Origin: Pythium myriotylum
Taxonomy: Eukaryota > Oomycota > Peronosporomycetes > Pythiales > Pythiaceae
Direction of reading: 5' to 3'
Length of the DNA: 64,000 nucleotides
Assembly (NCBI GenBank): GCA_023091665.1
Contig: JALJCQ010000017.1
Location: 806,001 to 870,000 of the forward strand
Made by a program: the position numbers and the translations under genes. Below the pieces are notes generated by a model, which had not been told where the DNA came from, searched no databases, and saw only the letters and a list, made by a program, of their open reading frames with translations. Within the stretch, counting starts at the first letter, position 1. Each line of letters begins with the position of its first letter. Shown piece after piece: positions 1 to 64,000 of the stretch.

Positions 1-120
1 TTATCACTGCTGCCACGCTTGCTATCGGTTACGTTATGAATGCGTGACACTGTGCCCACAACCTCTAACAGTCTATCAGGGAGGTCCCCCAAAAACCTGA
101 CGCATCTAATAAATATATAT
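1..120. other. Left flank of the Helitron, no gene seen
   Basis: Short AT-rich stretch before the proposed Helitron 5' end. No convincing coding region; it ends in an alternating AT run. The base immediately before the proposed Helitron terminus is T. Confidence 0.4.
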
Positions 121-636
121 TCTCTACATTACCCGATAAAAAAAGATAAAATGCGTATTATACCAGCCCTCCCTGTCGGATCTACGACATTGCGCGACAA
201 TGCCTTGGAGGAAGACATGGGCGGAGCTGTAGTAACTCTCGCTGGATCTGTGGCAGTGCTATGCACTGCCATGGTGGAAGGCGATTGTTACAGCGGGTGT
301 GAGAGAATATATGAAAGAGAGATAGCCGCCCGAACCGTGCCAGTGCGCATGTATTGGCAAGGTGGAAGGCTGGCGATGCGCACAGTGAGGGGTAGCGCGA
401 TGCGCGGGAAAACAAACACAGTGAAAAATCGTACGCATACGTGACGACATAGCAGTTTGGTAGCAGTGTGAGTGGCGGGCGCAGCCGTTGGGAGAAACAT
501 GGTAATGTGATGAGTTGTCTGTAGCTTGGGGTTGAGGGACCCCATGTGCGCAGCGCGGGGTGACGAGGAGCCGAGTGCACCATGTACCGCTTACTTGGAC
601 AAATTGTCTGACCAGTGTTGTGTGCTGGCGGACTAG
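121..636 (+). promoter_or_regulatory. Helitron 5' terminus and leader
   Basis: Starts with the Helitron-like TCTCTAC terminus. The remaining 500 bases carry only overlapping short ORFs on both strands without recognisable domains, so I read it as leader/promoter for the OTU gene at 637. No clear TATA or initiator element was found. Confidence 0.45.
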
Positions 637-1716
637 ATGCGGCGAAAAAAAGCGTTTGATACCAAGGAGGAGATCGAGCAAGCGTATCTCCCACCGGAAG
701 GCTATGAGAGCCGAGAGGATCGCACGAAGCGCGAGAATGCTCGGCGGCAGGCACTACGGCGATGGGAAGCGAAGCAAAAAGACAACACGGATGCGAAGAA
801 CTTGAATAAACGAAGATTGGTCTTCACCAGCGAGCGCGATGAAGATCCGAAGAAGCAAAAGCAAGCCGAGCCAGAAGATTTGCCCCTGACTGAAGTACCA
901 CCACTCCAAGAGCCTCTAGATGTCCAGGAGGTTGAAAGCGAGCTCGGCCCGGCCTTGGCAGACTTTTTGGAGATGTTCGGGCTCCGATTGATCAGTGTAC
1001 CGGGTAACGGCGCCTGCTTCTACTTTGCTATCTACTGCGCGCGAGCAACACTTCTCGAGCGCGACAGAATCACGATCAGCGACCTAGATGATGTCCAACG
1101 CGCCACAGCACTCAAGCAAGGGATCATCGGCACGCTGCTAAGCAACCTGGACCGAATGGTTGCAAGCGGTGACGTACACGTGAGCATTCTCTTCCAGCGA
1201 TACCTTGGCAGACCTCTGCAAGAGTCTACTGACTACGGCCTGGAGAAGATCAAGGCTTTCATCCGGCGACATCAAATGTCTTCTGTTCGACAAGGACTTC
1301 CGCATGCTGCATGGGCGGGCGAACAGGAGATCATGGCTGCAGTGCTCTACTTCAGAGAGCCTGTATTTGTCTTCGACGTCGGTACACACAATTTCCCGGG
1401 TGGCAGAACGCGAGACGCGGTGTTTGTAAGCATGGTGCGCCTTGAGCTACGATCAGCTGATGATCCATCGTCCGAGTGTGTAAAAACGCGGGTTCTCGAT
1501 CCCAGTGAGGCTGTTCTCATCCTTAGCACGATGATCAGTCGCCGCGTTGCGCCATTGATGATAACGCTGAACCACCGTCAAGCTCACTACGAATGCCTGC
1601 GTTTGGACCAGCAATTATATTTGGAGTGGAGTCAACGCGATGAAAATGGCCACGACATGAGAGATCGTCTAGATCTGGCGCTCTGTGAGTTATCACTGTA
1701 TGTCCCCCCCGCGTGA
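637..1716 (+). CDS. OTU-family cysteine protease carried by the Helitron
   Basis: A 359-residue protein with a charged, lysine/arginine-rich N-terminus (about residues 1-90) followed by an OTU-type cysteine protease domain. The nucleophile region reads GNGACFYF with the catalytic Cys near residue 127, matching the OTU G-[ND]-x-C-[LF]-[YF]-x pattern. The C-terminal catalytic His lies in AHYECL near residue 317. OTU domains cleave ubiquitin-like conjugates and are known passengers of Helitron and Helentron elements in several lineages. The gene is on the Rep strand, 160 bases upstream of the Rep ORF, inside the proposed element ends. The frame is intact, unlike the Rep-helicase downstream. Whether it is a separate protein or once formed an N-terminal part of a polyprotein cannot be decided. 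Confidence 0.75.
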   Translation: MRRKKAFDTKEEIEQAYLPPEGYESREDRTKRENARRQALRRWEAKQKDNTDAKNLNKRRLVFTSERDEDPKKQKQAEPEDLPLTEVPPLQEPLDVQEVESELGPALADFLEMFGLRLISVPGNGACFYFAIYCARATLLERDRITISDLDDVQRATALKQGIIGTLLSNLDRMVASGDVHVSILFQRYLGRPLQESTDYGLEKIKAFIRRHQMSSVRQGLPHAAWAGEQEIMAAVLYFREPVFVFDVGTHNFPGGRTRDAVFVSMVRLELRSADDPSSECVKTRVLDPSEAVLILSTMISRRVAPLMITLNHRQAHYECLRLDQQLYLEWSQRDENGHDMRDRLDLALCELSLYVPPA

Positions 1717-1876
1717 AAGTCCAGCAAGTCTACAAGAGCAAGACAACCAAAATGAGATCGACGCGGCCGACGTGCAATATCAAACCAACTCAGACGGGCT
1801 ACGACGTAAACGGTACGTGCCGAACTTCTTAAAGCCAGATTGTGGTAGATTTTGATGCATCTGGCGTTCTAGGGAC

Positions 1877-3001
1877 GTGCCAACGTCAACTCAAGAAGTG
1901 CAAGACAGATATCCAGCGCAAGAAAATGAAGATGCTGAAGCAAAGACAAGGAGAAAGCGCAACATGAGTGCTGCCATGAGACGGATGCGAGATAGACGTC
2001 AAAGGGCAGAACAAGCTCCGAAAACAACAATTTCCACCGCCAATGTGGATGACGAAGAACGCCATACAGTTGAAGAGCCTCCCCATGCCTCAATCGAGGT
2101 TAAGTGGGAAAAACATCGTCAACGAGAGGCACAGCGCCGATCAAACATGTCCGAAGAACAGAAGAAGAAGTCGAGGCATACCCGCAAAGCGAATAAGGAG
2201 AAGAAGAAACAGGCAAATCCAGTCGGCTTATGTATTGCTCTAGCGTCGATAGACGAGTTCGAAGAGAGTGCGAGGGTTATTGGCGCGGATATCGGCCCAA
2301 GTGGTCGACATCTTCTCATTGAGATGACATTCGAGTGCCCGTACTGCGGTGCTCTCGACTGGAAGCAGCCCAAGAACCAAGTTAACACGCGGTGCTGTCT
2401 CAACGGTGCAATTGAAGGACCAAATTTCGACTATGTCCCGGAAATACTGAGAGAAATGTTTCGGCATCCGCTCTTTCGGGTTAACGCACGGAAGTACAAC
2501 CTTATCTTCCAGTTCACATCAACAGGAGCGGTTGTGAACCAGCAATTGGCAAGTCGAGAAGGTGGCGTTAAAACCTACAATGTTCAGGGACGCATTGTTC
2601 ACCGAATGGGAACATTGCTTCCTTTTGATGAGAGGTATCCACGCATGTTCGCTCAAGTCTATATCTTCGATGGGAATATGCAGTATGATCTTCGAACTAA
2701 GCACCCTGAGCTTGGGCTGAACGATCACTTCATCAAGTTATTGACCGACTATATCAACGAGCACAACGAGTACGCCAAGGCATTTGTTCGCGCGGGACAG
2801 TTCATGATCGAGAATCCCGGGCGCCATATCCACCTCAAACTACATGAGCGAGGCGACACAGACCCTCGAACACACAACTTACCGAAGGTTTCTGAAGTAG
2901 CCGCTCTTATTGTGGACGACGAGTATCTGGAGGAAGGTCGAGACATCATCGTACGCATGAAACCAACGAAGGACCCGGTCACAGGAAAAATTCATGCGTA
3001 A
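1877..3001 (+). pseudogene. Helitron Rep-helicase, N-terminal part (broken)
   Basis: N-terminal third of the Helitron Rep-helicase. Basic repeats of RRKRNMSAAMRRMRDRR type open the protein, a C-x2-C...CC zinc finger (CPYCGALDW, then RCC) follows, and then the conserved Helitron-like N domain with VNQQLASR, YNVQGRIVHRMGTLLP and AQVYIFD. The ORF is closed by TAA at 2999-3001, but the same frame continues with RISELHECYDPMAWP and YLRGEPG, which is the expected next block (normally YDPL-YPLLFP-GE). The stop is therefore a nonsense mutation, not the protein's end. A frameshift follows between about 3060 and 3100. The start shown is a GTG; the true start may be the ATG at 1964. Confidence 0.75.
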
Positions 3002-3096
3002 CAAAGGATCAGCGAGCTTCACGAGTGCTACGACCCTATGGCTTGGCCGATCGTGTATCTGAGAGGTGAGCCAGGCTCAATCCTATCAAGAGCAGA

Positions 3097-4548
3097 ATGC
3101 CAAAGGACGGCCAGAAGAAGAACATTGATTTCGGCGAAGAATCATCTGAAGACGATCAAGACAACATTGACGACGACTCAGGGAAAGAGGACGATAGTGT
3201 CGAAGTGGTAAACGAACTGGAAGCCGAGAGCAAGACCGAAGATGATGGTGTAGAAGAGATGGCAATCGTCGTGCAGGGTCCTGCGGCGCCCAAGAAGCGT
3301 GCGAAGATTACATTTCGTCAGTGGATCCGCTACCAGCTCTTCTTTCGCAAGTCTCGATACAATCACTTGCATCAATTTGGTCCTCTTCTTCAGGAGATCT
3401 GCGTTGATCAGTTTGCCACGATAATCACAAGTGATCTCCAGTATGCGCGCAGAAACCAAAGGCAGTTGCGTGCAGACTTATACCATGGCTTGATCGATCG
3501 ATTCCGACGTGATCTGGACTGGACACTATCTCGCGAAGCGGTTCTCAACTCTGGCAAGTTCTATATTCTCCCGGCGAAGTTTGTCGGCTGCCCACGATAT
3601 ATGGATCAGCTTTACCAGGATTCCATGGCCATCGTTCGGACATATGGCACACCAGATGCCTTTGTTACAGTGACTTGCAATCCAAAGTGGGAAGAGATCG
3701 AAAGGGAGTTGGAGTACGGTCAAAAAGCTGAAGACCGTCCTGAACTGGTGGCAAGAGTCTTCAACGAGAAGTTGAAGGCTATTCTCCATGATATTCTCAA
3801 GAAACACATCTTCGGTAAGGTGCTCGCGTACATATACGTGATTGAGTACCAGAAACGAGGCCTTCCACACGCGCACATTTTGCTAATCTTCCACAAGGAG
3901 TACAAGCCTCGAACCACCGCCGATTTTGATCGTTTTGTATCGGCAGAGATTCCAGATAGAGAGAAGAACCCGAGACTGTACCAGACCGTTCGACGGTGCA
4001 TGCTGCATGGACCGTGCGGCGAAGGCTACGAAGATGCACCGTGCATGAAGGATGGGAAGTGCTCTAAGAAGTATCCGCGACCATTTCGAGAGACAACCAC
4101 AATGGATCGCAATGGCGTGGTGTTTAAACGACCCAACAACCAGCGAACAATTCTAAACAAGAACAGGGGTACAGATGAAGAAGAAGAAGAAGAAGAAGTT
4201 GTCGACGAAAAGAAAGACAAGAAAGGCAAGAAAGGCAAGTCAAAGTTTGCCTTTGACAATCGACACGTTGTTCCATACAACCCTTACCTCTCCTCGAAGT
4301 ACGACTGCCACATCAACATTGATTTGGTGATTGGAGATAAGGCGGTCAAGTATCTCCACAAGTATCTTTACAAGGGAAGCGACCGTGTTACGTTGTCTGT
4401 TGACGAGAAGTACGACGAGATCTCTCGGTATGCAAACGGCATGTACGTGTGCGCGATTGAGGCAGCGTGGAGAATCTTGAGCTTCCCGATGAATGGAAGA
4501 TCCCACTCCGTGCAGATGCTTGCGGTCCATCTTCAAGACAATCAGTAG
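3097..4548 (+). pseudogene. Helitron Rep (HUH endonuclease) segment (broken)
   Basis: This 483-codon segment carries the rolling-circle replication initiator. The HUH metal-binding motif is GLPHAHILL (codons near 3862), and the catalytic two-tyrosine motif is KYLHKYLYKG (around 4345-4380). Conserved Helitron blocks precede them: FRKSRYNHLHQFGPL, GKFYILPAKFVGCPRYM and PDAFVTVTCNPKW. A lysine/glutamate low-complexity insert lies between the HUH and Y2 blocks (about 4170-4240). The ORF ends at TAG 4546-4548, but the same frame continues directly as VQYRQGDKLETI, matching the usual HL-x2-QQ-VxF continuation, so this is a second nonsense mutation. In an intact element this part nicks and joins single-stranded transposon DNA. 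Confidence 0.85.
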
Positions 4549-6500
4549 GTGCAGTATCGTCAAGGCGATAAGCTGGAGACAATTGAAGCGCGCGGTGAAA
4601 CGACTCTGACGCAATACTTCCAGACAAACGCAAGAGATCCAGCCGCGAGAGAGATACTCTACGCCGACTTCCCAAAGCATTACGTGTGGACAACAGAGAA
4701 CAAGCGGAAGATGTGGAAACCACGAAAGCGAGGTGGTGATTCCAAAATTGGTAGAATGGTGAGCTGTTCGCCAAGAGATCGAGAAAGATACTTCATGCGC
4801 CTCATTCTCTGCTATCGAAAGGGTGCAACGTCTTTTGAGGATCTTCGCACCGTGGATGGAAAGGTCTACAACACATACGCCGACGCTGCAGTGGCTGCTG
4901 GCTATGCCGAGGACGACAATCACTGTCACAACTGCATGAAAGAAGCCGCAACGTTCAAGATGCCACGTCAATTGCGTCAACTGTTTGCAATGCTGTTGGT
5001 TCATTCGTCCCCACTGGATCCAGCGAAGCTCTGGGGAGATTACCTCGAAGACATGTCTGAAGACTTCGGAGATTCCGAACTGACGTCCGTTAGACTCAAG
5101 GTACTTCACGACATCGAAGACAGTTTAGTGAGTGCTGGGATGTCTCTCACAGGCTTTCCGATGCTCCCACAAATTGCCGAGACGCATGATGCAGCTATGG
5201 AAGAGGCGCCGACGACAGACAGCAGCATCCGCAACGATGCAGACGACTGGATGATTGAAAACGAACTGTCGTACGATCCGGATACACTGTCTCGAACTGT
5301 TGCTCAAGTCAAAAACTTTAATGAAGACCAAGAAGCTGTGTACTCAAGTGTTGTGGATGCTGTCGAAGGCCGAGGATCCAACCGACTGTTTTTCTTGGAC
5401 GGACCTGGAGGGACAGGTAAATCGTATGTCCTCGAGACAATCCTGGCAACTGTACGACAGAAGAAGAAGATTGCATTGGCAGTTGCTACAAGTGGCATTG
5501 CAGCATTGTTACTGACCGGAGGAAGAACAGCGCATTCAAGATTCCATCTTTCCCTCAAGCTACATAGTCGAAGCACATGCTTCATGTCAGCGGACTCGCC
5601 ATCAGGAAGGTTGATGAAAGAAACGGCGTTGATAGTCTGGGACGAAGCTCCAATGCAGCATCGCCATGCATTCGAAGCTGTTGACCGCACACTTCGATCG
5701 CTGATGGACACTCCTCTCACTCCATTCGGCGGAAAAGTCGTAGTTCTTGCCGGTGACTTCCGTCAGATCCTTCCTGTTGTCCATGGAGGCGATGTAGGAC
5801 AGATCATCGATGCATGCATCCAGAAATCGCGACTGTGGCCATTCTTCAGAACGGTGCGCTTTCGAGAGAACATGCGCGTGAAAACGGCGATGGATCCACA
5901 TGCGGGAGCAGAGATGACAGCTTTCACGGAACTTTTGCTCGAGATCGGTGAAGGTAGACATTATAAAGACAAGTCTGTCGGCAATGACTACTGCCGGCTG
6001 CCCAAAGACATGTTCCTTGGCGAACCACCAGTCGGCAGGGGCATATCCTCTCAATTGATATCTCATGTGTATGGTGACATCGCGGATCGATACGAAGAAC
6101 CGTCATACTTTGCAGAGCGTGCCATCCTCGCCCCGTGGAACGCGGATGTGGATGATATGAACAACAAGGTTCTTGAAATGCTCCCAGTAAAGACAGCCGA
6201 GGACGAATACGTGTACCTTTCACAGGATTCAGTTGCAGAGAGCGAAGACAGTGACGTAGGAACATCGTATCCTACAGAGTTTCTCAATACGCTTTCGTTT
6301 GGAGGGCTTCCACCTCACAAGTTGCATCTCAAAGTGGGTGCAATTGTAATGCTCTGCTCTTACGCAACCTTCAAGGCGATCGCGGACTATGCAACGGGAC
6401 AAGACTTCGGATCTGCCGATTGAAGCCGACTCTAATTGATGCCATGATCCTCAACGGTAGAGGAACTGGGAACAGAGTGATCATTCCTCGCCTCGAATTG
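4549..6500 (+). pseudogene. Helitron PIF1-type helicase, 5' segment, cut by Gypsy insertion
   Basis: SF1B helicase domain of the Helitron protein. Walker A is GPGGTGKS (about residue 285 from 4549), Walker B is ALIVWDEAPM, and motif III is VVVLAGDFRQILPVV. The open frame ends at 6421-6423, but the adjacent frame continues the family block CNGTRLRI...LIDAMILNGRGTGNRVIIPRLEL up to 6500, so a frameshift lies near 6370. The coding sequence is then interrupted by the LTR of the Gypsy element and resumes at 14357. The upstream stop at 4546 and this frameshift are independent of the insertion. Confidence 0.85.
6496..6500 (+). repeat. Target-site duplication of the Gypsy element, left copy (AATTG)
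   Basis: AATTG immediately before the 5' LTR and again at 14357-14361 directly after the 3' LTR. A 5-bp duplication is typical of Ty3/Gypsy integration. It also restores the helicase reading across the gap. Confidence 0.9.
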
Positions 6501-6836
6501 TGTAACGGGGTGTGCCCGTTACATGGTACGGACCCATGTCAATGGTGTCCGATAGGAACATCGTGAACCCATCTGGTTGCGATGTCTCCTGATTGGATAA
6601 TATCCCACGATATTATCCCGATTTCCCACCAATCACGCTAGGGTCTTGTGATTGAGTGGATGGCAGAAATCCGAGGGCGGATCTGCGAGGTTTTATATAC
6701 AAAGAGTAGGTTTTTCTAGGTTTCCTAATCCACAAATTCAGTTTCCCATTTGCCCAACCCAACACAAGTCCCTGTGTTGCGCGCTTCTTACACTGCTCCA
6801 CAGTGTACGTGACGTAACGAGGTCAGCCTCGTTACA
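6501..6836 (+). repeat. 5' LTR
   Basis: 336 bp, starts TGTAACGGGG and ends CCTCGTTACA. Contains hairpins at 6502-6522, 6595-6618 (10-bp stem) and 6814-6835 (9-bp stem). TTTTATATACAAAG near 6691 is a plausible TATA region. Confidence 0.95.
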
Positions 6837-6838
6837 CC

Positions 6839-6846
6839 TGGTAGCA
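6839..6846 (+). promoter_or_regulatory. Probable tRNA primer-binding site
   Basis: TGGTAGCA lies two bases after the 5' LTR. It is complementary to a tRNA 3' end reading TGCTACCA, as in many eukaryotic initiator-Met tRNAs. Complementarity beyond these eight bases is not evident, so the primer identity is tentative. Confidence 0.5.
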
Positions 6847-6868
6847 CTTTGTAGTCCGCCCAGCGACT

Positions 6869-7984
6869 ATGAATCCCCCTGCGCCGGAAACCCCTGGCGC
6901 GCAGGGTCGCCACGCCTCGCGTGAGAACTTCCTCCACTTGAGCGAGCTCGAGTGGCAGGCTGTTCAGCGCATGGCCGCGACGGTGGGCGAAGCCGCCGTC
7001 GGCGCCATGCTCCTCTCGCTCTCGCGTGATGAACAGCACGCGAGCATCGCTCAGTTCATCCAGCATGAGCTGAACGAAGCGAGAGGGAGTCTTGCAGCTC
7101 TGCGCGAGCAGAGCGCTCAACAAGCAGCGTTGTTGAGACAGCAGCAGTCTGCTGCTGTGGCGGCAGAGCGGCCTCGACGCGTCGAGCCGTTGAAGATCGA
7201 GATCTCCAAGTACAAGGCTGACGGTGACAGCCTGTTGCGTTGGTTCGTCGAACTCGACGATTCCATTGAAGCCCGTCGCATCGATGACGATGCGATGCGA
7301 GTGACCTACGCCATATCCAACTTGGCAGGTCGTGCCAAGGTGTGGGCGCTCGGTCTCAAGCTGCACGATCCGTATTGCTTCGGATCGTATGAAGAGTTCA
7401 AGGTCAAGATCAAACAAGCGTTTGAGCCGCCTCGAGCCGAGTTCAGGGCTCGCGCTGAGTTCCTGGATCTCAGGCAAGGTGAGCGTGATATTCACGCTTA
7501 CGCCCAGCACGCACGATACCTCGTGAGTTGCATCGTGGTGAATCTCATCGATGATCAAACGCAGGTTGCTGCGTTTATCAAGGGGCTCGAGGATGGGCCG
7601 ATCAAGACCCAGATGTTCCGTCTCGAGTTTGATAAACTCGAGGACGCGATCTCGGCTGCTCGCCAAGAGGACTTCAGCCTGCGACAGGCTTATGTCCATT
7701 CTGCTGCTTATCGTCCGTCCAGACGACAAGACTCAAGTGATCCAGAGGCCATGGATCTTTCCTACGCCGAGAGCGAGCAGCGCCCTCGCGTGGACAAACG
7801 ATTGCAGAAATGCAATCGGTGCCAGAAGACCGGGCATTACGCTTATGAGTGTAATGCTGCGCGCCCAGTGCCTCGCGGCAATGGACGCGGTCGCCACGTG
7901 GACAAGAAGGTCCAGTGGTCGGATCAACACGCTGCGGAGAAACAGCAGCGTGATGATCAACAAAAAAACGGTCAGGGTCAGTAG
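6869..7984 (+). CDS. gag: Gypsy Gag polyprotein
   Basis: A 371-residue structural protein of the retrotransposon that should form the virus-like particle and bind the genomic RNA. The N-terminal half is helical and includes a Q/A-rich stretch (about residues 75-95). The middle has the retrotransposon-gag domain: LRWFVELDDSIEARR, then NLAGRAKVWALGL and LDLRQGERDIHAYAQ. A single CCHC zinc knuckle, C-x2-C-x4-H-x4-C, sits at residues 315-328, followed by a basic glycine/arginine tail. The ATG at 6869 is the first after the LTR and is in good position. The stop at 7982-7984 lies inside the stem of the downstream frameshift hairpin. Confidence 0.92.
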   Translation: MNPPAPETPGAQGRHASRENFLHLSELEWQAVQRMAATVGEAAVGAMLLSLSRDEQHASIAQFIQHELNEARGSLAALREQSAQQAALLRQQQSAAVAAERPRRVEPLKIEISKYKADGDSLLRWFVELDDSIEARRIDDDAMRVTYAISNLAGRAKVWALGLKLHDPYCFGSYEEFKVKIKQAFEPPRAEFRARAEFLDLRQGERDIHAYAQHARYLVSCIVVNLIDDQTQVAAFIKGLEDGPIKTQMFRLEFDKLEDAISAARQEDFSLRQAYVHSAAYRPSRRQDSSDPEAMDLSYAESEQRPRVDKRLQKCNRCQKTGHYAYECNAARPVPRGNGRGRHVDKKVQWSDQHAAEKQQRDDQQKNGQGQ

Positions 7985-8002
7985 GGGCGGAGCGCCCTAC
8001 TG
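7963..8002 (+). promoter_or_regulatory. -1 programmed ribosomal frameshift signal (gag-pol)
   Basis: The slippery heptamer A AAA AAC lies at 7963-7969 in exact gag phase. After a 9-base spacer comes a perfect 8-bp stem, CAGTAGGG (7979-7986) with CCCTACTG (7995-8002), whose loop is 8 bases; the gag stop codon is in the stem. Pol is in the -1 frame and is open from 7957. A second 9-bp hairpin follows at 8012-8040. This matches the canonical X XXY YYZ plus structure arrangement. Confidence 0.85.
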
Positions 8003-11000
8003 ATCCAGTCACGTCAAGAGAGTTTGTGGGACTCTTGACGAAGGCTGCTCCCAAAGCACAGTCTCTGTGCTTCGCCACACCTGGTGATGATGAGGCCCTC
8101 ATCACCTTGGAGCTCGAAGTCGAAGGAGCTTCGTCTTCGCTTCGCGCCCTCGTGGACCGTGGGGCGTCGAACAACTTCGTTCGACGACAGTCTATCGAGT
8201 CTTTGGGGCTCGACGTTGTCGAGCGAGACATTCCTCCGACGAGGATGACGGTGCGCCTTGCAACTGGCGCAACGGTGAAGGTTATGAAACGCGTAGTGGG
8301 CCTCCACTACACGCTTGAAGGCAATGAGTACGACGACGACTTTGTCGTACTCGACCTAGATGACAAGTTCGACGTCATTCTAGGCCTGCCATGGCTTCGC
8401 TCACACGAGCCATGGATCAGCTGGCGGCATCGATCCGTTACGATGCCCGCCGCTCGGTCATCAGGTGGCCACCTGATGTCGGTTCTGGAGCGTCCAGATG
8501 CACGTGGACGTGTGGAAGATGAGTGTGATGGCCTCATCAGTCACTCGGGACTGCCCAAGACTACGACAAAGAATCGACCTTTGTCGTCGAGCCAGCTGCC
8601 GGGGTTCTGCGTAGAGTCGCAGACAGCGCCGAAGACTTCTCGTGCGAGTGAGTCGCACGAGTCAAGTAAGGAAGATCCTCGTGCGATTAAGTCGCACGAG
8701 CCAAGAAGACAGTGCTTGCCACAGGGGCAGCACTATGAGAGGAAGGCTTCGACGTCTGCCGCAAGGAGGCAACGTCGATTCTCCGCCTCGACTAGAACGT
8801 CGAGCGATGGAGATCCCGCTGCAGTTGTGCAACTGCAGCTCGAGGAGTCTGCGCGCATAAGGCCGCAGGAAGAAACTGAGACGATCAACGTCTTAGTCAA
8901 TGACGGCACGAGAGTGGGTGCATCCACTCTCGAGGTCGTTGCGCCTCCGAAGTCAACTTCGGAGATCACCGCACTGCCTACGCTCGAACCCAAGCGGTTC
9001 TTGCGAGATCTGCGCCAAGGAAAGATTGCGCAGATCTGTATTCTCGTCGCGGAGGACGAATGTGTGACCGATATCCGGTCGGCAGTGGTGTTTGCTGAGA
9101 AGGAACGGCTTCTCAGCAGCTCATCGATGGACGAGAGCGTCCTCGATGAGAAGACTCGGATTGAGCGGCACTCGGCTCAATCCTGGGAGTCGCTCAAGGG
9201 AAATCCTCTCGACGAGGATTTGGTCGAATTCGCGGATGTGTTCCCCGAATCCGTGCCGTGCGAATTGCCGAAGGACAAAGGCATTCGGCACGAGATCGAC
9301 CTGAAGCCAGGTTCGAAGTACTGTGTCATGAAGCAGTGGCCACTGCCTCGTGAACAGGTCGAAGCGATCGACAAGTTCTTCGCAGAACGTCTCGCTGCTG
9401 GCCATGTGAGGGAGTCTGCCTCCCCTCACAGCTCTCCGACCTTCTGTGTGCGCAAGGCAACAGGAGGGTGGCGGATTGTACACGCGTTCAACAAGTTGAA
9501 CGCGGCGACGATACCGGCGCAGACGCCGATACCGAGGAAGGACGTCATCATCGACGGGATGGCGAAGAGCACCATCTTCTCGTCGATGGATCTGATGGAC
9601 GGATTCTATCAGATCTTGATGCGTGAATGGGATATTCCGTTCACGGCCGTCAGCACCCCAAGCGGAATGCTCTGGGAGTGGTTGGTGATGCCTCAGGGCC
9701 TCAGCAACGCACCAGCCACATTCAATAGATGCGTCTCGCATCTATTGCGCCCGGTGCGAGCCTTCGCACCAAGCTACTTCGACGATGTCTTCGTTCATAG
9801 CCGAGCTATGGACGGGAAGACTGATCTGGAGGTTCACAGACTCCACATCAGAGAGGTTCTCACACTTATGCGAGAGCATAAGCTGTACGCGAACCTGAAG
9901 AAGTGTATCTTCGCGGCCAGCGGCGTGCGCCCTGATCCCGAGAAGATCAGAGCGATCGAGGAGTGGCCGACGCCACTCGACGTCAAGGGACTGCGCAAGT
10001 TCCTTGGCCTCGCGGCGTACTTGCACAAGTACTCGCGCAACTACGCCGAGATGACTGTTCCTCTTTCTCGATTACTCAAGAAAGACACCAAGTGGACTTG
10101 GAACGCTGAGTGTCAGCGTTCCTTCGAAGGCATCAAGCAAAGCTTGATTGAATCGCCAGTTCTGGCGATCGCGGACCAGGACAAACCATTTGACGTGGTT
10201 TGTGACGCAAGCGACTTTGCCATCCGAGCAGCGCTGATGCAGTTCGACGACGACGGCGCTGAGCGCGTCGTCTGTTACCAGTCGCGTCAGCTGCAACCAG
10301 CTGAGCGTAATTATCCAGTGCATGACAAGGCGCTCCTTGCCATGAAGTATGCACTGGCCAAGTTCCGCGTCTATCTGCTTGGAGATAGACCGTTCAAGGT
10401 CTTCACAGACCATGCGTCCTTGCGCACGGCTGTGAACAGCCCACACCTCTCGCAGCGCATGGCGAGGTGGCTGTCTTTCTTTGCGGAGTATAACTTCTCC
10501 GTCGAGTACAAGCCCGGACGACTGAACGTCGTCGCGGATGCTCTGTCCCGTCGGCCAGACTTTGAGCCGACGCTCGTCGCCCAAGATTCCCTGAACGCAG
10601 CGAGTGCGTTCAGCTCCAGTGTTCCGTCGTCGACCTTGCTCGACGACATTCGTGCTGCGAATGCACACGACCCTGAGGTCGTGCGCTTGATGGCCTACCT
10701 TGCAGAGCCATCGCCGCAAGCGTTGAAGGGCTTGCCGGCTTCGTATCGATCGAAGGTTCATCGATACACGCAGCGGAACGGCCTGCTGTTCTACAGCGCC
10801 GTTGCCGACGACACTCCGCGTGTCGTCGTGCCAGGAGATCATGATCTGCGCCTGCGGATCATGTACGAGTACCACGATGCTCCAGTGAGCGGACATCGTG
10901 GACGTGAGAAGACATATCTCACGTTGAGTCGCGACTTTTATTGGCCTCGCCAATTCAAGTTCGTGCGCAAGTACGTCCGTGCTTGCGAGGTTTGCCAGCG

Positions 11001-12738
11001 AGTGAAGTCGGGACCTTCACTTCGCGCGCCGCTACAGTCTCCGCCGGTACCGACAGAGTGCTGGGCGTCCGTCTCCATGGACTTCATCTTCGGGTTTCCC
11101 GAAGATGAACAGAAGAACAATGGGATCCTCGTGTTCGTGGATCGTTTCAGCAAGATGGTGCATCTTGCTGCAGTTCCAGAGACGATCACAGCCGAAGGCT
11201 GCGCTCGCGTCTTCGTCGACACGGTGTTTCGACACCATGGACTGCCACGAGAGCTCGTGTCAGATCGAGATCCACGGTTCACCGCGGAGTTCTGGCGCGC
11301 CGTGTTCCGTTCCCTCGGAACACGAATCAAGATGTCGACCTCTGACCATCCTGAGACCGATGGTCAGACAGAGTGCGCGAACCGCGTGATCGAAGAGATT
11401 CTTCGAGGCTACGTCCACTCGTTCTCGAGTTGGAGTGAGTTTTTGCCGATGGTCGAATTCGCCATCAACAACTCTGTGCATGCGTCGACGACGCATACAC
11501 CGTTCTACGTGAATGGCCTCCGCCATCCACGTATTCCAACCCTTTTGGAGAGTGAGTCTCCTTCATGGGAGGGAGGGACTCGCTCGAGCGAGCTCCCGGA
11601 CCGCTCTCGCTCCTCGGAGATCGACGTAATGGTCGATCTTCCCACCGATGACGCTCCCGTCATCGGTCACGCTCGTGAGAACGACGATGACGACGACGAC
11701 AATGAAGCCGACGACGCGTTTGAAGTCGTTGATGACGACTTCGTCGGCGACGAGAGCGATGGCGCTCTCGTCGAAGAAGAGATGGACATCTCAGCAGCGC
11801 GCACGTCGCGCGCTGCTGCCAAGCAAACAGAGTCAGCAGAGGACTTCTTGCTGAAGCGCCAAGCGCTTGTCCGCTTCGTACAGGACTCGATCGCCCATGC
11901 GGTCGATCGACAGAAGATGAACTCAGACAAGAATGGAAGAGGAAACACTCTTTCATTTAATGAAGGTGACTTAGTGTTGTTATCAACGACTACACTACCT
12001 ACACATGCAGTTACCAACGTCGGTAGCAACAAGTTGCTACCGAAGTTCATCGGTCCGTTCTGCGTGCTCCGCCGCACGGGGCACGCGTATACGCTTGAGC
12101 TTCCTCGTAGGATGCGGACGCATCCTACGTTCTACGTTGGTCGCCTTCGTCCGTACCATCAGTACGACGGCGCTTCCGAGCAATCGGAATCCCCGAGCGC
12201 TCGAGAGTCCCGAGGAGAAGCTTGTACTCCCGGACAAGCGTGTTCAACTCCGATTGAACACGGTCGTGCGAGCCCCGCAGCGTCGCCAGCTGCGCCTCCA
12301 GCCGCACTCGCTGCGACCGCTCCTCCGCAAGGTCTGCGCGGAGACGCTCCTGCGCAAGCTGGAGCCGAAGATCGTCCGAGTCGTCGCGACGAGCCGAGTA
12401 CGACTCGTCGCGTTGAAGATACGTCGGCGCGGCCGGTGGATAATGTCTTCCCACCGCCGCCGCCCCCACTGGTTGACTCCAGTGGTGCTGAGCGCTGGAT
12501 CGTTGAGCGCCTGCTGAATCATAGGGATCAGCAGGGCGGTAATCGAACGAAGTATCTCGTTCAATGGCGCGGCTATCCGCCGTCTGCAGATAGCTGGGAG
12601 CCGCGCGAGGCTCTCCTCGAAGATGTTCCGGGTCTCGTCGCTCAGTACGACGAGATCCACCCGCTGCGTAAGGCAGCGAGGAAGCAGCACGCTCCTCGCT
12701 CGCGCGGCGGCGCTCGTAGATTTGCTCGAGGCCTGTAA
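7969..12738 (+). CDS. pol: Gypsy Pol polyprotein (PR-RT-RH-IN-chromodomain)
   Basis: About 1589 residues, expressed by -1 frameshifting from gag. Residues here are counted from 8026. The aspartic protease core is D-R-G-A-S at 44-48, where families normally have D-[ST]-G or D-C-G. The protease is followed by a serine/arginine linker. Reverse transcriptase has the catalytic YFDD at 584-587. RNase H is at roughly 720-840 (CDASD, FTDHASL, DALSRRP). Integrase has an H-H-C-C zinc finger (YEYHDAPVSGHRG, then CEVCQ) and a D,D,E core (SMDFIFGF, VSDRDPRF, ETDGQTECANR). An acidic insert (DDDDDNEADD), a proline/alanine-rich linker and a chromodomain (1490-1545, RWIVERLL to DSWEPREALL) close it. The chromodomain should steer integration to marked chromatin. 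The frame is intact; only the protease Arg raises doubt about activity. The last 600 bases overlap an antisense ORF. Confidence 0.93.
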   Translation, partial: RSGSVGAERPTDPVTSREFVGLLTKAAPKAQSLCFATPGDDEALITLELEVEGASSSLRALVDRGASNNFVRRQSIESLGLDVVERDIPPTRMTVRLATGATVKVMKRVVGLHYTLEGNEYDDDFVVLDLDDKFDVILGLPWLRSHEPWISWRHRSVTMPAARSSGGHLMSVLERPDARGRVEDECDGLISHSGLPKTTTKNRPLSSSQLPGFCVESQTAPKTSRASESHESSKEDPRAIKSHEPRRQCLPQGQHYERKASTSAARRQRRFSASTRTSSDGDPAAVVQLQLEESARIRPQEETETINVLVNDGTRVGASTLEVVAPPKSTSEITALPTLEPKRFLRDLRQGKIAQICILVAEDECVTDIRSAVVFAEKERLLSSSSMDESVLDEKTRIERHSAQSWESLKGNPLDEDLVEFADVFPESVPCELPKDKGIRHEIDLKPGSKYCVMKQWPLPREQVEAIDKFFAERLAAGHVRESASPHSSPTFCVRKATGGWRIVHAFNKLNAATIPAQTPIPRKDVIIDGMAKSTIFSSMDLMDGFYQILMREWDIPFTAVSTPSGMLWEWLVMPQGLSNAPATFNRCVSHLLRPVRAFAPSYFDDVFVHSRAMDGKTDLEVHRLHIREVLTLMREHKLYANLKKCIFAASGVRPDPEKIRAIEEWPTPLDVKGLRKFLGLAAYLHKYSRNYAEMTVPLSRLLKKDTKWTWNAECQRSFEGIKQSLIESPVLAIADQDKPFDVVCDASDFAIRAALMQFDDDGAERVVCYQSRQLQPAERNYPVHDKALLAMKYALAKFRVYLLGDRPFKVFTDHASLRTAVNSPHLSQRMARWLSFFAEYNFSVEYKPGRLNVVADALSRRPDFEPTLVAQDSLNAASAFSSSVPSSTLLDDIRAANAHDPEVVRLMAYLAEPSPQALKGLPASYRSKVHRYTQRNGLLFYSAVADDTPRVVVPGDHDLRLRIMYEYHDAPVSGHRGREKTYLTLSRDFYWPRQFKFVRKYVRACEVCQRVKSGPSLRAPLQSPPVPTECWASVSMDFIFGFPEDEQKNNGILVFVDRFSKMVHLAAVPETITAEGCARVFVDTVFRHHGLPRELVSDRDPRFTAEFWRAVFRSLGTRIKMSTSDHPETDGQTECANRVIEEILRGYVHSFSSWSEFLPMVEFAINNSVHASTTHTPFYVNGLRHPRIPTLLESESPSWEGGTRSSELPDRSRSSEIDVMVDLPTDDAPVIGHARENDDDDDDNEADDAFEVVDDDFVGDESDGALVEEEMDISAARTSRAAAKQTESAEDFLLKRQALVRFVQDSIAHAVDRQKMNSDKNGRGNTLSFNEGDLVLLSTTTLPTHAVTNVGSNKLLPKFIGPFCVLRRTGHAYTLELPRRMRTHPTFYVGRLRPYHQYDGASEQSESPSARESRGEACTPGQACSTPIEHGRASPAASPAAPPAALAATAPPQGLRGDAPAQAGAEDRPSRRDEPSTTRRVEDTSARPVDNVFPPPPPPLVDSSGAERWIVERLLNHRDQQGGNRTKYLVQWRGYPPSADSWEPREALLEDVPGLVAQYDEIHPLRKAARKQHAPRSRGGARRFARGL

Positions 12739-13006
12739 TGGCCTCGAGGAGGTCGGCAGGGATCCGACCTCTCCACCCTTCGCTAAGGTATTCCTCGCGA
12801 GTGACGCGATCAGCGTCAGGTGGATAGTGTGGGCAGGCTCCTCCCCACACGAAACAAGGCAAGCCATTACGGCGCGAGCGCCGGTGGACGCGCATTCGTC
12901 CACCAGTTTCGGAGAACCCTTCGAACTTCTCTCGTTGCGACTTGAGCGCAACGAGCCAGGTCTTCATGCCTCCCTTGACTTTGACGTTGTCAAGGAACTG
13001 ATTCAT
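12125..13006 (-). CDS. Antisense ORF 2 of the Gypsy element (coiled-coil protein, unknown)
   Basis: 293 codons antisense to the pol end and the pol-LTR spacer; I do not recognise the product. The N-terminal part (NQFLDNVKVKGGMKTWLVAL, GGACPHYPPDADRVTREEYLSEGW) looks globular. The C-terminal third is a strong heptad-like coiled coil rich in L, R, E and Q (about residues 205-265), ending in KRRRTDG, a possible nuclear signal. Its ATG overlaps the stop of antisense ORF 1 as ATGA (13006-13003), suggesting termination-reinitiation or a fused product. Its 3' 614 bases are exactly antisense to the linker and chromodomain codons of pol. Antisense ORFs between pol and the 3' LTR are known in some plant Gypsy families, but I know of none like this. 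Real expression is unproven. Confidence 0.45.
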   Translation of the reverse strand: MNQFLDNVKVKGGMKTWLVALKSQREKFEGFSETGGRMRVHRRSRRNGLPCFVWGGACPHYPPDADRVTREEYLSEGWRGRIPADLLEAITGLEQIYERRRASEERAASSLPYAAGGSRRTERRDPEHLRGEPRAAPSYLQTADSRAIERDTSFDYRPADPYDSAGAQRSSAQHHWSQPVGAAAVGRHYPPAAPTYLQRDESYSARRDDSDDLRLQLAQERLRADLAEERSQRVRLEAQLATLRGSHDRVQSELNTLVREYKLLLGTLERSGIPIARKRRRTDGTDEGDQRRT

Positions 13007-13899
13007 CCCTGGATCAACGCAGGGAGGTCGCGATCAGTTGGTCTATCGTTGTGACGATAGAAACGCCGTTCGAAAAAGCATTCGATTAAAAATCGACGGC
13101 GCATCTCGCGGTCGCGATAGTGGCGCGCGACGTACGGATCGTCTTCGAGCCAATCGCAGTCGAAGAGATCGTACGTTCGCAAGGGATCGTGCGCACCACT
13201 CCATCGGCTGATATCGTAAGCCGATGGAAGCCAGGGTGTGACTTCTGGCGCCGAGGATCTCAAGGCTCGATCCTCGGACTCTTGGGTCGCATTGGTGATG
13301 ACCACCTCACGATCATGTCGATCGTGAGGGCTGGGATCTTCCGCGACCTCCCCATCCTCCTTCATCTGCTCGTCCGCCTCGCTGTACGGCGCCGAGTAGC
13401 TGTTCGGCGACCGCTCGGACGACGAGCAGCTGAACAATGGCGATTCTTCGAAAGGACCGCGCGCGGCACGGTCCTCCGACTTGGCTTCTTCCTCGCCGTC
13501 GCTCTCGTCATAATCGACGAGCTCCGACAGCGTCGGCGATCGCTCTGGAGGCGCGGCTCTGCGTGCTGCGACGATCAACGTCGCAGCGCTCACCGGCGCC
13601 TTCATCTCTTCGTCGCCGTCGGCCTCGACGTCGCAGCGCATCTCGGCGTCGGCCGACGGGTCTTCAGTCGTCTTGGACGACGGTGGATGACCACCGTCGT
13701 TGTTCGCGGTGTCTTCAAGTGGCTCGGTCGAGGTGGCGCCCTCGCCGGCCGTCGAGTTGTCTTCGACCGCTGCGCTAGTGCGCGCAGCGGCATCCTCGCT
13801 CGCCTGAGCCGCGCTCATGGCGCGCACTGCCATTGCAGCGCGGTAGTCGGCGGCGCTGATGGTCTTCTTCGCGTCCATTCTCCGAATAGACCGCGACAT
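13003..13899 (-). CDS. Antisense ORF 1 of the Gypsy element (acidic protein, unknown)
   Basis: 298 codons read toward pol from near the 3' LTR. The protein is alanine-rich at the start, then acidic and low-complexity (about residues 45-200, many D, E, S and P). It ends in an aromatic, charged segment with DLFDCDWLEDDPYVARHY and RRFLIECFFERRFYRHNDRP. It overlaps antisense ORF 2 by ATGA. The opposite strand also has a long ORF (13120-13902), but that product is arginine/valine biased and looks like the mirror of GC-rich codons, so the minus-strand reading is preferred. Together the two ORFs span 1.8 kb with no other gene between pol and the LTR. No known domain seen. Confidence 0.45.
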   Translation of the reverse strand: MSRSIRRMDAKKTISAADYRAAMAVRAMSAAQASEDAAARTSAAVEDNSTAGEGATSTEPLEDTANNDGGHPPSSKTTEDPSADAEMRCDVEADGDEEMKAPVSAATLIVAARRAAPPERSPTLSELVDYDESDGEEEAKSEDRAARGPFEESPLFSCSSSERSPNSYSAPYSEADEQMKEDGEVAEDPSPHDRHDREVVITNATQESEDRALRSSAPEVTPWLPSAYDISRWSGAHDPLRTYDLFDCDWLEDDPYVARHYRDREMRRRFLIECFFERRFYRHNDRPTDRDLPALIQG

Positions 13900-14007
13900 T
13901 GAAGGCGTTGATCGTCACCGATCAACGCCGCGGCTCGCGACTCGCCGTTGGACCAACTGACCAACAAGTGCTCCCTGTCGCAAGTCGTTCAATGCGACTT
14001 TCGTCTT

Positions 14008-14017
14008 GAGGGGAGGG
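14008..14017 (+). promoter_or_regulatory. Polypurine tract
   Basis: GAGGGGAGGG three bases upstream of the 3' LTR, the expected plus-strand priming site. Confidence 0.8.
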
Positions 14018-14020
14018 TGA

Positions 14021-14356
14021 TGTAACGGGGTGTGCCCGTTACATGGTACGGACCCATGTCAATGGTGTCCGATAGGAACATCGTGAACCCATCTGGTTGC
14101 GATGTCTCCTGATTGGATAATATCCCACGATATTATCCCGATTTCCCACCAATCACGCTAGGGTCTTGTGATTGAGTGGATGGCAGAAATCCGAGGGCGG
14201 ATCTGCGAGGTTTTATATACAAAGAGTAGGTTTTTCTAGGTTTCCTAATCCACAAATTCAGTTTCCCATTTGCCCAACCCAACACAAGTCCCTGTGTTGC
14301 GCGCTTCTTACACTGCTCCACAGTGTACGTGACGTAAGGAGGTCAGCCTCGTTACA
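14021..14356 (+). repeat. 3' LTR
   Basis: 336 bp, one visible difference from the 5' LTR (G at 14338 instead of C), which breaks the terminal hairpin in this copy. Followed by the AATTG target duplication. Confidence 0.95.
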
Positions 14357-14661
14357 AATTGACTTTAAGTGATTCAAAGCTCCCATTCCAACTCACAAGA
14401 CGTCAGTTGCCAGTCAAGCTTGCTTTTGCGATGACGATCCACAAGGCGCAAGGCCAAACAATTCCGTACCTGGGTCTCTTTCTACCGAGACCTATCTTCG
14501 CTCACGGCCAACTGTATGTCGCCCTCTCCAGGGTTTCCTCTCAGGCCAGAATCAAAATTGCAATCCAAGATCCAGTCAAAGAAGACGAAGACGGAACGTT
14601 TGTCAAGAACATCGTGTACGGAGAGGTAATTCAAGGCCATCTTGGTCCAAGTGAACCATAA
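14357..14661 (+). pseudogene. Helitron helicase C-terminal segment, downstream of the Gypsy insertion
   Basis: Resumes the helicase with KLTLSDSKLPFQLTRRQLPV, then motif V/VI blocks LAFAMTIHKAQGQT and GQLYVALSRVSS, and ends at a natural stop at 14659-14661. It joins 6500 once the Gypsy element and one AATTG copy are removed, which proves the insertion interrupted a Helitron ORF. Confidence 0.92.
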
Positions 14662-15024
14662 ACAAATACGTAGGAGTAGGTCCAGCAGCACTTGGCTAGA
14701 CGTAGGATCCTCAAACGGGCGCCGAACTAGAACCAACTGTGTATTGATGTGTATTGTGCTGCAATAAACGAATTTATGCATCCACCAATGCTTTTGTCAC
14801 TTCAACATAAACACTTCAACGTCAATACTGTTGTGGGTTCAACAATAAAAATGACAAAAGTGGGTGTACTTTTACAGTCACCAACAGAGGTTGCCGAAGG
14901 CAACCCGAAAAAAGCCGCAGCGCTTGCGCTGCGCCACCTTTTCCCCATAGCAAAACATGTTATATCCCCACCAACCCAGCATGCGCAAACTGAAGTGCCC
15001 GCGGAGCGGGCACCCCCCACCTAG
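14662..15024 (+). other. Helitron 3' noncoding region and terminus
   Basis: AT-rich 3' region without ORF support. It ends with the stem-loop GTGCCCGC-GGA-GCGGGCAC (14995-15013), seven bases, and CTAG (15021-15024) followed by T. This is the typical Helitron termination structure. Confidence 0.8.
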
Positions 15025-15155
15025 TAGAAAACTATTTGACAAGTGGCAACTCGCTCTGAACAGCGTGGATCCAAAATGAACAACGAATGTTATTGAATGT
15101 TGAAAGAGTCCTTGAGGGTATCTTAAGAGGATCCATCTCAGGCGATCTTGAGATC

Positions 15156-15653
15156 TTATGGGCACGTGCAGTAGTCCCACTGATAGCCGCGCACTCCGCC
15201 CTTCCTGTAGATGAACATCGCACACCATGGCTTCTTGTCCTTGTCTCCAAGTGTCGTCGAGTATCCGTCAATCTTAGCGATGAGCTTCTTGCCGCTCTTG
15301 TCGTAGTAGGACCAGTTCTTGAGGCACTTGGTTCGATCACCTTGTTGAATGTACTGCCAGTGGATGTTCTTTTTTCCTCCCGAGCGGTATGCGTTGAGCA
15401 TTGTCCACGCGCCGACTTTGTCATGCTCGGCTGTACATCCAATGAATCTGGAGCTGAAGTAAATGTTCTCGTAGTACCATTCGCCCGAAACGCTGTTCTT
15501 CGGCAACGCGCACGAGGTGAGATCAGTCGAAACTAGGTTCCGTTCGGACACAGGTGGCGTGTTGGCGGTGGTATTAACTGTGAGAATCGCGTGAGAGTAT
15601 GTGAGCGACAAGCCGAGCAAGTACGCGAGGAGGGTCAAGCTGAAGATTGCCAT
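15156..15653 (-). CDS. Secreted six-cysteine double-repeat protein, member 1
   Basis: 165 residues; I do not recognise the family. The signal peptide is residues 1-22 (cleavage after SHA). Six cysteines lie at 48, 73, 110, 144, 162 and 164, predicting three disulfides. The motif W-x5-YR-x-GG-x4-[HQ]-W-x-Y occurs at 83-101 and again at 143-161, exactly 60 residues apart, each preceded by a WYY or W-x-YY segment. The protein therefore seems built of two related halves. There is no RxLR or transmembrane helix after the signal, and one NTT sequon. An oomycete initiator-like element lies 21 bases upstream of the ATG. The closest neighbour and closest relative is member 2. A secreted structural or host-interaction role is inference. 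Confidence 0.85.
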   Translation of the reverse strand: MAIFSLTLLAYLLGLSLTYSHAILTVNTTANTPPVSERNLVSTDLTSCALPKNSVSGEWYYENIYFSSRFIGCTAEHDKVGAWTMLNAYRSGGKKNIHWQYIQQGDRTKCLKNWSYYDKSGKKLIAKIDGYSTTLGDKDKKPWCAMFIYRKGGVRGYQWDYCTCP

Positions 15654-15673
15654 CGCGCCGTGGAAATCGTCGA

Positions 15674-15688
15674 CAAATGCAGAATGAG
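15674..15688 (-). promoter_or_regulatory. Oomycete initiator-like core promoter, member 1
   Basis: On the minus strand CTCATTCTGCATTTG, matching the oomycete initiator pattern TCATTYYNCAWTT, 21 bases before the ATG. Confidence 0.7.
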
Positions 15689-15949
15689 AGGATCAAGAAG
15701 AATTCTCCAGCACCTTTCCCGTCATCATTGCAGGTAACACATGCCATAGAGCGAGTCTTTTGATGATGCTGACGGAGATGATCGCTGGTTCTGAGTGAGG
15801 ATTCGGTCGGCCACACAAGCAGAGGGGACGTGAGTGGTACCGACCGCGTCAAACGGCACGTTTACAGATCAACAAAAGAAGACCACCCGAGATAGTTTGG
15901 ATTTTTGAGAGTACGTATAGTCGAGCATGGAAGAATCCCGATCTTCATC

Positions 15950-16468
15950 TTATTGGTTGTTCATGCCTCGTGGACATAGGCAGTACTCCCACTGGTAGCC
16001 ACGCTCACCGCCCTTCCGATAGACGGATGTGGCGCACCACGGCTTCTTCTTCTTGTCACCGAGCACCGTCGAGTACCCGTCGACCTGAGCGATGAGCTTC
16101 TTGCCACTCTTATCGTAGTAGGACCAGTTCTTGAGACACTTGGTAAGGTCGCCGTCTTCAATGTACTGCCAGTGGGTGTTCTTTTTCCCTCCTGACCGGT
16201 AGGCGTTGAGCATTGTCCACGCACCAAATTTTTCATGGTCAGTCGTGCAGCTAGCGTACTTGGAACTGCTACCGATACTCTGGTAGTACCATTCACCCGA
16301 GACGCTGCCCACAGGCAGCACGCACAAGTTGATAAAAGTCAGGCTCCTGTCGGAACTTTCGGAACTGGATTCGTTGATGGAGTCATTGTTGGAGGGAGCT
16401 GCATGAGAGAGTATGAACGACGACGAAAGAGACAAGAAGACGAGAAGGGTAAAGGCGAGGGTCGCCAT
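15950..16468 (-). CDS. Secreted six-cysteine double-repeat protein, member 2
   Basis: 172 residues with signal peptide 1-24 (ends LSHAA), a serine/asparagine-rich spacer (SSSESSDRS) and the two-repeat domain. First repeat WTMLNAYRSGGKKNTHWQY, second repeat WCATSVYRKGGERGYQWEY. Cysteines are in NLCVLP, ASCTT, KCLKNW, PWCA and YCLC. It is nearly identical to member 1 in the central 100 residues (LKNWSYYDKSGKKLIA, GYST-LGDK), so the pair is a recent tandem duplication; divergence is concentrated in the N-terminal spacer. Same strand as members 1-9. A matching initiator element lies at 16489-16503. Confidence 0.85.
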   Translation of the reverse strand: MATLAFTLLVFLSLSSSFILSHAAPSNNDSINESSSESSDRSLTFINLCVLPVGSVSGEWYYQSIGSSSKYASCTTDHEKFGAWTMLNAYRSGGKKNTHWQYIEDGDLTKCLKNWSYYDKSGKKLIAQVDGYSTVLGDKKKKPWCATSVYRKGGERGYQWEYCLCPRGMNNQ

Positions 16469-16488
16469 CGCGTCGTGGATATCGCTGA

Positions 16489-16503
16489 CAATTCCACAAT
16501 GAG
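16489..16503 (-). promoter_or_regulatory. Oomycete initiator-like core promoter, member 2
   Basis: Minus strand CTCATTGTGGAATTG, 21 bases before the ATG and in the same position as in member 1. Confidence 0.6.
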
Positions 16504-16980
16504 AAGCTCCGCGAGTCGACCGCCTCCTCCGTCAGACCCGACTAAAGGATGCATATTAGTGTGATCCTGTAGACCTCACTTTCAAAGCCAAAGCCGTCGT
16601 TGATATCCACGAACTAGAGATTGCAGGACTCCTGATGATGCAGATAGGAGGAATCGAAGAAGCCGGTGCTAATGTCGAAAGTATGGAAGATTCATATCCG
16701 AACTGATTGATGGTCTCGTCGTTCGTTTTCAGGAAAGAGAGGAAACGATGAAGAGAATCAGGTTGAAGTTGTCGTTGTGACGCTGAGATCTACGGCAGGA
16801 TAAGATGACCCCCAACCTCTACGGCATTGCCATTGCAGGATAGCGTCTGCCGACAGAAGGTCGGGTTCCCTGTACTGTCGATTGAAAGAAAAACGGAAGG
16901 TTTGGGCCATTCTCGAGCAGACTCGGGGCCAATATGCTGCCAAGTGATACGATTACGACTTCACAGAGGCTCTACCCGAT
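16504..16980. other. Intergenic, no gene seen
   Basis: Upstream of member 2 and downstream of member 3. Short ORFs only, none with a domain or a family motif. Confidence 0.5.
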
Positions 16981-17400
16981 CTAGTTGGAGCACTTGCAAT
17001 AATCCCACTGGAGTTGGCGTACCCCTCCTTTGCGGTACACGGGCAACGCACACCAGAGCTTGTTCTTCTTGTCGCCGAGTCTCGTCGCGTAGCCGTCGAT
17101 ATGACCGAGCATTGACGTGCCCTTCTTATTGAAGTACCACCAGTCCTTAAGACAGAGAGAGTAGTCGTCGCCTTCGATGTACTTCCAGTGCGTGCCTTCA
17201 GTGCCACCTGAGCGGTACACGTTGAGCATAGCCCACGGGCCGTGGTCGTCGTGGTCCGACGTGCAGTTGACGATCTTGCCGTTCTTGACGTCGTTGTAGT
17301 ACCACTCGGGAACGCCCACATTCGGCGGTCGACAGTTGCGAGTGCTTGTTGCAGCTGAAGCGATCCAAACAGGAAAGAGGACGAGAGTGAAGAGCTTCAT
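16981..17400 (-). CDS. Secreted six-cysteine double-repeat protein, member 3
   Basis: 139 residues from the internal ATG at 17400. The longer open frame from 17550 would bury the signal peptide (MKLFTLVLFPVWIASAA), so the internal start is chosen; an initiator-like GCCATTCTCAAACTCTC lies at 17412-17428. This is the shortest intact member, with almost no N-terminal spacer: the first Cys follows the signal directly. First repeat WAMLNVYRSGGTEGTHWKY, second repeat WCALPVYRKGGVRQLQWDY, six cysteines in the family positions (NCRPP, VNCTS, LCLKDW, WCAL, YCKC). Confidence 0.82.
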   Translation of the reverse strand: MKLFTLVLFPVWIASAATSTRNCRPPNVGVPEWYYNDVKNGKIVNCTSDHDDHGPWAMLNVYRSGGTEGTHWKYIEGDDYSLCLKDWWYFNKKGTSMLGHIDGYATRLGDKKNKLWCALPVYRKGGVRQLQWDYCKCSN

Positions 17401-17411
17401 GGCGCTCGTTG

Positions 17412-17428
17412 GAGAGTTTGAGAATGGC
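17412..17428 (-). promoter_or_regulatory. Oomycete initiator-like core promoter, member 3
   Basis: Minus strand CCATTCTCAAACTCTC just upstream of the ATG at 17400; it supports the shorter start. Confidence 0.55.
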
Positions 17429-18160
17429 GGACACGGATCTCGTGCAGGATGAAACGCTGGCCTAGGACATGATGCAGAACCTGCTCGACGAGCGATGGCC
17501 ATGAACAGGGATCGTTGAGTTTCTAGCGGGCAGGAAAGGCTCCTGACCACGGCTGGGTGTTGGTGTCAGCTATGCTTCAGTGTTTCTGCCCACGCCCTTG
17601 CTACGCAACCAGAGGAATGGAGGCAATTACAATGAGGATTCGTGATGAATTCAATTTCCATGAGCTACTAATGCTACTGTGGTGCTGGGTAGTGTCCCGG
17701 ACGCGGTCCGTAGATTCGGTTCATTTGTATTGTCGTCTCTGGGTAACGACGCTGAAGTTGACACGCCATCAGCACGACATACACACGAGGATCTAATGTC
17801 GTAGGTTGCGGCTAGGGAGCCAGTTGTGGTACTTTCGCATCGTCGATGCGGAATACGAACTTCTCATCGTCACCACTGAAGATCCGTAAGATGTGATCTC
17901 ACAAGACCCGATGATTAGGCGGTCATCATCTTCTGTGGGTGAGGAAGATCTTGGTGTCGTGACAAGTGGCTGCCGATGACGCGCAGTTGGGAAGGGTGGA
18001 TGGGCTCTACGATCATCATCTCGTGCGAGTTGGACCTTCGTGTGCCAAGGTGCGTTCATCGAACTCAGATTCGATAGCCGACTTCAACATTAACTTCGTA
18101 AGACAGAAATTGACCAGATTCATTGGATCCCCTTACAATACTACTGCTGGATTTCCACTC
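17429..18160. other. Intergenic, no gene seen
   Basis: About 700 bases between members 3 and 4. ORFs of 70-90 codons occur on both strands but none shows a signal peptide with family cysteines or any known domain. Confidence 0.5.
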
Positions 18161-18622
18161 CTACTCTGCAGCACTGCGATCGAAGAACGGATCGCCCGAG
18201 CAGTTACAGTAGCCCCACTGGAAGCCTCGCTTGCCGCCGCTTCGATAGACAGGGAGGCCACACCAAGGCCTCTTGTTGGCGTCTGCCAATGTCGTCGTGT
18301 AGCCCACAACCTTGCCAAACGCGTTCGTGCCAGTCTTGTCGTGGTACGTCCAGCCCTTCAGGCAACCGGTAACATCATCTCCCAGGACGTAACGCCAGTG
18401 CACACCCTGCTGGCCGCCTGAGCGGTAGGAGTTGAGCATCACCCACGGGCTGATAGTGTCGTGCTTGGCCGTACAACCACGGATTTGCTCCGGTTCAGCG
18501 CCATATTTCCACAACACAGAGACGCTGTTGCTGGGAGGAACACATTTGCTCGTATCGACCGTCGAAGCCGCGTCACTGATGGACGACAAGACGAAGAGAA
18601 CAACGATCAAGTTAGCCACCAT
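18161..18622 (-). CDS. Secreted six-cysteine double-repeat protein, member 4
   Basis: 153 residues: signal peptide 1-19 (VANLIVVLFVLSSISDAAS), then KCVPPSNSVSVLWKY. First repeat WVMLNSYRSGGQQGVHWRY, second repeat WCGLPVYRSGGKRGFQWGY. Both repeats read YRSGG here, the clearest sign of internal duplication. Six cysteines (KCVPP, RGCTA, GCLKGW, WCGL, YCNC). WYY before the first repeat is WKY. The C-terminal tail GDPFFDRSAAE is unique. Confidence 0.85.
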   Translation of the reverse strand: MVANLIVVLFVLSSISDAASTVDTSKCVPPSNSVSVLWKYGAEPEQIRGCTAKHDTISPWVMLNSYRSGGQQGVHWRYVLGDDVTGCLKGWTYHDKTGTNAFGKVVGYTTTLADANKRPWCGLPVYRSGGKRGFQWGYCNCSGDPFFDRSAAE

Positions 18623-18931
18623 GTTATCGATGAGAGACGAGGAATGCAGGGTAGTTTAAGCAATGAGGAATCTCGCGAGCTCGGAAGATAGATATATTAT
18701 CCCTAGGATTGTGCGGGACTTGCACTTTGAACAAGGTGTCGCCTCCCGGAATCATCACTGGCCAGACAAAGCTATGCGCGCTCTATGTTTGTTGTTTGAA
18801 TGCACGACGATGATGGGAGTGACATCCGCTGAGTTAGATGCGTGCGAAGAAAAATTGATGTGTACTCCATTGCCACCGCTCTAACTGTCTCTCAATAGTC
18901 CGAACCGAGCAATAACCGAATAAAAAAAAGC

Positions 18932-19453
18932 CTAGTTATTCTGCTTCGGTGGGCAACGATCACAGTACGTCCACTGGTTGCCCATGACTCCGCCTTTGCG
19001 ATACGTGCGCATGGCACACCACGGCTTGGTGTCGCGAACCATCGTCGTGTAGCCCGTGACCTTTGCAATGACTTTGGTGCCTGACTTGTCGTAGTAGATC
19101 CACCCGTCGTTCCCACCGTAGCCGCCGAGACAGTCGCCGTAGCGACCGTCCGTCACGTACTTCCAATGAACGCCTTGCTTGCCGCCGGAACGATACGAGT
19201 TAAGCATGATCCAGTAGCCATTGTCGTCGTGCTTATCTGTGCATCCGATGAAGCGCTCCCGTGCAAAGTCATTGTACTGCCATTCGCCCTTGACTGCGTT
19301 TGATGGTGGAACACACGACGTCTTATCCTCCCAAACGCGATCTTCCAACGTGGCGTTCGCAGGGATCATACTGATCGACGAGACGTTGGCAAGATCAGCA
19401 GCAGAAGCTACTACCACAGAGACACCCAGGGGAACGAAGCAGAAACGAACCAT
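18932..19453 (-). CDS. Secreted six-cysteine double-repeat protein, member 5
   Basis: 173 residues. Signal peptide 1-18 (VRFCFVPLGVSVVVASA), a roughly 30-residue spacer containing an NVS and an NAT sequon, then SCVPPSNAVKGEWQY. First repeat WIMLNSYRSGGKQGVHWKY, second WCAMRTYRKGGVMGNQWTY. A glycine-rich insert (LGGYGGNDG) sits between the repeats after the third Cys. The C-terminal pair is C-x2-C (YCDRC) rather than C-x-C, followed by PPKQNN. An initiator-like GAGCATTTCCAAAATA lies at 19471-19486 on the minus strand. Confidence 0.85.
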   Translation of the reverse strand: MVRFCFVPLGVSVVVASAADLANVSSISMIPANATLEDRVWEDKTSCVPPSNAVKGEWQYNDFARERFIGCTDKHDDNGYWIMLNSYRSGGKQGVHWKYVTDGRYGDCLGGYGGNDGWIYYDKSGTKVIAKVTGYTTMVRDTKPWCAMRTYRKGGVMGNQWTYCDRCPPKQNN

Positions 19454-19470
19454 TGGAAGGAAGACAGAGA

Positions 19471-19486
19471 TATTTTGGAAATGCTC
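19471..19486 (-). promoter_or_regulatory. Oomycete initiator-like core promoter, member 5
   Basis: Minus strand GAGCATTTCCAAAATA, 18 bases before the ATG. Confidence 0.45.
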
Positions 19487-19720
19487 GAACTAGGATCGCC
19501 GAACAAGTTTTCATCTTGGGGCTCGTGCGAAATACAGAGAGAGCAACTGCGCGTCTCCGCGCAAGCGGCAGGAGAGCCACGCTCGATTCATGGATTGCAT
19601 GCTACAGACTAGAAGAGCTAACTGCTGGGCCATCAACTTGCGCTAGGCATGCTGTCGTTACGTGTTGGGCCATCCGTGCCTCTTATATCTGAGTTTTGCT
19701 AGTCGCCAGGCCTTGAACAC

Positions 19721-20620
19721 TCAGTTCGCAAACGGTTTGACCCATTCCTCTGTCTTGTCCCACAACTCTTTGCCGAGTTTCTCTTCGCGAGACTGCGCTG
19801 ACGCCTCCCAGATCTCATCCACGCGGATGTAGTCACCCGATTTCCATCCCTCTTTCTCCCACGATTCGGCCGACGCAATGCGAGCCATGAAGCCGCCCGA
19901 GTACTCGGGTGTGCTGTTGCGGCCTCCACTCATCCACACGACAAATCCGACGATGTACTTGATTAGAACGCGGACAAGAAAGTTGCGTTCGCGGAAGATC
20001 GCAGTATCCGGAGTGAATCCTGGAGCGTACACGAGGATCTCGGGGCCGTCAGGATAGCGGCGTGCAAACTCCTTGGTAAAAATTGTGTTGCACAGCTTGC
20101 TCGTCGCGTACACCTTGTTCCCATCATAAGGCTCGACGCCCTTCGCAAGCGCATCAATGTTCGACATGTCAATAGGGCCGATCCCCGGCGTCTGGGTCGG
20201 ATCGTGGGTCTCCGAGCCGACGACAAGAATCCTCTGCGTATGGTCCTTCAGCAGCTTGAGCAACAGGAAATGCGCCGTGTGGTTCACACCGACGGTCGTC
20301 TCGAAGCCTTCCTCGGTATATGCCTTGAGCGTAAGTTGCAACCCAGCGTTGCAGACAATCGTGGTGAACTGCAATCCTCGTTGGATCATCTCGCGAGCCA
20401 ACTGGCGCACGGACTTGAGACTCGCCAAATCCACGATCGCGCCCTCCACGACCGACGACGCCGCCTTCGCTGCCTCTGCCTTGGCGACGGCCTCGTCAAT
20501 GCGCTGTTTGCTGCGACCAGCGAGAATCACATGCGTGTTTCCCTGCTTGGCGAGCGCGAGACTGCACTCGAAGCCGAGTCCCGAGTTGGCGCCTGTGATG
20601 AGGAACGCGCGCTTGCTCAT
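19721..20620 (-). CDS. Short-chain dehydrogenase (RDH/WWOX-like)
   Basis: 299 residues of a classical SDR oxidoreductase. The NAD(P)-binding motif TGANSGLG is at residues 9-16, followed by the basic residue in AGRSKQR that favours NADP(H). CNAG follows near residue 90, the active-site Ser is in VVGSETH, and YATSK carries the catalytic Tyr and Lys. Sequence and length resemble retinol-dehydrogenase or protochlorophyllide-reductase-like SDRs, which reduce lipophilic carbonyls; the substrate here is unknown. It differs clearly from the compact 228-residue SDRs at 43-50 kb. It lies alone among secreted-family genes on the same strand. A hydrophobic segment near residues 220-235 (FLVRVLIKYIVGFVVWM) may contact a membrane. 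Confidence 0.9.
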   Translation of the reverse strand: MSKRAFLITGANSGLGFECSLALAKQGNTHVILAGRSKQRIDEAVAKAEAAKAASSVVEGAIVDLASLKSVRQLAREMIQRGLQFTTIVCNAGLQLTLKAYTEEGFETTVGVNHTAHFLLLKLLKDHTQRILVVGSETHDPTQTPGIGPIDMSNIDALAKGVEPYDGNKVYATSKLCNTIFTKEFARRYPDGPEILVYAPGFTPDTAIFRERNFLVRVLIKYIVGFVVWMSGGRNSTPEYSGGFMARIASAESWEKEGWKSGDYIRVDEIWEASAQSREEKLGKELWDKTEEWVKPFAN

Positions 20621-20911
20621 TGCAGTCTTTGCGCTTGAGATCGTGAAATCCGAAGTGAAGACAATGGAAAGACAGTCTCGAATAACGGAGACCGTGCCGT
20701 AGGGAGGACTATGGGCGTGTAAACACTCGTGGTGCTGATCACGCTCCTCAACACTCCCAGCCTATCAGCGAGGAGATTACTCGTCGACACGTGACTTTTT
20801 TCTTATGTAATCACCATCATGTTCATCGAATGGTTGGTGTTTGCAACATTATTTTCGGACCATCTCAAGCAGTTAGTGTATCATCTACACATACTGTAGC
20901 TACACCTTTCT

Positions 20912-21448
20912 TCACGAGTTGTCTTCCGTCGGCACGGGATCGTCTTCTTGCCCTCCCGTCTTCTTCTTGCAGTTGCACCACTCAAACTGGTAGCCTTCGT
21001 AGCCCTGTCGGTAGTGCGGCAGCGCGCACCAGCGGCTTTGTTCGTTCAGGAACGTCGTGCGACCCCAGACCTTACCGATCACTTTCTTGCCTCCCTTGTC
21101 GTAGTAGGTCCAGCCGTTCATGCAGGCCGGGTCGTTCTTGTCGTCCGTGTACTTCCAGTGGATGTTCTCGACGCCGCCAGCTCGATAGGCCCGGAGCATG
21201 GACCAGACTTTGCCCCAGGTGGTCCAATCGTAGGTGCAGCTGTAGGGTCCGTAGAGGCGGTCGCCGAGCCACCAGGTCTCCACCGCATTCTCTGGTGGCT
21301 CGCAGGTGTAGTTGAGCTCTGGGACGTCGATGGAGAGTCGGCGACGGGCCATGGGCGGAGTCCACGGTTTAGCAAGATCCGAGGCAGCGACCAAGGCGAC
21401 GAGGCTGAAGAGAACGGCAAGAGCGGATCGAGTGCTGGTGTTCTTCAT
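20912..21448 (-). CDS. Secreted six-cysteine double-repeat protein, member 6 (divergent)
   Basis: 178 residues, signal peptide about 1-22 (ALAVLFSLVALVAAS). The first repeat is WSMLRAYRAGGVENIHWKY; the second is modified to WCALPHYRQGYEGYQFEW, with GG changed to GY and the Trp to Phe. Cysteines fit the family (TCEPP, SCTYDW, ACMNGW, WCAL, WCNC), then a charged tail KKKTGGQEDDPVPTEDNS. WYY is replaced by WWLGD. It is isolated by flanking non-family DNA on both sides and may be an older branch. Confidence 0.82.
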   Translation of the reverse strand: MKNTSTRSALAVLFSLVALVAASDLAKPWTPPMARRRLSIDVPELNYTCEPPENAVETWWLGDRLYGPYSCTYDWTTWGKVWSMLRAYRAGGVENIHWKYTDDKNDPACMNGWTYYDKGGKKVIGKVWGRTTFLNEQSRWCALPHYRQGYEGYQFEWCNCKKKTGGQEDDPVPTEDNS

Positions 21449-21853
21449 GACGGCACACGATCAAGAGTGTCGTGAGGACGAGATTTCGCTGTGGTACGCG
21501 AGTTCAGTGGGTTAGATGGATAGCGTTCGTGACCGCATAATCACGGGTCTCGTCCTGCCAATGATGTGGTCTGGATGGATCAGGAGGTCCCATCGAGTCT
21601 CTGCCGCCACATCATCCATGGCCAGTCAGCTTTACACAGTACGAGTGACTGGATATTTGATGTGAGGATACGCTTCGCGAACTGATATTTAGCAATGTAG
21701 CCTGGCTCAAGCACTACCTGCTCCAAGATCACGTAGCAACTCTGACTTTGAGATGAGGTCTATTGGATCCCACCGTTATGGATCCTTTAGCCAGGCCTAA
21801 CGACCCTGCTTTCCTTTGCAGACGTCTGCAGAGTCGATTCACTCAGTACCTAG
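21449..21853. other. Intergenic, no gene seen
   Basis: About 400 bases between members 6 and 7 with no ORF that I can support. Confidence 0.5.
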
Positions 21854-22417
21854 CTACTCCTGCTTGATCTTCGTCTTGGGCTCGGGTGTCGTGGTCTGCG
21901 TAGTCGACCCCGGTCCAGGGTGTGTGATGACCATAGTGCAGTTAACACAGTAGTCCCACAGATACCCACGCTTCCCTCTGCCCTGGTAGAGATTGATCGG
22001 GCACCACGATCGGTTCTTGGGATCCCCTAGCGTCGTCGAATAGTCGTGGATCTGGGCGATCAGCGTCGAGCCGTCTTTCGCGTAGTAGCGCCAGTTCTTC
22101 AGACATTCACGGACGTCCATATCGTCGCGAAGAAACTTCCAGTGCAAGCCTTCCAAGCCGCCCGAGCGATACGACTTTAGTCGGATCCATGGAATCGTGT
22201 CCTCGCGCGTTGTGCAGTTGATGATCCACGATGAAGCAACAAGCCCCACTCGCCAGACGCCGACAAAGCCGTTGTTAGGCAGGACACAAGTGCTGAGATC
22301 CCAGGCCTTGCTGTATTTGGTTGTGGTGAGATTGCGGATGATGATCGGTGGGAGGGAAGTAGCTCCGATTACCCCTGAGAAACCGAAGGCGATAGACTTG
22401 AGAAGTAGAAGTAGCAT
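21854..22417 (-). CDS. Secreted six-cysteine double-repeat protein, member 7
   Basis: 187 residues. Signal peptide 1-20 (LLLLLKSIAFGFSGVIGA), spacer with NLT sequon, then WDLSTCVLPNNGFVGVW. First repeat WIRLKSYRSGGLEGLHWKF; second repeat WCPINLYQGRGKRGYLWDY, degenerate in the YRxGG core. The C-terminus is CVNC followed by a proline/threonine tail (TQTTTPEPKTKIKQE) with an NCT sequon. The WDLSTCVLP entry and the CxNCT...TPEP end are shared with member 8, so 7 and 8 form a subfamily. Confidence 0.82.
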   Translation of the reverse strand: MLLLLLKSIAFGFSGVIGATSLPPIIIRNLTTTKYSKAWDLSTCVLPNNGFVGVWRVGLVASSWIINCTTREDTIPWIRLKSYRSGGLEGLHWKFLRDDMDVRECLKNWRYYAKDGSTLIAQIHDYSTTLGDPKNRSWCPINLYQGRGKRGYLWDYCVNCTMVITHPGPGSTTQTTTPEPKTKIKQE

Positions 22418-23014
22418 GGTGGAAATGAAAGTGGAGAGCTGTCTCTGAAGAAAAGGAAGGTAGAGACCTGCGTCAGTGACGAGTCCACGCTGATGATTAC
22501 TACAACATGCTGGCCCAGAGCTCTTTGTGCCTCATCCAAGGACCACCCGGTCATATCAGCCAGATAACGCCATTAAGCGAGCCATTTCGAAATATCAAAA
22601 AGTAATGTTGCGGGTCAAGATCGGAGGGAGGGGGGGGAGGGGGGAACTTGCTCGGACTGCGATCAGAGAATAAGCGCAAGAGTATTTCTCTTGCTCTACG
22701 AAGGAACGCCATGGTTTGTTGGGATCCCTCCAGCAAGGCGAGATTTGTTGAATGCGTCTGGTCGGACAAGCGTCTAGAAATCGTCTGGCAAAGTCATCGT
22801 AGGTAATAAAGGAGCCATGTGGGCGAGCTATCAGGTGAGTAATCAAATTCCAAAGCACGCCGGCCTCATCGATCAATGTCCTCAACTGATGATTGTGGCG
22901 GATCTACTGGAAAGTCTTGGCTTGCTCCTTGTTTGTGATTCAACCCTCACTAATCCTCTCTTGAGCAACAAGTGCAGCTTCTTCAAGCGAATTCAATTCA
23001 CATCAGTTAGTACA
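22418..23014. other. Intergenic, no supported gene
   Basis: Contains a G-rich tract near 22630-22645. A 96-codon minus-strand ORF (22595-22885) has no domain, signal peptide or family motif, so it is not called. Confidence 0.45.
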
Positions 23015-23575
23015 CTACTCTGGCCTCTCTGTCCAGGGTTGGTGAGTGAGTGGCTCCGGTGTCGAGGTCGACTTGTGGATCACGAAAGTGCAGTTGATGC
23101 AGAAATCCCACTCGATCCCACGAAAGCCACCGCTGTGGTAGCGAGTGGTTGGGCACCACGGATATTTCTCGACGACTCCACTCTCGTCGAAAGGTAGATG
23201 GGTGGCGGAGCCTTCAACCTTCGTGAGGAAAGTCTTGCGGTCTTTACCATAGTAGAGCCAGTCTTTGAGGCATCCCTTGGAGTCGTAGTCGTGAGAGAGG
23301 TATTGCCAATTCTCGTCCCTGTATCCAAAAGAGAACGCGTTCAGACGAATCCATGGGAAGACTTCCGCGCGAAGGGTGCAGCCTTCGATTTCGCCTCTGT
23401 CCAGGGAGTATTTCCAGCTTTGGGTGATCGCGTTGGTAGGGAGCACACAGGTTGAGAGATCCCACGACGAGCCTGAACGAGAGGACTCAAGAGTACGGAC
23501 AAGAACAGGTGGGAACTTGGTCTCGCCGCGAACGAGAACGAAGAAGAAAGTTACGCATGCTGTGAGTGTGATCAT
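23015..23575 (-). CDS. Secreted six-cysteine double-repeat protein, member 8
   Basis: 186 residues from the internal ATG at 23575, which opens the signal peptide MITLTACVTFFFVLVRGE; the frame extends 14 codons upstream without benefit. The subfamily entry WDLSTCVLPTNAIT is shared with member 7. The first repeat is eroded (WIRLNAFSFGYRDENWQY: no YRxGG, one residue shorter); the second is WCPTTRYHSGGFRGIEWDF. The spacing between repeats is longer (KVEGSATHLPFDESGVVEKYP). It ends CINC and TSTPEP. Cysteines are retained, so the fold is probably kept even though the repeat core has drifted. Confidence 0.78.
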   Translation of the reverse strand: MITLTACVTFFFVLVRGETKFPPVLVRTLESSRSGSSWDLSTCVLPTNAITQSWKYSLDRGEIEGCTLRAEVFPWIRLNAFSFGYRDENWQYLSHDYDSKGCLKDWLYYGKDRKTFLTKVEGSATHLPFDESGVVEKYPWCPTTRYHSGGFRGIEWDFCINCTFVIHKSTSTPEPLTHQPWTERPE

Positions 23576-24300
23576 CTCGTTGGGCCTTGATGGACTTGCG
23601 AAAGATGCGGACCACAAGTGGGAAAGTTGAATGATCCGCTGGGAGGCTCACATGAGAGTTCCATCCGAACAGCCGTGTAAGTCGTTAATGGAGGATTTGT
23701 CCGTATCATCCATGGGACTCGTTGAAAGAGCATCATACGTGGTCCATGGCGAGTCGGAGTCAGAAGAACGATGGTCTCCGATCTCGCGAACCCCACGTTA
23801 TGAGATGTCGCTGCATGGACAAAGTAGAGTCGTGGGCTCCAACCCTCAAGGACGGAGCATAGAGTCGTGGCTTGTGGCTTCTGGTCTGTTGGAGGGCTGA
23901 ACATCGCAGCAGAGGGAGTTGATTAGCCACAAATGGGCTGCTCGGCGGAAACCATCCGAGGCCGATGGATTTTCTTTGTACACGACGAAAAGCAGTCGAA
24001 ATGTCCGAGTCAACAAAAACAGGACATTCATGAGGATGGACCAGATGTGTCCATGTACTGATATTGTACATCCCACCGAGGCTCGTGCCCAAAAATGACT
24101 GCGTTTGTCAGGATGATGAGGATGACAACGAAGTCCAAGTTGAAGCCAACGGAGTTCAACATTCCAAAACTAAAATTTAAATGAATCGAAGGAAGCTGAA
24201 CACAAAGCAATCACGCACACCCCGCTCGGATAGAATTGCGGTGGTTGCTTGAGAGTTTCGGATAGATGGTGCAGGGTAAGTCGCGGAATCGCGCTCGATC
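23576..24300. other. Intergenic, no gene seen
   Basis: About 700 bases between members 8 and 9. An initiator-like ATCATTCAACTTTCCC lies near 23622-23637 on the minus strand, upstream of member 8. No supported ORF. Confidence 0.5.
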
Positions 24301-24759
24301 TCACTTCGGGGAGCAGTTTTGGCAGTAATCCCACTGGAATCCCCGCTTGCCACCCTTTCGATACACTGATAGTGCGCACCAGAGCTCGTCGTCGCCCGTC
24401 TTCGTCGCGAAGCCGTCCACCGCTGCGAGAACTTTGGATCCCTTCTTATCATAGTACGTCCAGTTGCGAAGGCAACCGTCGAAATTACCGTTCCCGATGT
24501 ACTTCCAATGGATGTTCTTTTTGCCTCCCGAGCGGTAGGCGTTGAGCATCACCCAGCCTCCGTGGCCATCATGCTCTAGGGTGCACCCGTAAATCTTGTT
24601 CTCAGGGTAGTTGTAAGCCCAGTAGCGTGGGCTGTTGGTAGGCTGAGTGCAGATGGTATCGTCGTAGCTTGGTGCTAGCGAACGAACACCAGTGTCTGAT
24701 GCTGCGACGCAAAGAGCTATAATAGAGGTGAGCAGCTGCAAGAAGCTGGATGTGATCAT
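24301..24759 (-). CDS. Secreted six-cysteine double-repeat protein, member 9
   Basis: 152 residues from the ATG at 24759, which begins the signal peptide (MITSSFLQLLTSIIALCVAAS); the frame is open 36 codons further but those are not signal-like. First repeat WVMLNAYRSGGKKNIHWKY, second WCALSVYRKGGKRGFQWDY, ending CQNC. The WYY block reads YWAYNYPENKIYGC. It is the parent copy (or sister) of the disrupted relic at 29262-30138, which shares signal, core and about 130 bases of upstream DNA. An initiator-like ACTCATTCTATTTCCTC (minus strand) lies near 24775-24791. Confidence 0.84.
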   Translation of the reverse strand: MITSSFLQLLTSIIALCVAASDTGVRSLAPSYDDTICTQPTNSPRYWAYNYPENKIYGCTLEHDGHGGWVMLNAYRSGGKKNIHWKYIGNGNFDGCLRNWTYYDKKGSKVLAAVDGFATKTGDDELWCALSVYRKGGKRGFQWDYCQNCSPK

Positions 24760-24791
24760 CACGTCGGGATCCGAGAGGAAATAGAATGAGT

Positions 24792-25924
24792 CGTTTGGTC
24801 TTGCACTTCTCTGGGTGGCATTCGCTTCTGTTTCCTCTGGAGGTTCAGTGACTCTAAACACAACCATCAGCGGTCAGATTCGTCCCCAGCATCCGAGGGA
24901 AGTTGACCTTCTGATCAGCTTTGTTTATGTCATGATCGCGCATCGTGTTCAGATCCCAGTCCTATGATGAGTTCGACAGGTTCCAGAAAAAATGTCGGAG
25001 TGCTGGGACATCGTCGTGTTAAGAGCCAGACCTTCCTTTCCCTAGGGAAACAAGAGATGCGGAATTTCCCGAGAGCATCCACCCTCAAACAAAAATGAAA
25101 TTGAACCTGTCGGTGATAACTCCATGCTGACATTCGTCTGCACCGACTGCGTATCGCCGACTCGAAAAAGACAGTCCAGTATTTTAGAGTTGGTCTACGA
25201 CAGCGCCGTAGGGAAGCACTGTCACCGTTCCGTACCATTGAAGGCAACGCTATTCTGGGTGGCTAGGAACCCACTCTACGAGCTCATGACGACTTCATGC
25301 AGGCTGAAGACCTCACCTAGAAAGTGACCAAATCATATGGGCCTCGATCCATCAAATTGGCCTTCTTTTGGGGATGGGACAAAAGCAAGACTAACACCAA
25401 GAATAATCCGATCAGTCAGATACCAAACCACACAATCAGGGCTAGGAACAGAAACCTATCCGATTTCTCTGATCCTTTCAGTTCTCCTCGACTCAATTCT
25501 TCTAATTCACGCGCCCACTACTTACCGACGTTGCCGTCACTGCTATTCGCTGATTTCTACAGTCCAATTGCTGCTTGACAAGCACCGATGGCAGCTGCAA
25601 GGACAGTCGTCAGCTGGGTCATGTGACCGGAGGAGAGCAATCACAGAAGACCGTGGTTTTCGTCCTCATGGATTGGAGCCTTCGATGGGTGTGAACTCTA
25701 TTGAGTTCAGAAAGGTGAATCCTTTCAGCTATCGTCAGTGGTATGTGTTGGACGCCCATCCCCTGTATTGACCACTACCGGTATCGTATGCAAGCCACGG
25801 AGATGAGGCACACTGGCCGCCTTAAGAGATGTGGAGCGTCCATTCAGATTGCCCCTAGTGCGCTAGAGCAACGACAAGTTTGCGGCCAGATAGGTTTGTG
25901 AGTCGCAAATACCAGCGGTAGAGA
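24792..25924. other. Intergenic, mostly without features
   Basis: The first 130 bases recur upstream of the relic at 30138. The rest holds short ORFs without domains. One copy of a dispersed motif (ACTCTATTGAGTTCAG, near 25690) lies here. Confidence 0.45.
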
Positions 25925-26536
25925 GGATTTTTCTCCCTGGAACGACCAACCGGTAACACAGACTCAACAAAGACAATGGATTCCAGCAAAGACGTTAGGT
26001 AACCAACTCGCACGCATAAAAAAGCTGGCTGCTTCATCATCTGAAAGGTATTGGCTGCTGGGGACGGAGAACTCATTCTTGTTCCATTGCACCGATAACG
26101 TCTCATTCAAAAACTTGATCCGAAGATGAACACTCAGCCAGACACAACGCGTAGTCAAGAGGAAACCGGCCTGTTATACGAAACGTTCGACATCTTTTGT
26201 CGGTACTCGGCCGGAAAATGCCTGCGAGTTCGCGCAGAGAAGAAAGGAGGAGGTCTCCATCGGTACTGCGAGAAGCATCGCCAGCGTGCGAACATGAACC
26301 AGCGCCGTGTGGATCTTCGGCGGCGGGAACTGCGTGCCCGCGAAAAAGCGCTATCAACCGGCGGAGCGCCTACCATGGCAGCAGCGTTTTATTTTACGCC
26401 TTGCCATGAGCGAGCACATTTGACGGAAGACGACTGTATCATTGTACAACACATTTTATTCGACGAGGACGTCGGCCTAGTAGAAACGAAGTGGCGATTT
26501 GATCGGACCCCAGGGATCGGCGAGAACGTGGAATGA
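25925..26536 (+). repeat. Segmental duplication unit containing a C3H-motif gene (copy a)
   Basis: Matches 31615-32234 at diverged but clear similarity, including about 200 bases upstream of the gene (shared CAGACTCAACA, GTTAGGTAACC, CATAAAAAA blocks) and the gene itself. Confidence 0.7.
26126..26536 (+). CDS. Small basic C3H-motif protein, copy 1
   Basis: 136 residues, unknown function. The core has the pattern C-x6-C-x15-C-x2-H (CRYSAGKC, then GGGLHRYCEKH), followed by a very basic helix (RQRANMNQRRVDLRRRELRAREKAL). Such short C3H/basic modules are common multicopy proteins in oomycetes; the spacing loosely resembles plant WRC zinc-binding motifs, so nucleic-acid binding is plausible but unproven. 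The C-terminal half has an acidic, helical motif (HLTEDDCIIVQHILFDEDVG) shared by all copies. No signal peptide. The ATG at 26126 is in the same place as in copy 3. Confidence 0.7.
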   Translation: MNTQPDTTRSQEETGLLYETFDIFCRYSAGKCLRVRAEKKGGGLHRYCEKHRQRANMNQRRVDLRRRELRAREKALSTGGAPTMAAAFYFTPCHERAHLTEDDCIIVQHILFDEDVGLVETKWRFDRTPGIGENVE

Positions 26537-27304
26537 GCCACTCAATTTGTAGCGGTTGGAGCCTTTGTATGGAGGTTGCCACTGAACATGGATTGTACAC
26601 TTTCGATTTCTTTGATGTGTTGTACAGTCGGTGGAGATACATTGCAGTCACGACCATTGCACTTGGAATTGCTCCGTCTCTAGCTCCCCTGAGGATCATG
26701 CCCCGGCCTCATGAATCTGAAGTGTGTGGGTATTTCAAGTGCACATCGGGATTGCAATACTGAGGATAGTTCCTATGCCGAGCAACTAATGCCGCGCGTT
26801 GCACGAAAAGCTGTGGATACTTATATCCATTCAGCCAATTCGCTCCGAAAACATTGGTGAAGGGATAACCATCAACTGAGATGGCGAGAGTGACCAAGCG
26901 ATCCACGGTCTCATTCGAAAATTGCTGCATGAGTGTACGATTGCAACTCGTTATCCGTAATGCTAGTAGAGAAGACATCGCATTTCAGGTATAACTTATT
27001 AAAGTTAATGATTTATGAGGACTAATTGGCGGGCAGTCTTTAAATATTTACTATCGCATAAAAGATTATATTATTTCATACAGTCTATCAAAACGATGGA
27101 CTCGGAATATGGTGCTGTCTTTCTTGTGCTGTTACGCTCTGTTACGTCCGTGGGCCCACTGGAAGACCTCAACACTCTTCACACGTGCCGATGCACCCAA
27201 CCCCAAGGCAGAGTTCACGTCATCTGGTCGTTTCTCAAACGATAGACATCACGGTGAGATGACTGTTTCAGACTCCTACGATTCAAAGCGTTTGCGTCCA
27301 CCAC
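26537..27304. other. Intergenic, no supported gene
   Basis: AT-rich. An 89-codon minus-strand ORF (26709-26978) shows no domain. No other signal. Confidence 0.45.
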
Positions 27305-27449
27305 TGACGACGTTCGTCTTGGAACGCTGCCTCTATGTGACTGTTCTTCGATACTCCAGTCTCTCGCTGGTATGCTGACGAGAAACCAACGTCACGACCA
27401 ATGTTTCGTCTGTTTTTCACCACCGAAGTTGACAGTCGGCTGTCGTTGT

Positions 27450-27509
27450 GATCCCTGAGCTGATCGCTTGCTCAGGGATCAATAATGGCTGCAAGTTGCA
27501 GCCATTATT
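27450..27509. repeat. Two adjacent perfect hairpins
   Basis: The first has an 11-bp stem (27450-27460 with 27470-27480, 9-base loop). The second has a 14-bp stem (27481-27494 with 27496-27509, 1-base loop). The pair sits at the point where the duplicated copy at 33.6 kb diverges. Confidence 0.75.
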
Positions 27510-28206
27510 AAAAGCTTACCCAGACGATTCATTGAGGTCCTTGAGTTCGCTCCACAATCTGGGTCATACAGTATTACCCGTCTAGTGTTTTGGTCCCCAA
27601 GCTATCTCGACAGCAGATGGATGCGGCATCACTATTATTGATGACATAGGGCCTGTTCTTCGCCGGGGGGGCGTACTTACCCTCAAGACTTCGTCAGCAT
27701 CTCGATCGCCACCACTCATCAAGTGTTTTCATCATCTGGCACAAAGGAAACGAGATACTGTTAAGTTGGATACAGGAAAGAGAGACAGGCAACTGTTTTC
27801 TATCGGATGGGTTCAAGCACGAAGTAATCAGACCCAAACCCACCTGCTTTTGGTCTTCAAGAGCATCACGTACATGGGGGTGATGGTGATGGGGTCTAGG
27901 GTTACTAGGGTTACCATCTTTGCAGTGGAGGCCCTCCACTCGACAATACGTGGTGTGAGTAGACACCACTCTCGGATTGCACACCTTGAGTTGGAACTGG
28001 GAAGACAAGGTTGAAATGGCAAGGATTGAAGCAGGTGTTCCCAATGAGCAACTGAACCCACGGTTGCGTTAGCGACATTGGTTGTCACTAACGCCCCACT
28101 CGGATCACTGTGCTAAGTGTGGGTGGCAACCCTATGGGAAACTGTGTCAAGACTCTGACCTTCGTCTCTCCCATGTCGACTCGAGCTCAAGTGATGTGTA
28201 CACTCA

Positions 28207-28609
28207 ACGATTCGCACTGACAGCAAAAAATGCATCTTCGAACAAACGCGGTGGTTTGCCACGTTACACTCGACTCGATGCGACAGGGAAATGCAAGTAC
28301 TTGCGTGTAGGGAAGAAAGGAGGAGGTCTCCATCGCTTCTGTGAGCGACACCGCGAGCGCGCAAACCTCAACCAGCGGAGTGTTGATCTCAAGAAACACC
28401 AAGTGCGTTTGCACCAGCGCGCGCTAGCCGTCCCTGGTGAATCGATTCCAAGCCCTATCGGTCTGTTTCATGGAGAGGCGTCTCTAACAGAGGAAGAATT
28501 GTCTATGCTTCAAGCGATCTTGTTTGAAGATGATTTCCTGCCATCTTCTCTCGCTATACAGTATCAGACGAGCCGAGATGCGTATGGCTCATTTGGCAGA
28601 CATTCATGA
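28207..28609 (+). pseudogene. Small C3H-motif protein, copy 2 (probably degraded)
   Basis: About 90% like copy 4 over the conserved core (GKCKYLRVGKKGGGLHRFCERHRERANLNQR) and the C-terminal acidic motif (ASLTEEELSMLQAILFEDDFLPSSLA). The region that should supply the first Cys is altered: copy 4 has YCRYATG where this copy has YTRLDATG, so the C3H set is incomplete. No ATG precedes the core in frame. It probably does not make a functional protein, although an upstream exon cannot be excluded. Confidence 0.6.
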
Positions 28610-28905
28610 ATTGGGCAACAGCACGGCGCATCCGACGACAGGATTTGGATCCAAGTAAGATGATAATAGATGCGATATTTGAAGCACAATAGGCGTCATA
28701 CCAAGATAGCTGCGGCTCCTTACGCGATAGCAATGAATTTAGGTATCTGCAGTTATCGTAAATGACCTGATTCAGGTGTCGGTCGAACGAAATCGGACGA
28801 AAAGAGGTTTGAAGAACAGTGCAAAAGATGCGGAGACGCGCGTGTACCCTGGGTTAGCTAAATCCATTTCAGTCGCATGGTTCACTGGGAGTACACGGCA
28901 GTTGA
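28610..28905. other. Intergenic, no gene seen
   Basis: AT-rich 300 bases, nothing supportable. Confidence 0.45.
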
Positions 28906-29141
28906 CGCTTGACAGGCAGACAGACACCCGGAATGATTTCGCTTTGGAAGACTGTCTTCCAAGACGACGTTGCAACATGCAATTTGTACTGTAGTAAAGC
29001 CGACAGCGTAATCATCGCCCAAGCCAACCGCGAAATCATCTTCGGAGGACTCCCAACAGCAAGAGGCAACATGCTGAATGGAGCTACCTGAAGCTGATCA
29101 TCCTCAGCCACTGCAACAACAAATTTTTAGACCTCCTCGCT
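28906..29141 (+). repeat. Duplicated SDR promoter region
   Basis: Near-identical over about 170 bases to 43412-43580, directly upstream of the SDR gene at 43656. Shared blocks include GCTTGACAGGCAGACAGAC, TGGAAGACTGTCTTCC and GCGAAATCATCTTCGGAGG. Confidence 0.8.
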
Positions 29142-29180
29142 ATGCCAACGACCAAGACGGTTCTCGTGCAACGCCAAGGT
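29142..29180 (+). pseudogene. SDR gene stub (start codon and about ten codons)
   Basis: ATG followed by PTTKTVLV, matching MTTTKTVLV of the SDR at 43656, then unrelated sequence. With its duplicated promoter it is a truncated copy. Too short to be functional. Confidence 0.7.
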
Positions 29181-29261
29181 GCGGGACCTAATCAGCGCCG
29201 CTTGGAGCTTGACGATGATGAAAGTGAAGCCTACTGAGTTCGTTTGATGTGAATCCTAGTC

Positions 29262-29380
29262 CACATCAAAACTCGTCGTCGCCCGTCATCGTCGCAAATC
29301 CGTCTATTAATACCGCCGCGAGAACCTGTGACTTTTTCTTATCATGGTACGTGCAATTGCGAAGGCAACCGTCAAAGTTA
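29262..29380 (-). pseudogene. 3' fragment of a secreted-family relic (copy of member 9)
   Basis: Minus strand translation in broken frame resembles the region after the third Cys of member 9 (FDGCLRN, Y-DKK, VLAAV, GFAT-TGDDE). It is separated from its 5' half (29878-30138) by about 500 bases of inserted DNA. Frame is lost. Confidence 0.75.
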
Positions 29381-29404
29381 GCTGGTTGTCGTAGGGTCTA
29401 CGAT

Positions 29405-29719
29405 CTAGGTGGCAAAGCTCCAGATGACTACAAGGTTCGGATCCGCAGCCGTTGTGGTGACAAGGAGGGCTCCAGCGCCCCCTGGGCCGGGATTACCACG
29501 CGTACCTCCATTGAAGAAGAGCACTCGCGCTGGCGCTGCGAGTGCGACAATTGGATCGGCCTGCTCCTCGGGCGTGTAGAGAAGGTTCCTGAAGCAAGCG
29601 ATGAAGTTCTTGGCGAAGTCAGGCGTGTCTTGGACGTTGACAGCAGACCCTGTGCACGACCGCAGCCTGCCCGCGTGACAAAGCACGCAACTCGTTGGCC
29701 ATTCTGTTTCTACAAGCAT
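29405..29719 (-). pseudogene. LINE RNase H fragment inserted in the family relic
   Basis: Contains VLFFNGGTRGNPGPGGAGALLV, the first strand-loop of a non-LTR retrotransposon RNase H (normally DGG-RGNPG). The domain breaks off after FAT, followed by a stop. The continuation of a similar RNase H is seen at 40200-40600 on the other strand. The fragment, with flanking DNA 29381-29877, interrupts the family relic. Confidence 0.6.
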
Positions 29720-29877
29720 TGAGCATCACAAGTGTCTCAAACACAAGCTATTACCAGACGGCTTGAAGAAGTGGGTACGGTCCAGCTCCTGTGTGTTGTT
29801 ATGCGGGGAGACCCTCCGGTGAATATAGCTGTTAGGATTCACAATGGTTGAAGTCAATAGACTTCATTGCATCATCA

Positions 29878-30138
29878 TCACTTCCAGTGGATGTTCTTTT
29901 TACCTCCTGAGCGGTACGCGTTGAGCATCACCCACCATCCGTGACCATCATGCTCTAAGGTGCATCCGTAAATCTTGTTCTCAGGGTTGCTGTAGGCCCA
30001 GTAGCGTGGGCCGTCGGCAGGCCGAGTGCAAATGGTATCGTCGTAGCCTGGTGCTAGCGAACGGACGCCTGTGTTCGATGCTACGACGTAAACAACTACA
30101 ATAGAGGTGAGCAGCAGGAGGAATCTGGATGTAGGCAT
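29878..30138 (-). pseudogene. 5' fragment of a secreted-family relic (copy of member 9)
   Basis: From the ATG at 30138: signal peptide (PTSRFLLLLTSIVVVYVVAS), TGVRSLAP, then DDTICTRPADGPRYWAY and the first repeat WVMLNAYRSGGKKNIHWK, where it stops exactly at the insertion point. Signal and upstream 130 bases match member 9. The second repeat is missing here and survives in pieces at 29262-29380. Confidence 0.85.
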
Positions 30139-30174
30139 TGCGTTGGGATTCAGGAAGTAGAATGAGTCTTGCAC

Positions 30175-31101
30175 TTCTCTGGGTGATATTCCCTTCTGTT
30201 TCTGAACGCTCCGTGAGACTCATGCAACCACCAATGGTCAGGTTCGCTCCTAGCATCCGAGGGAAGCTAATCTTCCCGATCAGCCTTTTTTCGTTGATCG
30301 TGTATCGCGTTCAGACGCCAGTGTCCTACAGATCCCAGAGCGGTTGTAAAAAAGAGAAAAGAAACACTGTCGACTATTGTTCCTACCATCGCCCCTGGAA
30401 ATGGGCAGTAGTGTGCCCCTGTAGTGAAGACAGGAATAACACTATCATCCCTGTCTTGACGACAGGGGCGCCTATCAGCTCTGGGATGAGCAGTATGTTA
30501 CGGTAACGTACTGCCCATCCCAGAGCTGATGCTTGAGGGCAGGAGCATCGCTTCTTTCCCGCCAGGGACACAAGGTCGGGAGCTTTCGCCCGCCGCAAAT
30601 CCATCGAACAACCAAGTTTCAATTGAAATTGCAATACTATCTCCATGCAGCAAATCGGGTAGTCTTCCAATGACGCGTATAAATTAATCATGCGATGGAC
30701 ACGAGATCCACTTCGCAAGTCCATCATCCGACAACTCGGAAAGATCATTCTCACTTCTCGGAGTTGCTACCAAGCGACCTGCTTCCATGGCTCGTGTCTT
30801 CCGCCGTGAGAACAGTTGAGATTTAAGATGTCAAAATCAGCCAAGCTATGTTGAGGATTCACAAATTGAACATGTAAAAAATGATATGATCCATTAATCA
30901 CCACGTCATCCTAGGCGCTTCGAACCCACACTCTCAATTTAGACTCCATCACGACTTCAAGTGCTTCTGTATCCGTTCGCAATGTCGTTGAAGATGGTCT
31001 TTGGGAGGTGAGACAAAACCAATAATATGCCAACTGCTTCTTCAAGCATCACTGACAGATGAATGTGATGAGTACAAAGAGGTTTAGTCTTATTGCTACG
31101 A
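30175..31101. other. Intergenic with foldback DNA
   Basis: Upstream DNA shared with member 9 at its start, then nested inverted repeats (30416-30530). The rest holds nothing supportable. Confidence 0.5.
30416..30530. repeat. Nested inverted repeats (foldback region)
   Basis: Arm 30416-30434 pairs with 30450-30468 (19 bases, two mismatches). A second, longer palindrome covers 30474-30530: 15 bp starting ATCAGCTCTGGGATG, one mismatch, 6 bp, one mismatch, 5 bp. Absent from the paralogous upstream region of member 9, so it may be an inserted foldback element. Confidence 0.7.
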
Positions 31102-31329
31102 TCAGCTCAAGTAACGCTTCCTTCTCCAAGTCCGACGACCCTTGCAGCACTGGTTGATTTTTTCCTTCTGGTTACGCACCCTATATTTACCGCCATGGCC
31201 ACCACTGCTACAGGCTGACGCCTTCAGTCCAGTCGCTCCTTTACAGTCTCCGAAGTCCGAAGCAACGTGATCGGGGAGAAAATACAAGACCAATAACGTC
31301 AGTTGAGCAGCCTTAGAAGAAACACACAC
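31102..31329 (-). CDS. Possible small cysteine-rich secreted protein
   Basis: 75 residues, unknown. The N-terminus resembles a signal peptide (AAQLTLLVLYFLPDHVAS), followed by a 50-residue mature part with four cysteines (DCKGA, SACSS, QCC), a glycine-rich middle and a strongly basic end (KGRRTWRRKRY). It is not related to the double-repeat family. The ORF is short and lacks a recognisable promoter, so it may be chance. Confidence 0.35.
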   Translation of the reverse strand: MCVSSKAAQLTLLVLYFLPDHVASDFGDCKGATGLKASACSSGGHGGKYRVRNQKEKINQCCKGRRTWRRKRYLS

Positions 31330-31614
31330 ACCGATGGAGAACGGCCACAGGGAAACCCGGTCTTTGTCCTAATGCGATGGGGCCTTGCGTGGATATAGGT
31401 CTCTCCTGTTCAGAAACGTGAATGAACCCTTAGATAATAGTGGCATGTGCAGTGTCCCCTTCCACTGCACTCTCCCCTCTTGTCAAGACGACTCGTCTCA
31501 AGGAGACGTGGAAGATTCATCCCAGCTGCTCCAGAAGTCCCAGGGGAACGGTTCATTTGTGTGGACAGAGAGACAATATATCCTGCATACATAGATGTCA
31601 GTGGTAGAGAGTCT
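31330..31614. other. Intergenic, no gene seen
   Basis: Nothing supportable beyond small overlapping ORFs. Confidence 0.4.
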
Positions 31615-32234
31615 TTTCCCTCCTGGAATGAGCCCCCGGTGATACAGACTCAACACAGAGAATGGATTCCGGCGAAGATGTTAGGTAACCGACTTCCACA
31701 CATAAAAAATGCTGGCCGATCCATGACGGGAGTTATTGGCTGCCTGTGGCAGAGACCAAACTCAGTCTCCTGTCGAGCGATGCACGACTCCATCCCACCG
31801 AATTCGTTTCATTCAACAACTTCACCTGAAAGCGAAGTTTGAACATGCAGTCCAAGATGACGCTTAGTCAAGAGGAGCGCAGCCTACTGCACGAAACTTT
31901 CGACATCTTTTGTCGGTACTCGGCTGGAAAATGCATGACGGTGCGCGCAGAGAAGAAAGGAGGAGGATTGCATCGTTTCTGCGAGAAGCACCGCCAGCGT
32001 GCCAACCTAAACCAACGGCGCGTGGATCTTCGGCGGCGAGAACGTCTTCGACAGCAAACGCTATCCAGCGGCGGGAGATCGACCGTGTCAGCTGAGCTTT
32101 TCACGCCTTGCCACGAGCAAGCGTATTTGACGGAAGAAGACTTCATCATTCTACAACACATTTTATTTGATGAGGGCGTCGGTTTAGTACAGACAAGGTC
32201 GTCACTTGGCCGGACTCCAGGAACCCGATCGTGA
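31615..32234 (+). repeat. Segmental duplication unit containing a C3H-motif gene (copy b)
   Basis: Matches 25925-26536 over upstream DNA and gene. Confidence 0.7.
31845..32234 (+). CDS. Small basic C3H-motif protein, copy 3
   Basis: 129 residues from the ATG at 31845. C-x6-C-x15-C-x2-H core (CRYSAGKC, GGGLHRFCEKH), basic helix (RQRANLNQRRVDLRRRERLRQQ), then the shared acidic motif (YLTEEDFIILQHILFDEGVG). Closest to copy 1, with which it shares upstream DNA; probably duplicated as a unit. No signal peptide; a small nuclear or nucleic-acid-binding role is possible but unproven. Confidence 0.7.
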   Translation: MQSKMTLSQEERSLLHETFDIFCRYSAGKCMTVRAEKKGGGLHRFCEKHRQRANLNQRRVDLRRRERLRQQTLSSGGRSTVSAELFTPCHEQAYLTEEDFIILQHILFDEGVGLVQTRSSLGRTPGTRS

Positions 32235-33543
32235 CGCCAGGAGCGTGTTCATGGAAATCTACACTAAATATGAAGTGTATGCTTTGGAAGTCATTGATTT
32301 GTGTCAAGTCTGTGCGATCATGACTATTGCAGTTGAAAAATCTCCAATTGAACCTTCCACGTTTTTCTATGACTGGGACGACTTCACGGTCAACGGTACC
32401 AGCGAAGTCTTTCTCCGGCAGCCCCGGGAGTATCAGGCGCAACGAAATGAGCGGCTAAGATTGCTCTATCACACCGCCGACGCCTCGCTGACAGGCCCCC
32501 ACTGGCACCACCACGTGATGATGATGAAGGTGAAGTCTATTGAGAGCAATAAATGTACCCGAATAGCTGGGGCTCTGTACTGGCACCACCAAGTGACGGC
32601 TCAAGATGCCATGGCCACTGTGCTGGCCACACACGCGACGAACACAGCTCTCACAAGCTACGCACGTCACCCCACCGACAGGCTTTGCCATGCATACCTG
32701 CCCCAGTTCGCCGCTTCCGGACTACAGCCCTGGCTCCAGCCAGGTTGACCCGAGGTTAGGTCAGGAATGGACAGAACTCCAACTTTTCGTGCATTTATTG
32801 CGCTCAATAGACTTCACCTTCATCATCATCATCATCATCCATCTCCACCTCCCTCATGAATTGTGAAATTGCGGGTATATCACGTGCTTGATCGCGATCC
32901 TGCCAACCTGAAGATCTCGGTCATCAATCGCGGTTTAAACAACCTTGCGAGACGGCCACTCTGACCTTCCAGATCTGCTCACTAACGATCTACTTCCTGC
33001 ACAAAACATGTGCACTGAGTCCGTTCTGCTGTCTGCTTTATGCAATTGCGTCTATCAGATCGCGGGGATACTGGATGCGCCAATAGATTCCACGCATCTG
33101 CGGCACAGGCGGGAACTCGTATTCGCTGGTGCGAAGGGGTAGGGAGGAACCCAACTTGAATAAAATTATTCGAGCTTGGAGTCGGAATCCAACAACGACA
33201 TGCCCTCCCCCCCCCTTCACCCACACCCACAAGTTAATGGGATTCCCAAGATGAACTCAATGGACTTCATCATCACGACACTCACTCAACCTTCTGTAAA
33301 GCTGACGACAGGGTTGTTCACACTCCAGCTTAGCTGCCTCGGGAGTGAGGGTGATGAATGTTCAACGCGGAGTCAAACCATCTGTGAGTTTAGCGATCGC
33401 GAGACACCGCGGCTTGATGAGTCATTCAGACTCATATGGATGTGAGGAGTTTACTCTTCCTGTATGCATAGCACTGACGACGATCATCTTGGAGAACAGT
33501 CTCTCCATTCTGTACTTTGATCTCTCGCTGACGTATGCGGAAT
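32235..33543. other. Repeat-rich intergenic region, no supported gene
   Basis: Contains several copies of a dispersed motif of the form ATGATGATGAAG-TGAAGTCTATTGAG (near 32522 plus, 32809 and 33256 inverted), trinucleotide ATC runs (32819-32838) and a C-run near 33208. ORFs of 60-180 codons here have no domains; the 180-codon one from 32206 overlaps the C3H gene end and looks like chance. Confidence 0.5.
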
Positions 33544-34020
33544 CCTGTGATATTATTGAGCAGCAACCACTACCACGACCGATGCATTGGCTTTTCTTTT
33601 TCACCGCCGAAGTCGACAGTCGGTCGTCGGAGTTACACCACAACTTCCTCAACCGATCATGTGTTCAGCCGAATACTCGCAGCCATTAATGTACACCTGC
33701 AACAAACAACAGACCATCAATTGAGATCATCGAGCTCCAAATCCATCTGGTTGTCATCCTACTCATCACCGATCTTGATCCCTTGCCACCTCGATGCAGG
33801 TTGATATGCATCTCTGTTTTTCGTGACGGAGCGCCCATTATTGGCCAACTCCGAGAGTAGGGCGGGCCCAAAAACGGATGATGATGAAGATGAAGATGGA
33901 GTCTGTTGAGTTTCGATTTACGTACTCCAATAGCTACCAGCTCGTATTCCTATGGTCGGCTGTCAGGAGTGGGATTAAATTTATTTTTTTGGGCAAGACT
34001 TCATCTGTATTATCATCGTC
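33544..34020 (+). repeat. 477-bp direct repeat flanking the DIRS-like element, left copy
   Basis: Aligned without gaps to 38618-39094 (constant offset 5074), apparently identical. Starts CCTGTGATATTATTGAG and ends TTATCATCGTC. Contains one copy of the dispersed GATGATGATGAAG motif. Confidence 0.95.
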
Positions 34021-34021
34021 T

Positions 34022-35260
34022 GACTCCTTTTACGACTCGGCGTCTGATGAGGACGCCTCATGCGTGGCCCACGCGCCGACACCGGGTCCATCCCGAGATC
34101 ACGTAGTGTCCAGAGATGACGCCGACCGGCACGCGAGAATAGTCGCGTCGTTGGCGCACGACCCGGAGCTCCTCGATCACTACCTATCGGTGAGGGCGCG
34201 CCAGCAGCCGTCTCCCAAGAGACACCACGTCGCGCTGGCGGGGGACGGCAGCAAGGCCGACAAAAGGACTTCCAAGTTCCAGTATCTGCCAACTTCTACA
34301 CAAGAAAAGATTTTTGAGATCACGATGGCTCCACTTCCTTCAGGTACGTCAGCGCACGATTTTCTCGATAGTCTGATTGCCCACCACGCGGTCCAGTTTC
34401 CCCCACACCCGGGCGTGCTGTTGCGGCTCTTCGCGCTTGACTTCGGCACACGCGGATTATCGGTCATGAATATGACTCGGCTCAACCATCTCGCCAAGAT
34501 CGAATGGGTACACTCTTCCAGCGTGAACATGCAGAATTTTTCGGCCGCGGTGGGTGTTCCGTCTCCAGCCGTCCCGGCATGTATCGAGGACGTGATCGGT
34601 GCCATTTCGACTTTGTGCACGTACTTTGCCGCATTTGCTGCCCCAGCTACGGTCGCGTTCGGTCAGTCTCTGCTCGCGTTTGTACAGCAACTCGTCGGGC
34701 TGGAGCTATGGGGCCCCTTGGACCCCAAGTACCTGGTTATCTGGACGAATGGGCGCCTCGAACTTTTTCGGAATTGCGCGGCGCGGGATGCCAACGATGG
34801 CGGCACGTCCCGTCTCCACGCGGTGGAAACGCTGTGCCAAACACATCCTGAGTTCCAGATGATTGTCCAACTTATTACGTCTCAACGTGTCGCACAAGCC
34901 CTCCAGACCTCACACGCTGCGGGTGCCTCGAGAGGAACTACGGCCGCCACGCCATACGGCCCTCGAGAGCGGTGGTTCCGTCCGCCTGACGGACCACGTG
35001 GTCCTCGGCGCGGTGGAGACGCGTCGAGCCAACGAGCACGAATGCCACAAGAAGTAATCCAACTAATCCCACGTCAGGGCGGCAAATCCCTGTGCCTCAA
35101 GTCGTTATCGCAGACAGGATGCTCTGGTGCCCGTGGCAATCCGAGTGAGTGCTTCGACTCGAATCGGCGCCATTTTCTCCCGGTGACTCTACCTGCGCCT
35201 GTCCGCGACTACATCAACGCCAACTATGGTGGACTGCGCGCCGAAGCTCAACATCTTTGA
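34022..35260 (+). pseudogene. DIRS-like ORF1 (gag-like), N-terminally truncated
   Basis: The element-encoded part starts with DSFYDSASDEDA, matching residues around 200 of element 2 ORF1; the open frame extends upstream into the 477-bp repeat (ATG at 33878) and would give a chimeric 460-residue product. Conserved blocks shared with element 2 include GTSAHDFLDSLIAHHAV, PHPGVLLRL, FGTRGLSVM and QGGKSLCLKSLSQTGC. A cysteine/histidine cluster near the end (CLK, GCSG, ECF, RRHF) may bind nucleic acid. It ends at a natural stop, QHL, shared with element 2 in another frame. Confidence 0.75.
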
Positions 35261-35305
35261 CAAGTACAGCCGCGACCGGCTCGACAGAGACCGGCGTACA
35301 CGGTT

Positions 35306-37230
35306 TTGGCTGGCCGCGTTCAGGCCGTCCTCCAACTACGTCTCGATGCCGCCGTACGCGCGACCCATCAGCGCGTCTTGCACGCACTGGTGGAGGCAGG
35401 ATTGGTAAACGCGCCTTGCGCCCCCGATTCAATTCAATTTGCTCTCTCTAATCTGGTCCATTTACGCAAGATGTCGCTCCCTGCCGTCGTTCAGCTGGTA
35501 CGCGGTGAGACGGTTGACGACCCACGCCCAAACAAGGCCCTGGAGCCCTCCACATATCGCCGCCTGCTGAGTAATTATGAGCATGTTGATCTCATGGTCG
35601 CAATTGCGACTAGTGGCTTCCGGGTTGGATGGCTGCGTTCGTGTCCCAGACAGTCCGCACGTCCAGCCAACCACCGCTCAGCCGACCGACATGCCCCAGC
35701 GGTCTCGGACTGTATCCTCGAAGGCGTCAAGTCCGGCACCTACCTGGTTCTCGATCGTGATCTCCTCGGTCACTTCGATGTGCATGTCAGTCCGTTCGGC
35801 GTCGTCCCCAAGCATAGTGATGGCCAAACGCCGGCCTCCTTTCGTCTGATACACGACCTCTCATATCCAGCAGGGAGCAGTGTGAACGACTTCACACTCC
35901 AGTGCTCGTTGCCGCCGATCACCTACGAGTCTGTGGCTGTGCTTGCCCAGCGCATTGAGTATCTGCACCACCGACACCCAGGCTTGACGATCTTACTCCT
36001 GAAAGGAGATGTAAAAGGTGCCTTTCGGCACCTCCGGCAATTCGCAGGTGACGTCCACTGGATGGGTGGTATCGTGCCGGCCGACGGGTCTTTTGTCGTG
36101 GACATGTCGGCACCCTTTGGTTGGACTGGGTCGCCGGCGCTGTACGGGGTCTTTGGTCGTGCCATCTCGTTTCTCGTTGGCCGCGAGTCGCCGGCCAGTA
36201 TGTCCCCAGGAGATGACGACGACACCCCGTTATTCCAATACGAATGGGTGGATGACCACGTCCTCATTGAGGTGGACGTAGCTGATCGATGCCGCATCGC
36301 GGAAGATGTTTTGCGCCTGGCCATGCTTGCCGTGTTGGGGCCCAAGGCCATCAACGAGTCCAAGTTCTCGACTTGGAGCACGACCGCTCACGTCCTTGGT
36401 CTCGACTGGGACAGCGTGTCCCGGACGGTGGCCATGCCAGCCACAAAAATTGAGAAAGCCCTTCGCCGCGTCGTTGAGATGCGCCGCTCGCCGCTCAAGG
36501 TGCCCACGGTCCAGCTGCAACGGCTACTTGGCAGTCTTCGGCACGTGTCATCATGCCTTCGCGCCGGGCGACCGTTTTATCAACGTCTGCACAGTGTCTG
36601 CGCCCGCGCCCCTCGTTACGGCCTCGTCACGCTAGCGACCTGGGCACGAGACGACCTGCGGTGGTTTGAACGAATCCTACAATGTGACGCGCTGCACGGG
36701 GTGCCCACGCGCTTGTTTACTCATGATCCGCCCGTCGATGTGCACTTCTACATGGATGCGAGTAACGAAGGTCTCAGTGTCCTCGACCCGGCGTCTCGAC
36801 GCTATATCGTCGTTCGGTTTAATGCACACGAGCGCGCCGCCGTCACCACTCATTCGGGCGCGTTCGATATCAACGTGCGCGAGCATTTTGCAATTGCTCT
36901 CTCCTGCCTGCTTTTGGGACCGCTCTGGCGTGACAAATCCGCCGTCTCGTGGCCGCATATACGCTGCTGGACAGACAACACAACCGCGGCGGCGCGGACG
37001 AACAAACTCTCCGCCCAACACCTACAAGCACAGGAGCTTAACAGGTGCATTGGTTTTGCCGAAGCCGCCCTCCAAATCCACGTGTCGTCGGCACACATGC
37101 CGGGCGCGATTAACCTAGTGGCCGACACGGGCAGTCGGTTGGGTGATCCGGACTCCAGGGCTTTGTTTACCAACGCTGTCGCTGGATGGACACAGGCTCG
37201 AGTTCCCGATGCGTTCAGAACGATCTACAA
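35306..37230 (+). CDS. DIRS-like reverse transcriptase-RNase H (element 1)
   Basis: Reverse transcriptase and RNase H of the element. RT blocks: FRLIHDLSYPAG, LLKGDVKGAFRHL, SAPFGWTGSPALYGVFGRA and the catalytic YEWVDDHV. RNase H has FYMDASNEG, NVREHFAIAL, CWTDNTTA and NLVADTGSR, giving a DEDD set. The frame actually stays open to 38287 (993 codons), but from about 37200 to 37650 it only overlaps the recombinase gene read in another frame, and its last 210 codons encode the recombinase C-terminus because of a frameshift. The single long ORF is therefore a chimera, and I end the RT call where RNase H homology ends. No methyltransferase domain seen. Confidence 0.8.
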
Positions 37231-38287
37231 CGACTTCTCTTCGAGCTTCAGACCGCATCATTGGCGCCAAGCTCCCTCGCCTTGTATGACCGCACGTGGA
37301 GTCAGTGGTGCGCGTGGCGACGTCGCATCGGAGCCCCCGTCCAGCTACCTCGCGACGCAGAAGCCCACTCGTTCGAGATCGCGATCTTCGCCGTCGCCTG
37401 TTGGGCAGGTCACGTCACGTCCGTCCACAACAGCCCCACTACCGTTTTGTCCAAGTGTAGCCATCTCGCATGGCATCATCGGCTCCGCTACGGTTACGGC
37501 GTTCAAATCTCCGACGCCCACCGCCTCGCTCTGCTCGGGATGCGCCGGTTGTCACCCGCCCCGTCCCCGCGAGCCCCTATCACCACAGCCATCCTGTACG
37601 AAATCCGCCGGGAGCTCGACTTCGCCCAACCCCGCGACCGCGTGCTATGGGGGGGCTACGGTCTTGGGCTTTTGCTTCCTCCTCCGGCGCTCCGAGTACC
37701 TGAGCGTGGCCGGTAAACTCGCGTGGTTTGTCATCCAGCGCCATGACGTGCAGCTACTTGACAAACACGGTCTGGCGTGCGATGACCGAGAACAAGTCCA
37801 GCAAGTCGTGATCAGGTTCCGTGGGAGCAAGACCGACCAGTTCGGCACGTCAACGACCCGCTCACTGACTAGAACCAGCATCAAGTGGCTGTGCCCTGTA
37901 CGAGCAGCCCTCGCACTTGCACACGAAGGGAGCGGCGCACCAGGTGGCGCGCCGTTCTGCTCGCTTGACGGCGAGGCGATTCGAGCCAGTGAAGTTGAGC
38001 GAGTCATCAAGCGCGGAGCAGCCCGAGTGGGTGAGGACCCATCCCGATACGGGACGCACTCGCTACGCAGTGGCGGTGCGACCGCCCTCTTCGAGGCGGG
38101 ATGCAATGACACGACCATCAAGCTGCAAGGAAGGTGGACAAGTGATTGCTTTCAGCGTTACATCCGCATGGAAACGACAAACATGAAGCAACTCTCCGAT
38201 ATGGTCACGCACGCAGCCAAGCGTAGGAGCAAAAGATCGTCGACGGAAGGCAAGCCTTCGTGGGGGCAGCCTCAGCTCTCCTGCTGA
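37186..38287 (+). pseudogene. DIRS-like tyrosine recombinase (element 1), frameshifted
   Basis: The gene starts at ATG 37186, in the -1 frame relative to RT and overlapping its end. The N-terminal SAM-like domain is LQTASLAPSSLALYDRTWSQW, followed by LSKCSHLAWHHRLRYG. At a run of seven G (37649-37655) the frame breaks; the catalytic domain continues in the other frame from LLRRSEYL. Catalytic motifs THSLRSGGAT, GRWTSDCFQRY and the nucleophilic Tyr in RYIR are present. Element 2 reads through the same point without interruption, so one extra G inactivated this copy (or is an assembly error). The recombinase normally integrates a circular DNA intermediate. Confidence 0.8.
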
Positions 38288-38367
38288 GGCCGTCGACAGA
38301 TCAATACACTCTCATCCCGCTCGCTAGCGAGCGTGGCCCCCATGCCGAGCACACAAGCTGGAGGAAA
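38262..38367 (+). repeat. Ngaro-type terminal repeat B1
   Basis: 106 bp starting GGGGGCAGCCTCAGC and ending GCTGGAGGAAA; repeated at 38513-38617 with one base deletion and one substitution. Overlaps the end of the recombinase gene. Confidence 0.9.
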
Positions 38368-38512
38368 GGTCAGGTTTCCGGACGTAATTACGTTTGGAAA
38401 GCTTGTTTTCCGAAGGCGGGATGTGTGGCTCCCAAGGACCCAATCACCAAGCGTAGGACTGATAGAACAGGCCACTTTTCGATTGGCAGCTTAACCCACC
38501 ACTCCACTCCCG
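38368..38512 (+). repeat. Ngaro-type repeat A2
   Basis: 145 bp between B1 and B2. Its block TTGGAAAGCTTGTTTTC recurs at 59400-59420, upstream of ORF1 of element 2, where an A1 copy is expected. Contains the palindrome ACGTAATTACGT. Confidence 0.7.
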
Positions 38513-38617
38513 GGGGGCAGCCTCAGCTCTCCTGCTGAGCCGTCGACAGATCAATACACTCTCATCCCGCTCGCTGGCGAGCGTGGCCCCCATGCCGAGC
38601 ACACAAGCTGGAGGAAA
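38513..38617 (+). repeat. Ngaro-type terminal repeat B2
   Basis: 105 bp, second copy of B1; marks the 3' end of element 1. Confidence 0.9.
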
Positions 38618-39094
38618 CCTGTGATATTATTGAGCAGCAACCACTACCACGACCGATGCATTGGCTTTTCTTTTTCACCGCCGAAGTCGACAGTCGGTCG
38701 TCGGAGTTACACCACAACTTCCTCAACCGATCATGTGTTCAGCCGAATACTCGCAGCCATTAATGTACACCTGCAACAAACAACAGACCATCAATTGAGA
38801 TCATCGAGCTCCAAATCCATCTGGTTGTCATCCTACTCATCACCGATCTTGATCCCTTGCCACCTCGATGCAGGTTGATATGCATCTCTGTTTTTCGTGA
38901 CGGAGCGCCCATTATTGGCCAACTCCGAGAGTAGGGCGGGCCCAAAAACGGATGATGATGAAGATGAAGATGGAGTCTGTTGAGTTTCGATTTACGTACT
39001 CCAATAGCTACCAGCTCGTATTCCTATGGTCGGCTGTCAGGAGTGGGATTAAATTTATTTTTTTGGGCAAGACTTCATCTGTATTATCATCGTC
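38618..39094 (+). repeat. 477-bp direct repeat flanking the DIRS-like element, right copy
   Basis: Matches 33544-34020 without gaps. Downstream sequence (ACCACTAATCAAGTG) continues as in the paralogous uninterrupted locus at 27700, so this end retains the original flank. Confidence 0.95.
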
Positions 39095-39718
39095 ACCACT
39101 AATCAAGTGTTTCCATCATCTGACACATGAGGAAACGAGAGCAGTATTGTATTTGGATATGGGATAGGTAAAGACAACTGTTTTCTGTCGGATAGACTCG
39201 AACGCGATGTTCATACCCAAGTCCATCTGCTTGTTGCTGCAGCGTGTGCATTGGCATCGGTGATGATAATGATGAAGCAAAATGGAGTCTACTGCGTTAC
39301 GCCGGTGCGAGCAACTACATTGTATAGCTATACATGCGGGGGGCTGCATCGACGAGGCCATATAAAAAAAATACAGTTGCGGCCCTCCACTGGACACTTC
39401 ACGAAGAGGCCTACCACGTTGAGTTTGCACGAGATGGGACGGAACCGACTGGTGAGAACCGGTTGGACTCCAACCTGGTCTCACCGTTGCTCATTGAGAA
39501 CACCTGGTGCCCCTCTTCAAGAGGGGCACCAGGTGATGAGCAACTGACGCAAGGTCGAGTGGGGCGTTAGCGACACTGATCACTGTACTATCGGAGAGAT
39601 TCGGTGTCTAAGATTCTGATCGTCGCCTCTCCCATTTCAACCCGAGCTCCAGTGAGGTCTACACTGCACACTCAACGATTCGCACCGAGAGCAGAAGATC
39701 AAGCTTACAGATAACACG

Positions 39719-40147
39719 ATGGTACCGCACATTAACCTCCAATCGACACTAGCGTCAGCGGACATCTACTGCCGGTATGCGACAGGGAAATGCAAGTACT
39801 TGCGTGTAGAGAAGAGAGGAGGGGGTCTCCATCGCTTCTGTGAGCGACACCGCGAGCGCGCAAACCTCAACCAGCGGCGTGTCGATCTCAAGAAACGCCA
39901 AGTGCGTTTGCACCAGCGCGCTCTAGCCATCCCTGGTGGAATCGCATCGATTCCAAGCCCTATCGGTCTGCTTCATGGAGAGGCGTCTCTAACAGAGGAA
40001 GAATTATCTATGCTTCAAGCGATCTTGTTTGGAGACGATTTCCTGCCATCTTCTCTCGCTTCGCAGTATCACACGAGCCGCCTGAGAAATGCTCATGAAG
40101 CGACCAAGAGCACGGTGCGCTCAGAGACAGGTTTTGGATTTAATTGA
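39719..40147 (+). CDS. Small basic C3H-motif protein, copy 4
   Basis: 142 residues from ATG 39719. Complete C-x6-C-x15-C-x2-H core (CRYATGKC, GGGLHRFCERH), basic helix (RERANLNQRRVDLKKRQVRLHQRAL), and acidic helix (ASLTEEELSMLQAILFGDDFLPSSLASQ). The core is nearly identical to copy 2, but this copy keeps the first Cys and a usable ATG, so it is likely the functional one of the pair. Function unknown; probably intracellular. It lies about 600 bases downstream of the DIRS-related duplication. Confidence 0.72.
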   Translation: MVPHINLQSTLASADIYCRYATGKCKYLRVEKRGGGLHRFCERHRERANLNQRRVDLKKRQVRLHQRALAIPGGIASIPSPIGLLHGEASLTEEELSMLQAILFGDDFLPSSLASQYHTSRLRNAHEATKSTVRSETGFGFN

Positions 40148-40199
40148 GATGAAATAGATGCGATATTCGAAATATCACACTAGACGCGTGCTAATCCAA

Positions 40200-40602
40200 C
40201 ACAGCGTGGATTCTGCTCTGGTGGACGGCGCGATACGTCGGCAACCACACTACGAATAACCATGCGGAACATGCAGCTTTACTCACCGGACTCGAGGAGT
40301 GCGTAGCCCGCTTTGCCGAAACTCCGATTAAACTGACGATCACTGGGGACAGCAACCTAGTCCTCTCTCAAGTAGCGGGCACCGCGGCCAGCCAGGCAGA
40401 CTTGCTACAGGAATTCACGAAAAAGACTACACGACTCCTCAACACAATCCAAGCGGTCGACCTCAAACATACATTACGAGCAGGAAACAAGATGGCGCTA
40501 CCTCGCCAACACAGCCATGGATCAGCGTATTTCGACTGCATCACAGACCCACTGGATACCAATTGATGATCATCCCCTGCCCCATGACATATCCCACTCA
40601 AC
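40200..40602 (+). pseudogene. LINE RNase H fragment
   Basis: Translation gives ARYVGNHTTNNHAEHAALLTGL, then TITGDSNLVLSQVAG and, after a one-base shift near 40500, YLANTAMDQRI. These are the E, D and final D blocks of a non-LTR retrotransposon RNase H. No reverse transcriptase is left. It complements the N-terminal RNase H fragment at 29405-29719. Confidence 0.65.
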
Positions 40603-41044
40603 CTCATCCATCCGCCGCAGTTACAATCTACTTCACGACGTGGCAGCCACCATTCTCCGGCAACTGGTTTCTACAGATAACTCCCCACCTAGCGAATAAC
40701 ATACCACCCACATCCCCTAGGGTTGACGGCCTGATAGGGCCCTTTTAGACTGTCGGACGCTATATTTGGCAATACAAAAACAAAGAAAACTAGACGCGTG
40801 CCATTGTTTGCGATGCCACAAAACTCACCTAAACAAGCGACCATCACCACGACTCTCCACTGGATATCGGAACGCGACGATTGGGGTAGGTTGGATATAT
40901 TATTAACTAGAGAGCATCACCGCTGCGCTGGGCTGCTAACTGGTCGAAGCCCCATTCTCCATTTCTGTATTATAGCAAAATTAATTTTTATTTATGCGCA
41001 GCACAATGACCCATAAATCTTTTTCCTCTTTCCGTTTTTTTCAG
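40603..41044. other. Intergenic, no gene seen
   Basis: AT-rich downstream of the LINE relic; nothing supportable. Confidence 0.45.
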
Positions 41045-42090
41045 TCATACCAGAGATGTTGAGGAAGTCCTTTGTTTAGCGAGCCTTTGCCTCTCGGCAG
41101 CATAACGTGATGGTCCCCGGGTTTCTGGAGTAATCTTGTCCACAAACTCGATCGATTTGACGGTCCCGATGAGCTGCTCAGCGTTACGAGCACCCAGCAT
41201 GACCGTGGACACGTTCGGGTTGGAGGCGGCCCAGGCGATCGACAGTTGCGCCAACGTGCATCCGAGGCGGTGGGCGATCTTCGGCAAGTCGCGAGACTTC
41301 TCGACCTTGACCTCAAACTCGCCCGCGAACTCACGAAGAGCAGCCGCGGTCATGCGCGAGTCGCTCGGAATCCCCTGGCTGTACTTGCCCGTGAGCACAC
41401 CACCGGCGAGTGGAGACCACACGGTCGTACCCAGCTTGAACTTGGTGAAGAGGTCCATCAACTCATGCTCGACCTTGTCGCGCTCGAACATGTTGTACTG
41501 TGGCTGCTCCGTGATGGGACGGATCATGCGAGACGGTCGGCGATGTCGCCCGCCTTCTCGATATCTCTGGAGGACCACTCGCTTGTACCCCAGTAGAAGG
41601 TCCATCCTTGGTTGATGATGAAGTTCATGGCGCGCACGACTTCCTCGATGGGAGTGAACTGCTCTCCTCGATGACTGAACACGACGTCGACGTACTTGAC
41701 CTGCATGTCCTTGAGCGTCCGTTTGATGCCCTCCACGAGGTGCTTGCGCGAGTTGCCGATGCCGTTTGGCCCCGAGTCGTACTCTCCCTTGCGCCTGAGC
41801 GAGATCTTGGCCGTGAGCACGAGGTCTTCACGTGTCCAGACGCCTTCCTTGATGCCGCGCTGGATGGCATACTCCATGAACTCGTCGCCGCGGCCGTCGT
41901 TGTAGATCTCGGCCGAGTCAAAAAAGTTGATGCCGAGACCGTGCGCGGTCTTCATGACGTCGTACCAGGTGTCCTTGGCCGAGTTCGGGTAGTAAGTCAT
42001 CCAGTTCCCGAGCGACAAGGTGGAGACGAGGAGTCCCGAGTCGCCGAGGAAGCGGTAGGTCATGTTGTGGTTCTTGGGGGGAGTGACCAT
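41045..42090 (-). pseudogene. Aldo-keto reductase (potassium-channel beta-like), one-base frameshift
   Basis: Starts MVTPPKNHNMTYRFLGDSGLLVSTLSLGNW. Catalytic blocks FFDSAEIYNDGRGDEF (Asp and Tyr), LVLTAKI (Lys) and DVVFSHRGE follow. The first frame ends at 41524 after DIADRLA; the second (ending 41045) continues MIRPITEQPQYNM, SPLAGGVLTGKY and TVMLGARN. One missing base near 41530 explains the break. Both halves are otherwise well conserved, so either a very recent pseudogene or a sequencing error. The family reduces aldehydes and ketones with NADPH, and its voltage-gated K+ channel beta-subunit members look like this. The last 30 residues (TRGPSRYAAERQRLAKQ) diverge from the family end. Confidence 0.8.
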
Positions 42091-43655
42091 GGTTGAAATG
42101 GTCGATGAGGTGGCGGAGGTGGTGGAGGTGGTGGTTGTCGGTAGTGGTGGGACCGAAGCGGATCGCAGAATGAGGAGGTGCGAGAGGAGAGGAGGAGCTT
42201 TCGGATCGTGGTGATTCTCGCTTCATCTGGTTGGCGTCAAGGGTTTGCGATGGTAGCGATGGTAGCGATGATAGCGATGATAGCGACTCACAGTCAATCG
42301 AAGCTCTCTGTCGAGTGTCCACTGACCAACGTTGACGTCGTCTGTTTTCTGTCGATCGTCGGTCCGTGTGGTGTGCATCTGTGACGGTGCGTCTGGACCA
42401 CCATCGCGTCCAGTGACGGTGTGTCTGGATCACCATCGCGTCTCGTGATGGTCCGTGTGGATCATCATCCCGAGAAGAGGACGGGTCGGCTCGTCACTTG
42501 TTACACGAGGTGCGTCGATTCTGTTCATGTCTCTGTCTGCATGTCTAGGTTTCAGGTTTGTTTGTCTGGTAAACGTCGATACCCCCCCCCCCCCCCCCCC
42601 CCTCGCAGACCATTGGCTCGAAACGTGGATGTAGAACGTTGGAAGACTGTCGCGGGCGTCTGCGGTGGCTGCGGAGGCTGTGGAGGCGGTGTTGCCGCGT
42701 CCTTCAGAGTCTCCGGCTCGGGCACGGGAGCGAACGCAGAAACACTGATCGTCTGGACTGAGATTAGCTGCGGCACTGGCACCAGCAATGGCAGTGGCAC
42801 CGGCACAGGCTTTGGTTTTTTGTATTTTAGACGTTCAACAGCGAGGGAAGCCTCAACGTATACGAATTGTAACCTGGTTACATCCCTCCGCTTGACGGAC
42901 ACAAACAGGTGCAAATCTACAGTAGTTCTTCAGGTCCGATGAATCATCCTTCCCCGAAGAACAATCGTACCTAACCATATGATCTTGCACAAAGTATCAG
43001 CCGTCTCCCTTTTTTTTGACTCTATCACTGTACTCCACCGTGATCTGACAAAACATTTTCAAGAAATTACCAAAAGCTCTCATGTCTCCCGGATCGCAGG
43101 AACGTAACTTGCTTCTGACCCCTGTCGCTTTGACGTCTGCGTCTTTTCTCCGAGAGACTTTTGGTAAGGTTCGATGCGCACCTTGAATAGGGTCCTTAAA
43201 ACCGGTGAGTTTGCTGAGGAACAACCCACGGTTACTCGTGGTTACACGCCGGTTTGATTATAATGGGGCTTCGCCCAATAATCGTGGCTCTCCATGCAAA
43301 AGCTATGAATATCCCAGATTTCAACCTGAGATCTGTCCTGTTAAATCGTCGTGTGAAGGAAGACGCAATTGGTTTCCTATAATTACGAAACTTGCCCTTG
43401 TTTTCGCTTGACAGGCAGACAGACGTCCGGAATGATTTCGCTTTGGAAGACTGTCTTCCAAGACGACGTTGCAACGTGCAATTGGTAGTAAAGCGGACAG
43501 CGTAATCATCGCCCAAGCCAATCGCGAAATCATCTTCGGAGGTCTCCCAACAGCGAGAGGGGTGACGAAGAACATTGGAGTGTACATGATCCTGATGCCT
43601 GCCACTCGCAAACTCCCCAGCGACTACAACAACCACTTCCTTAGATTTCATCGCA
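42091..43655. other. Long intergenic region with simple repeats and a duplicated promoter
   Basis: Contains GGTGGAGGTGG-type repeats near 42110-42135, a poly-C run of about 24 bases (42580-42603), and GGTGGCTGCGG-type G/C repeats near 42663-42693. ORFs across the poly-C are low complexity and not called. 43412-43580 is the SDR promoter block duplicated at 28906-29075. Confidence 0.6.
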
Positions 43656-44342
43656 ATGACAACGACCAAGACAGTTCTCGTGACTGGTGCGACCCGCGGC
43701 ATCGGTCTCGCCTTCGCCAAACTCTACAATGCCAAGGGGTGGAACGTAATCGGGGCCGCTCGGAATCTGAACAAGGCCCAGCAGCTTGAGGCACTTAATC
43801 CACACAAGATCATCCAGCTCGACACGACGGATGAACTGTCAGTTGCGAAAGCGGCCGCACAACTAGAGAACGTGCCAATCGATTTGCTGATCAATAACGC
43901 CGGCATCTTCCACGCAGAGACAACTAAGGCGACTCTTCTGGAACAATTTGAAGTCAACGCGGTCGGTCCGTTTCTTGTCACGCAGGCTCTGCTACCAAAT
44001 CTTCGTCAAGCAGCGGGAACAAACGGACTTGCAATTGTGGCGCAGGTGTCAACTGGACTCGGCAGCATCGCGGATGTCGCCAACACTGGCGTTGGCTGGG
44101 CTGGCTACCGCACCTCCAAGGCTGCGCTCAACATGATCAATGCTACCTTTGCGCATGAGCTGAAGAAAGACCAGGTTGCCGCTGTTGTGCTGTGCCCTGG
44201 GAACGTCTCAACTGATATGAACCAGTGGGGTAGCATCTCGACTGACGAAAGCGTCGCTGGACTCGTCAACGTTCTTGACGAAGTGACACTCGCAGACACG
44301 GGCAGCTACCGCAACTATGCTGGAGAAAAACTGACGTGGTAG
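43656..44342 (+). CDS. Short-chain dehydrogenase, paralogue 1
   Basis: 228 residues, compact classical SDR. Cofactor motif TGATRGIG (10-17), NNAG (80-83), active-site Ser in VSTGLGS, catalytic Y151 and K155 in YRTSKAALNM, then the PG-x-V-x-TDM block. It resembles the carbonyl-reductase/sniffer-like group of small monomeric SDRs; the substrate is unknown. The basic residue AARN after the second strand suggests NADP(H). First of four close paralogues on the plus strand. Its promoter block was copied to 28.9 kb with only a stub of the gene. Confidence 0.9.
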   Translation: MTTTKTVLVTGATRGIGLAFAKLYNAKGWNVIGAARNLNKAQQLEALNPHKIIQLDTTDELSVAKAAAQLENVPIDLLINNAGIFHAETTKATLLEQFEVNAVGPFLVTQALLPNLRQAAGTNGLAIVAQVSTGLGSIADVANTGVGWAGYRTSKAALNMINATFAHELKKDQVAAVVLCPGNVSTDMNQWGSISTDESVAGLVNVLDEVTLADTGSYRNYAGEKLTW

Positions 44343-44755
44343 CATGGATGACATGGATGACCAACCCCCGCAGTTCCGGTTGATCTTTAACAATCAGATG
44401 AGGTGCTGAGCAGATGAACGCGAGTCAACAAAAGGCTCAAGTTTTTCAGAATAATACTGATTTCAACCATTTTTTTGTACTTGGCACTTCACGAATCGAA
44501 CCACGAGTCCTCGAAGTGCGGTTTGTGTGGGATCAGCTCACACCGACAGCTAGGGCTATTAGTTAGACTTTATCATCATCTTCATCATCACGCCAACAGC
44601 GAGATCGAACGAGTCGTAGACCGAGAATTCACCGTGGAGTAGACCTTCATTGTCTCCATCGATGGCCGGAATGACGTTCATAGGAAGAAGGTTTCGTTCT
44701 CTTGCTCTAGCACTTTTGATTTTGCAGCCTTCCCAACAGAACGGAGACGCCTGAT
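44343..44755. other. Intergenic between SDR paralogues
   Basis: Contains ACTTTATCATCATCTTCATCATCAC near 44567, an inverted form of the dispersed GATGATGATGAAG motif. No gene. Confidence 0.5.
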
Positions 44756-45442
44756 ATGCCGTCGTCTACTAAGACGGTGCTCGTCACCGGAGCAACGCGC
44801 AGGATTGGCCTCGCGTTCGTCAAACTCTATCAAGACAAGGGATGGAACGTGATCGGCGCAGCTCGAAATCTAAACAAGGCCCAGCAGCTAGAGGCCCTGG
44901 CGCCGTACAAGATCGTCCAGTTGGACACAAGTGACGAGACGTCGATCTTGCAGGCGGCCAAGCAACTGGAGGGAGAGTCGATCGATTTAGTCATCAACAA
45001 TGCAGGAATTTGCATGGCAGAGGACACCAAGGCGACATTGATCGGGCAAATCGAAGTGAATGCGGTCGGTCCGTTCCTTGTCACGCAGGCTCTGCTGCCA
45101 AATTTGCGTGCAGCGTCGAATAGGAGCGGATTGGCCGTCGTGGCGCAAATCTCGTCAGGTATGGGAAGTATTGGTGACAACACGTACGGCGGATGGATCG
45201 GCTACCGAGCGTCTAAGGCAGCTCTCAATATGATCAACGCCAGTCTTGCTCACGATTTGAAGAGGGATGATATCGCGGCGATTACTCTCTGCCCGGGCTA
45301 CGTCTCCACTGACATGACGTCCCACGCAGGCAGTATCAGCGCCAGCAAGAGCGTGGAGGGACTCAGCGAGGTCATAGAGGGAATAACACTCGCAGACTCG
45401 GGAACATTCCGAAATTATCGTGGCACTACGATGGAGTGGTAG
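44756..45442 (+). CDS. Short-chain dehydrogenase, paralogue 2
   Basis: 228 residues, about two-thirds identical to paralogue 1. NNAG 81-84, catalytic Y150 and K154 in YRASKAALNM, PG-x-V-x-TDM intact. The cofactor loop reads TGATRRIG: the second glycine of TG-x3-GxG is Arg, which is unusual and could weaken or alter dinucleotide binding. ATG at 44756 aligns with the other paralogues. The gene ends close to the convergent OYE gene (67 bases between stops). Confidence 0.88.
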   Translation: MPSSTKTVLVTGATRRIGLAFVKLYQDKGWNVIGAARNLNKAQQLEALAPYKIVQLDTSDETSILQAAKQLEGESIDLVINNAGICMAEDTKATLIGQIEVNAVGPFLVTQALLPNLRAASNRSGLAVVAQISSGMGSIGDNTYGGWIGYRASKAALNMINASLAHDLKRDDIAAITLCPGYVSTDMTSHAGSISASKSVEGLSEVIEGITLADSGTFRNYRGTTMEW

Positions 45443-45508
45443 GAGTCTGTGACTAGGGCCATGAATGCGTTCTATATTGCTACTCGTGTCTGTAGTTCTA
45501 AAGTGCCT

Positions 45509-46627
45509 TTACTCTTGCTTGTATGGCTCGAACGTCACGTAGCCTTCGGCGCCGAGGTCAGCGCTCCACCAGTATTTACGGTCAGGGAACTCGGCAAGCG
45601 GCCAGTCGTTCTGGAAACGCTCAGCAAGGTCCGGGTTGGCAATGTACGCGCGACCGAACGATGCGAGATCGGCGGCACCGCTGCGGAGAGCGCCCTCGGC
45701 CTTGTCGCGCGTGTACGCCACATTCGCCATGACCGTGCCCTTGAAGTGGAGCTTGGCGTCGAAGAGAGTGACGTGGCGGCCCTTGTCGTGGATGCCCCAG
45801 CTCGGATCGGCATCGAGAAGCGCGAGGTACGCAAGGTTGTGCTTGCTCAGCTGTTCCGCCGTGTACACGAACTGGTCGTAGTTGTCCGGACTGCCCATGC
45901 CACCATAGACGCCGTTGGGCGCGAGACGAACACCAATACGGTCCGCTGGCCAGACAGTCTTGAGTGCTTCGACGATCTCGAGGAGGAAGCGCGCACGGTT
46001 CTCAATCGAGCCACCGTACTTGTCCGTACGGTGGTTCGTCACGGACTGAAGGAACTGGTCCACCAAGTAGCCGTTGGCGCCGTGGATCTCCACACCGTCA
46101 AAACCGGCCTTCTTTGCGAGCTCGGCCGAGTAGCGGTACATCTCGACGACTTCCGCGACCTCGTCGGTCTCAAGCGCACGCGCGAGTTCGTACTCGGTGT
46201 ACTCGCCCTTGCTGTTGCGCAGACGGCTTCCCTGAAGCTGCGTAGCCGAGGCCGAGACAATCTCGTTCTTGGGGTTGAAGCTCGAGTGCGCCTGGCGACC
46301 CATGTGCCAGAGCTGCAGGAACATGGTGCTGTTCTTGGCGTGGACGGCGTCCGTGACCTTCTTCCATCCAGGCACCTGCTCTTCGTTGTACAGCGCCGGC
46401 GCGCCGTACCATCCGAAGCCCTGCGGGTGGATGGCAGTCGCCTCAGAGATGATCAAGCCAGCGCCGGCGCGCTGCGCGTAGTACTCGACATTGAGGTCGT
46501 TGGGCAGGTGCTTCTCCTTCTCCGAGCGCGCGCGCGTGAGCGGCGAGAGCACGATGCGGTTCTTGAGCACGAGGTCCTTGGCCAGCGTCAGCGGCGTGAA
46601 GAGCTTGTATCCAGCGACGGCGCTCAT
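45509..46627 (-). CDS. NADH:flavin oxidoreductase (old yellow enzyme family)
   Basis: 372 residues, full length for the OYE family: an FMN-dependent TIM barrel that reduces activated C=C bonds with NAD(P)H. It begins LFTPLTLAKDLVLKNRIVLSPLTRAR, and has GLIISEATAIHPQG, LQLWHMGRQAH, the substrate-binding HGANGYLVDQFLQ, TDKYGGSIENR and the phosphate-binding end SFGRAYIANPDL. A good initiator element (GCTCACTCTGCAATTTT) is at 46661-46677. It is convergent with SDR paralogue 2 and divergent from SDR paralogue 3. With the SDRs and the aldo-keto reductase it makes a reductase-rich neighbourhood; detoxification of reactive carbonyls or enones is a reasonable inference. Confidence 0.95.
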   Translation of the reverse strand: MSAVAGYKLFTPLTLAKDLVLKNRIVLSPLTRARSEKEKHLPNDLNVEYYAQRAGAGLIISEATAIHPQGFGWYGAPALYNEEQVPGWKKVTDAVHAKNSTMFLQLWHMGRQAHSSFNPKNEIVSASATQLQGSRLRNSKGEYTEYELARALETDEVAEVVEMYRYSAELAKKAGFDGVEIHGANGYLVDQFLQSVTNHRTDKYGGSIENRARFLLEIVEALKTVWPADRIGVRLAPNGVYGGMGSPDNYDQFVYTAEQLSKHNLAYLALLDADPSWGIHDKGRHVTLFDAKLHFKGTVMANVAYTRDKAEGALRSGAADLASFGRAYIANPDLAERFQNDWPLAEFPDRKYWWSADLGAEGYVTFEPYKQE

Positions 46628-46660
46628 GATGGTCTGTGTCTTGAGATGGTCTGGTCAATA

Positions 46661-46677
46661 AAAATTGCAGAGTGAGC
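46661..46677 (-). promoter_or_regulatory. Oomycete initiator-like core promoter, OYE gene
   Basis: Minus strand GCTCACTCTGCAATTTT, one mismatch from the consensus, 34 bases before the ATG. Confidence 0.65.
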
Positions 46678-47050
46678 TCCCGACTCAACTCGTCCCAAGT
46701 CCACGCGCTCGCAGTCGCCAACGAAAGTTTACGTGAGCTCGGCGCCGCCTGCACGCGACCCAACCGACTTCATTCGTCGTCGCGTGGCTTCTCGAAGCCG
46801 CGCAAAAAGATCCGTCGGTCGTCTCAGCAACCACGCGCCTCAGCAGCGGCAACGGGGTCCCAACGGAAAGGCCAGTCGAACGCCAGCCAACGAGCAAAGA
46901 GCTCCTCGCCGTGATTGGGAGCGCCAGCGAGAAAGGCGGCCGTGGATTAGTAGCACCGGGGGGGTTACGAAACCAGCCGGGTGGGTGGCGTGTCCCAGGG
47001 GGGTACAAATCATCACTTCGCGACTCACTTGGAAACCGTTTCTAAAACAA

Positions 47051-47177
47051 GATGACGTCATCGCAGACCAGAGACCTTCATTCCGTCCCACACCAACGCC
47101 AACGTTGGCGCTCGTGTTTACGTGCCACTCCCGAGTGGACATTCACCGCGCCAACGTTGGTGCGCCAACGTTGGCGC
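47051..47177 (+). promoter_or_regulatory. Palindrome array upstream of SDR paralogue 3
   Basis: A CRE-like palindrome GATGACGTCATC at 47051-47062, then three copies of CCAACGTTGG at 47099-47108, 47151-47160 and 47165-47174, the outer ones within longer GC palindromes. The last lies 19 bases before the ATG region at 47196. These are good candidates for dimeric transcription-factor sites in the divergent OYE-SDR promoter. Confidence 0.6.
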
Positions 47178-47195
47178 CTCCATAGTAATATCGAC

Positions 47196-47893
47196 ATGGC
47201 CAACACGCCCAAGACCGTGCTCGTGACCGGCGCCTCGCGCGGCATCGGGCTCGCGTTCGCCGCGCTCTACCAGCAGCGCGGCTGGCGCGTCATTGCCACG
47301 GCGCGCTCGTGCGGCTCGGGCGCTCGGCCGCGCGCGCGCCGCCGCACAGGCTCGTGGCGCTCGACACGAGCAGCGAAGACTCGATCCTCGCAGCTGCCGA
47401 GGAGCTACGCGGCGAGCCCATCGACCTGCTGATCAACAACGCCGGCATCGGCTCGCACGACGGCGTGCAGACCGCGACCAAGAGCGCGCTCATGCAGACC
47501 TTCGAGGTCAACGCCGTCGGGCCGTTTCTCGTGACGCGCGCACTGCTGCCCAACTTGCGCGCGGCTGTCGCGAAAAACGGCAAGGCCACGGTCGGACAGG
47601 TCTCGTCGGTCATGGGCAGCATCACGGACAACGGCAGCGGCGGGCTCTACGCCTACCGCGCGTCCAAGACGGCGCTCAACATGATCAACGCGAGCCTCGC
47701 GCACGACCTCAAGAAAGACAAGATCACCACGGTCGTGCTCCACCCGGGCTACGTCTCGACCGACATGACGTCCCACAAGGGCCAGATCAACCCGGACGTG
47801 AGCGTCGAAGGGCTCAGCAAAGTGCTCGCCGACGTGACCGAGGAAGACAGTGGCAAGTTCATCCGATTCGACGGCGTGCGTCTGCCGTGGTAA
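47196..47893 (+). pseudogene. Short-chain dehydrogenase, paralogue 3 (one-base frameshift)
   Basis: Starts MANTPKTVLVTGASRGIGLAFAALY in one frame, loses frame in a GC-rich stretch near 47310-47340 after ATAR, and continues in the next frame from PHRLVALDTSSEDS to the end (DGVRLPW). The gap between ATAR and PHR is 35 bases where paralogue 4 has 36, so one base is missing. NNAG, YRASKTALNM and PGYVSTDM are intact. Codons are much more GC-rich than in the other paralogues. Either a fresh pseudogene or a sequencing error in the CG repeat. Confidence 0.8.
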
Positions 47894-49268
47894 GCAAAGT
47901 GGTCGACGTGCGTGCGCTTTGGTCACGAGGTCACAAGACCACATCATGAAGATTACGCGAGCTGTGGCAAATTGGAATGAGTCAAGTGCTAAGGGTAGTC
48001 GCAGGCACTCTGATGGGTGCATGAATGTAAACTCCAAGTCAGCATCTTGTTGTGAGTGTTGGTTCTTGTTGAAGCTGCCAGGCTGGCAATAGCTGGAGTC
48101 GGTCAATAACGCAAGTCCATGTCGTTGGCGTCCCAAAATGTGCTCTTCGGTCATCACAAAAGATCTCGCATACTTCCTCAGTAGATCCACAGGGGGGCCT
48201 GAGGTTTCACGTCACGCGTAAGCTGAGTAACACCTTCGCCTCGTCAGCCGATCTGGCTTAAAACAAGCACATGCGAACAAGTTGTACGGGAGGAGTATAT
48301 GCAATGACTGCGCACATAGAGTTCGAACGAACAACTCACGAAGCCGAGAATTCGCTGGCCCCGGGTGGCACGAAGAGACTGGAATACCTGGAAAGCGCCT
48401 TGATGCAGTTTGCTTCGATTGCACAGTAAAAACTGTGCAATCGAAGCAAAGCAAGCAATAGGCTTTAAAACTCTCAAAACCTTTGTCGACGCCCGCACGA
48501 TAATTGTTCGGAGCCGATTGTCTGTAAACTCGTATTGCCATCAATGAATAGATTTGGATTGGTGCTTTCGACCATTGCACTCGGCCTCCCTGTGCGCAAA
48601 CTCGTTCTACGTACCCCAGTGTTTGGCCTTGAACGCGTGGCAATGTAGCGCACGCCCCCACGTGTTTTTGCAAGCAAAGAGGGCTGTTGCCGAAAAGGTT
48701 GAGTCCTGGTGAGCGGAGTCACGCTGTTCAGTACCGGTACTAAACATGAAGAAGTTTCATTTTCTCAGATTTGCTCCAATCCTGCAGAGTCTCCACCAAT
48801 GTACTGCAGCTTCTTCATCGCCAGAGGCCCACAAAGCACCCAAAGGCATGTACTGCATGGGGTGTGAGTGCGCTACGGATAATTCAGTGGAGGGACAACG
48901 TCGTCGATACTTGAGAAAAAAGGTGGTCAGCGGTATGATTTGTACTTGATGGCGGTAGAGCCACTACAGCCGTCTGCGCTAACTGTATCTCCACTGCTAC
49001 GCTCGAGGAGATCACAAACCCGATTGGTCGGTGACGTCAGCGGATCTACTAAATTCCCAGATCCGGGGCTTCACTTTCGCGGTAGTTGAAGTGCTAAGGA
49101 GCCACGACTCTCATTCCCTCCCTCTACAGGCGATGGTAGAGGGAGGGAGCCAGAGTCTCCACATGACGGCCGCAGCCGTATCAACAAGATCCACCATTGT
49201 CGTTTCTTCTCTCTTCTCGACACATTCTCCGCTGCATCTTAAGCCGCTGTTCATCCGTCAACTCCACC
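47894..49268. other. Intergenic, hairpin, no gene
   Basis: About 1.4 kb without a supportable ORF. It holds one strong hairpin (48409-48450) and, near the SDR promoter, a 12-bp hairpin (49116-49127 with 49136-49147). Confidence 0.55.
48409..48450. repeat. Perfect 19-bp hairpin
   Basis: Arms 48409-48427 and 48432-48450, four-base AAAA loop, perfectly paired. Isolated in an intergenic region. Could be a foldback remnant or an RNA hairpin; no flanking gene explains it. Confidence 0.8.
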
Positions 49269-49988
49269 ATGGCAGACAAGAAGACCGTGCTCATCACCGG
49301 CGCCTCACGTGGCATCGGGCTCTCTTTTGTCGCGCACTACAAGCAAAATGGATGGAATGTCATCGCCACTGCTCGCAACCTTGAAATGGCTGACAAGCTC
49401 AAGGCTCTCGAGCCACACAAGTTATTGTCGCTTGACACGAGTAGCGAAGAGTCAATCCTCGCAGCTGCCAAGCAACTTGAAGGCGAGTCCATCGATCTCC
49501 TCATCAACAACGCCGGCATCGGTTGGCCCGATACGATTGAGACTACGACCAAGGAAGCGTTGATGCAGACGTTTGAGGTGAACGCCGTCGGCCCGTTTCT
49601 CGTGACACGAGCGTTGGTGCCGAACCTGCGTGCCGCAGTTGCGAAGCACGGGTCAGCCACGGTGGCCCAGTTGTCCACAATTATGGCCAGTATCACGGAC
49701 AACGTCATGGGGAGCACCACGAAGAATGGCAGCGGTGGGCTCTACGCCTACCGAGCATCCAAGACAGCGCTCAATATGATCAATGCGAGCCTGACTCATG
49801 ACCTCAAGAATGACAAAATCACCACAATCCTGCTTCACCCCGGTTACGTCTCGACCGATATGACTTACAACACTGGCGAGGTGACTCCGGATGCTAGTGT
49901 TGCAGGACTCACCAAGATTATTGCCAATTTAACCGAGGCAGACAGTGGCAAGTTCATCCAGTACGACGGCGTACCCTTGACGTGGTGA
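49269..49988 (+). CDS. Short-chain dehydrogenase, paralogue 4
   Basis: 239 residues from the ATG at 49269 (MADKKTVLITGASRGIG); the open frame upstream is not conserved among the paralogues. TGASRGIG, NNAG, active-site Ser in LSTIMAS, YRASKTALNM and PGYVSTDM are present. Compared with paralogues 1-2 it carries about ten extra residues before the catalytic Tyr (NVMGSTTKNGSGG). Closest to paralogue 3. Substrate unknown; NADP(H)-dependent carbonyl reduction is the family expectation. Confidence 0.9.
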   Translation: MADKKTVLITGASRGIGLSFVAHYKQNGWNVIATARNLEMADKLKALEPHKLLSLDTSSEESILAAAKQLEGESIDLLINNAGIGWPDTIETTTKEALMQTFEVNAVGPFLVTRALVPNLRAAVAKHGSATVAQLSTIMASITDNVMGSTTKNGSGGLYAYRASKTALNMINASLTHDLKNDKITTILLHPGYVSTDMTYNTGEVTPDASVAGLTKIIANLTEADSGKFIQYDGVPLTW

Positions 49989-50511
49989 GCATGGATCGTG
50001 TCGTCTCCACAGCTGCTGCTATAATGGAGTCGCCACTAACTTTGGGCAAACGAATACCCCTGCGATCAACAGTACGAAATAGCACGATTTGTCTGTTTGC
50101 CCCTGTGAAGGTTTCCACTTTGGCTAAGCTGCATTTTCGGTTGTAGTAGTAGAATGCAAACTCCACTTGTCCTAATTACTTCAGATCCACGCGAATTGAA
50201 GCCGTTCTCAATTGGCGAAGCATGCTTCGGAGACATTCCGTTGATTCGACGAAGTATGTCATTCGAAATCGACGCCATTGAAAACTGGCGCCAGATTAAC
50301 TCCCTGCCAACTGGATAGAAAGTTTTAATGACGAAAACGTCTATGACAGCTTGCTGTCACTGCAGAGGGCGAGCATGCCCAGCATTTCTATTCAACAACA
50401 ACTCAACTTCATTATCGTCATTTGATCAAGTACATTTCTTGTGTTTTGGTCACTGCAACGGCAGAACGCGTTCCTACTGTCCTTGGATAAGCTGACCTGG
50501 TAATATGTGGT
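49989..50511. other. Intergenic, no gene seen
   Basis: Separates the redox cluster from the second secreted-family block. Nothing supportable. Confidence 0.45.
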
Positions 50512-51018
50512 TTAGACACGTCCGTCGGGACCTCCGCTTCCATGGCAAACCTCAGAACATTTTTCCCATTGCTTGCCCTTGACGCCGCCTTGTCGGTACA
50601 CTCTCAGCGCACACCAGCTCCTGTTGTCGTTGAGAGTAGTCGTTCGTGGGACCGTCGCGAGTAGGGTGTTTCCGTCGGACGAGTAGTACTTCCAGTTCTT
50701 CAAGCAGTCCGAGTCATTGTCGTCGCTCGTGTACTTCCAGTGGACGCCGATCTGGCCGCCCGAGCGGTATGCGTTGAGCATCGCCCACTCGTAGGTCGAG
50801 TCGACGGACGAGCACGTGTAGGGGCCGCTCGAGTAGGTCTGATAGTACCAACCGATGACCCCGTTACTCGGGCTGTGCATACTGCAGGTTTCCCTGTTGA
50901 TGCTGGCGTGGGCTGTTTCATTCGAAGCATTCACCGCCACATTTGCGTCAACAACTGGGTCCGTAGTCTGCGCCGCCGCAAGCGCGAGGCTCGAGCCGAT
51001 CACCAACAGAGTTCTCAT
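50512..51018 (-). CDS. Secreted six-cysteine double-repeat protein, member 10
   Basis: 168 residues from the ATG at 51018 (signal peptide MRTLLVIGSSLALAAAQ); 46 more codons are open upstream but are not signal-like. First member of the second block, whose linker after the third Cys reads NW-YYSSDG-TL and RTTT instead of the YYDKSG and GYSTT of block 1. First repeat WAMLNAYRSGGQIGVHWKY, second WCALRVYRQGGVKGKQWEK. The last cysteines are spaced wider (KCSEVC), with a glycine-rich tail. Initiator-like GGCATTTCCGAATTGG lies near 51042. Confidence 0.84.
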   Translation of the reverse strand: MRTLLVIGSSLALAAAQTTDPVVDANVAVNASNETAHASINRETCSMHSPSNGVIGWYYQTYSSGPYTCSSVDSTYEWAMLNAYRSGGQIGVHWKYTSDDNDSDCLKNWKYYSSDGNTLLATVPRTTTLNDNRSWCALRVYRQGGVKGKQWEKCSEVCHGSGGPDGRV

Positions 51019-51870
51019 GGTCGAGTTGAGTGAGAGGATGCCAATTCGGAAATGCCTCCTTGTGTGTCTGCTCAGTGCGAGCGCATGGATCAAGCTACAT
51101 TGCGTCAGTCTCCACTCACCCACAATTGCGCTCTGATATGGCACGACCGGGGCCAAGATCAGCAGATCGTATCGGCTTTTCCAATCGCCCCTTCCAATTC
51201 GGGACCCACCAGCCTGTCTTCCCGGCGAAAGGCAATTCAGAATGGCGAGCAGAGACAGAGCGAATCTTCGCGGATAGCGACCCGAGCCTGTGTGTGCTTT
51301 GGCTGGCGCTTTACTCGATAAGTGTACCGGCCCACGTGCCAGTCACGGAACGTCATACAGCTCACTACGACTTCTATCGACTGACTCTGATTCCGAAGCA
51401 GTTGGCAAGAGATACCACCATGAGACTCGTTCAATCGAACCAAAGGGGTCGCCAGTTCGATACGGTAGTGGACACCTTGCAGGTCACTGAAGTGCTGCGC
51501 CTTGAGCCCAGCCCAATCCTTGTTGGAGCATGTGTCGGACCCACAGACAAAATGGTGATCGGTGTTCCTTGTACGTGAATCGTCCAGAAACACGTCCAGG
51601 TGGAACGTGGAGGCCTCTTACGCCAGCTGCAAGTGACACTTACCCGATCATGACCGCCCTTTGGGACAGATTGAAGTTGAAAACTTCAACGTCAGCTCCC
51701 TGATCGCCGCTCTTTTTCGAACACGACCACGAAGGACGCATCCCCCTTCCAAAGAGCAGCGAAAGAAAAAAATCGACAGCGTCGTTCTTTAGGAGATTCG
51801 TGTACCAAGTGAGTTGATTCAGTTTTATTGATTACCACAAATCAAGCCACTAGATCCAGTTTTCGCAGAG
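51019..51870. other. Intergenic, no supported gene
   Basis: A 182-codon plus-strand ORF (51030-51578) starts inside the leader of member 10 and has no domain, so it is not called. Nothing else seen. Confidence 0.45.
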
Positions 51871-52350
51871 TTAAGGCTTTGGGCCTTGAGGTGGCTTCTC
51901 CTTGCAGGAGCAGTACGCCCACTGCTTGCCCTCCACGCCTCCTTGACGGTACACAGGTAACGCGCACCAGCGCCTGGACCCACCCATTGTGGTCGTGCGT
52001 CCGATCACACCTTGCGATGTCTGGCCATCCGACGTGTAGTACGTCCAGTTCGTCAAGCACGCGCCGTCGTTCTCGTCGTTTGTGTACTTCCAATGGACGC
52101 CCTCTTGACCTCCGGCTCGATAGGCTCGAAGCATTGACCACTCTCGTGTGCTGTCGAACTTGGAACAAGAACCGGCAGGTTTTGACCACGTCTGATAGTA
52201 CCAGCCGCCAACCGCGTTGCTTGGGGGTACGCATGTGCGATGGCTTGGGGTGCTGTCGATACTTGCGTTGGCGACCTCTGTGATGTTAGCTTGCTGCGCG
52301 TCCGCTGGTTTTACGAGCGCGAGGGATACAAGAGCAAGGGCGAGCTTCAT
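51871..52350 (-). CDS. Secreted six-cysteine double-repeat protein, member 11
   Basis: 159 residues from the ATG at 52350 (MKLALALVSLALVKPADAQQ). An initiator-like ACTCATTGCGCAATCTT lies about 15-30 bases upstream, favouring this start over the longer frame from 52452. CVPPSNAVGGWYYQTWS leads to the first repeat WSMLRAYRAGGQEGVHWKY; the second is WCALPVYRQGGVEGKQWAY. Linker YYTSDGQTSQGVIGRTTT is block-2 type. Ends YCSCKEKPPQGPKP. Confidence 0.85.
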   Translation of the reverse strand: MKLALALVSLALVKPADAQQANITEVANASIDSTPSHRTCVPPSNAVGGWYYQTWSKPAGSCSKFDSTREWSMLRAYRAGGQEGVHWKYTNDENDGACLTNWTYYTSDGQTSQGVIGRTTTMGGSRRWCALPVYRQGGVEGKQWAYCSCKEKPPQGPKP

Positions 52351-53148
52351 TTTTGCTGAACGGAGAAGATTGCGCAATGAGTGACCTTTGAAACCTATGG
52401 GGTCGTCTATCTGAGCCATCGCTGAAGAGCAGAGAGTACGTGGACTCGACATTCGATGACCCCATTACGCTTGTATTACGCACCACGGGAAATCGATGCG
52501 TTGGTGACTGAGGGAAAGGCAACATAGAATCGGGCGGGCGTTCCACGTCAGTCTACTACTACTCGTAATCTCTTCATGTTGTTCAGTTGAGGATGTTCCG
52601 AACGAAAGATTGCCAATTCGACGGCCGTAGAGATGCCAAGGAACTATTTATTGTACCCTCGCCAACGTTGCTCCTACACAAAGTATCGAATGATGCTGCC
52701 AGAATTAAGCACAACGGTCCGGAATAAAACCAGATACCAGAGCAGATGAGTCATTGAAACTGCAGGATATCGTTCTACTCTGATATTCGAAGATGACTTG
52801 CGAGTTGAATCATATCGATCCTTGAACTCAGAGATCAACATGCTTCAACGAGTACAGTATTCAATACTCGAATACTGTACTACTTTTCACGCGGGAAGTA
52901 CAATGAATCAGACGACAAATGACCATTCATGCCGACTAATCAAGACTATTCCGAGCACGCCGATTATCGTTGAAAATTTCAAGGAGCTGTGGGTAGCTCC
53001 GAGATAACTACAGCATTGTATGCAAGAGCCCGCGATACAGATAGTGATAGGTAGTTTCTTTGCGGATGACGACGAGTGAATGTCGCTACGCTATGGATGC
53101 GAATCCATTCATTTGTATGATATTGAGCAATCACAGTTACTTGCCGGC
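52351..53148. other. Intergenic, hairpin, no gene
   Basis: Contains a 12-bp hairpin (52851-52862 with 52870-52881, AGTACAGTATTC arms). No supportable ORF. Confidence 0.5.
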
Positions 53149-53634
53149 CTAGATACCGATGCCACCAGGCTTGCACTTGCAGTACTCCCACTGCTTTCCT
53201 TGGACACCGCCCGCACGATAAATAGGCAATGCACACCAAGGTCGACCGCTCCCGATCGTCGTTGTGCGTCCGACCGTCGCTTGCAAAGTCTGGCCGTCGT
53301 TCGAGTAGTATTTCCAGTTTGTCAGACATCCACTGTCGTTTGGGTCATCCGTGTACTTCCAGTGAAGGCCTTGTTCGCCTCCCCCACGGTATGCATTAAG
53401 CATCGCCCAGTACTTGCCGGATTGAACTTGCGAACAAGCCGAGTGAGGGCCATCCGACCAGGATTGATACCACCACGTGCGAATATACCCGCTCGGCGGA
53501 GCGCACTCGATGGCCTGGATGCTACCGGGTGCCGCTGTGTCATTAGCCGGAATCGTATCGACTTGCTGAGCGAACGCGTGCGGAGTAGCGACGACTAACC
53601 CGGCGCTGAATAGAAGAATCGAAGCTCTCATCAC
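53149..53634 (-). CDS. Secreted six-cysteine double-repeat protein, member 12
   Basis: 161 residues: signal peptide 1-22 (ILLFSAGLVVATPHAFAQ), NDT sequon, CAPPSGYIRTWWYQSWSDGPHSAC, first repeat WAMLNAYRGGGEQGLHWKY, second WCALPIYRAGGVQGKQWEY, ending YCKCKPGGIGI. Block-2 linker YYSNDGQTLQATVGRTTT. A perfect match to the oomycete initiator (GCTCATTTCCCAATTTT) at 53669-53685 sets the transcription start about 48 bases before the ATG. Confidence 0.88.
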   Translation of the reverse strand: MMRASILLFSAGLVVATPHAFAQQVDTIPANDTAAPGSIQAIECAPPSGYIRTWWYQSWSDGPHSACSQVQSGKYWAMLNAYRGGGEQGLHWKYTDDPNDSGCLTNWKYYSNDGQTLQATVGRTTTIGSGRPWCALPIYRAGGVQGKQWEYCKCKPGGIGI

Positions 53635-53668
53635 ACTTGCGGGTTGGAACGGGTGGGATTCTTGGTTG

Positions 53669-53685
53669 AAAATTGGGAAATGAGC
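53669..53685 (-). promoter_or_regulatory. Oomycete initiator core promoter, member 12
   Basis: Minus strand GCTCATTTCCCAATTTT, full match to GCTCATTYYNCAWTTT. Confidence 0.85.
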
Positions 53686-54327
53686 TCATTCTAAAGCGAA
53701 TACAATAATTAGCTGCTCCGAGAGCCCTTCGGCGCAGTCAACAATTGGATGTAACACCGCCCAGAAGCGGAGCTCAGGTCCGATCTCGAAGCTTGGCCCT
53801 TCGCATGTTTCTTTCCCCGAGGGACAAGCCATCATTAGGTAATGTCATTGCACACGTGCCTCTGCGTCAAAGGTGGAGAAGAAGAGACAATCGGATAGGA
53901 AGGCAAGGTTTCGTCAGAAAGCCGTTCTCGCTTCTTCCCGATCGCTGCCAAGTGGCTCAGGTGAGTAGCAGTACAGTCGGACCTCACTACCGCGCTCAAC
54001 AAGGTTTGGAAGGGTTGCACCCGAACAAACCGATAGACCACTTCAAGTAGAATGTTTCACAGGTAGTTCGTCAGAGGAGTGTACGAATGGGTTTCCGCTT
54101 AGCTTGAACCATTCGCGCTGAGGAACAAAAAGTGGTTTGAAGTGTTGGCTCTTCGGTTGATACATAACCACAACAAATTCAGGTGATTGGGCTTTGTCCA
54201 CCTCCGGCACATTCGTGGCTCTCTCGTTGATATAGAGCCCGCAAGCACCTGTTGAAAGACAGAACGAGTAATTTAATGGAATCGAAACTTGGATTTTTTA
54301 GCGACAAACACAATCTGCGCGGTTTAA
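53686..54327. other. Intergenic, no gene seen
   Basis: Nothing supportable. Confidence 0.45.
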
Positions 54328-54798
54328 CTAGAGCGTGTTGCTGCACTCGCAGTAGGCCCATTGCTTGCCCTGGACGCCGGGGGTGCGATAAACGGGAAGT
54401 GCACACCAACGACGGCTGTCTCCCATAGTCGTTGTACGGCCGATGACACCCAGCAAATTCTGGCCGTCCGACGAGTAGTAGTTCCAGTTGGTCAGGCAAG
54501 CGCCGTCATTTACATCGTTCGTGTACTTCCAGTGGAGGCCCTCCTGGCCGCCAGAACGATACGCGTTGAGCATCATCCACTCCCGCGAGTCGCCAAAGAA
54601 TTCGCAACCGTTCGGGCCGTTGGAGCGACTGTTGTAGTACCAGTCGTTTACGGCTCCTTTTGGCTGAATGCAGAAACGGCCCTGGATACTGGCGTGTCCA
54701 GAAGGCGTGGTAGTGTTCGCTCCTGGGGCTTGGGCGGTAGCGGATGGAGTCGCGACGGCAACAGCAGCGCTGACAACAATCGCGGTTTGGAACTTCAT
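54328..54798 (-). CDS. Secreted six-cysteine double-repeat protein, member 13
   Basis: 156 residues: signal peptide 1-22 (KFQTAIVVSAAVAVATPSATAQ), short spacer with an NTT sequon, FCIQPKGAVNDWYYNSRSNGPNGC, first repeat WMMLNAYRSGGQEGLHWKY, second WCALPVYRTPGVQGKQWAY (GG changed to PG), ending YCECSNTL. The block-2 linker YYSSDGQNLLGVIGRTTT is present. Initiator GCTCATTCTCCAACTTT at 54831-54848. Confidence 0.87.
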   Translation of the reverse strand: MKFQTAIVVSAAVAVATPSATAQAPGANTTTPSGHASIQGRFCIQPKGAVNDWYYNSRSNGPNGCEFFGDSREWMMLNAYRSGGQEGLHWKYTNDVNDGACLTNWNYYSSDGQNLLGVIGRTTTMGDSRRWCALPVYRTPGVQGKQWAYCECSNTL

Positions 54799-54830
54799 GC
54801 TTGGTTAGGTTGAGGCTTGTAAAGGAGGGA

Positions 54831-54848
54831 GAAAGTTGGAGAATGAGC
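54831..54848 (-). promoter_or_regulatory. Oomycete initiator core promoter, member 13
   Basis: Minus strand GCTCATTCTCCAACTTTC, near-complete consensus match, 33 bases before the ATG. Confidence 0.8.
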
Positions 54849-56150
54849 TGTGGAGCAGACCGATAGCGTGGATAAGGTTGTTCAAAATGTTGGTTGTCTC
54901 TTGCTCCTTGGAGGTCGCGCTGGAGGGCCACCTCCTCGGAGCCCTGAGGCTCTGGGCCACTTATTCTTTGTTCCCGACCTGGAAAAATCACACAAGCATA
55001 TTCGACACGTGTGATGAAGTGTATCACGGTGACGAGGTAGAGGAAACACCATGATATACTGAGAGAAGATACTCAAATCCGGACAGATTTTGAATTGCAG
55101 TTGTATTGTCTTAGCCTGCAGGGAAACGTGGGTCGACAAAAATACGCGAATGGTTATTCAGTCGCCTTTTCTCAGTATATCATGGTAGGTGTTTGCATGT
55201 CCGTCAGTTTCCCAGATCCCAAGCGTTCCACATCCTTTTGGAATGAGAACTCTCGTGATGCTAGTCCGTACAGTGTTACTAGTAGATCCCCGCTATACCA
55301 CCTTATCCAAGGATCTGATAAATTAGGATGCACGGTGGATCGTCGAAAGGACCAGTCGGTCAGTGTTTTGTGTCAATGCAATCTGGTGCCTCGCGTTGCA
55401 AAGCCTAGGGTTGCCTGACTTTCATCGACACCTATTATCGCCTATCCAGGAGTCGTGGTCGTTTCTCCCGATGTCAGGTGCTTTTCGTCAACATTAGCAG
55501 AGTATTGATCGGCAATGGAGCAAAGCGTATCCCTCCACGTATGATCTAAAGTGCACATTCTTTTTAAACCCAATGCAATGAATCATATCTGTCATTTGAG
55601 CGATTCGTTGTGCTGGAGTGGGGGAAAATGACTTGTCGCCCAACAGCAGCGAAGTACTCCGCGAGATGCTCAATCACATGGGGGACCCCACGATATGGCC
55701 GATCGAGAATGTTAAGCTCTTAATCATGACTCCAAAAAAGATCGTCCAATAATATTGGACAACAACACGAATGGAAATGTTTTATCTGATGATGCGCGGC
55801 ACTGAAGAGGCATTGTCCGTACTCAGGTGTCAACCAGGTTGAGTCAGTTGAAACTAGAGGCCAATCAGGCTTGGGGAAGTACGCGGTATCACATAGCTGT
55901 GATACCTGTATGTACTGGCACCAATCTGGTCAAGCTGAACTGTTGGAACAGGCATCAAAACTGGATACCACTCATCATATTTTGGATGTGATTCTGCACC
56001 CAAAAAGTATCCAAACGCCTGTCGCGCATAGAAAGGCCATATATGAGTCAGATAGGATATTCTTTGCGATGAGAATCTTCATTCCTAGTAGTATAAGCCA
56101 GCCCAGTCCTGGAGGGATTCAAAGCACCCGTTGAAGAAGTTGCCAACGTT
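54849..56150. other. Intergenic with a MITE-like inverted repeat
   Basis: About 1.3 kb without a supported gene. Contains the 17-bp terminal inverted repeat unit 55048-55186. ORFs here are short and featureless. Confidence 0.5.
55048..55186. repeat. 139-bp unit with 17-bp perfect terminal inverted repeats (MITE-like)
   Basis: Left arm 55048-55064 (ACCATGATATACTGAGA), right arm 55170-55186. The 105-base interior has no coding content. No clear target duplication. Confidence 0.55.
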
Positions 56151-56632
56151 TTATCGTCGATACCCAAAATTAGAGCGTTCCACCCCCTCCGGCCCTGCGG
56201 ATGGGGGCAACTTGCAGCGGCAGCGGTCCCACTGCTTGCCTTGAACCCCACCTGAACGGTACACAGGTAGGGTATACCAGCGGTGATAGTCTCCCATGGT
56301 TGTTTTGCGTCCGATTGCGCCTTGAGAAGTCTGGCCGTCCCATCTATAATAGATCCAGTTGGTCATATACGCTCCGTCATTTTCGTCTCTGGTATCCTTC
56401 CAATGGACATCTTGTTGGCCATCTTGTTGGCCACCGGAACGGTAAGTCTTGAGCATTGACCATTCACTCGAGTCTTGGACTTTGTCGCAGCCGTGTGGGC
56501 CGTCAGACCACGACTGATACCACTACTTGTCAACCGCACCACTTTGCAGATCTCAGGACCAGCGCGCGGGTAGACTTGTTGTAGTTGCGCGAGTATTCGT
56601 CGAGTTAGAATTACGACCTTGAGCAAATGCAT
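56151..56632 (-). pseudogene. Secreted-family relic (block 2 type)
   Basis: The core reads from WSMLKTYRSGG to the end (VYRSGGVQGKQWDRCRC), but it carries several lesions. A stop sits in the WYY block (DK-stop-WYQSWSDGP, near 56522). A duplicated GQQD insert breaks the first repeat. The third Cys is lost (YMTNW) and the fourth is replaced by Tyr (WYTLP). The upstream part to 56632 no longer encodes a signal peptide in frame. Confidence 0.85.
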
Positions 56633-57239
56633 TAGCGATGCAAGACGCGATGGTTACAATGTCGATTTCCACCACTAAGAAGATCTTGGTCAGCCGAAGC
56701 AAAATGTAGACTGATAAACGTTTGGTCTTCTATTCATGTGTATGACAGATCATACCTATCTGTTCTGCAAGTCGCAGTGTGTGGCGTAGCGTGTGCATGT
56801 TTCCCGCCGGTGCTGGATTTATTGTGTGCGTATGATCATCAGGCAACACCATACAACGCAATCTCATGGCGTGTCGTGTTCAAGAACCAGAGTAGCGTTG
56901 GGATGAGGCACAAACAATGATGACACGAACGACAAAAACCCCGTATCCTTCTCACTGTTCCAGAAAGAATGCGTATCACAAGAGTAGTACCCATTCATTG
57001 AATTTGGGAGAGATATGTGCTTCTCCTCTACATACGAAGTTCAAGGAGCTATCTTCTTCAGTAGACTTGGTGTGAGTATCGTTGACGCCCAACCCATCTC
57101 GAATTGGCTGGATCGTATGCGTGAAATATCACTCGACAATCCAGGCCCACGAGTTGGCGTGGGGATATGCTCAAGACCGAAGAAATTTAGGGCTGATCCG
57201 CTGTTCTTCCCATTCTTGAATTCTCCTCCAAGCATCAAC
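56633..57239. other. Intergenic, no gene seen
   Basis: Divergent spacer between the relic and the only plus-strand family member. An initiator-like CCCATTCTTGAATTCTC lies near 57207-57223. Confidence 0.5.
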
Positions 57240-57749
57240 ATGCCCCAGTCGATGAGGTTATCGGCTATCGTCGCTACCAGTTGGTGGTTATCAACGGCGA
57301 TCGCACAGGAGACAATCCTTCCAGTCAACGCAACTACTCCGCCCCGCATTGGGATTGAGGCTCTTCCTGCTCGATGGGTTTGTAATCCACCGTCAAATGC
57401 GGTCGACCTTTGGTGGTACCAGACGAAATCCGAAGGCCCATACCACTGCACCAAGGCGCACGATAGCAGCGATTGGTCTATGCTCAAGTCGTATCGTTCG
57501 GGTGGACAGGTTGACGTCCACTGGAAGTACACAGAAGACGAAAATGATTCAGCTTGTATGACCAACTGGCACTACTACACGTCGGATGGACAAACTTCCC
57601 AGGGGGTGATTGGTCGCACGACAACGCTTGGAGACACACGCCGTTGGTGTGCTCTGCCGGTTTACCGCTCAGGTGGTATTTACGCCAAGCAATGGCAGCG
57701 GTGCAGCTGTAGATGGCTCTCTCCTCCGCGCCCAGGAGGCGGAACATAA
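57240..57749 (+). CDS. Secreted six-cysteine double-repeat protein, member 14 (inverted)
   Basis: 169 residues from ATG 57240; 75 open codons upstream are not used because the signal peptide (QSMRLSAIVATSWWLSTAIAQ) starts here and an initiator-like element lies just upstream. It is the only family gene on the plus strand. CNPPSNAVDLWWYQTKSEGPYHC leads to the first repeat WSMLKSYRSGGQVDVHWKY; second WCALPVYRSGGIYAKQWQR. Ends RCSCRWLSPPRPGGGT. Block-2 linker YYTSDGQTSQGVIGRTTT is identical to member 11. An inversion within the array is likely. Confidence 0.85.
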   Translation: MPQSMRLSAIVATSWWLSTAIAQETILPVNATTPPRIGIEALPARWVCNPPSNAVDLWWYQTKSEGPYHCTKAHDSSDWSMLKSYRSGGQVDVHWKYTEDENDSACMTNWHYYTSDGQTSQGVIGRTTTLGDTRRWCALPVYRSGGIYAKQWQRCSCRWLSPPRPGGGT

Positions 57750-57975
57750 GACGTTCGCTCTTTGCCCAAGGAATACCAGTGAAGATAGGCTGGTGTACAC
57801 AAATATTCGACACGACAACGGAGATAAAGAGACGTCAGCGTGAAAGACTGGTCTGGAGTGATGTATTGTTGCTATATTCGGCGATATCTTCGATAGGCGG
57901 TTGGCATCAGTCACCGATATGAAAGCCACCAGCTGCTATTACCGTGTTGTTTCATCAATCAATCAATATCACGAG

Positions 57976-58020
57976 ACGCGCAGTACGCCCACTGTTTTCC
58001 TTCCACGCCGATTGACCGGC
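57976..58020 (-). pseudogene. Secreted-family 3' end relic
   Basis: Fifteen codons on the minus strand read CRSIGVEGKQWAYCA, clearly the last repeat of a block-2 member. Nothing upstream is preserved. Confidence 0.65.
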
Positions 58021-58452
58021 AGGGTCGGTCGTTAGGGTCCTTCGCGTATTCTTGATGCCACGTGTCAGAATTTTGTGCTCCTCTGAGATGCCAGGGATCC
58101 TTTAATTAAGCTCGCGATGCGAACCAACGTACATCTGGGTTGACACATACATCCATAGCTTGTCTTGTCCGTAGATGCAGAGCATCACTCTTGCGCTTGG
58201 CATTGAAAGTGATAAAGAGTTCCCCAAATCGCCTTTTCTTTTGAATCAAATCACCTTTTCTTTTGAATCGAATTTTTCTTTGTCTCACCGATTTGAGAAA
58301 TCCGAACTTTGGGTATTGTAGTTGCTGCAGGGTGCCGGTATTCGCCAGCAAATACAAAATGATGAGAGCAGGTAAGGAAGTGGGTATTAGTGCTGTTTGT
58401 ACTTTGGGCTTGTGGACCAGTCAGAGCTGTGAACAGCACCAACCTCGGTAAA
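58021..58452. other. Intergenic, no gene seen
   Basis: Contains tandem CTTTTCTTTTGAATC-type repeats near 58230-58270. No ORF support. Confidence 0.5.
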
Positions 58453-58944
58453 TCAGGGGTCCCCACCTAGATTCGACGAATATTTGCAGTAGCCCCACTG
58501 TTTGCCTTGAACTCCACCTTGACGGTACACTGGGAGCGCACACCATCGAGCGCCGCCTTCCGTCGTCGTGCGTTCAACGATGCTCCGTAGGGTTTGACCA
58601 TCCGCAGTGTAGTATCCCCATTTAGTCAGGCATACTGGGTCGTTCACGTCATTGGTGTACTTCCAGTGCACATTTTCCAGACCACCGGTACGGTAAGCGC
58701 TCAGCATCGACCATTACTTCGTGTCATCGACTCTGTTGCACGGACCGTAAGGGCCGTTTGCCCACGACTGGTAGTACCATCGGTTGAGCTGAGGGTGGGG
58801 GCCATACACTCCCTCGCAAAAGGTTGCAGCTTGGATGGCGCCATGAGTAGATTGTGTCCCGTTCACGGCGCCTTCACTGGTTTGCTGACCAGAAGAACAA
58901 GTTGCATAGAACGCGCTGGCGATCGTAAATGTCGAGAGCTTCAT
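58453..58944 (-). pseudogene. Secreted-family member with one in-frame stop
   Basis: The signal peptide (KLSTFTIASAFYATCSSGQ) and the first half to RVDDTK end at TAA (58714-58716). The same frame continues WSMLSAYRTGGLENVHWKY, the block-2 linker YYTADGQTL and the second repeat WCALPVYRQGGVQGKQWGY. A second change replaces the last Cys (YCKY instead of YCKC). Two independent lesions argue for a genuine young pseudogene rather than a sequence error. Confidence 0.85.
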
Positions 58945-59534
58945 TGTTGCAAACGTTTATTGATTTCGAGGCAAATATGGGAGTGGAGACCTTGTGGTGG
59001 GTCACCAGCGAACAGGGGTGGTGTCTCCATGGGGTACGAATCAATTCCTATCTCTCGTACCTTTGTGGGACAAGTTGAGGGACTAAGGAACCGTCAGCCA
59101 AAGCAAATCAGAGGGAAACAGGTACCGAGTACAGTGCTTCACAATCGAAGCACACAAAAATCTGATTTCTGTACTCGGTACCTGTTTCCCTCTGATTTGG
59201 CCGCCGCTTTCTCCTAATGGATCTGAATCACATCCATTACGAGAAAGCGGCGGCCTGGTTCGAAATTTCCTGATGGCAAGAGAATATCTCCCTTCCCGAG
59301 ATTGGGCTAGTTCAACCTGAAAGGGCAATCTTAGCGCACACCTCGAAGCTGGTGCGGCGTCTGCAATAAATCAGGGTACGTTTTCTGTAGCGGCGGGCCG
59401 CTTGGAAAGCTTGTTTTCAGTAGGGAGCAATGAGTGGTCCACAGCGAGCCACATGGGATCGGTCAGTTGCAGTCTAGTCATTCGCAGTTTCTCTGCTTTA
59501 GTGACAAGTCCATAGGGTCACACGTCCGATCAAC
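58945..59534. other. Junction of the family array and DIRS/Ngaro-like element 2
   Basis: Holds two large hairpins (59104-59255) and then A1-like DNA of element 2, recognised by CTTGGAAAGCTTGTTTTC near 59400, also found in A2 of element 1. The exact left edge of element 2 cannot be fixed. Confidence 0.55.
59104..59255. repeat. Two back-to-back long hairpins
   Basis: Hairpin 1 has 31-bp perfect arms 59104-59134 and 59169-59199; its loop holds a further 7-bp hairpin (59134-59153). Hairpin 2 has 15-bp arms 59199-59213 and 59241-59255 extended by an inner 7-bp stem (59215-59221 with 59233-59239). The two share base 59199, so they abut exactly. Confidence 0.85.
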
Positions 59535-61358
59535 ATGCCACCGCGCCGCGCCCTTCGTCCACCCGCTCCTCGTCCGCTCAGCGCTGCGTTCGCTCGTCAT
59601 GACACCGGCTGGCATCACGGTCAAGTGATGCAGATCGACCGTCAGGCTGTGGTACTCCAACTCCACGACGGTGAACAAGTGCGTTGCCGACCCGGTGCGA
59701 TCCGTGGCACGGATCCAGTCATCAGCCTCCTGCTGAGCCCGGCGCTTCTTGGACCAGACCTGGACGAGAATGATGTCCTCGCTGCGCACTCAACAATTCT
59801 TGAGCGTCTCCTCGGCGATTCCAGGAATCCTCATCTACGACCAACGCGAGACATCGCCCTGCTACTAGACGGCATTGTGGCCGCAGAAGACATCCCCGAT
59901 CCCCTCCGCGACTGTGTCTGGCAGGCGGACGATGGCCAGACCTACCACTTCCCACTTCAGCATGCGGTGGACTTCGTATTTGTCCACGACAGTAGTGATC
60001 GCCGCATTGCCAAAGCCGTTCGCGATAGCGTCGGTGCACACTTCTACGCTCCTCCGCCACCGCGAGCCATGCTCCACGGACGTCGTCCCGCAGCTACCCA
60101 AATCACGCGCGAGCGATCTGCGCCCGATTCGTTTTTTGAGTCTGACAGCGACGACAGCGACGCCGGCAACCAGACGACACAGCCACAGGCCGCACATCGC
60201 GATCGGGATGGCAAGCGTCACGCTCACATCGTCGCTGCCTTGGTTGAGTACCCAGATGTTCTCGACATGAACCTCGCAACACGATTGGGACGACGGGGCA
60301 CGTCGACGAAGCGGCCTCGATCAATTAGTGTTGACGAGGAGGCGGAAGATCGACCGCACAAGAAACCTAAGTCCCAGTTCCAGCCGCCGACGGAGCACCG
60401 TCGGGTGCACAAGTTGATCACTGCGCCGGCTCATGGAGGTACGTCTGCTCATGCGTTTGTCGACGATATGCTGGACCACCCTGCCGTCGAGTTTGCCCCG
60501 CACCCTGGTGTCCTCACGCGCCTCTACGACTTCAAATTTGGTGTTCGTGGCCTATCCATTATGCATCTCGGACGACTCGACCCAATCGCCAAGATGACGT
60601 GGGTAATGTCTCTCAAGGACAACATGCAGGACCTCTCGTCGACTGTGAGCCTCCCAGATGCCTCAGCCGCCCAAAGTGTCGACGATATCCTGTCGGCTCT
60701 CGCTAGCCTTCGTGGCTACTGTTTGGAATTTTGCACTTCTGACGTGGTCGACTTGGTTCAAGTGATGCATGTCTTTGTTCAGCGTATGGTCGGGCTGTCG
60801 ATGTGGGACGCTGACGATTTGAAGTTCTTGGTATATTGGCTCAACTCGATACTCCAGGCATACCGTACATGTGCCCAACAAGATGCTCGCTATGGTACCA
60901 CGACTCGTCTGCTCGTCAAGGACACAATTGTGTCTAGCAATCCCAACCTCCAGGCGATCACGCAACTCATCACCGCACGGAAGGTCGAGCAATTGATGCT
61001 CACGTCACGCCGCTCGGCTCCCAACCCTCGGGGAGAACGTCTCGACTACGGCGGTGCGGGAGGCACATCGATCGAAGGCAGCCGACGTTCCCGACCTCTG
61101 GATGACCGTCCGCCTGTTGAACGCGCCGCAGGGGTACCACCGGAGATCCAGGCCCTAGTACCTCGTCAGGGAGGGCGGTCTCTGTGTCTGCGGTGGATCT
61201 CCGTCCAAGGATGCACTGGTCCACAAGGCAGCCCTGATCAGTGCCAATACTCCTCCGTGAGTTTATCGCCCATCGCTTTGGCGGTCTCCGCAGGGACCTG
61301 CAGCACTTATGACTGCCGCCAAGTCAGCCCCGTCCACATCAGCCGTACACGGGTCTGA
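59535..61358 (+). CDS. DIRS/Ngaro-like ORF1 (gag-like), element 2
   Basis: 607 residues. The N-terminal 200 residues (basic, proline-rich start, then DTGWHHGQVMQIDRQAVVLQ and LHDGEQVRCRPGAI, a possible small beta-barrel) are missing from element 1. An acidic SDSDDSDAGN stretch follows, then the conserved gag-like core: GTSAHAFVDDMLDHPAV, PHPGVLTRLYDF, GVRGLSIMHL and CAQQDARYGTTTRLL. It ends with a Cys-rich LCLRWISVQGCTG. Relative to element 1 the last 20 codons shift frame near 61250 (a deletion after DQCQYS); the original ending FGGLRRDLQHL with its stop at 61310 survives in another frame. Likely a nucleic-acid-binding capsid-like protein; this is inference. Confidence 0.75.
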   Translation: MPPRRALRPPAPRPLSAAFARHDTGWHHGQVMQIDRQAVVLQLHDGEQVRCRPGAIRGTDPVISLLLSPALLGPDLDENDVLAAHSTILERLLGDSRNPHLRPTRDIALLLDGIVAAEDIPDPLRDCVWQADDGQTYHFPLQHAVDFVFVHDSSDRRIAKAVRDSVGAHFYAPPPPRAMLHGRRPAATQITRERSAPDSFFESDSDDSDAGNQTTQPQAAHRDRDGKRHAHIVAALVEYPDVLDMNLATRLGRRGTSTKRPRSISVDEEAEDRPHKKPKSQFQPPTEHRRVHKLITAPAHGGTSAHAFVDDMLDHPAVEFAPHPGVLTRLYDFKFGVRGLSIMHLGRLDPIAKMTWVMSLKDNMQDLSSTVSLPDASAAQSVDDILSALASLRGYCLEFCTSDVVDLVQVMHVFVQRMVGLSMWDADDLKFLVYWLNSILQAYRTCAQQDARYGTTTRLLVKDTIVSSNPNLQAITQLITARKVEQLMLTSRRSAPNPRGERLDYGGAGGTSIEGSRRSRPLDDRPPVERAAGVPPEIQALVPRQGGRSLCLRWISVQGCTGPQGSPDQCQYSSVSLSPIALAVSAGTCSTYDCRQVSPVHISRTRV

Positions 61359-61366
61359 GTGCCGCG

Positions 61367-63240
61367 GTGCAGCGGTCGCTTCTCCGATCGTTGGCGTTGG
61401 CATCGGCGGTTACGGCTCGTCACGTTCAGAAAGTCATGCTCGAGTTCGGGGTCACTCCACCACGTAACGCTGGCTCCATGCAAAATACACTATCAGCTCT
61501 CGTACGTGCTAGCAATATGTCGTTGGTGTCGCTTGTGCGGCTTGTCCGAGGTGAAACGACAGAAGACCCACGCCCAAATAAGGCGTTGAGTCCGGCTACT
61601 TATCGGCAACTGCTGCAGGGATACGAGCATCTCGACCTGATGATCTCGATCGCCGAAGCGGGGTTCAAGGCCGACTGGACACTTACAGCGCCGCCGTCAG
61701 ATCTGGTCCCGCAAAACCACCGATCAGCGATCCTACATAGCGCCGCCGTCACGGCCAAGATCATGGAAGGGGTCGCCGCTGGTACCTACTTGGTCGTTGA
61801 TGAAGACCTTCTGGATCGGTGGGGAGTGTATGTGAGTCCGTTCGGTGCCATACCAAAATGTGACGATGGTGAGATCCGCCTAATCCACGACCTCGCGTTC
61901 CCGATCGGCAAGTGCGTGAATCAGCACACCGTCCGCGACTCCCTCCCTCGCATTCACTACGACTACGTGAGCACGTTGGCCGGTCGTATCAAAGATCTGC
62001 ACGCCAAGTACCCTGCTGCACGGCCTCTGATGCTGAAAGGAGACGTCCAAGGTGCTTTCCGCCACCTTCGCCAGCGTGCTCCAGACGTGCGTTGGATGGG
62101 TGGTCGGCTCCGTCACCGTCGCGCCGGTGTCATCGATTTATCGGCGCCATTTGGCTGGACCGGATCGCCGGCGTTCTACAGCGTATTCGGGCGTGCTATT
62201 TCAACGATCGTGAGTCGTGAGTCACCTGCTTCCATGTTGCCAGGCCATCGCGACACAACTCCGTTCTTTGCCTACGAGTGGGTGGACGACCATGTCATGC
62301 TTGAACCCGACCTGCAGGACCGGTGTCTCGTCGCAGAAGATACGCTACGGTTGGCCATGCTCGCGGTGCTCGGTCCCACGGCCATCAATGAGTCTAAGTT
62401 TACGCAGTGGAGCACAAAGGTTCGCGCGCTCGACTTGGACTGGGACACCATCGCACGCTCGGTGTCTATGCCCCCTGAGAAGATCGCCAAGGCTCTACAT
62501 CGCGTGGAGGCAGCCGCCTCGTCGTGTAAGATCTCAACCACGGACCCCCAGCGTCTCCTCGGCAGCCTTCGCCATGTCGCAACCTGTATTCGAGCGTCGC
62601 GGCCGTTTTACCAGCGACTGCACAACCTTTGCATCGCTGCTCCGCGCCAGGGCTTCACGACAATCACGCCATGGGTAGCTGACGACCTCCGATGGTTTGG
62701 CAACATTCTCCATTCTGGTGCTCTTCATACGGTGCCCACACGTCTCTTTGGCTCGCCGCCACCGCCAGACGTCCACTTGTATATGGACGCGAGTGGAGAA
62801 GGCCTTTGCGTTCTCGATCCAGCAGCACGACGTTACATCCTAGTGACGTTCAACGCCGACGAACTCCTCGACGAACAGTTCGACATCAACATTCGCGAGC
62901 AATTCGCCATTGCCCTCGCTTGCATGATGTTTGGTCCATCATGGCACGCAGCATCTGCGCCGACTTGGCCGCACATTCGATGCTGGAGCGACAACAAGAC
63001 CACGGTCGCCCGATCCAACAAGTTGTCCGCGCGGCATCCGCTTGCGCAGGAACTGAACCGATGCATTGGCCTTGCCGAAGCGACCTGGCGCCTCCGAGTA
63101 TCCACCGCGCACATTCCAGGGGCGTGGAACACCGTGGCCGACGCAGGCAGTCGTCATCAGCATCCAACTCACCGTAGAACGTTTGCTAACGCTGTCGCTT
63201 CCTGGTGTCAGATTCCAATTCCTTCCAATCTTCGGAGGGT
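61367..63240 (+). CDS. DIRS/Ngaro-like reverse transcriptase-RNase H, element 2
   Basis: RT-RNase H as in element 1. LVRGETTEDPRPNKAL opens the conserved part. RT blocks are IRLIHDLAFPIG, LMLKGDVQGAFRHL, SAPFGWTGSPAFYSVFGRA and YEWVDDHVML. RNase H has LYMDASGEG, NIREQFAIAL, CWSDNKTTV and NTVADAGSR. RNase H homology ends near 63200; the frame stays open to 63748 only as overlap with the recombinase gene. The same long open overlap exists in element 1. The first in-frame ATG after ORF1 is not obvious; 61367 follows ORF1's stop by a few bases. Confidence 0.82.
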
Positions 63241-64000
63241 CTACAAGACGTTCTCGTCACACTACAGTCCGCATCACTGGCCGCGAGCTCCAGGCGACTC
63301 TATGACAGGACATGGGAGCAATGGTGCGAGTGGCGTCGACGCCGATCCGAACCGCACCAACTTCCCCGGGACAGTGCCGCCCACTCAGCCCAACTCGCGT
63401 TATTCGCCGTCTCCTGTTGGCTTGGCGGCCCCTCGTCCGCACCCAACTCGCCAGCGACCGTATTGTCCAAATGTAGCCATATCTCATGGCATCATCAAGT
63501 CCGCTACGGCTACCCTGTCCAGCTCTCCGACTCCCATCGCCTCGCTGTGCTCGGGATGCGACGGATGTCAGCCCCTCCCCGGCGCCGCGCCCCAGTTACG
63601 ATCTCCCATCTCCGTCAGATCCGTGCCAGCCTCAACTTCCAGTCCCCCCGCGACCGCGTTATCTGGGGGGCTGCTGTCTTGGGCTACTTCTTCCTGTTAC
63701 GAAGATCCGAATATCTCGGCAGCCACGGGTCTGCGACATGGTTTGTGATCCAGCGGCGGGACATCAACCTCATGGACGCTAGAGGCCGCCCAACCAGCGA
63801 GAGGAACATGATATCTCATGTAACGATCAGATTTCGCGGAAGTAAGACTGATCAGGTCGGCTCTTCGACTTCACGGACGTTGGCGATCTCAGGTCTCTCG
63901 TGGCTCTGCCCAGTGCGAGCTGCATGGGCGTTGCTTAAGGAAAACCACACAATGCCGCCTCAGACACCACTGTGTTGGGCGGACGGCGCCATTCTACCAG
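63205..64000 (+). CDS. DIRS/Ngaro-like tyrosine recombinase, element 2 (partial)
   Basis: Read in the -1 frame relative to RT, continuous to the window end. The N-terminal core-binding domain is LQSASLAASSRRLYDRTWEQW, then LSKCSHISWHHQVRYG. The catalytic domain starts with VLGYFFLLRRSEYL and FRGSKTDQVGSS, then LCPVRAAWALL. The catalytic HxLR, GRW and Tyr blocks lie beyond the window. No ATG is seen near the start, unlike element 1, so expression may need frameshifting from RT or another start. It shows that element 1's break at the G-run is a lesion. Confidence 0.8.
   Translation, partial: MSDSNSFQSSEGLQDVLVTLQSASLAASSRRLYDRTWEQWCEWRRRRSEPHQLPRDSAAHSAQLALFAVSCWLGGPSSAPNSPATVLSKCSHISWHHQVRYGYPVQLSDSHRLAVLGMRRMSAPPRRRAPVTISHLRQIRASLNFQSPRDRVIWGAAVLGYFFLLRRSEYLGSHGSATWFVIQRRDINLMDARGRPTSERNMISHVTIRFRGSKTDQVGSSTSRTLAISGLSWLCPVRAAWALLKENHTMPPQTPLCWADGAILP

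Follow-up and report, generated by a model that had tools for sequence, protein, structure and literature searches.

What is the secreted six-cysteine family arrayed along this Pythium myriotylum locus, and what might its proteins do? A first-pass annotation of a 64,000-nucleotide stretch of DNA (the window) had proposed 14 intact genes and four relics of an unrecognised family. We confirm that this secreted six-cysteine array is real. We put at roughly one in two the probability that its products are secreted, non-enzymatic binding proteins in which twin units resembling the fibronectin type II (FN2) module are locked by three disulfides.

The window is a slice of an array of about 260 kb

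ORF inspection and alignment found all 14 intact ORFs where they had been annotated, nine at 15-25 kb and five at 50-58 kb. They align over the whole domain (alignment A1), in which 17 columns are invariant and 8 nearly so. The six cysteines described as conserved in every member are in register in 13 of the 14; in 50512..51018, the last cysteine is shifted by two residues. The profile scores of the window members (170-212 bits) are self-matches, and the independent test was provided by 31 further family ORFs found elsewhere in the genome with scores of at least 100 bits; two of these are damaged. Genome-wide, the profile search returned 45 good members, and 43 paralogues are intact. As 41 of the 45 are found at 622-881 kb on one contig, the array is not confined to positions 15156-58944 of the window, as first drawn, and spans about 260 kb.

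All nine members of the first block lie on the reverse (-) strand. Members 1 (15156..15653; 165 aa) and 2 (15950..16468; 172 aa), both of sub-group A, are 62% identical and have the lowest dN among family pairs (dN 0.18, dS 0.99). They are followed by member 3 (16981..17502), member 4 (18161..18622; 153 aa), member 5 (18932..19453; 173 aa), with a Gly-rich loop added after C3, member 6 (20912..21448; 178 aa), member 7 (21854..22417; 187 aa), with a Thr/Pro-rich tail, member 8 (23015..23575; 186 aa), and member 9 (24301..24867). A relic copy of member 9, also on (-), consists of an N-terminal piece (29881..30219; DNA identity 80% over 461 bp) and a C-terminal piece (29269..29397; 77% over 124 bp) about 480 bp apart. 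The gap holds a (-) ORF (29405..29719) that looks RNase-H-like by eye and is probably a retrotransposon fragment.

The second block contains members 10 (50512..51018; 168 aa) and 11 (51871..52452) of sub-group B, 12 (53149..53631; 160 aa), and 13 (54328..54798; 156 aa), all on (-), and member 14 (57015..57749) on the opposite (+) strand. Its relics are all on (-). One (56151..56456) has a tyrosine at both cysteine positions 3 and 4 and upstream stops in the matching frame, and another (58456..58956) has its reading frame split by one stop codon. The third (57962..58105) covers no more than the C-terminal end, its best stretch scoring 10.6 bits (E 0.09). The tandem cluster with relics is borne out; three of the four relics (29.27-30.22, 56.15-56.46, and 58.46-58.96 kb) are supported, and the one at 57.96-58.11 kb is marginal.

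Secretion-type N-termini and INR promoters

The predicted signal peptides also held up: a simple hydropathy rule found a hydrophobic N-terminus in 44 of the 45 family members. The sole exception is the 57015 gene, for which the rule chose a methionine four residues ahead of the likelier one. In four window ORFs, the probable signal peptide begins at an internal methionine 34-79 aa in (Met 35 in 16981 and in 51871, Met 37 in 24301, and Met 80 in 57015). Upstream, the INR element (YCAYTYY) occurs within 100 nt of the start in 23 of 45 members in the forward orientation versus 3 of 45 in the reverse (shuffles: mean 10.65, maximum 20), and in 7 of the 14 window members. This correctly oriented core promoter element of INR type supports the view that these are oomycete genes, and the ITS of the genome also looks oomycete (Peronosporales, possibly Phytopythium-like). 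The exact combined INR+FPR motif is present in 1 of 45 members; at member 12, 54 nt upstream, all 15 of 15 positions match what we take to be the INR+FPR consensus.

The domain is built from twin repeats

Judged by comparing profiles of its two halves, the domain is an internal duplication, newly found here (hhalign probability 95.2, pairwise E 2.5e-8). The repeat unit, of about 50 residues, reads roughly C-x-x-x-W-x-Y-Y ... T-x-x-G-D ... W-C-x-L-P-x-Y-R-x-G-G ... W-x-Y-C. In 55 aligned rows, C1 and C6 are both present in 47, both absent from 7, and found singly in one (C1 only 1, C6 only 0), and C2 and C5 are both present in 52 and both absent from 3. This co-occurrence suggests the disulfide pairs C1-C6, C2-C5, and C3-C4. 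We propose that, once the signal peptide is removed, a short variable spacer would lead into a single compact domain, all beta and about 110 residues long, which would have arisen by fusion of two copies of the unit and in which the three putative disulfides would hold both copies together. With the copies so pinned, two conserved aromatic sets (W, Y, W, Y in half 1; W, Y, Y, Y, W in half 2) could therefore form a rigid surface.

A conserved H-W-K-Y stretch, together with Y-R-x-G-G, could instead hold the polar site residues of a secreted enzyme or enzyme inhibitor. We consider this very unlikely: the histidine is present in 47 and the lysine in 44 of 55 rows, the domain is small and bridged, and none of the enzyme or inhibitor models in Pfam and NCBIfam was matched above its cut-off.

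The repeat weakly but repeatedly resembles FN2 modules

Several comparisons point, weakly but repeatedly, from the repeat profile to FN2 modules. First, a joint repeat profile scored 23.45 (P 70.8) against 10 typed FN2 modules, and none of 300 column shuffles reached that value (mean 9.0, maximum 16.95). Under a permissive setting, its alignment ran from one end to the other and kept the four FN2 cysteine columns all in register; each half alone matched weakly. Second, in a PDB-wide sequence search with 30 repeats, the best of 177,635 entries was MMP-9 (E 0.0085), via its three FN2 modules. Third, fn2 was matched by more members than any other Pfam family (4 of 43, with E down to 0.0056). It was also matched by 2 of 30 repeats, by P0016, one of the four metagenome relatives scanned (16.8 bits, E 0.007, two stretches), and by P0003 (13.3 bits). 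No member or relative scanned reached the PF00040 gathering cut-off of 22.2 bits, and a whole-genome fn2 search gave no match over the cut-off, its best (E 0.57) falling at places other than the family.

FN2 modules, such as those of MMP-2, MMP-9, the mannose receptor, and Endo180, share with the repeat the layout C..aromatic..CT..G..D..WC..Y..W-x-Y/F-C. The array family differs in fusing two units in one domain, in its longer loops, and in the C2-C5 bond predicted to run across units. The excerpted text of PMC4635314 gives the FN2 module four cysteines, paired 1-3 and 2-4. No oomycete unit keeps all four: half 1 retains position 2 only (with position 3 as well in 1 of 43 intact members), and half 2 retains positions 1, 3, and 4. 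The same excerpts list Y193, Y219, W225, and F227 at the gelatin site of Endo180 (PMC4635314). Their counterparts, assigned by eye, are Y81/Y82, Y111, and W121 in half 2 and Y54, W64, and Y66 in half 1, each in at least 50 of 55 rows.

An AlphaFold model (m4fcc3ab60ba2), built from alignment A5 with C1 included and with member 13 as its first row, is all beta and confident (pLDDT 95.2, pTM 0.84). The FN2 fold has an aromatic depression and two beta sheets, each of two strands, set at right angles to one another, and by eye the strands of the model lie at FN2-like places. Foldseek with this model gave no PDB match, VIA-align found nothing, and an isolated repeat modelled alone was not confidently folded. 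These results, and the weakness of every Pfam fn2 and PDB sequence match, favour a novel disulfide fold with no relation to FN2: a tandem-duplicated beta unit whose C..WC and aromatic spacing arose by convergence, the protein still being a secreted putative binder. We regard that as a real but lesser possibility, since FN2 was brought up by three different searches and both the end-to-end, in-register alignment and the strand placement argue against it. Under the twin FN2-like reading, the unit would act as an FN2 (kringle-like) module, in which an extended peptide or glycan sits in the aromatic depression.

Two animal systems offer comparison. The kringle, with three disulfides inside one unit of about 80 residues, is likewise a disulfide-rich extracellular binder; it gave no sequence match to the array family here. 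PDC-109, a tandem FN2 seminal-plasma protein whose two modules each have their own two disulfides, is, like the array proteins, small, secreted, and two-unit, and it has a -WKYC end as in the metagenome relative P0018. FN2/kringle modules are familiar from proteases and extracellular-matrix proteins of animals. PMC8373733 assigns the two families, FN2 and kringle, to a single superfamily.

The family had been called unrecognised, and this stands for Pfam (10, 14, and 43 members, overlapping sets) and NCBIfam (14 members), with nothing above cut-off, and for whole-domain PDB sequence searches, with sub-threshold matches only; the FN2 likeness of the repeat qualifies it. Alignment A2 begins just after C1, and one metagenome search, one of the whole-domain PDB searches, the 43-member Pfam search, and one of the viral searches thus ran without C1. 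PcF/SCR proteins, elicitins, and Kazal inhibitors are oomycete secreted cysteine-rich families, likewise small and multigene; with 14 and 43 members, Pfam gave no above-chance match to known families of this kind that have Pfam models. Listings from literature searches showed no oomycete FN2 or kringle family, and those on oomycete cysteine-rich families and Phytopythium secretomes no matching family. PMC5771568 lacks the whole-word phrase 'fibronectin type II', and neither the searches nor the accessible part of PMC8001218 held anything on FN2 outside animals.

Old copies under purifying selection

Two sub-groups had been equated with the two blocks, and the tree bears this out roughly: one clade (SH-aLRT 86) holds eight of the nine members of block 1, member 6 lying outside it, and another (SH-aLRT 83) holds all five of block 2. 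However, support for both clades stays under 95, and members of either kind are found at 870-881 kb as well. Recent, fast birth-and-death is not supported by the substitution rates. Even the closest paralogue pair has a dS of about 1, and 352 of the 903 pairs are saturated for dS. In the 540 pairs whose dS is under 3, dN never exceeds dS, so that no sign of positive selection was seen over the domain. Among the 22 closest pairs, the 12 with finite dS have dN/dS of 0.09-0.32. Both the age of the copies and purifying selection on them are evident from these values. Three of the eight metagenome relatives in the tree group next to individual paralogues from this genome (P0002 and P0005 beside C17:1104k, 98; P0003 beside C17:747k, 82), and part of the repertoire is therefore common to another source.

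Because the proteins are secreted, a role outside the cell follows, and it may be host-directed. They could be apoplastic effectors directed at an animal or plant host: they might bind its wall or matrix, for instance, or shield the pathogen. An oomycete multigene family that is clustered, cysteine-rich, and of secretion type, with INR-type promoters, would suit such a role. In the available text of PMC3599244, INR itself is widespread in eukaryotes, and it is the combined INR+FPR motif, exact in a single member here, that is tied to infection-related and stage-regulated genes in P. infestans. The absence of any sign of positive selection and the age of the paralogues, some common to metagenome relatives, weigh against effectors, as does the absence of RxLR from all 45 spacers between signal peptide and domain (R-x-L occurs in 11). 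We therefore hold the effector reading only tentatively.

Anchored relatives in metagenomes

Profile or sequence searches also found more distant metagenome relatives, P0012 and P0016-P0018, all four with C..WC in both halves. In contrast to the oomycete members, they lack C1 and C6 and carry, by eye, a hydrophobic segment at the N-terminus and a stalk rich in Thr/Pro or Thr/Gly ahead of the shared domain; no such anchor was seen by eye in the oomycete proteins. Two Pfam candidates were rejected as covering the hydrophobic/stalk part and not the domain: New_glue for P0018 (residues 5-77, E 3.6e-5, 23.9 bits versus a cut-off of 31) and Pilin_N for P0012 (E 0.019). A giant-virus origin was likewise rejected, as viral contig scans and a phage tblastn with P0018 yielded no relative. 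Profile scans of genome contigs gave a single match, in bacterial MAG L036, which we took as chance since no such protein is among its ORFs.

The anchored relatives could represent the surface-bound form of self-directed proteins acting in the cyst coat, the cell wall, or mating/recognition, and purifying selection on many old paralogues fits such conserved self-functions. With no such anchor seen in the oomycete members, we think this rather unlikely, less so than an enzyme or inhibitor.

Discussion

Under the twin FN2-like reading, the 43 intact paralogues would form a repertoire of putative extracellular binders, displayed or released by hypha or cyst, with ligand, target, and life stage all conjectural. 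We also suggest, with less confidence than the binding role itself, that a kringle/FN2-like module exists outside animals. A symmetric two-module surface protein with C..WC in each half may have lost and gained cysteines to give the nested C1-C6, C2-C5, and C3-C4 bonds that lock the halves, followed by expansion in an oomycete lineage to about 43 secreted putative binders, mostly on one chromosome segment. If true, the anchored relatives and variant members show a visible path of cysteine rewiring, and the origin of FN2/kringle, a question discussed within animals, would gain a candidate relative outside them. A modelled fold, a scheme for the disulfides, and a ligand site open to testing would become available for an undescribed oomycete family. 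For oomycete biology, a large secreted repertoire would be added, one that would escape domain-based catalogues because no Pfam or NCBIfam model recognises the family.

The Array Extends beyond the Window

An ORF listing of the window returned the 14 intact members that the first-pass annotation had described, nine at 15156-24867 and five at 50512-57749. All are on the minus strand except one of the second group, which is on the plus strand. One shared domain aligns in all 14, although the six conserved cysteines (C1-C6) that had been ascribed to every member are complete and in register in 13. The relics proposed near 29-30, 56.15, and 58.46 kb were also recovered. The first, a duplicate of the 24301 gene (77-80% DNA identity), is in two pieces (29269-29397 and 29881-30219), separated by ~480 bp with an ORF in between that looks RNase-H-like by eye; the second (56151-56456) has tyrosine at both C3 and C4, and the third (58456-58956) contains one stop. 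A further relic, at 57962-58105, is marginal.

Other elements lie nearby. A second small tandem family (43665-49991) comprises one gene copied at 43.7, 44.8, 47.2, and 49.3 kb (65-73% DNA identity, short-chain-dehydrogenase-like by eye). A 482 bp direct repeat (33539-34020 and 38613-39094; 99.8% identity) perhaps represents the ends of a recent element. Near a 336 bp repeat (6501-6836 and 14021-14356; 99.7% identity, ~7 kb between copies), an ORF at 14431 is helicase-like (Helitron) by eye.

The array extends beyond the window. Searches of the genome (58.7 Mb, 55 contigs) with three members gave at least 50, 51, and 47 matches. Across twenty fetched regions, with two window relics left out, 45 ORFs reached at least 100 bits. 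Forty-one lie at 622-881 kb on C17, the 3.48 Mb contig that carries the window (at 806001-870000), away from the contig ends; the other four lie at 1.10 and 3.26 Mb on C17 and on contigs C13 and C31. Of the 45, 43 are intact and two damaged.

The Family Is Old and Constrained

We compared the 43 intact domains, each with the end of the spacer that precedes C1 (up to ~20 residues), in 903 Nei-Gojobori pairs. dN is lowest between the 15156 and 15950 genes, at 0.18, with dS already at 0.99. dS is finite in 12 of the 22 closest pairs, with dN/dS of 0.09-0.32, and saturated in 352 of all 903; dN exceeds dS in none of the 540 pairs with dS below 3, for which the median ratio is 0.37. In a quick IQ-TREE tree of 55 rows, in which 9 of the 52 inner branches are starred and 28 are open, three of eight metagenome relatives each adjoin a particular paralogue of this genome, and five form their own clade inside sub-group B, the member type found at 50-58 kb. 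Because of these dS and dN values and the relatives beside particular paralogues, we regard the family as old and under constraint; this speaks against any recent arms race that involved the domain.

RxLR is absent from the spacers of the 45 members. R-x-L lies 8-16 residues before C1 in 11 of 45, including the 15156, 15950, 20912, 21854, 23015, and 24301 genes (shuffles: mean 3.3, maximum 9; the sequences are related, not independent), and is possibly a protease site. Several sub-group B spacers (50-58 kb in the window and 870-881 kb on the contig) show, by eye, a recurrent (H/S)-(A/G)-(S/N)-I shortly before C1.

Proposed Cysteine Pairing and Internal Repeats

We tabulated cysteines for the 43 intact members and 12 relatives, 55 rows in all, without the two damaged members or six relatives that are short. 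C3 and C4 occur in all 55. Forty-seven rows have C1 together with C6 and seven have neither; one has C1 without C6, and no row has C6 without C1. C2 and C5 occur together in 52 rows and are jointly missing from three. From sequence, we infer the disulfides C1-C6, C2-C5, and C3-C4. On the tree, C1 changes three times, C6 four times, and C2 and C5 once each, numbers too small to test co-occurrence. Four of the 55 rows have the full extra pair in half 1, and one has its WC alone. One member, C17_748384 (3384-3950 of region L016), carries three additional cysteines (WCYEDC.., NWTCY), which may reflect another rewiring of its bridges.

The two halves are internal repeats: half 1 (C1 to C3) matches half 2 (C3 to C6) with probability 95.2 and pairwise E 2.5e-8 over 30 columns. 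Among 5.8 billion proteins, a first search with the 14 window members found one match, a second with 43 members found 14 at E ≤0.01, and a third, from the metagenome relative P0012, found P0012 itself and three more. P0012, P0016, P0017, and P0018 carry C..WC in both halves and, by eye, have a hydrophobic segment at the N-terminus as well as a stalk of low complexity; a branch with SH-aLRT 96 sets these four apart from the rest of the tree.

Resemblance to Fibronectin Type II Modules

A profile that joins the two halves of all 55 rows scored 23.45 (P 70.8) against ten fibronectin type II (FN2) modules, compared with a maximum of 16.95 in 300 column shuffles. Twenty-eight columns aligned by default, and at -mact 0.01 the alignment, with 12% identity, took in each of the four cysteine columns of FN2; the single halves gave P 0.5 and 13.0. 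When a 30-repeat profile was searched against all PDB sequences, MMP-9 came top (E 0.0085) via its three FN2 modules, no stretch being significant singly; the only other match had E 2.4. This profile retrieved no further FN2 chains, and whole-domain profiles retrieved none from PDB sequences. Among Pfam families, fn2 (PF00040) draws matches from the largest number of members, four of 43, with a best E of 0.0056. It also matched 2 of 30 repeats (best E 0.037), the relatives P0016 (E 0.007; one of four scanned) and P0003 (E 0.086; one of ten scanned), and a single window member out of 14, where its E of 0.088 is on a par with chance families. None of the fn2 matches, those in the four members included, passed the cut-off. 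Elsewhere in the genome, in a separate small cluster (contig C27, 856983-868121), four open frames, each 580-599 aa long, match fn2 weakly and at equal score (E 1.35).

According to PMC4635314, FN2 disulfides pair 1-3 and 2-4, and the ligand residues include Y193 and F227. By eye, half 2 has conserved counterparts of such ligand residues at Y81/Y82, Y111, and W121, and half 1 has them at Y54, W64, and Y66; conservation is below 80% at the place of Y193 in half 1 and of F227 in half 2. At best, the family works like FN2, and we do not claim membership.

Promoters and Proposed Function

Scored against a 16-nt INR+FPR consensus, 20 of 45 genes matched in at least 11 of 15 positions (shuffle mean 4.3, maximum 12). 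The INR is a core promoter element given as YCAYTYY in PMC3599244. Twenty-three of 45 genes have it in forward orientation no more than 100 nt from the start, and 3 of 45 have it there in reverse (shuffles: mean 10.65, maximum 20); the exact combined motif of that paper occurs in one of 45. These promoter results support an oomycete origin of the genes, and the ITS of the genome likewise looks oomycete.

The family may consist of extracellular binding proteins with an aromatic ligand surface, acting on a host or on the oomycete's own surface. Such a role fits a small, bridged beta domain that is predicted to be secreted, matches no enzyme, keeps its aromatic residues, and occurs in many paralogues under purifying selection.
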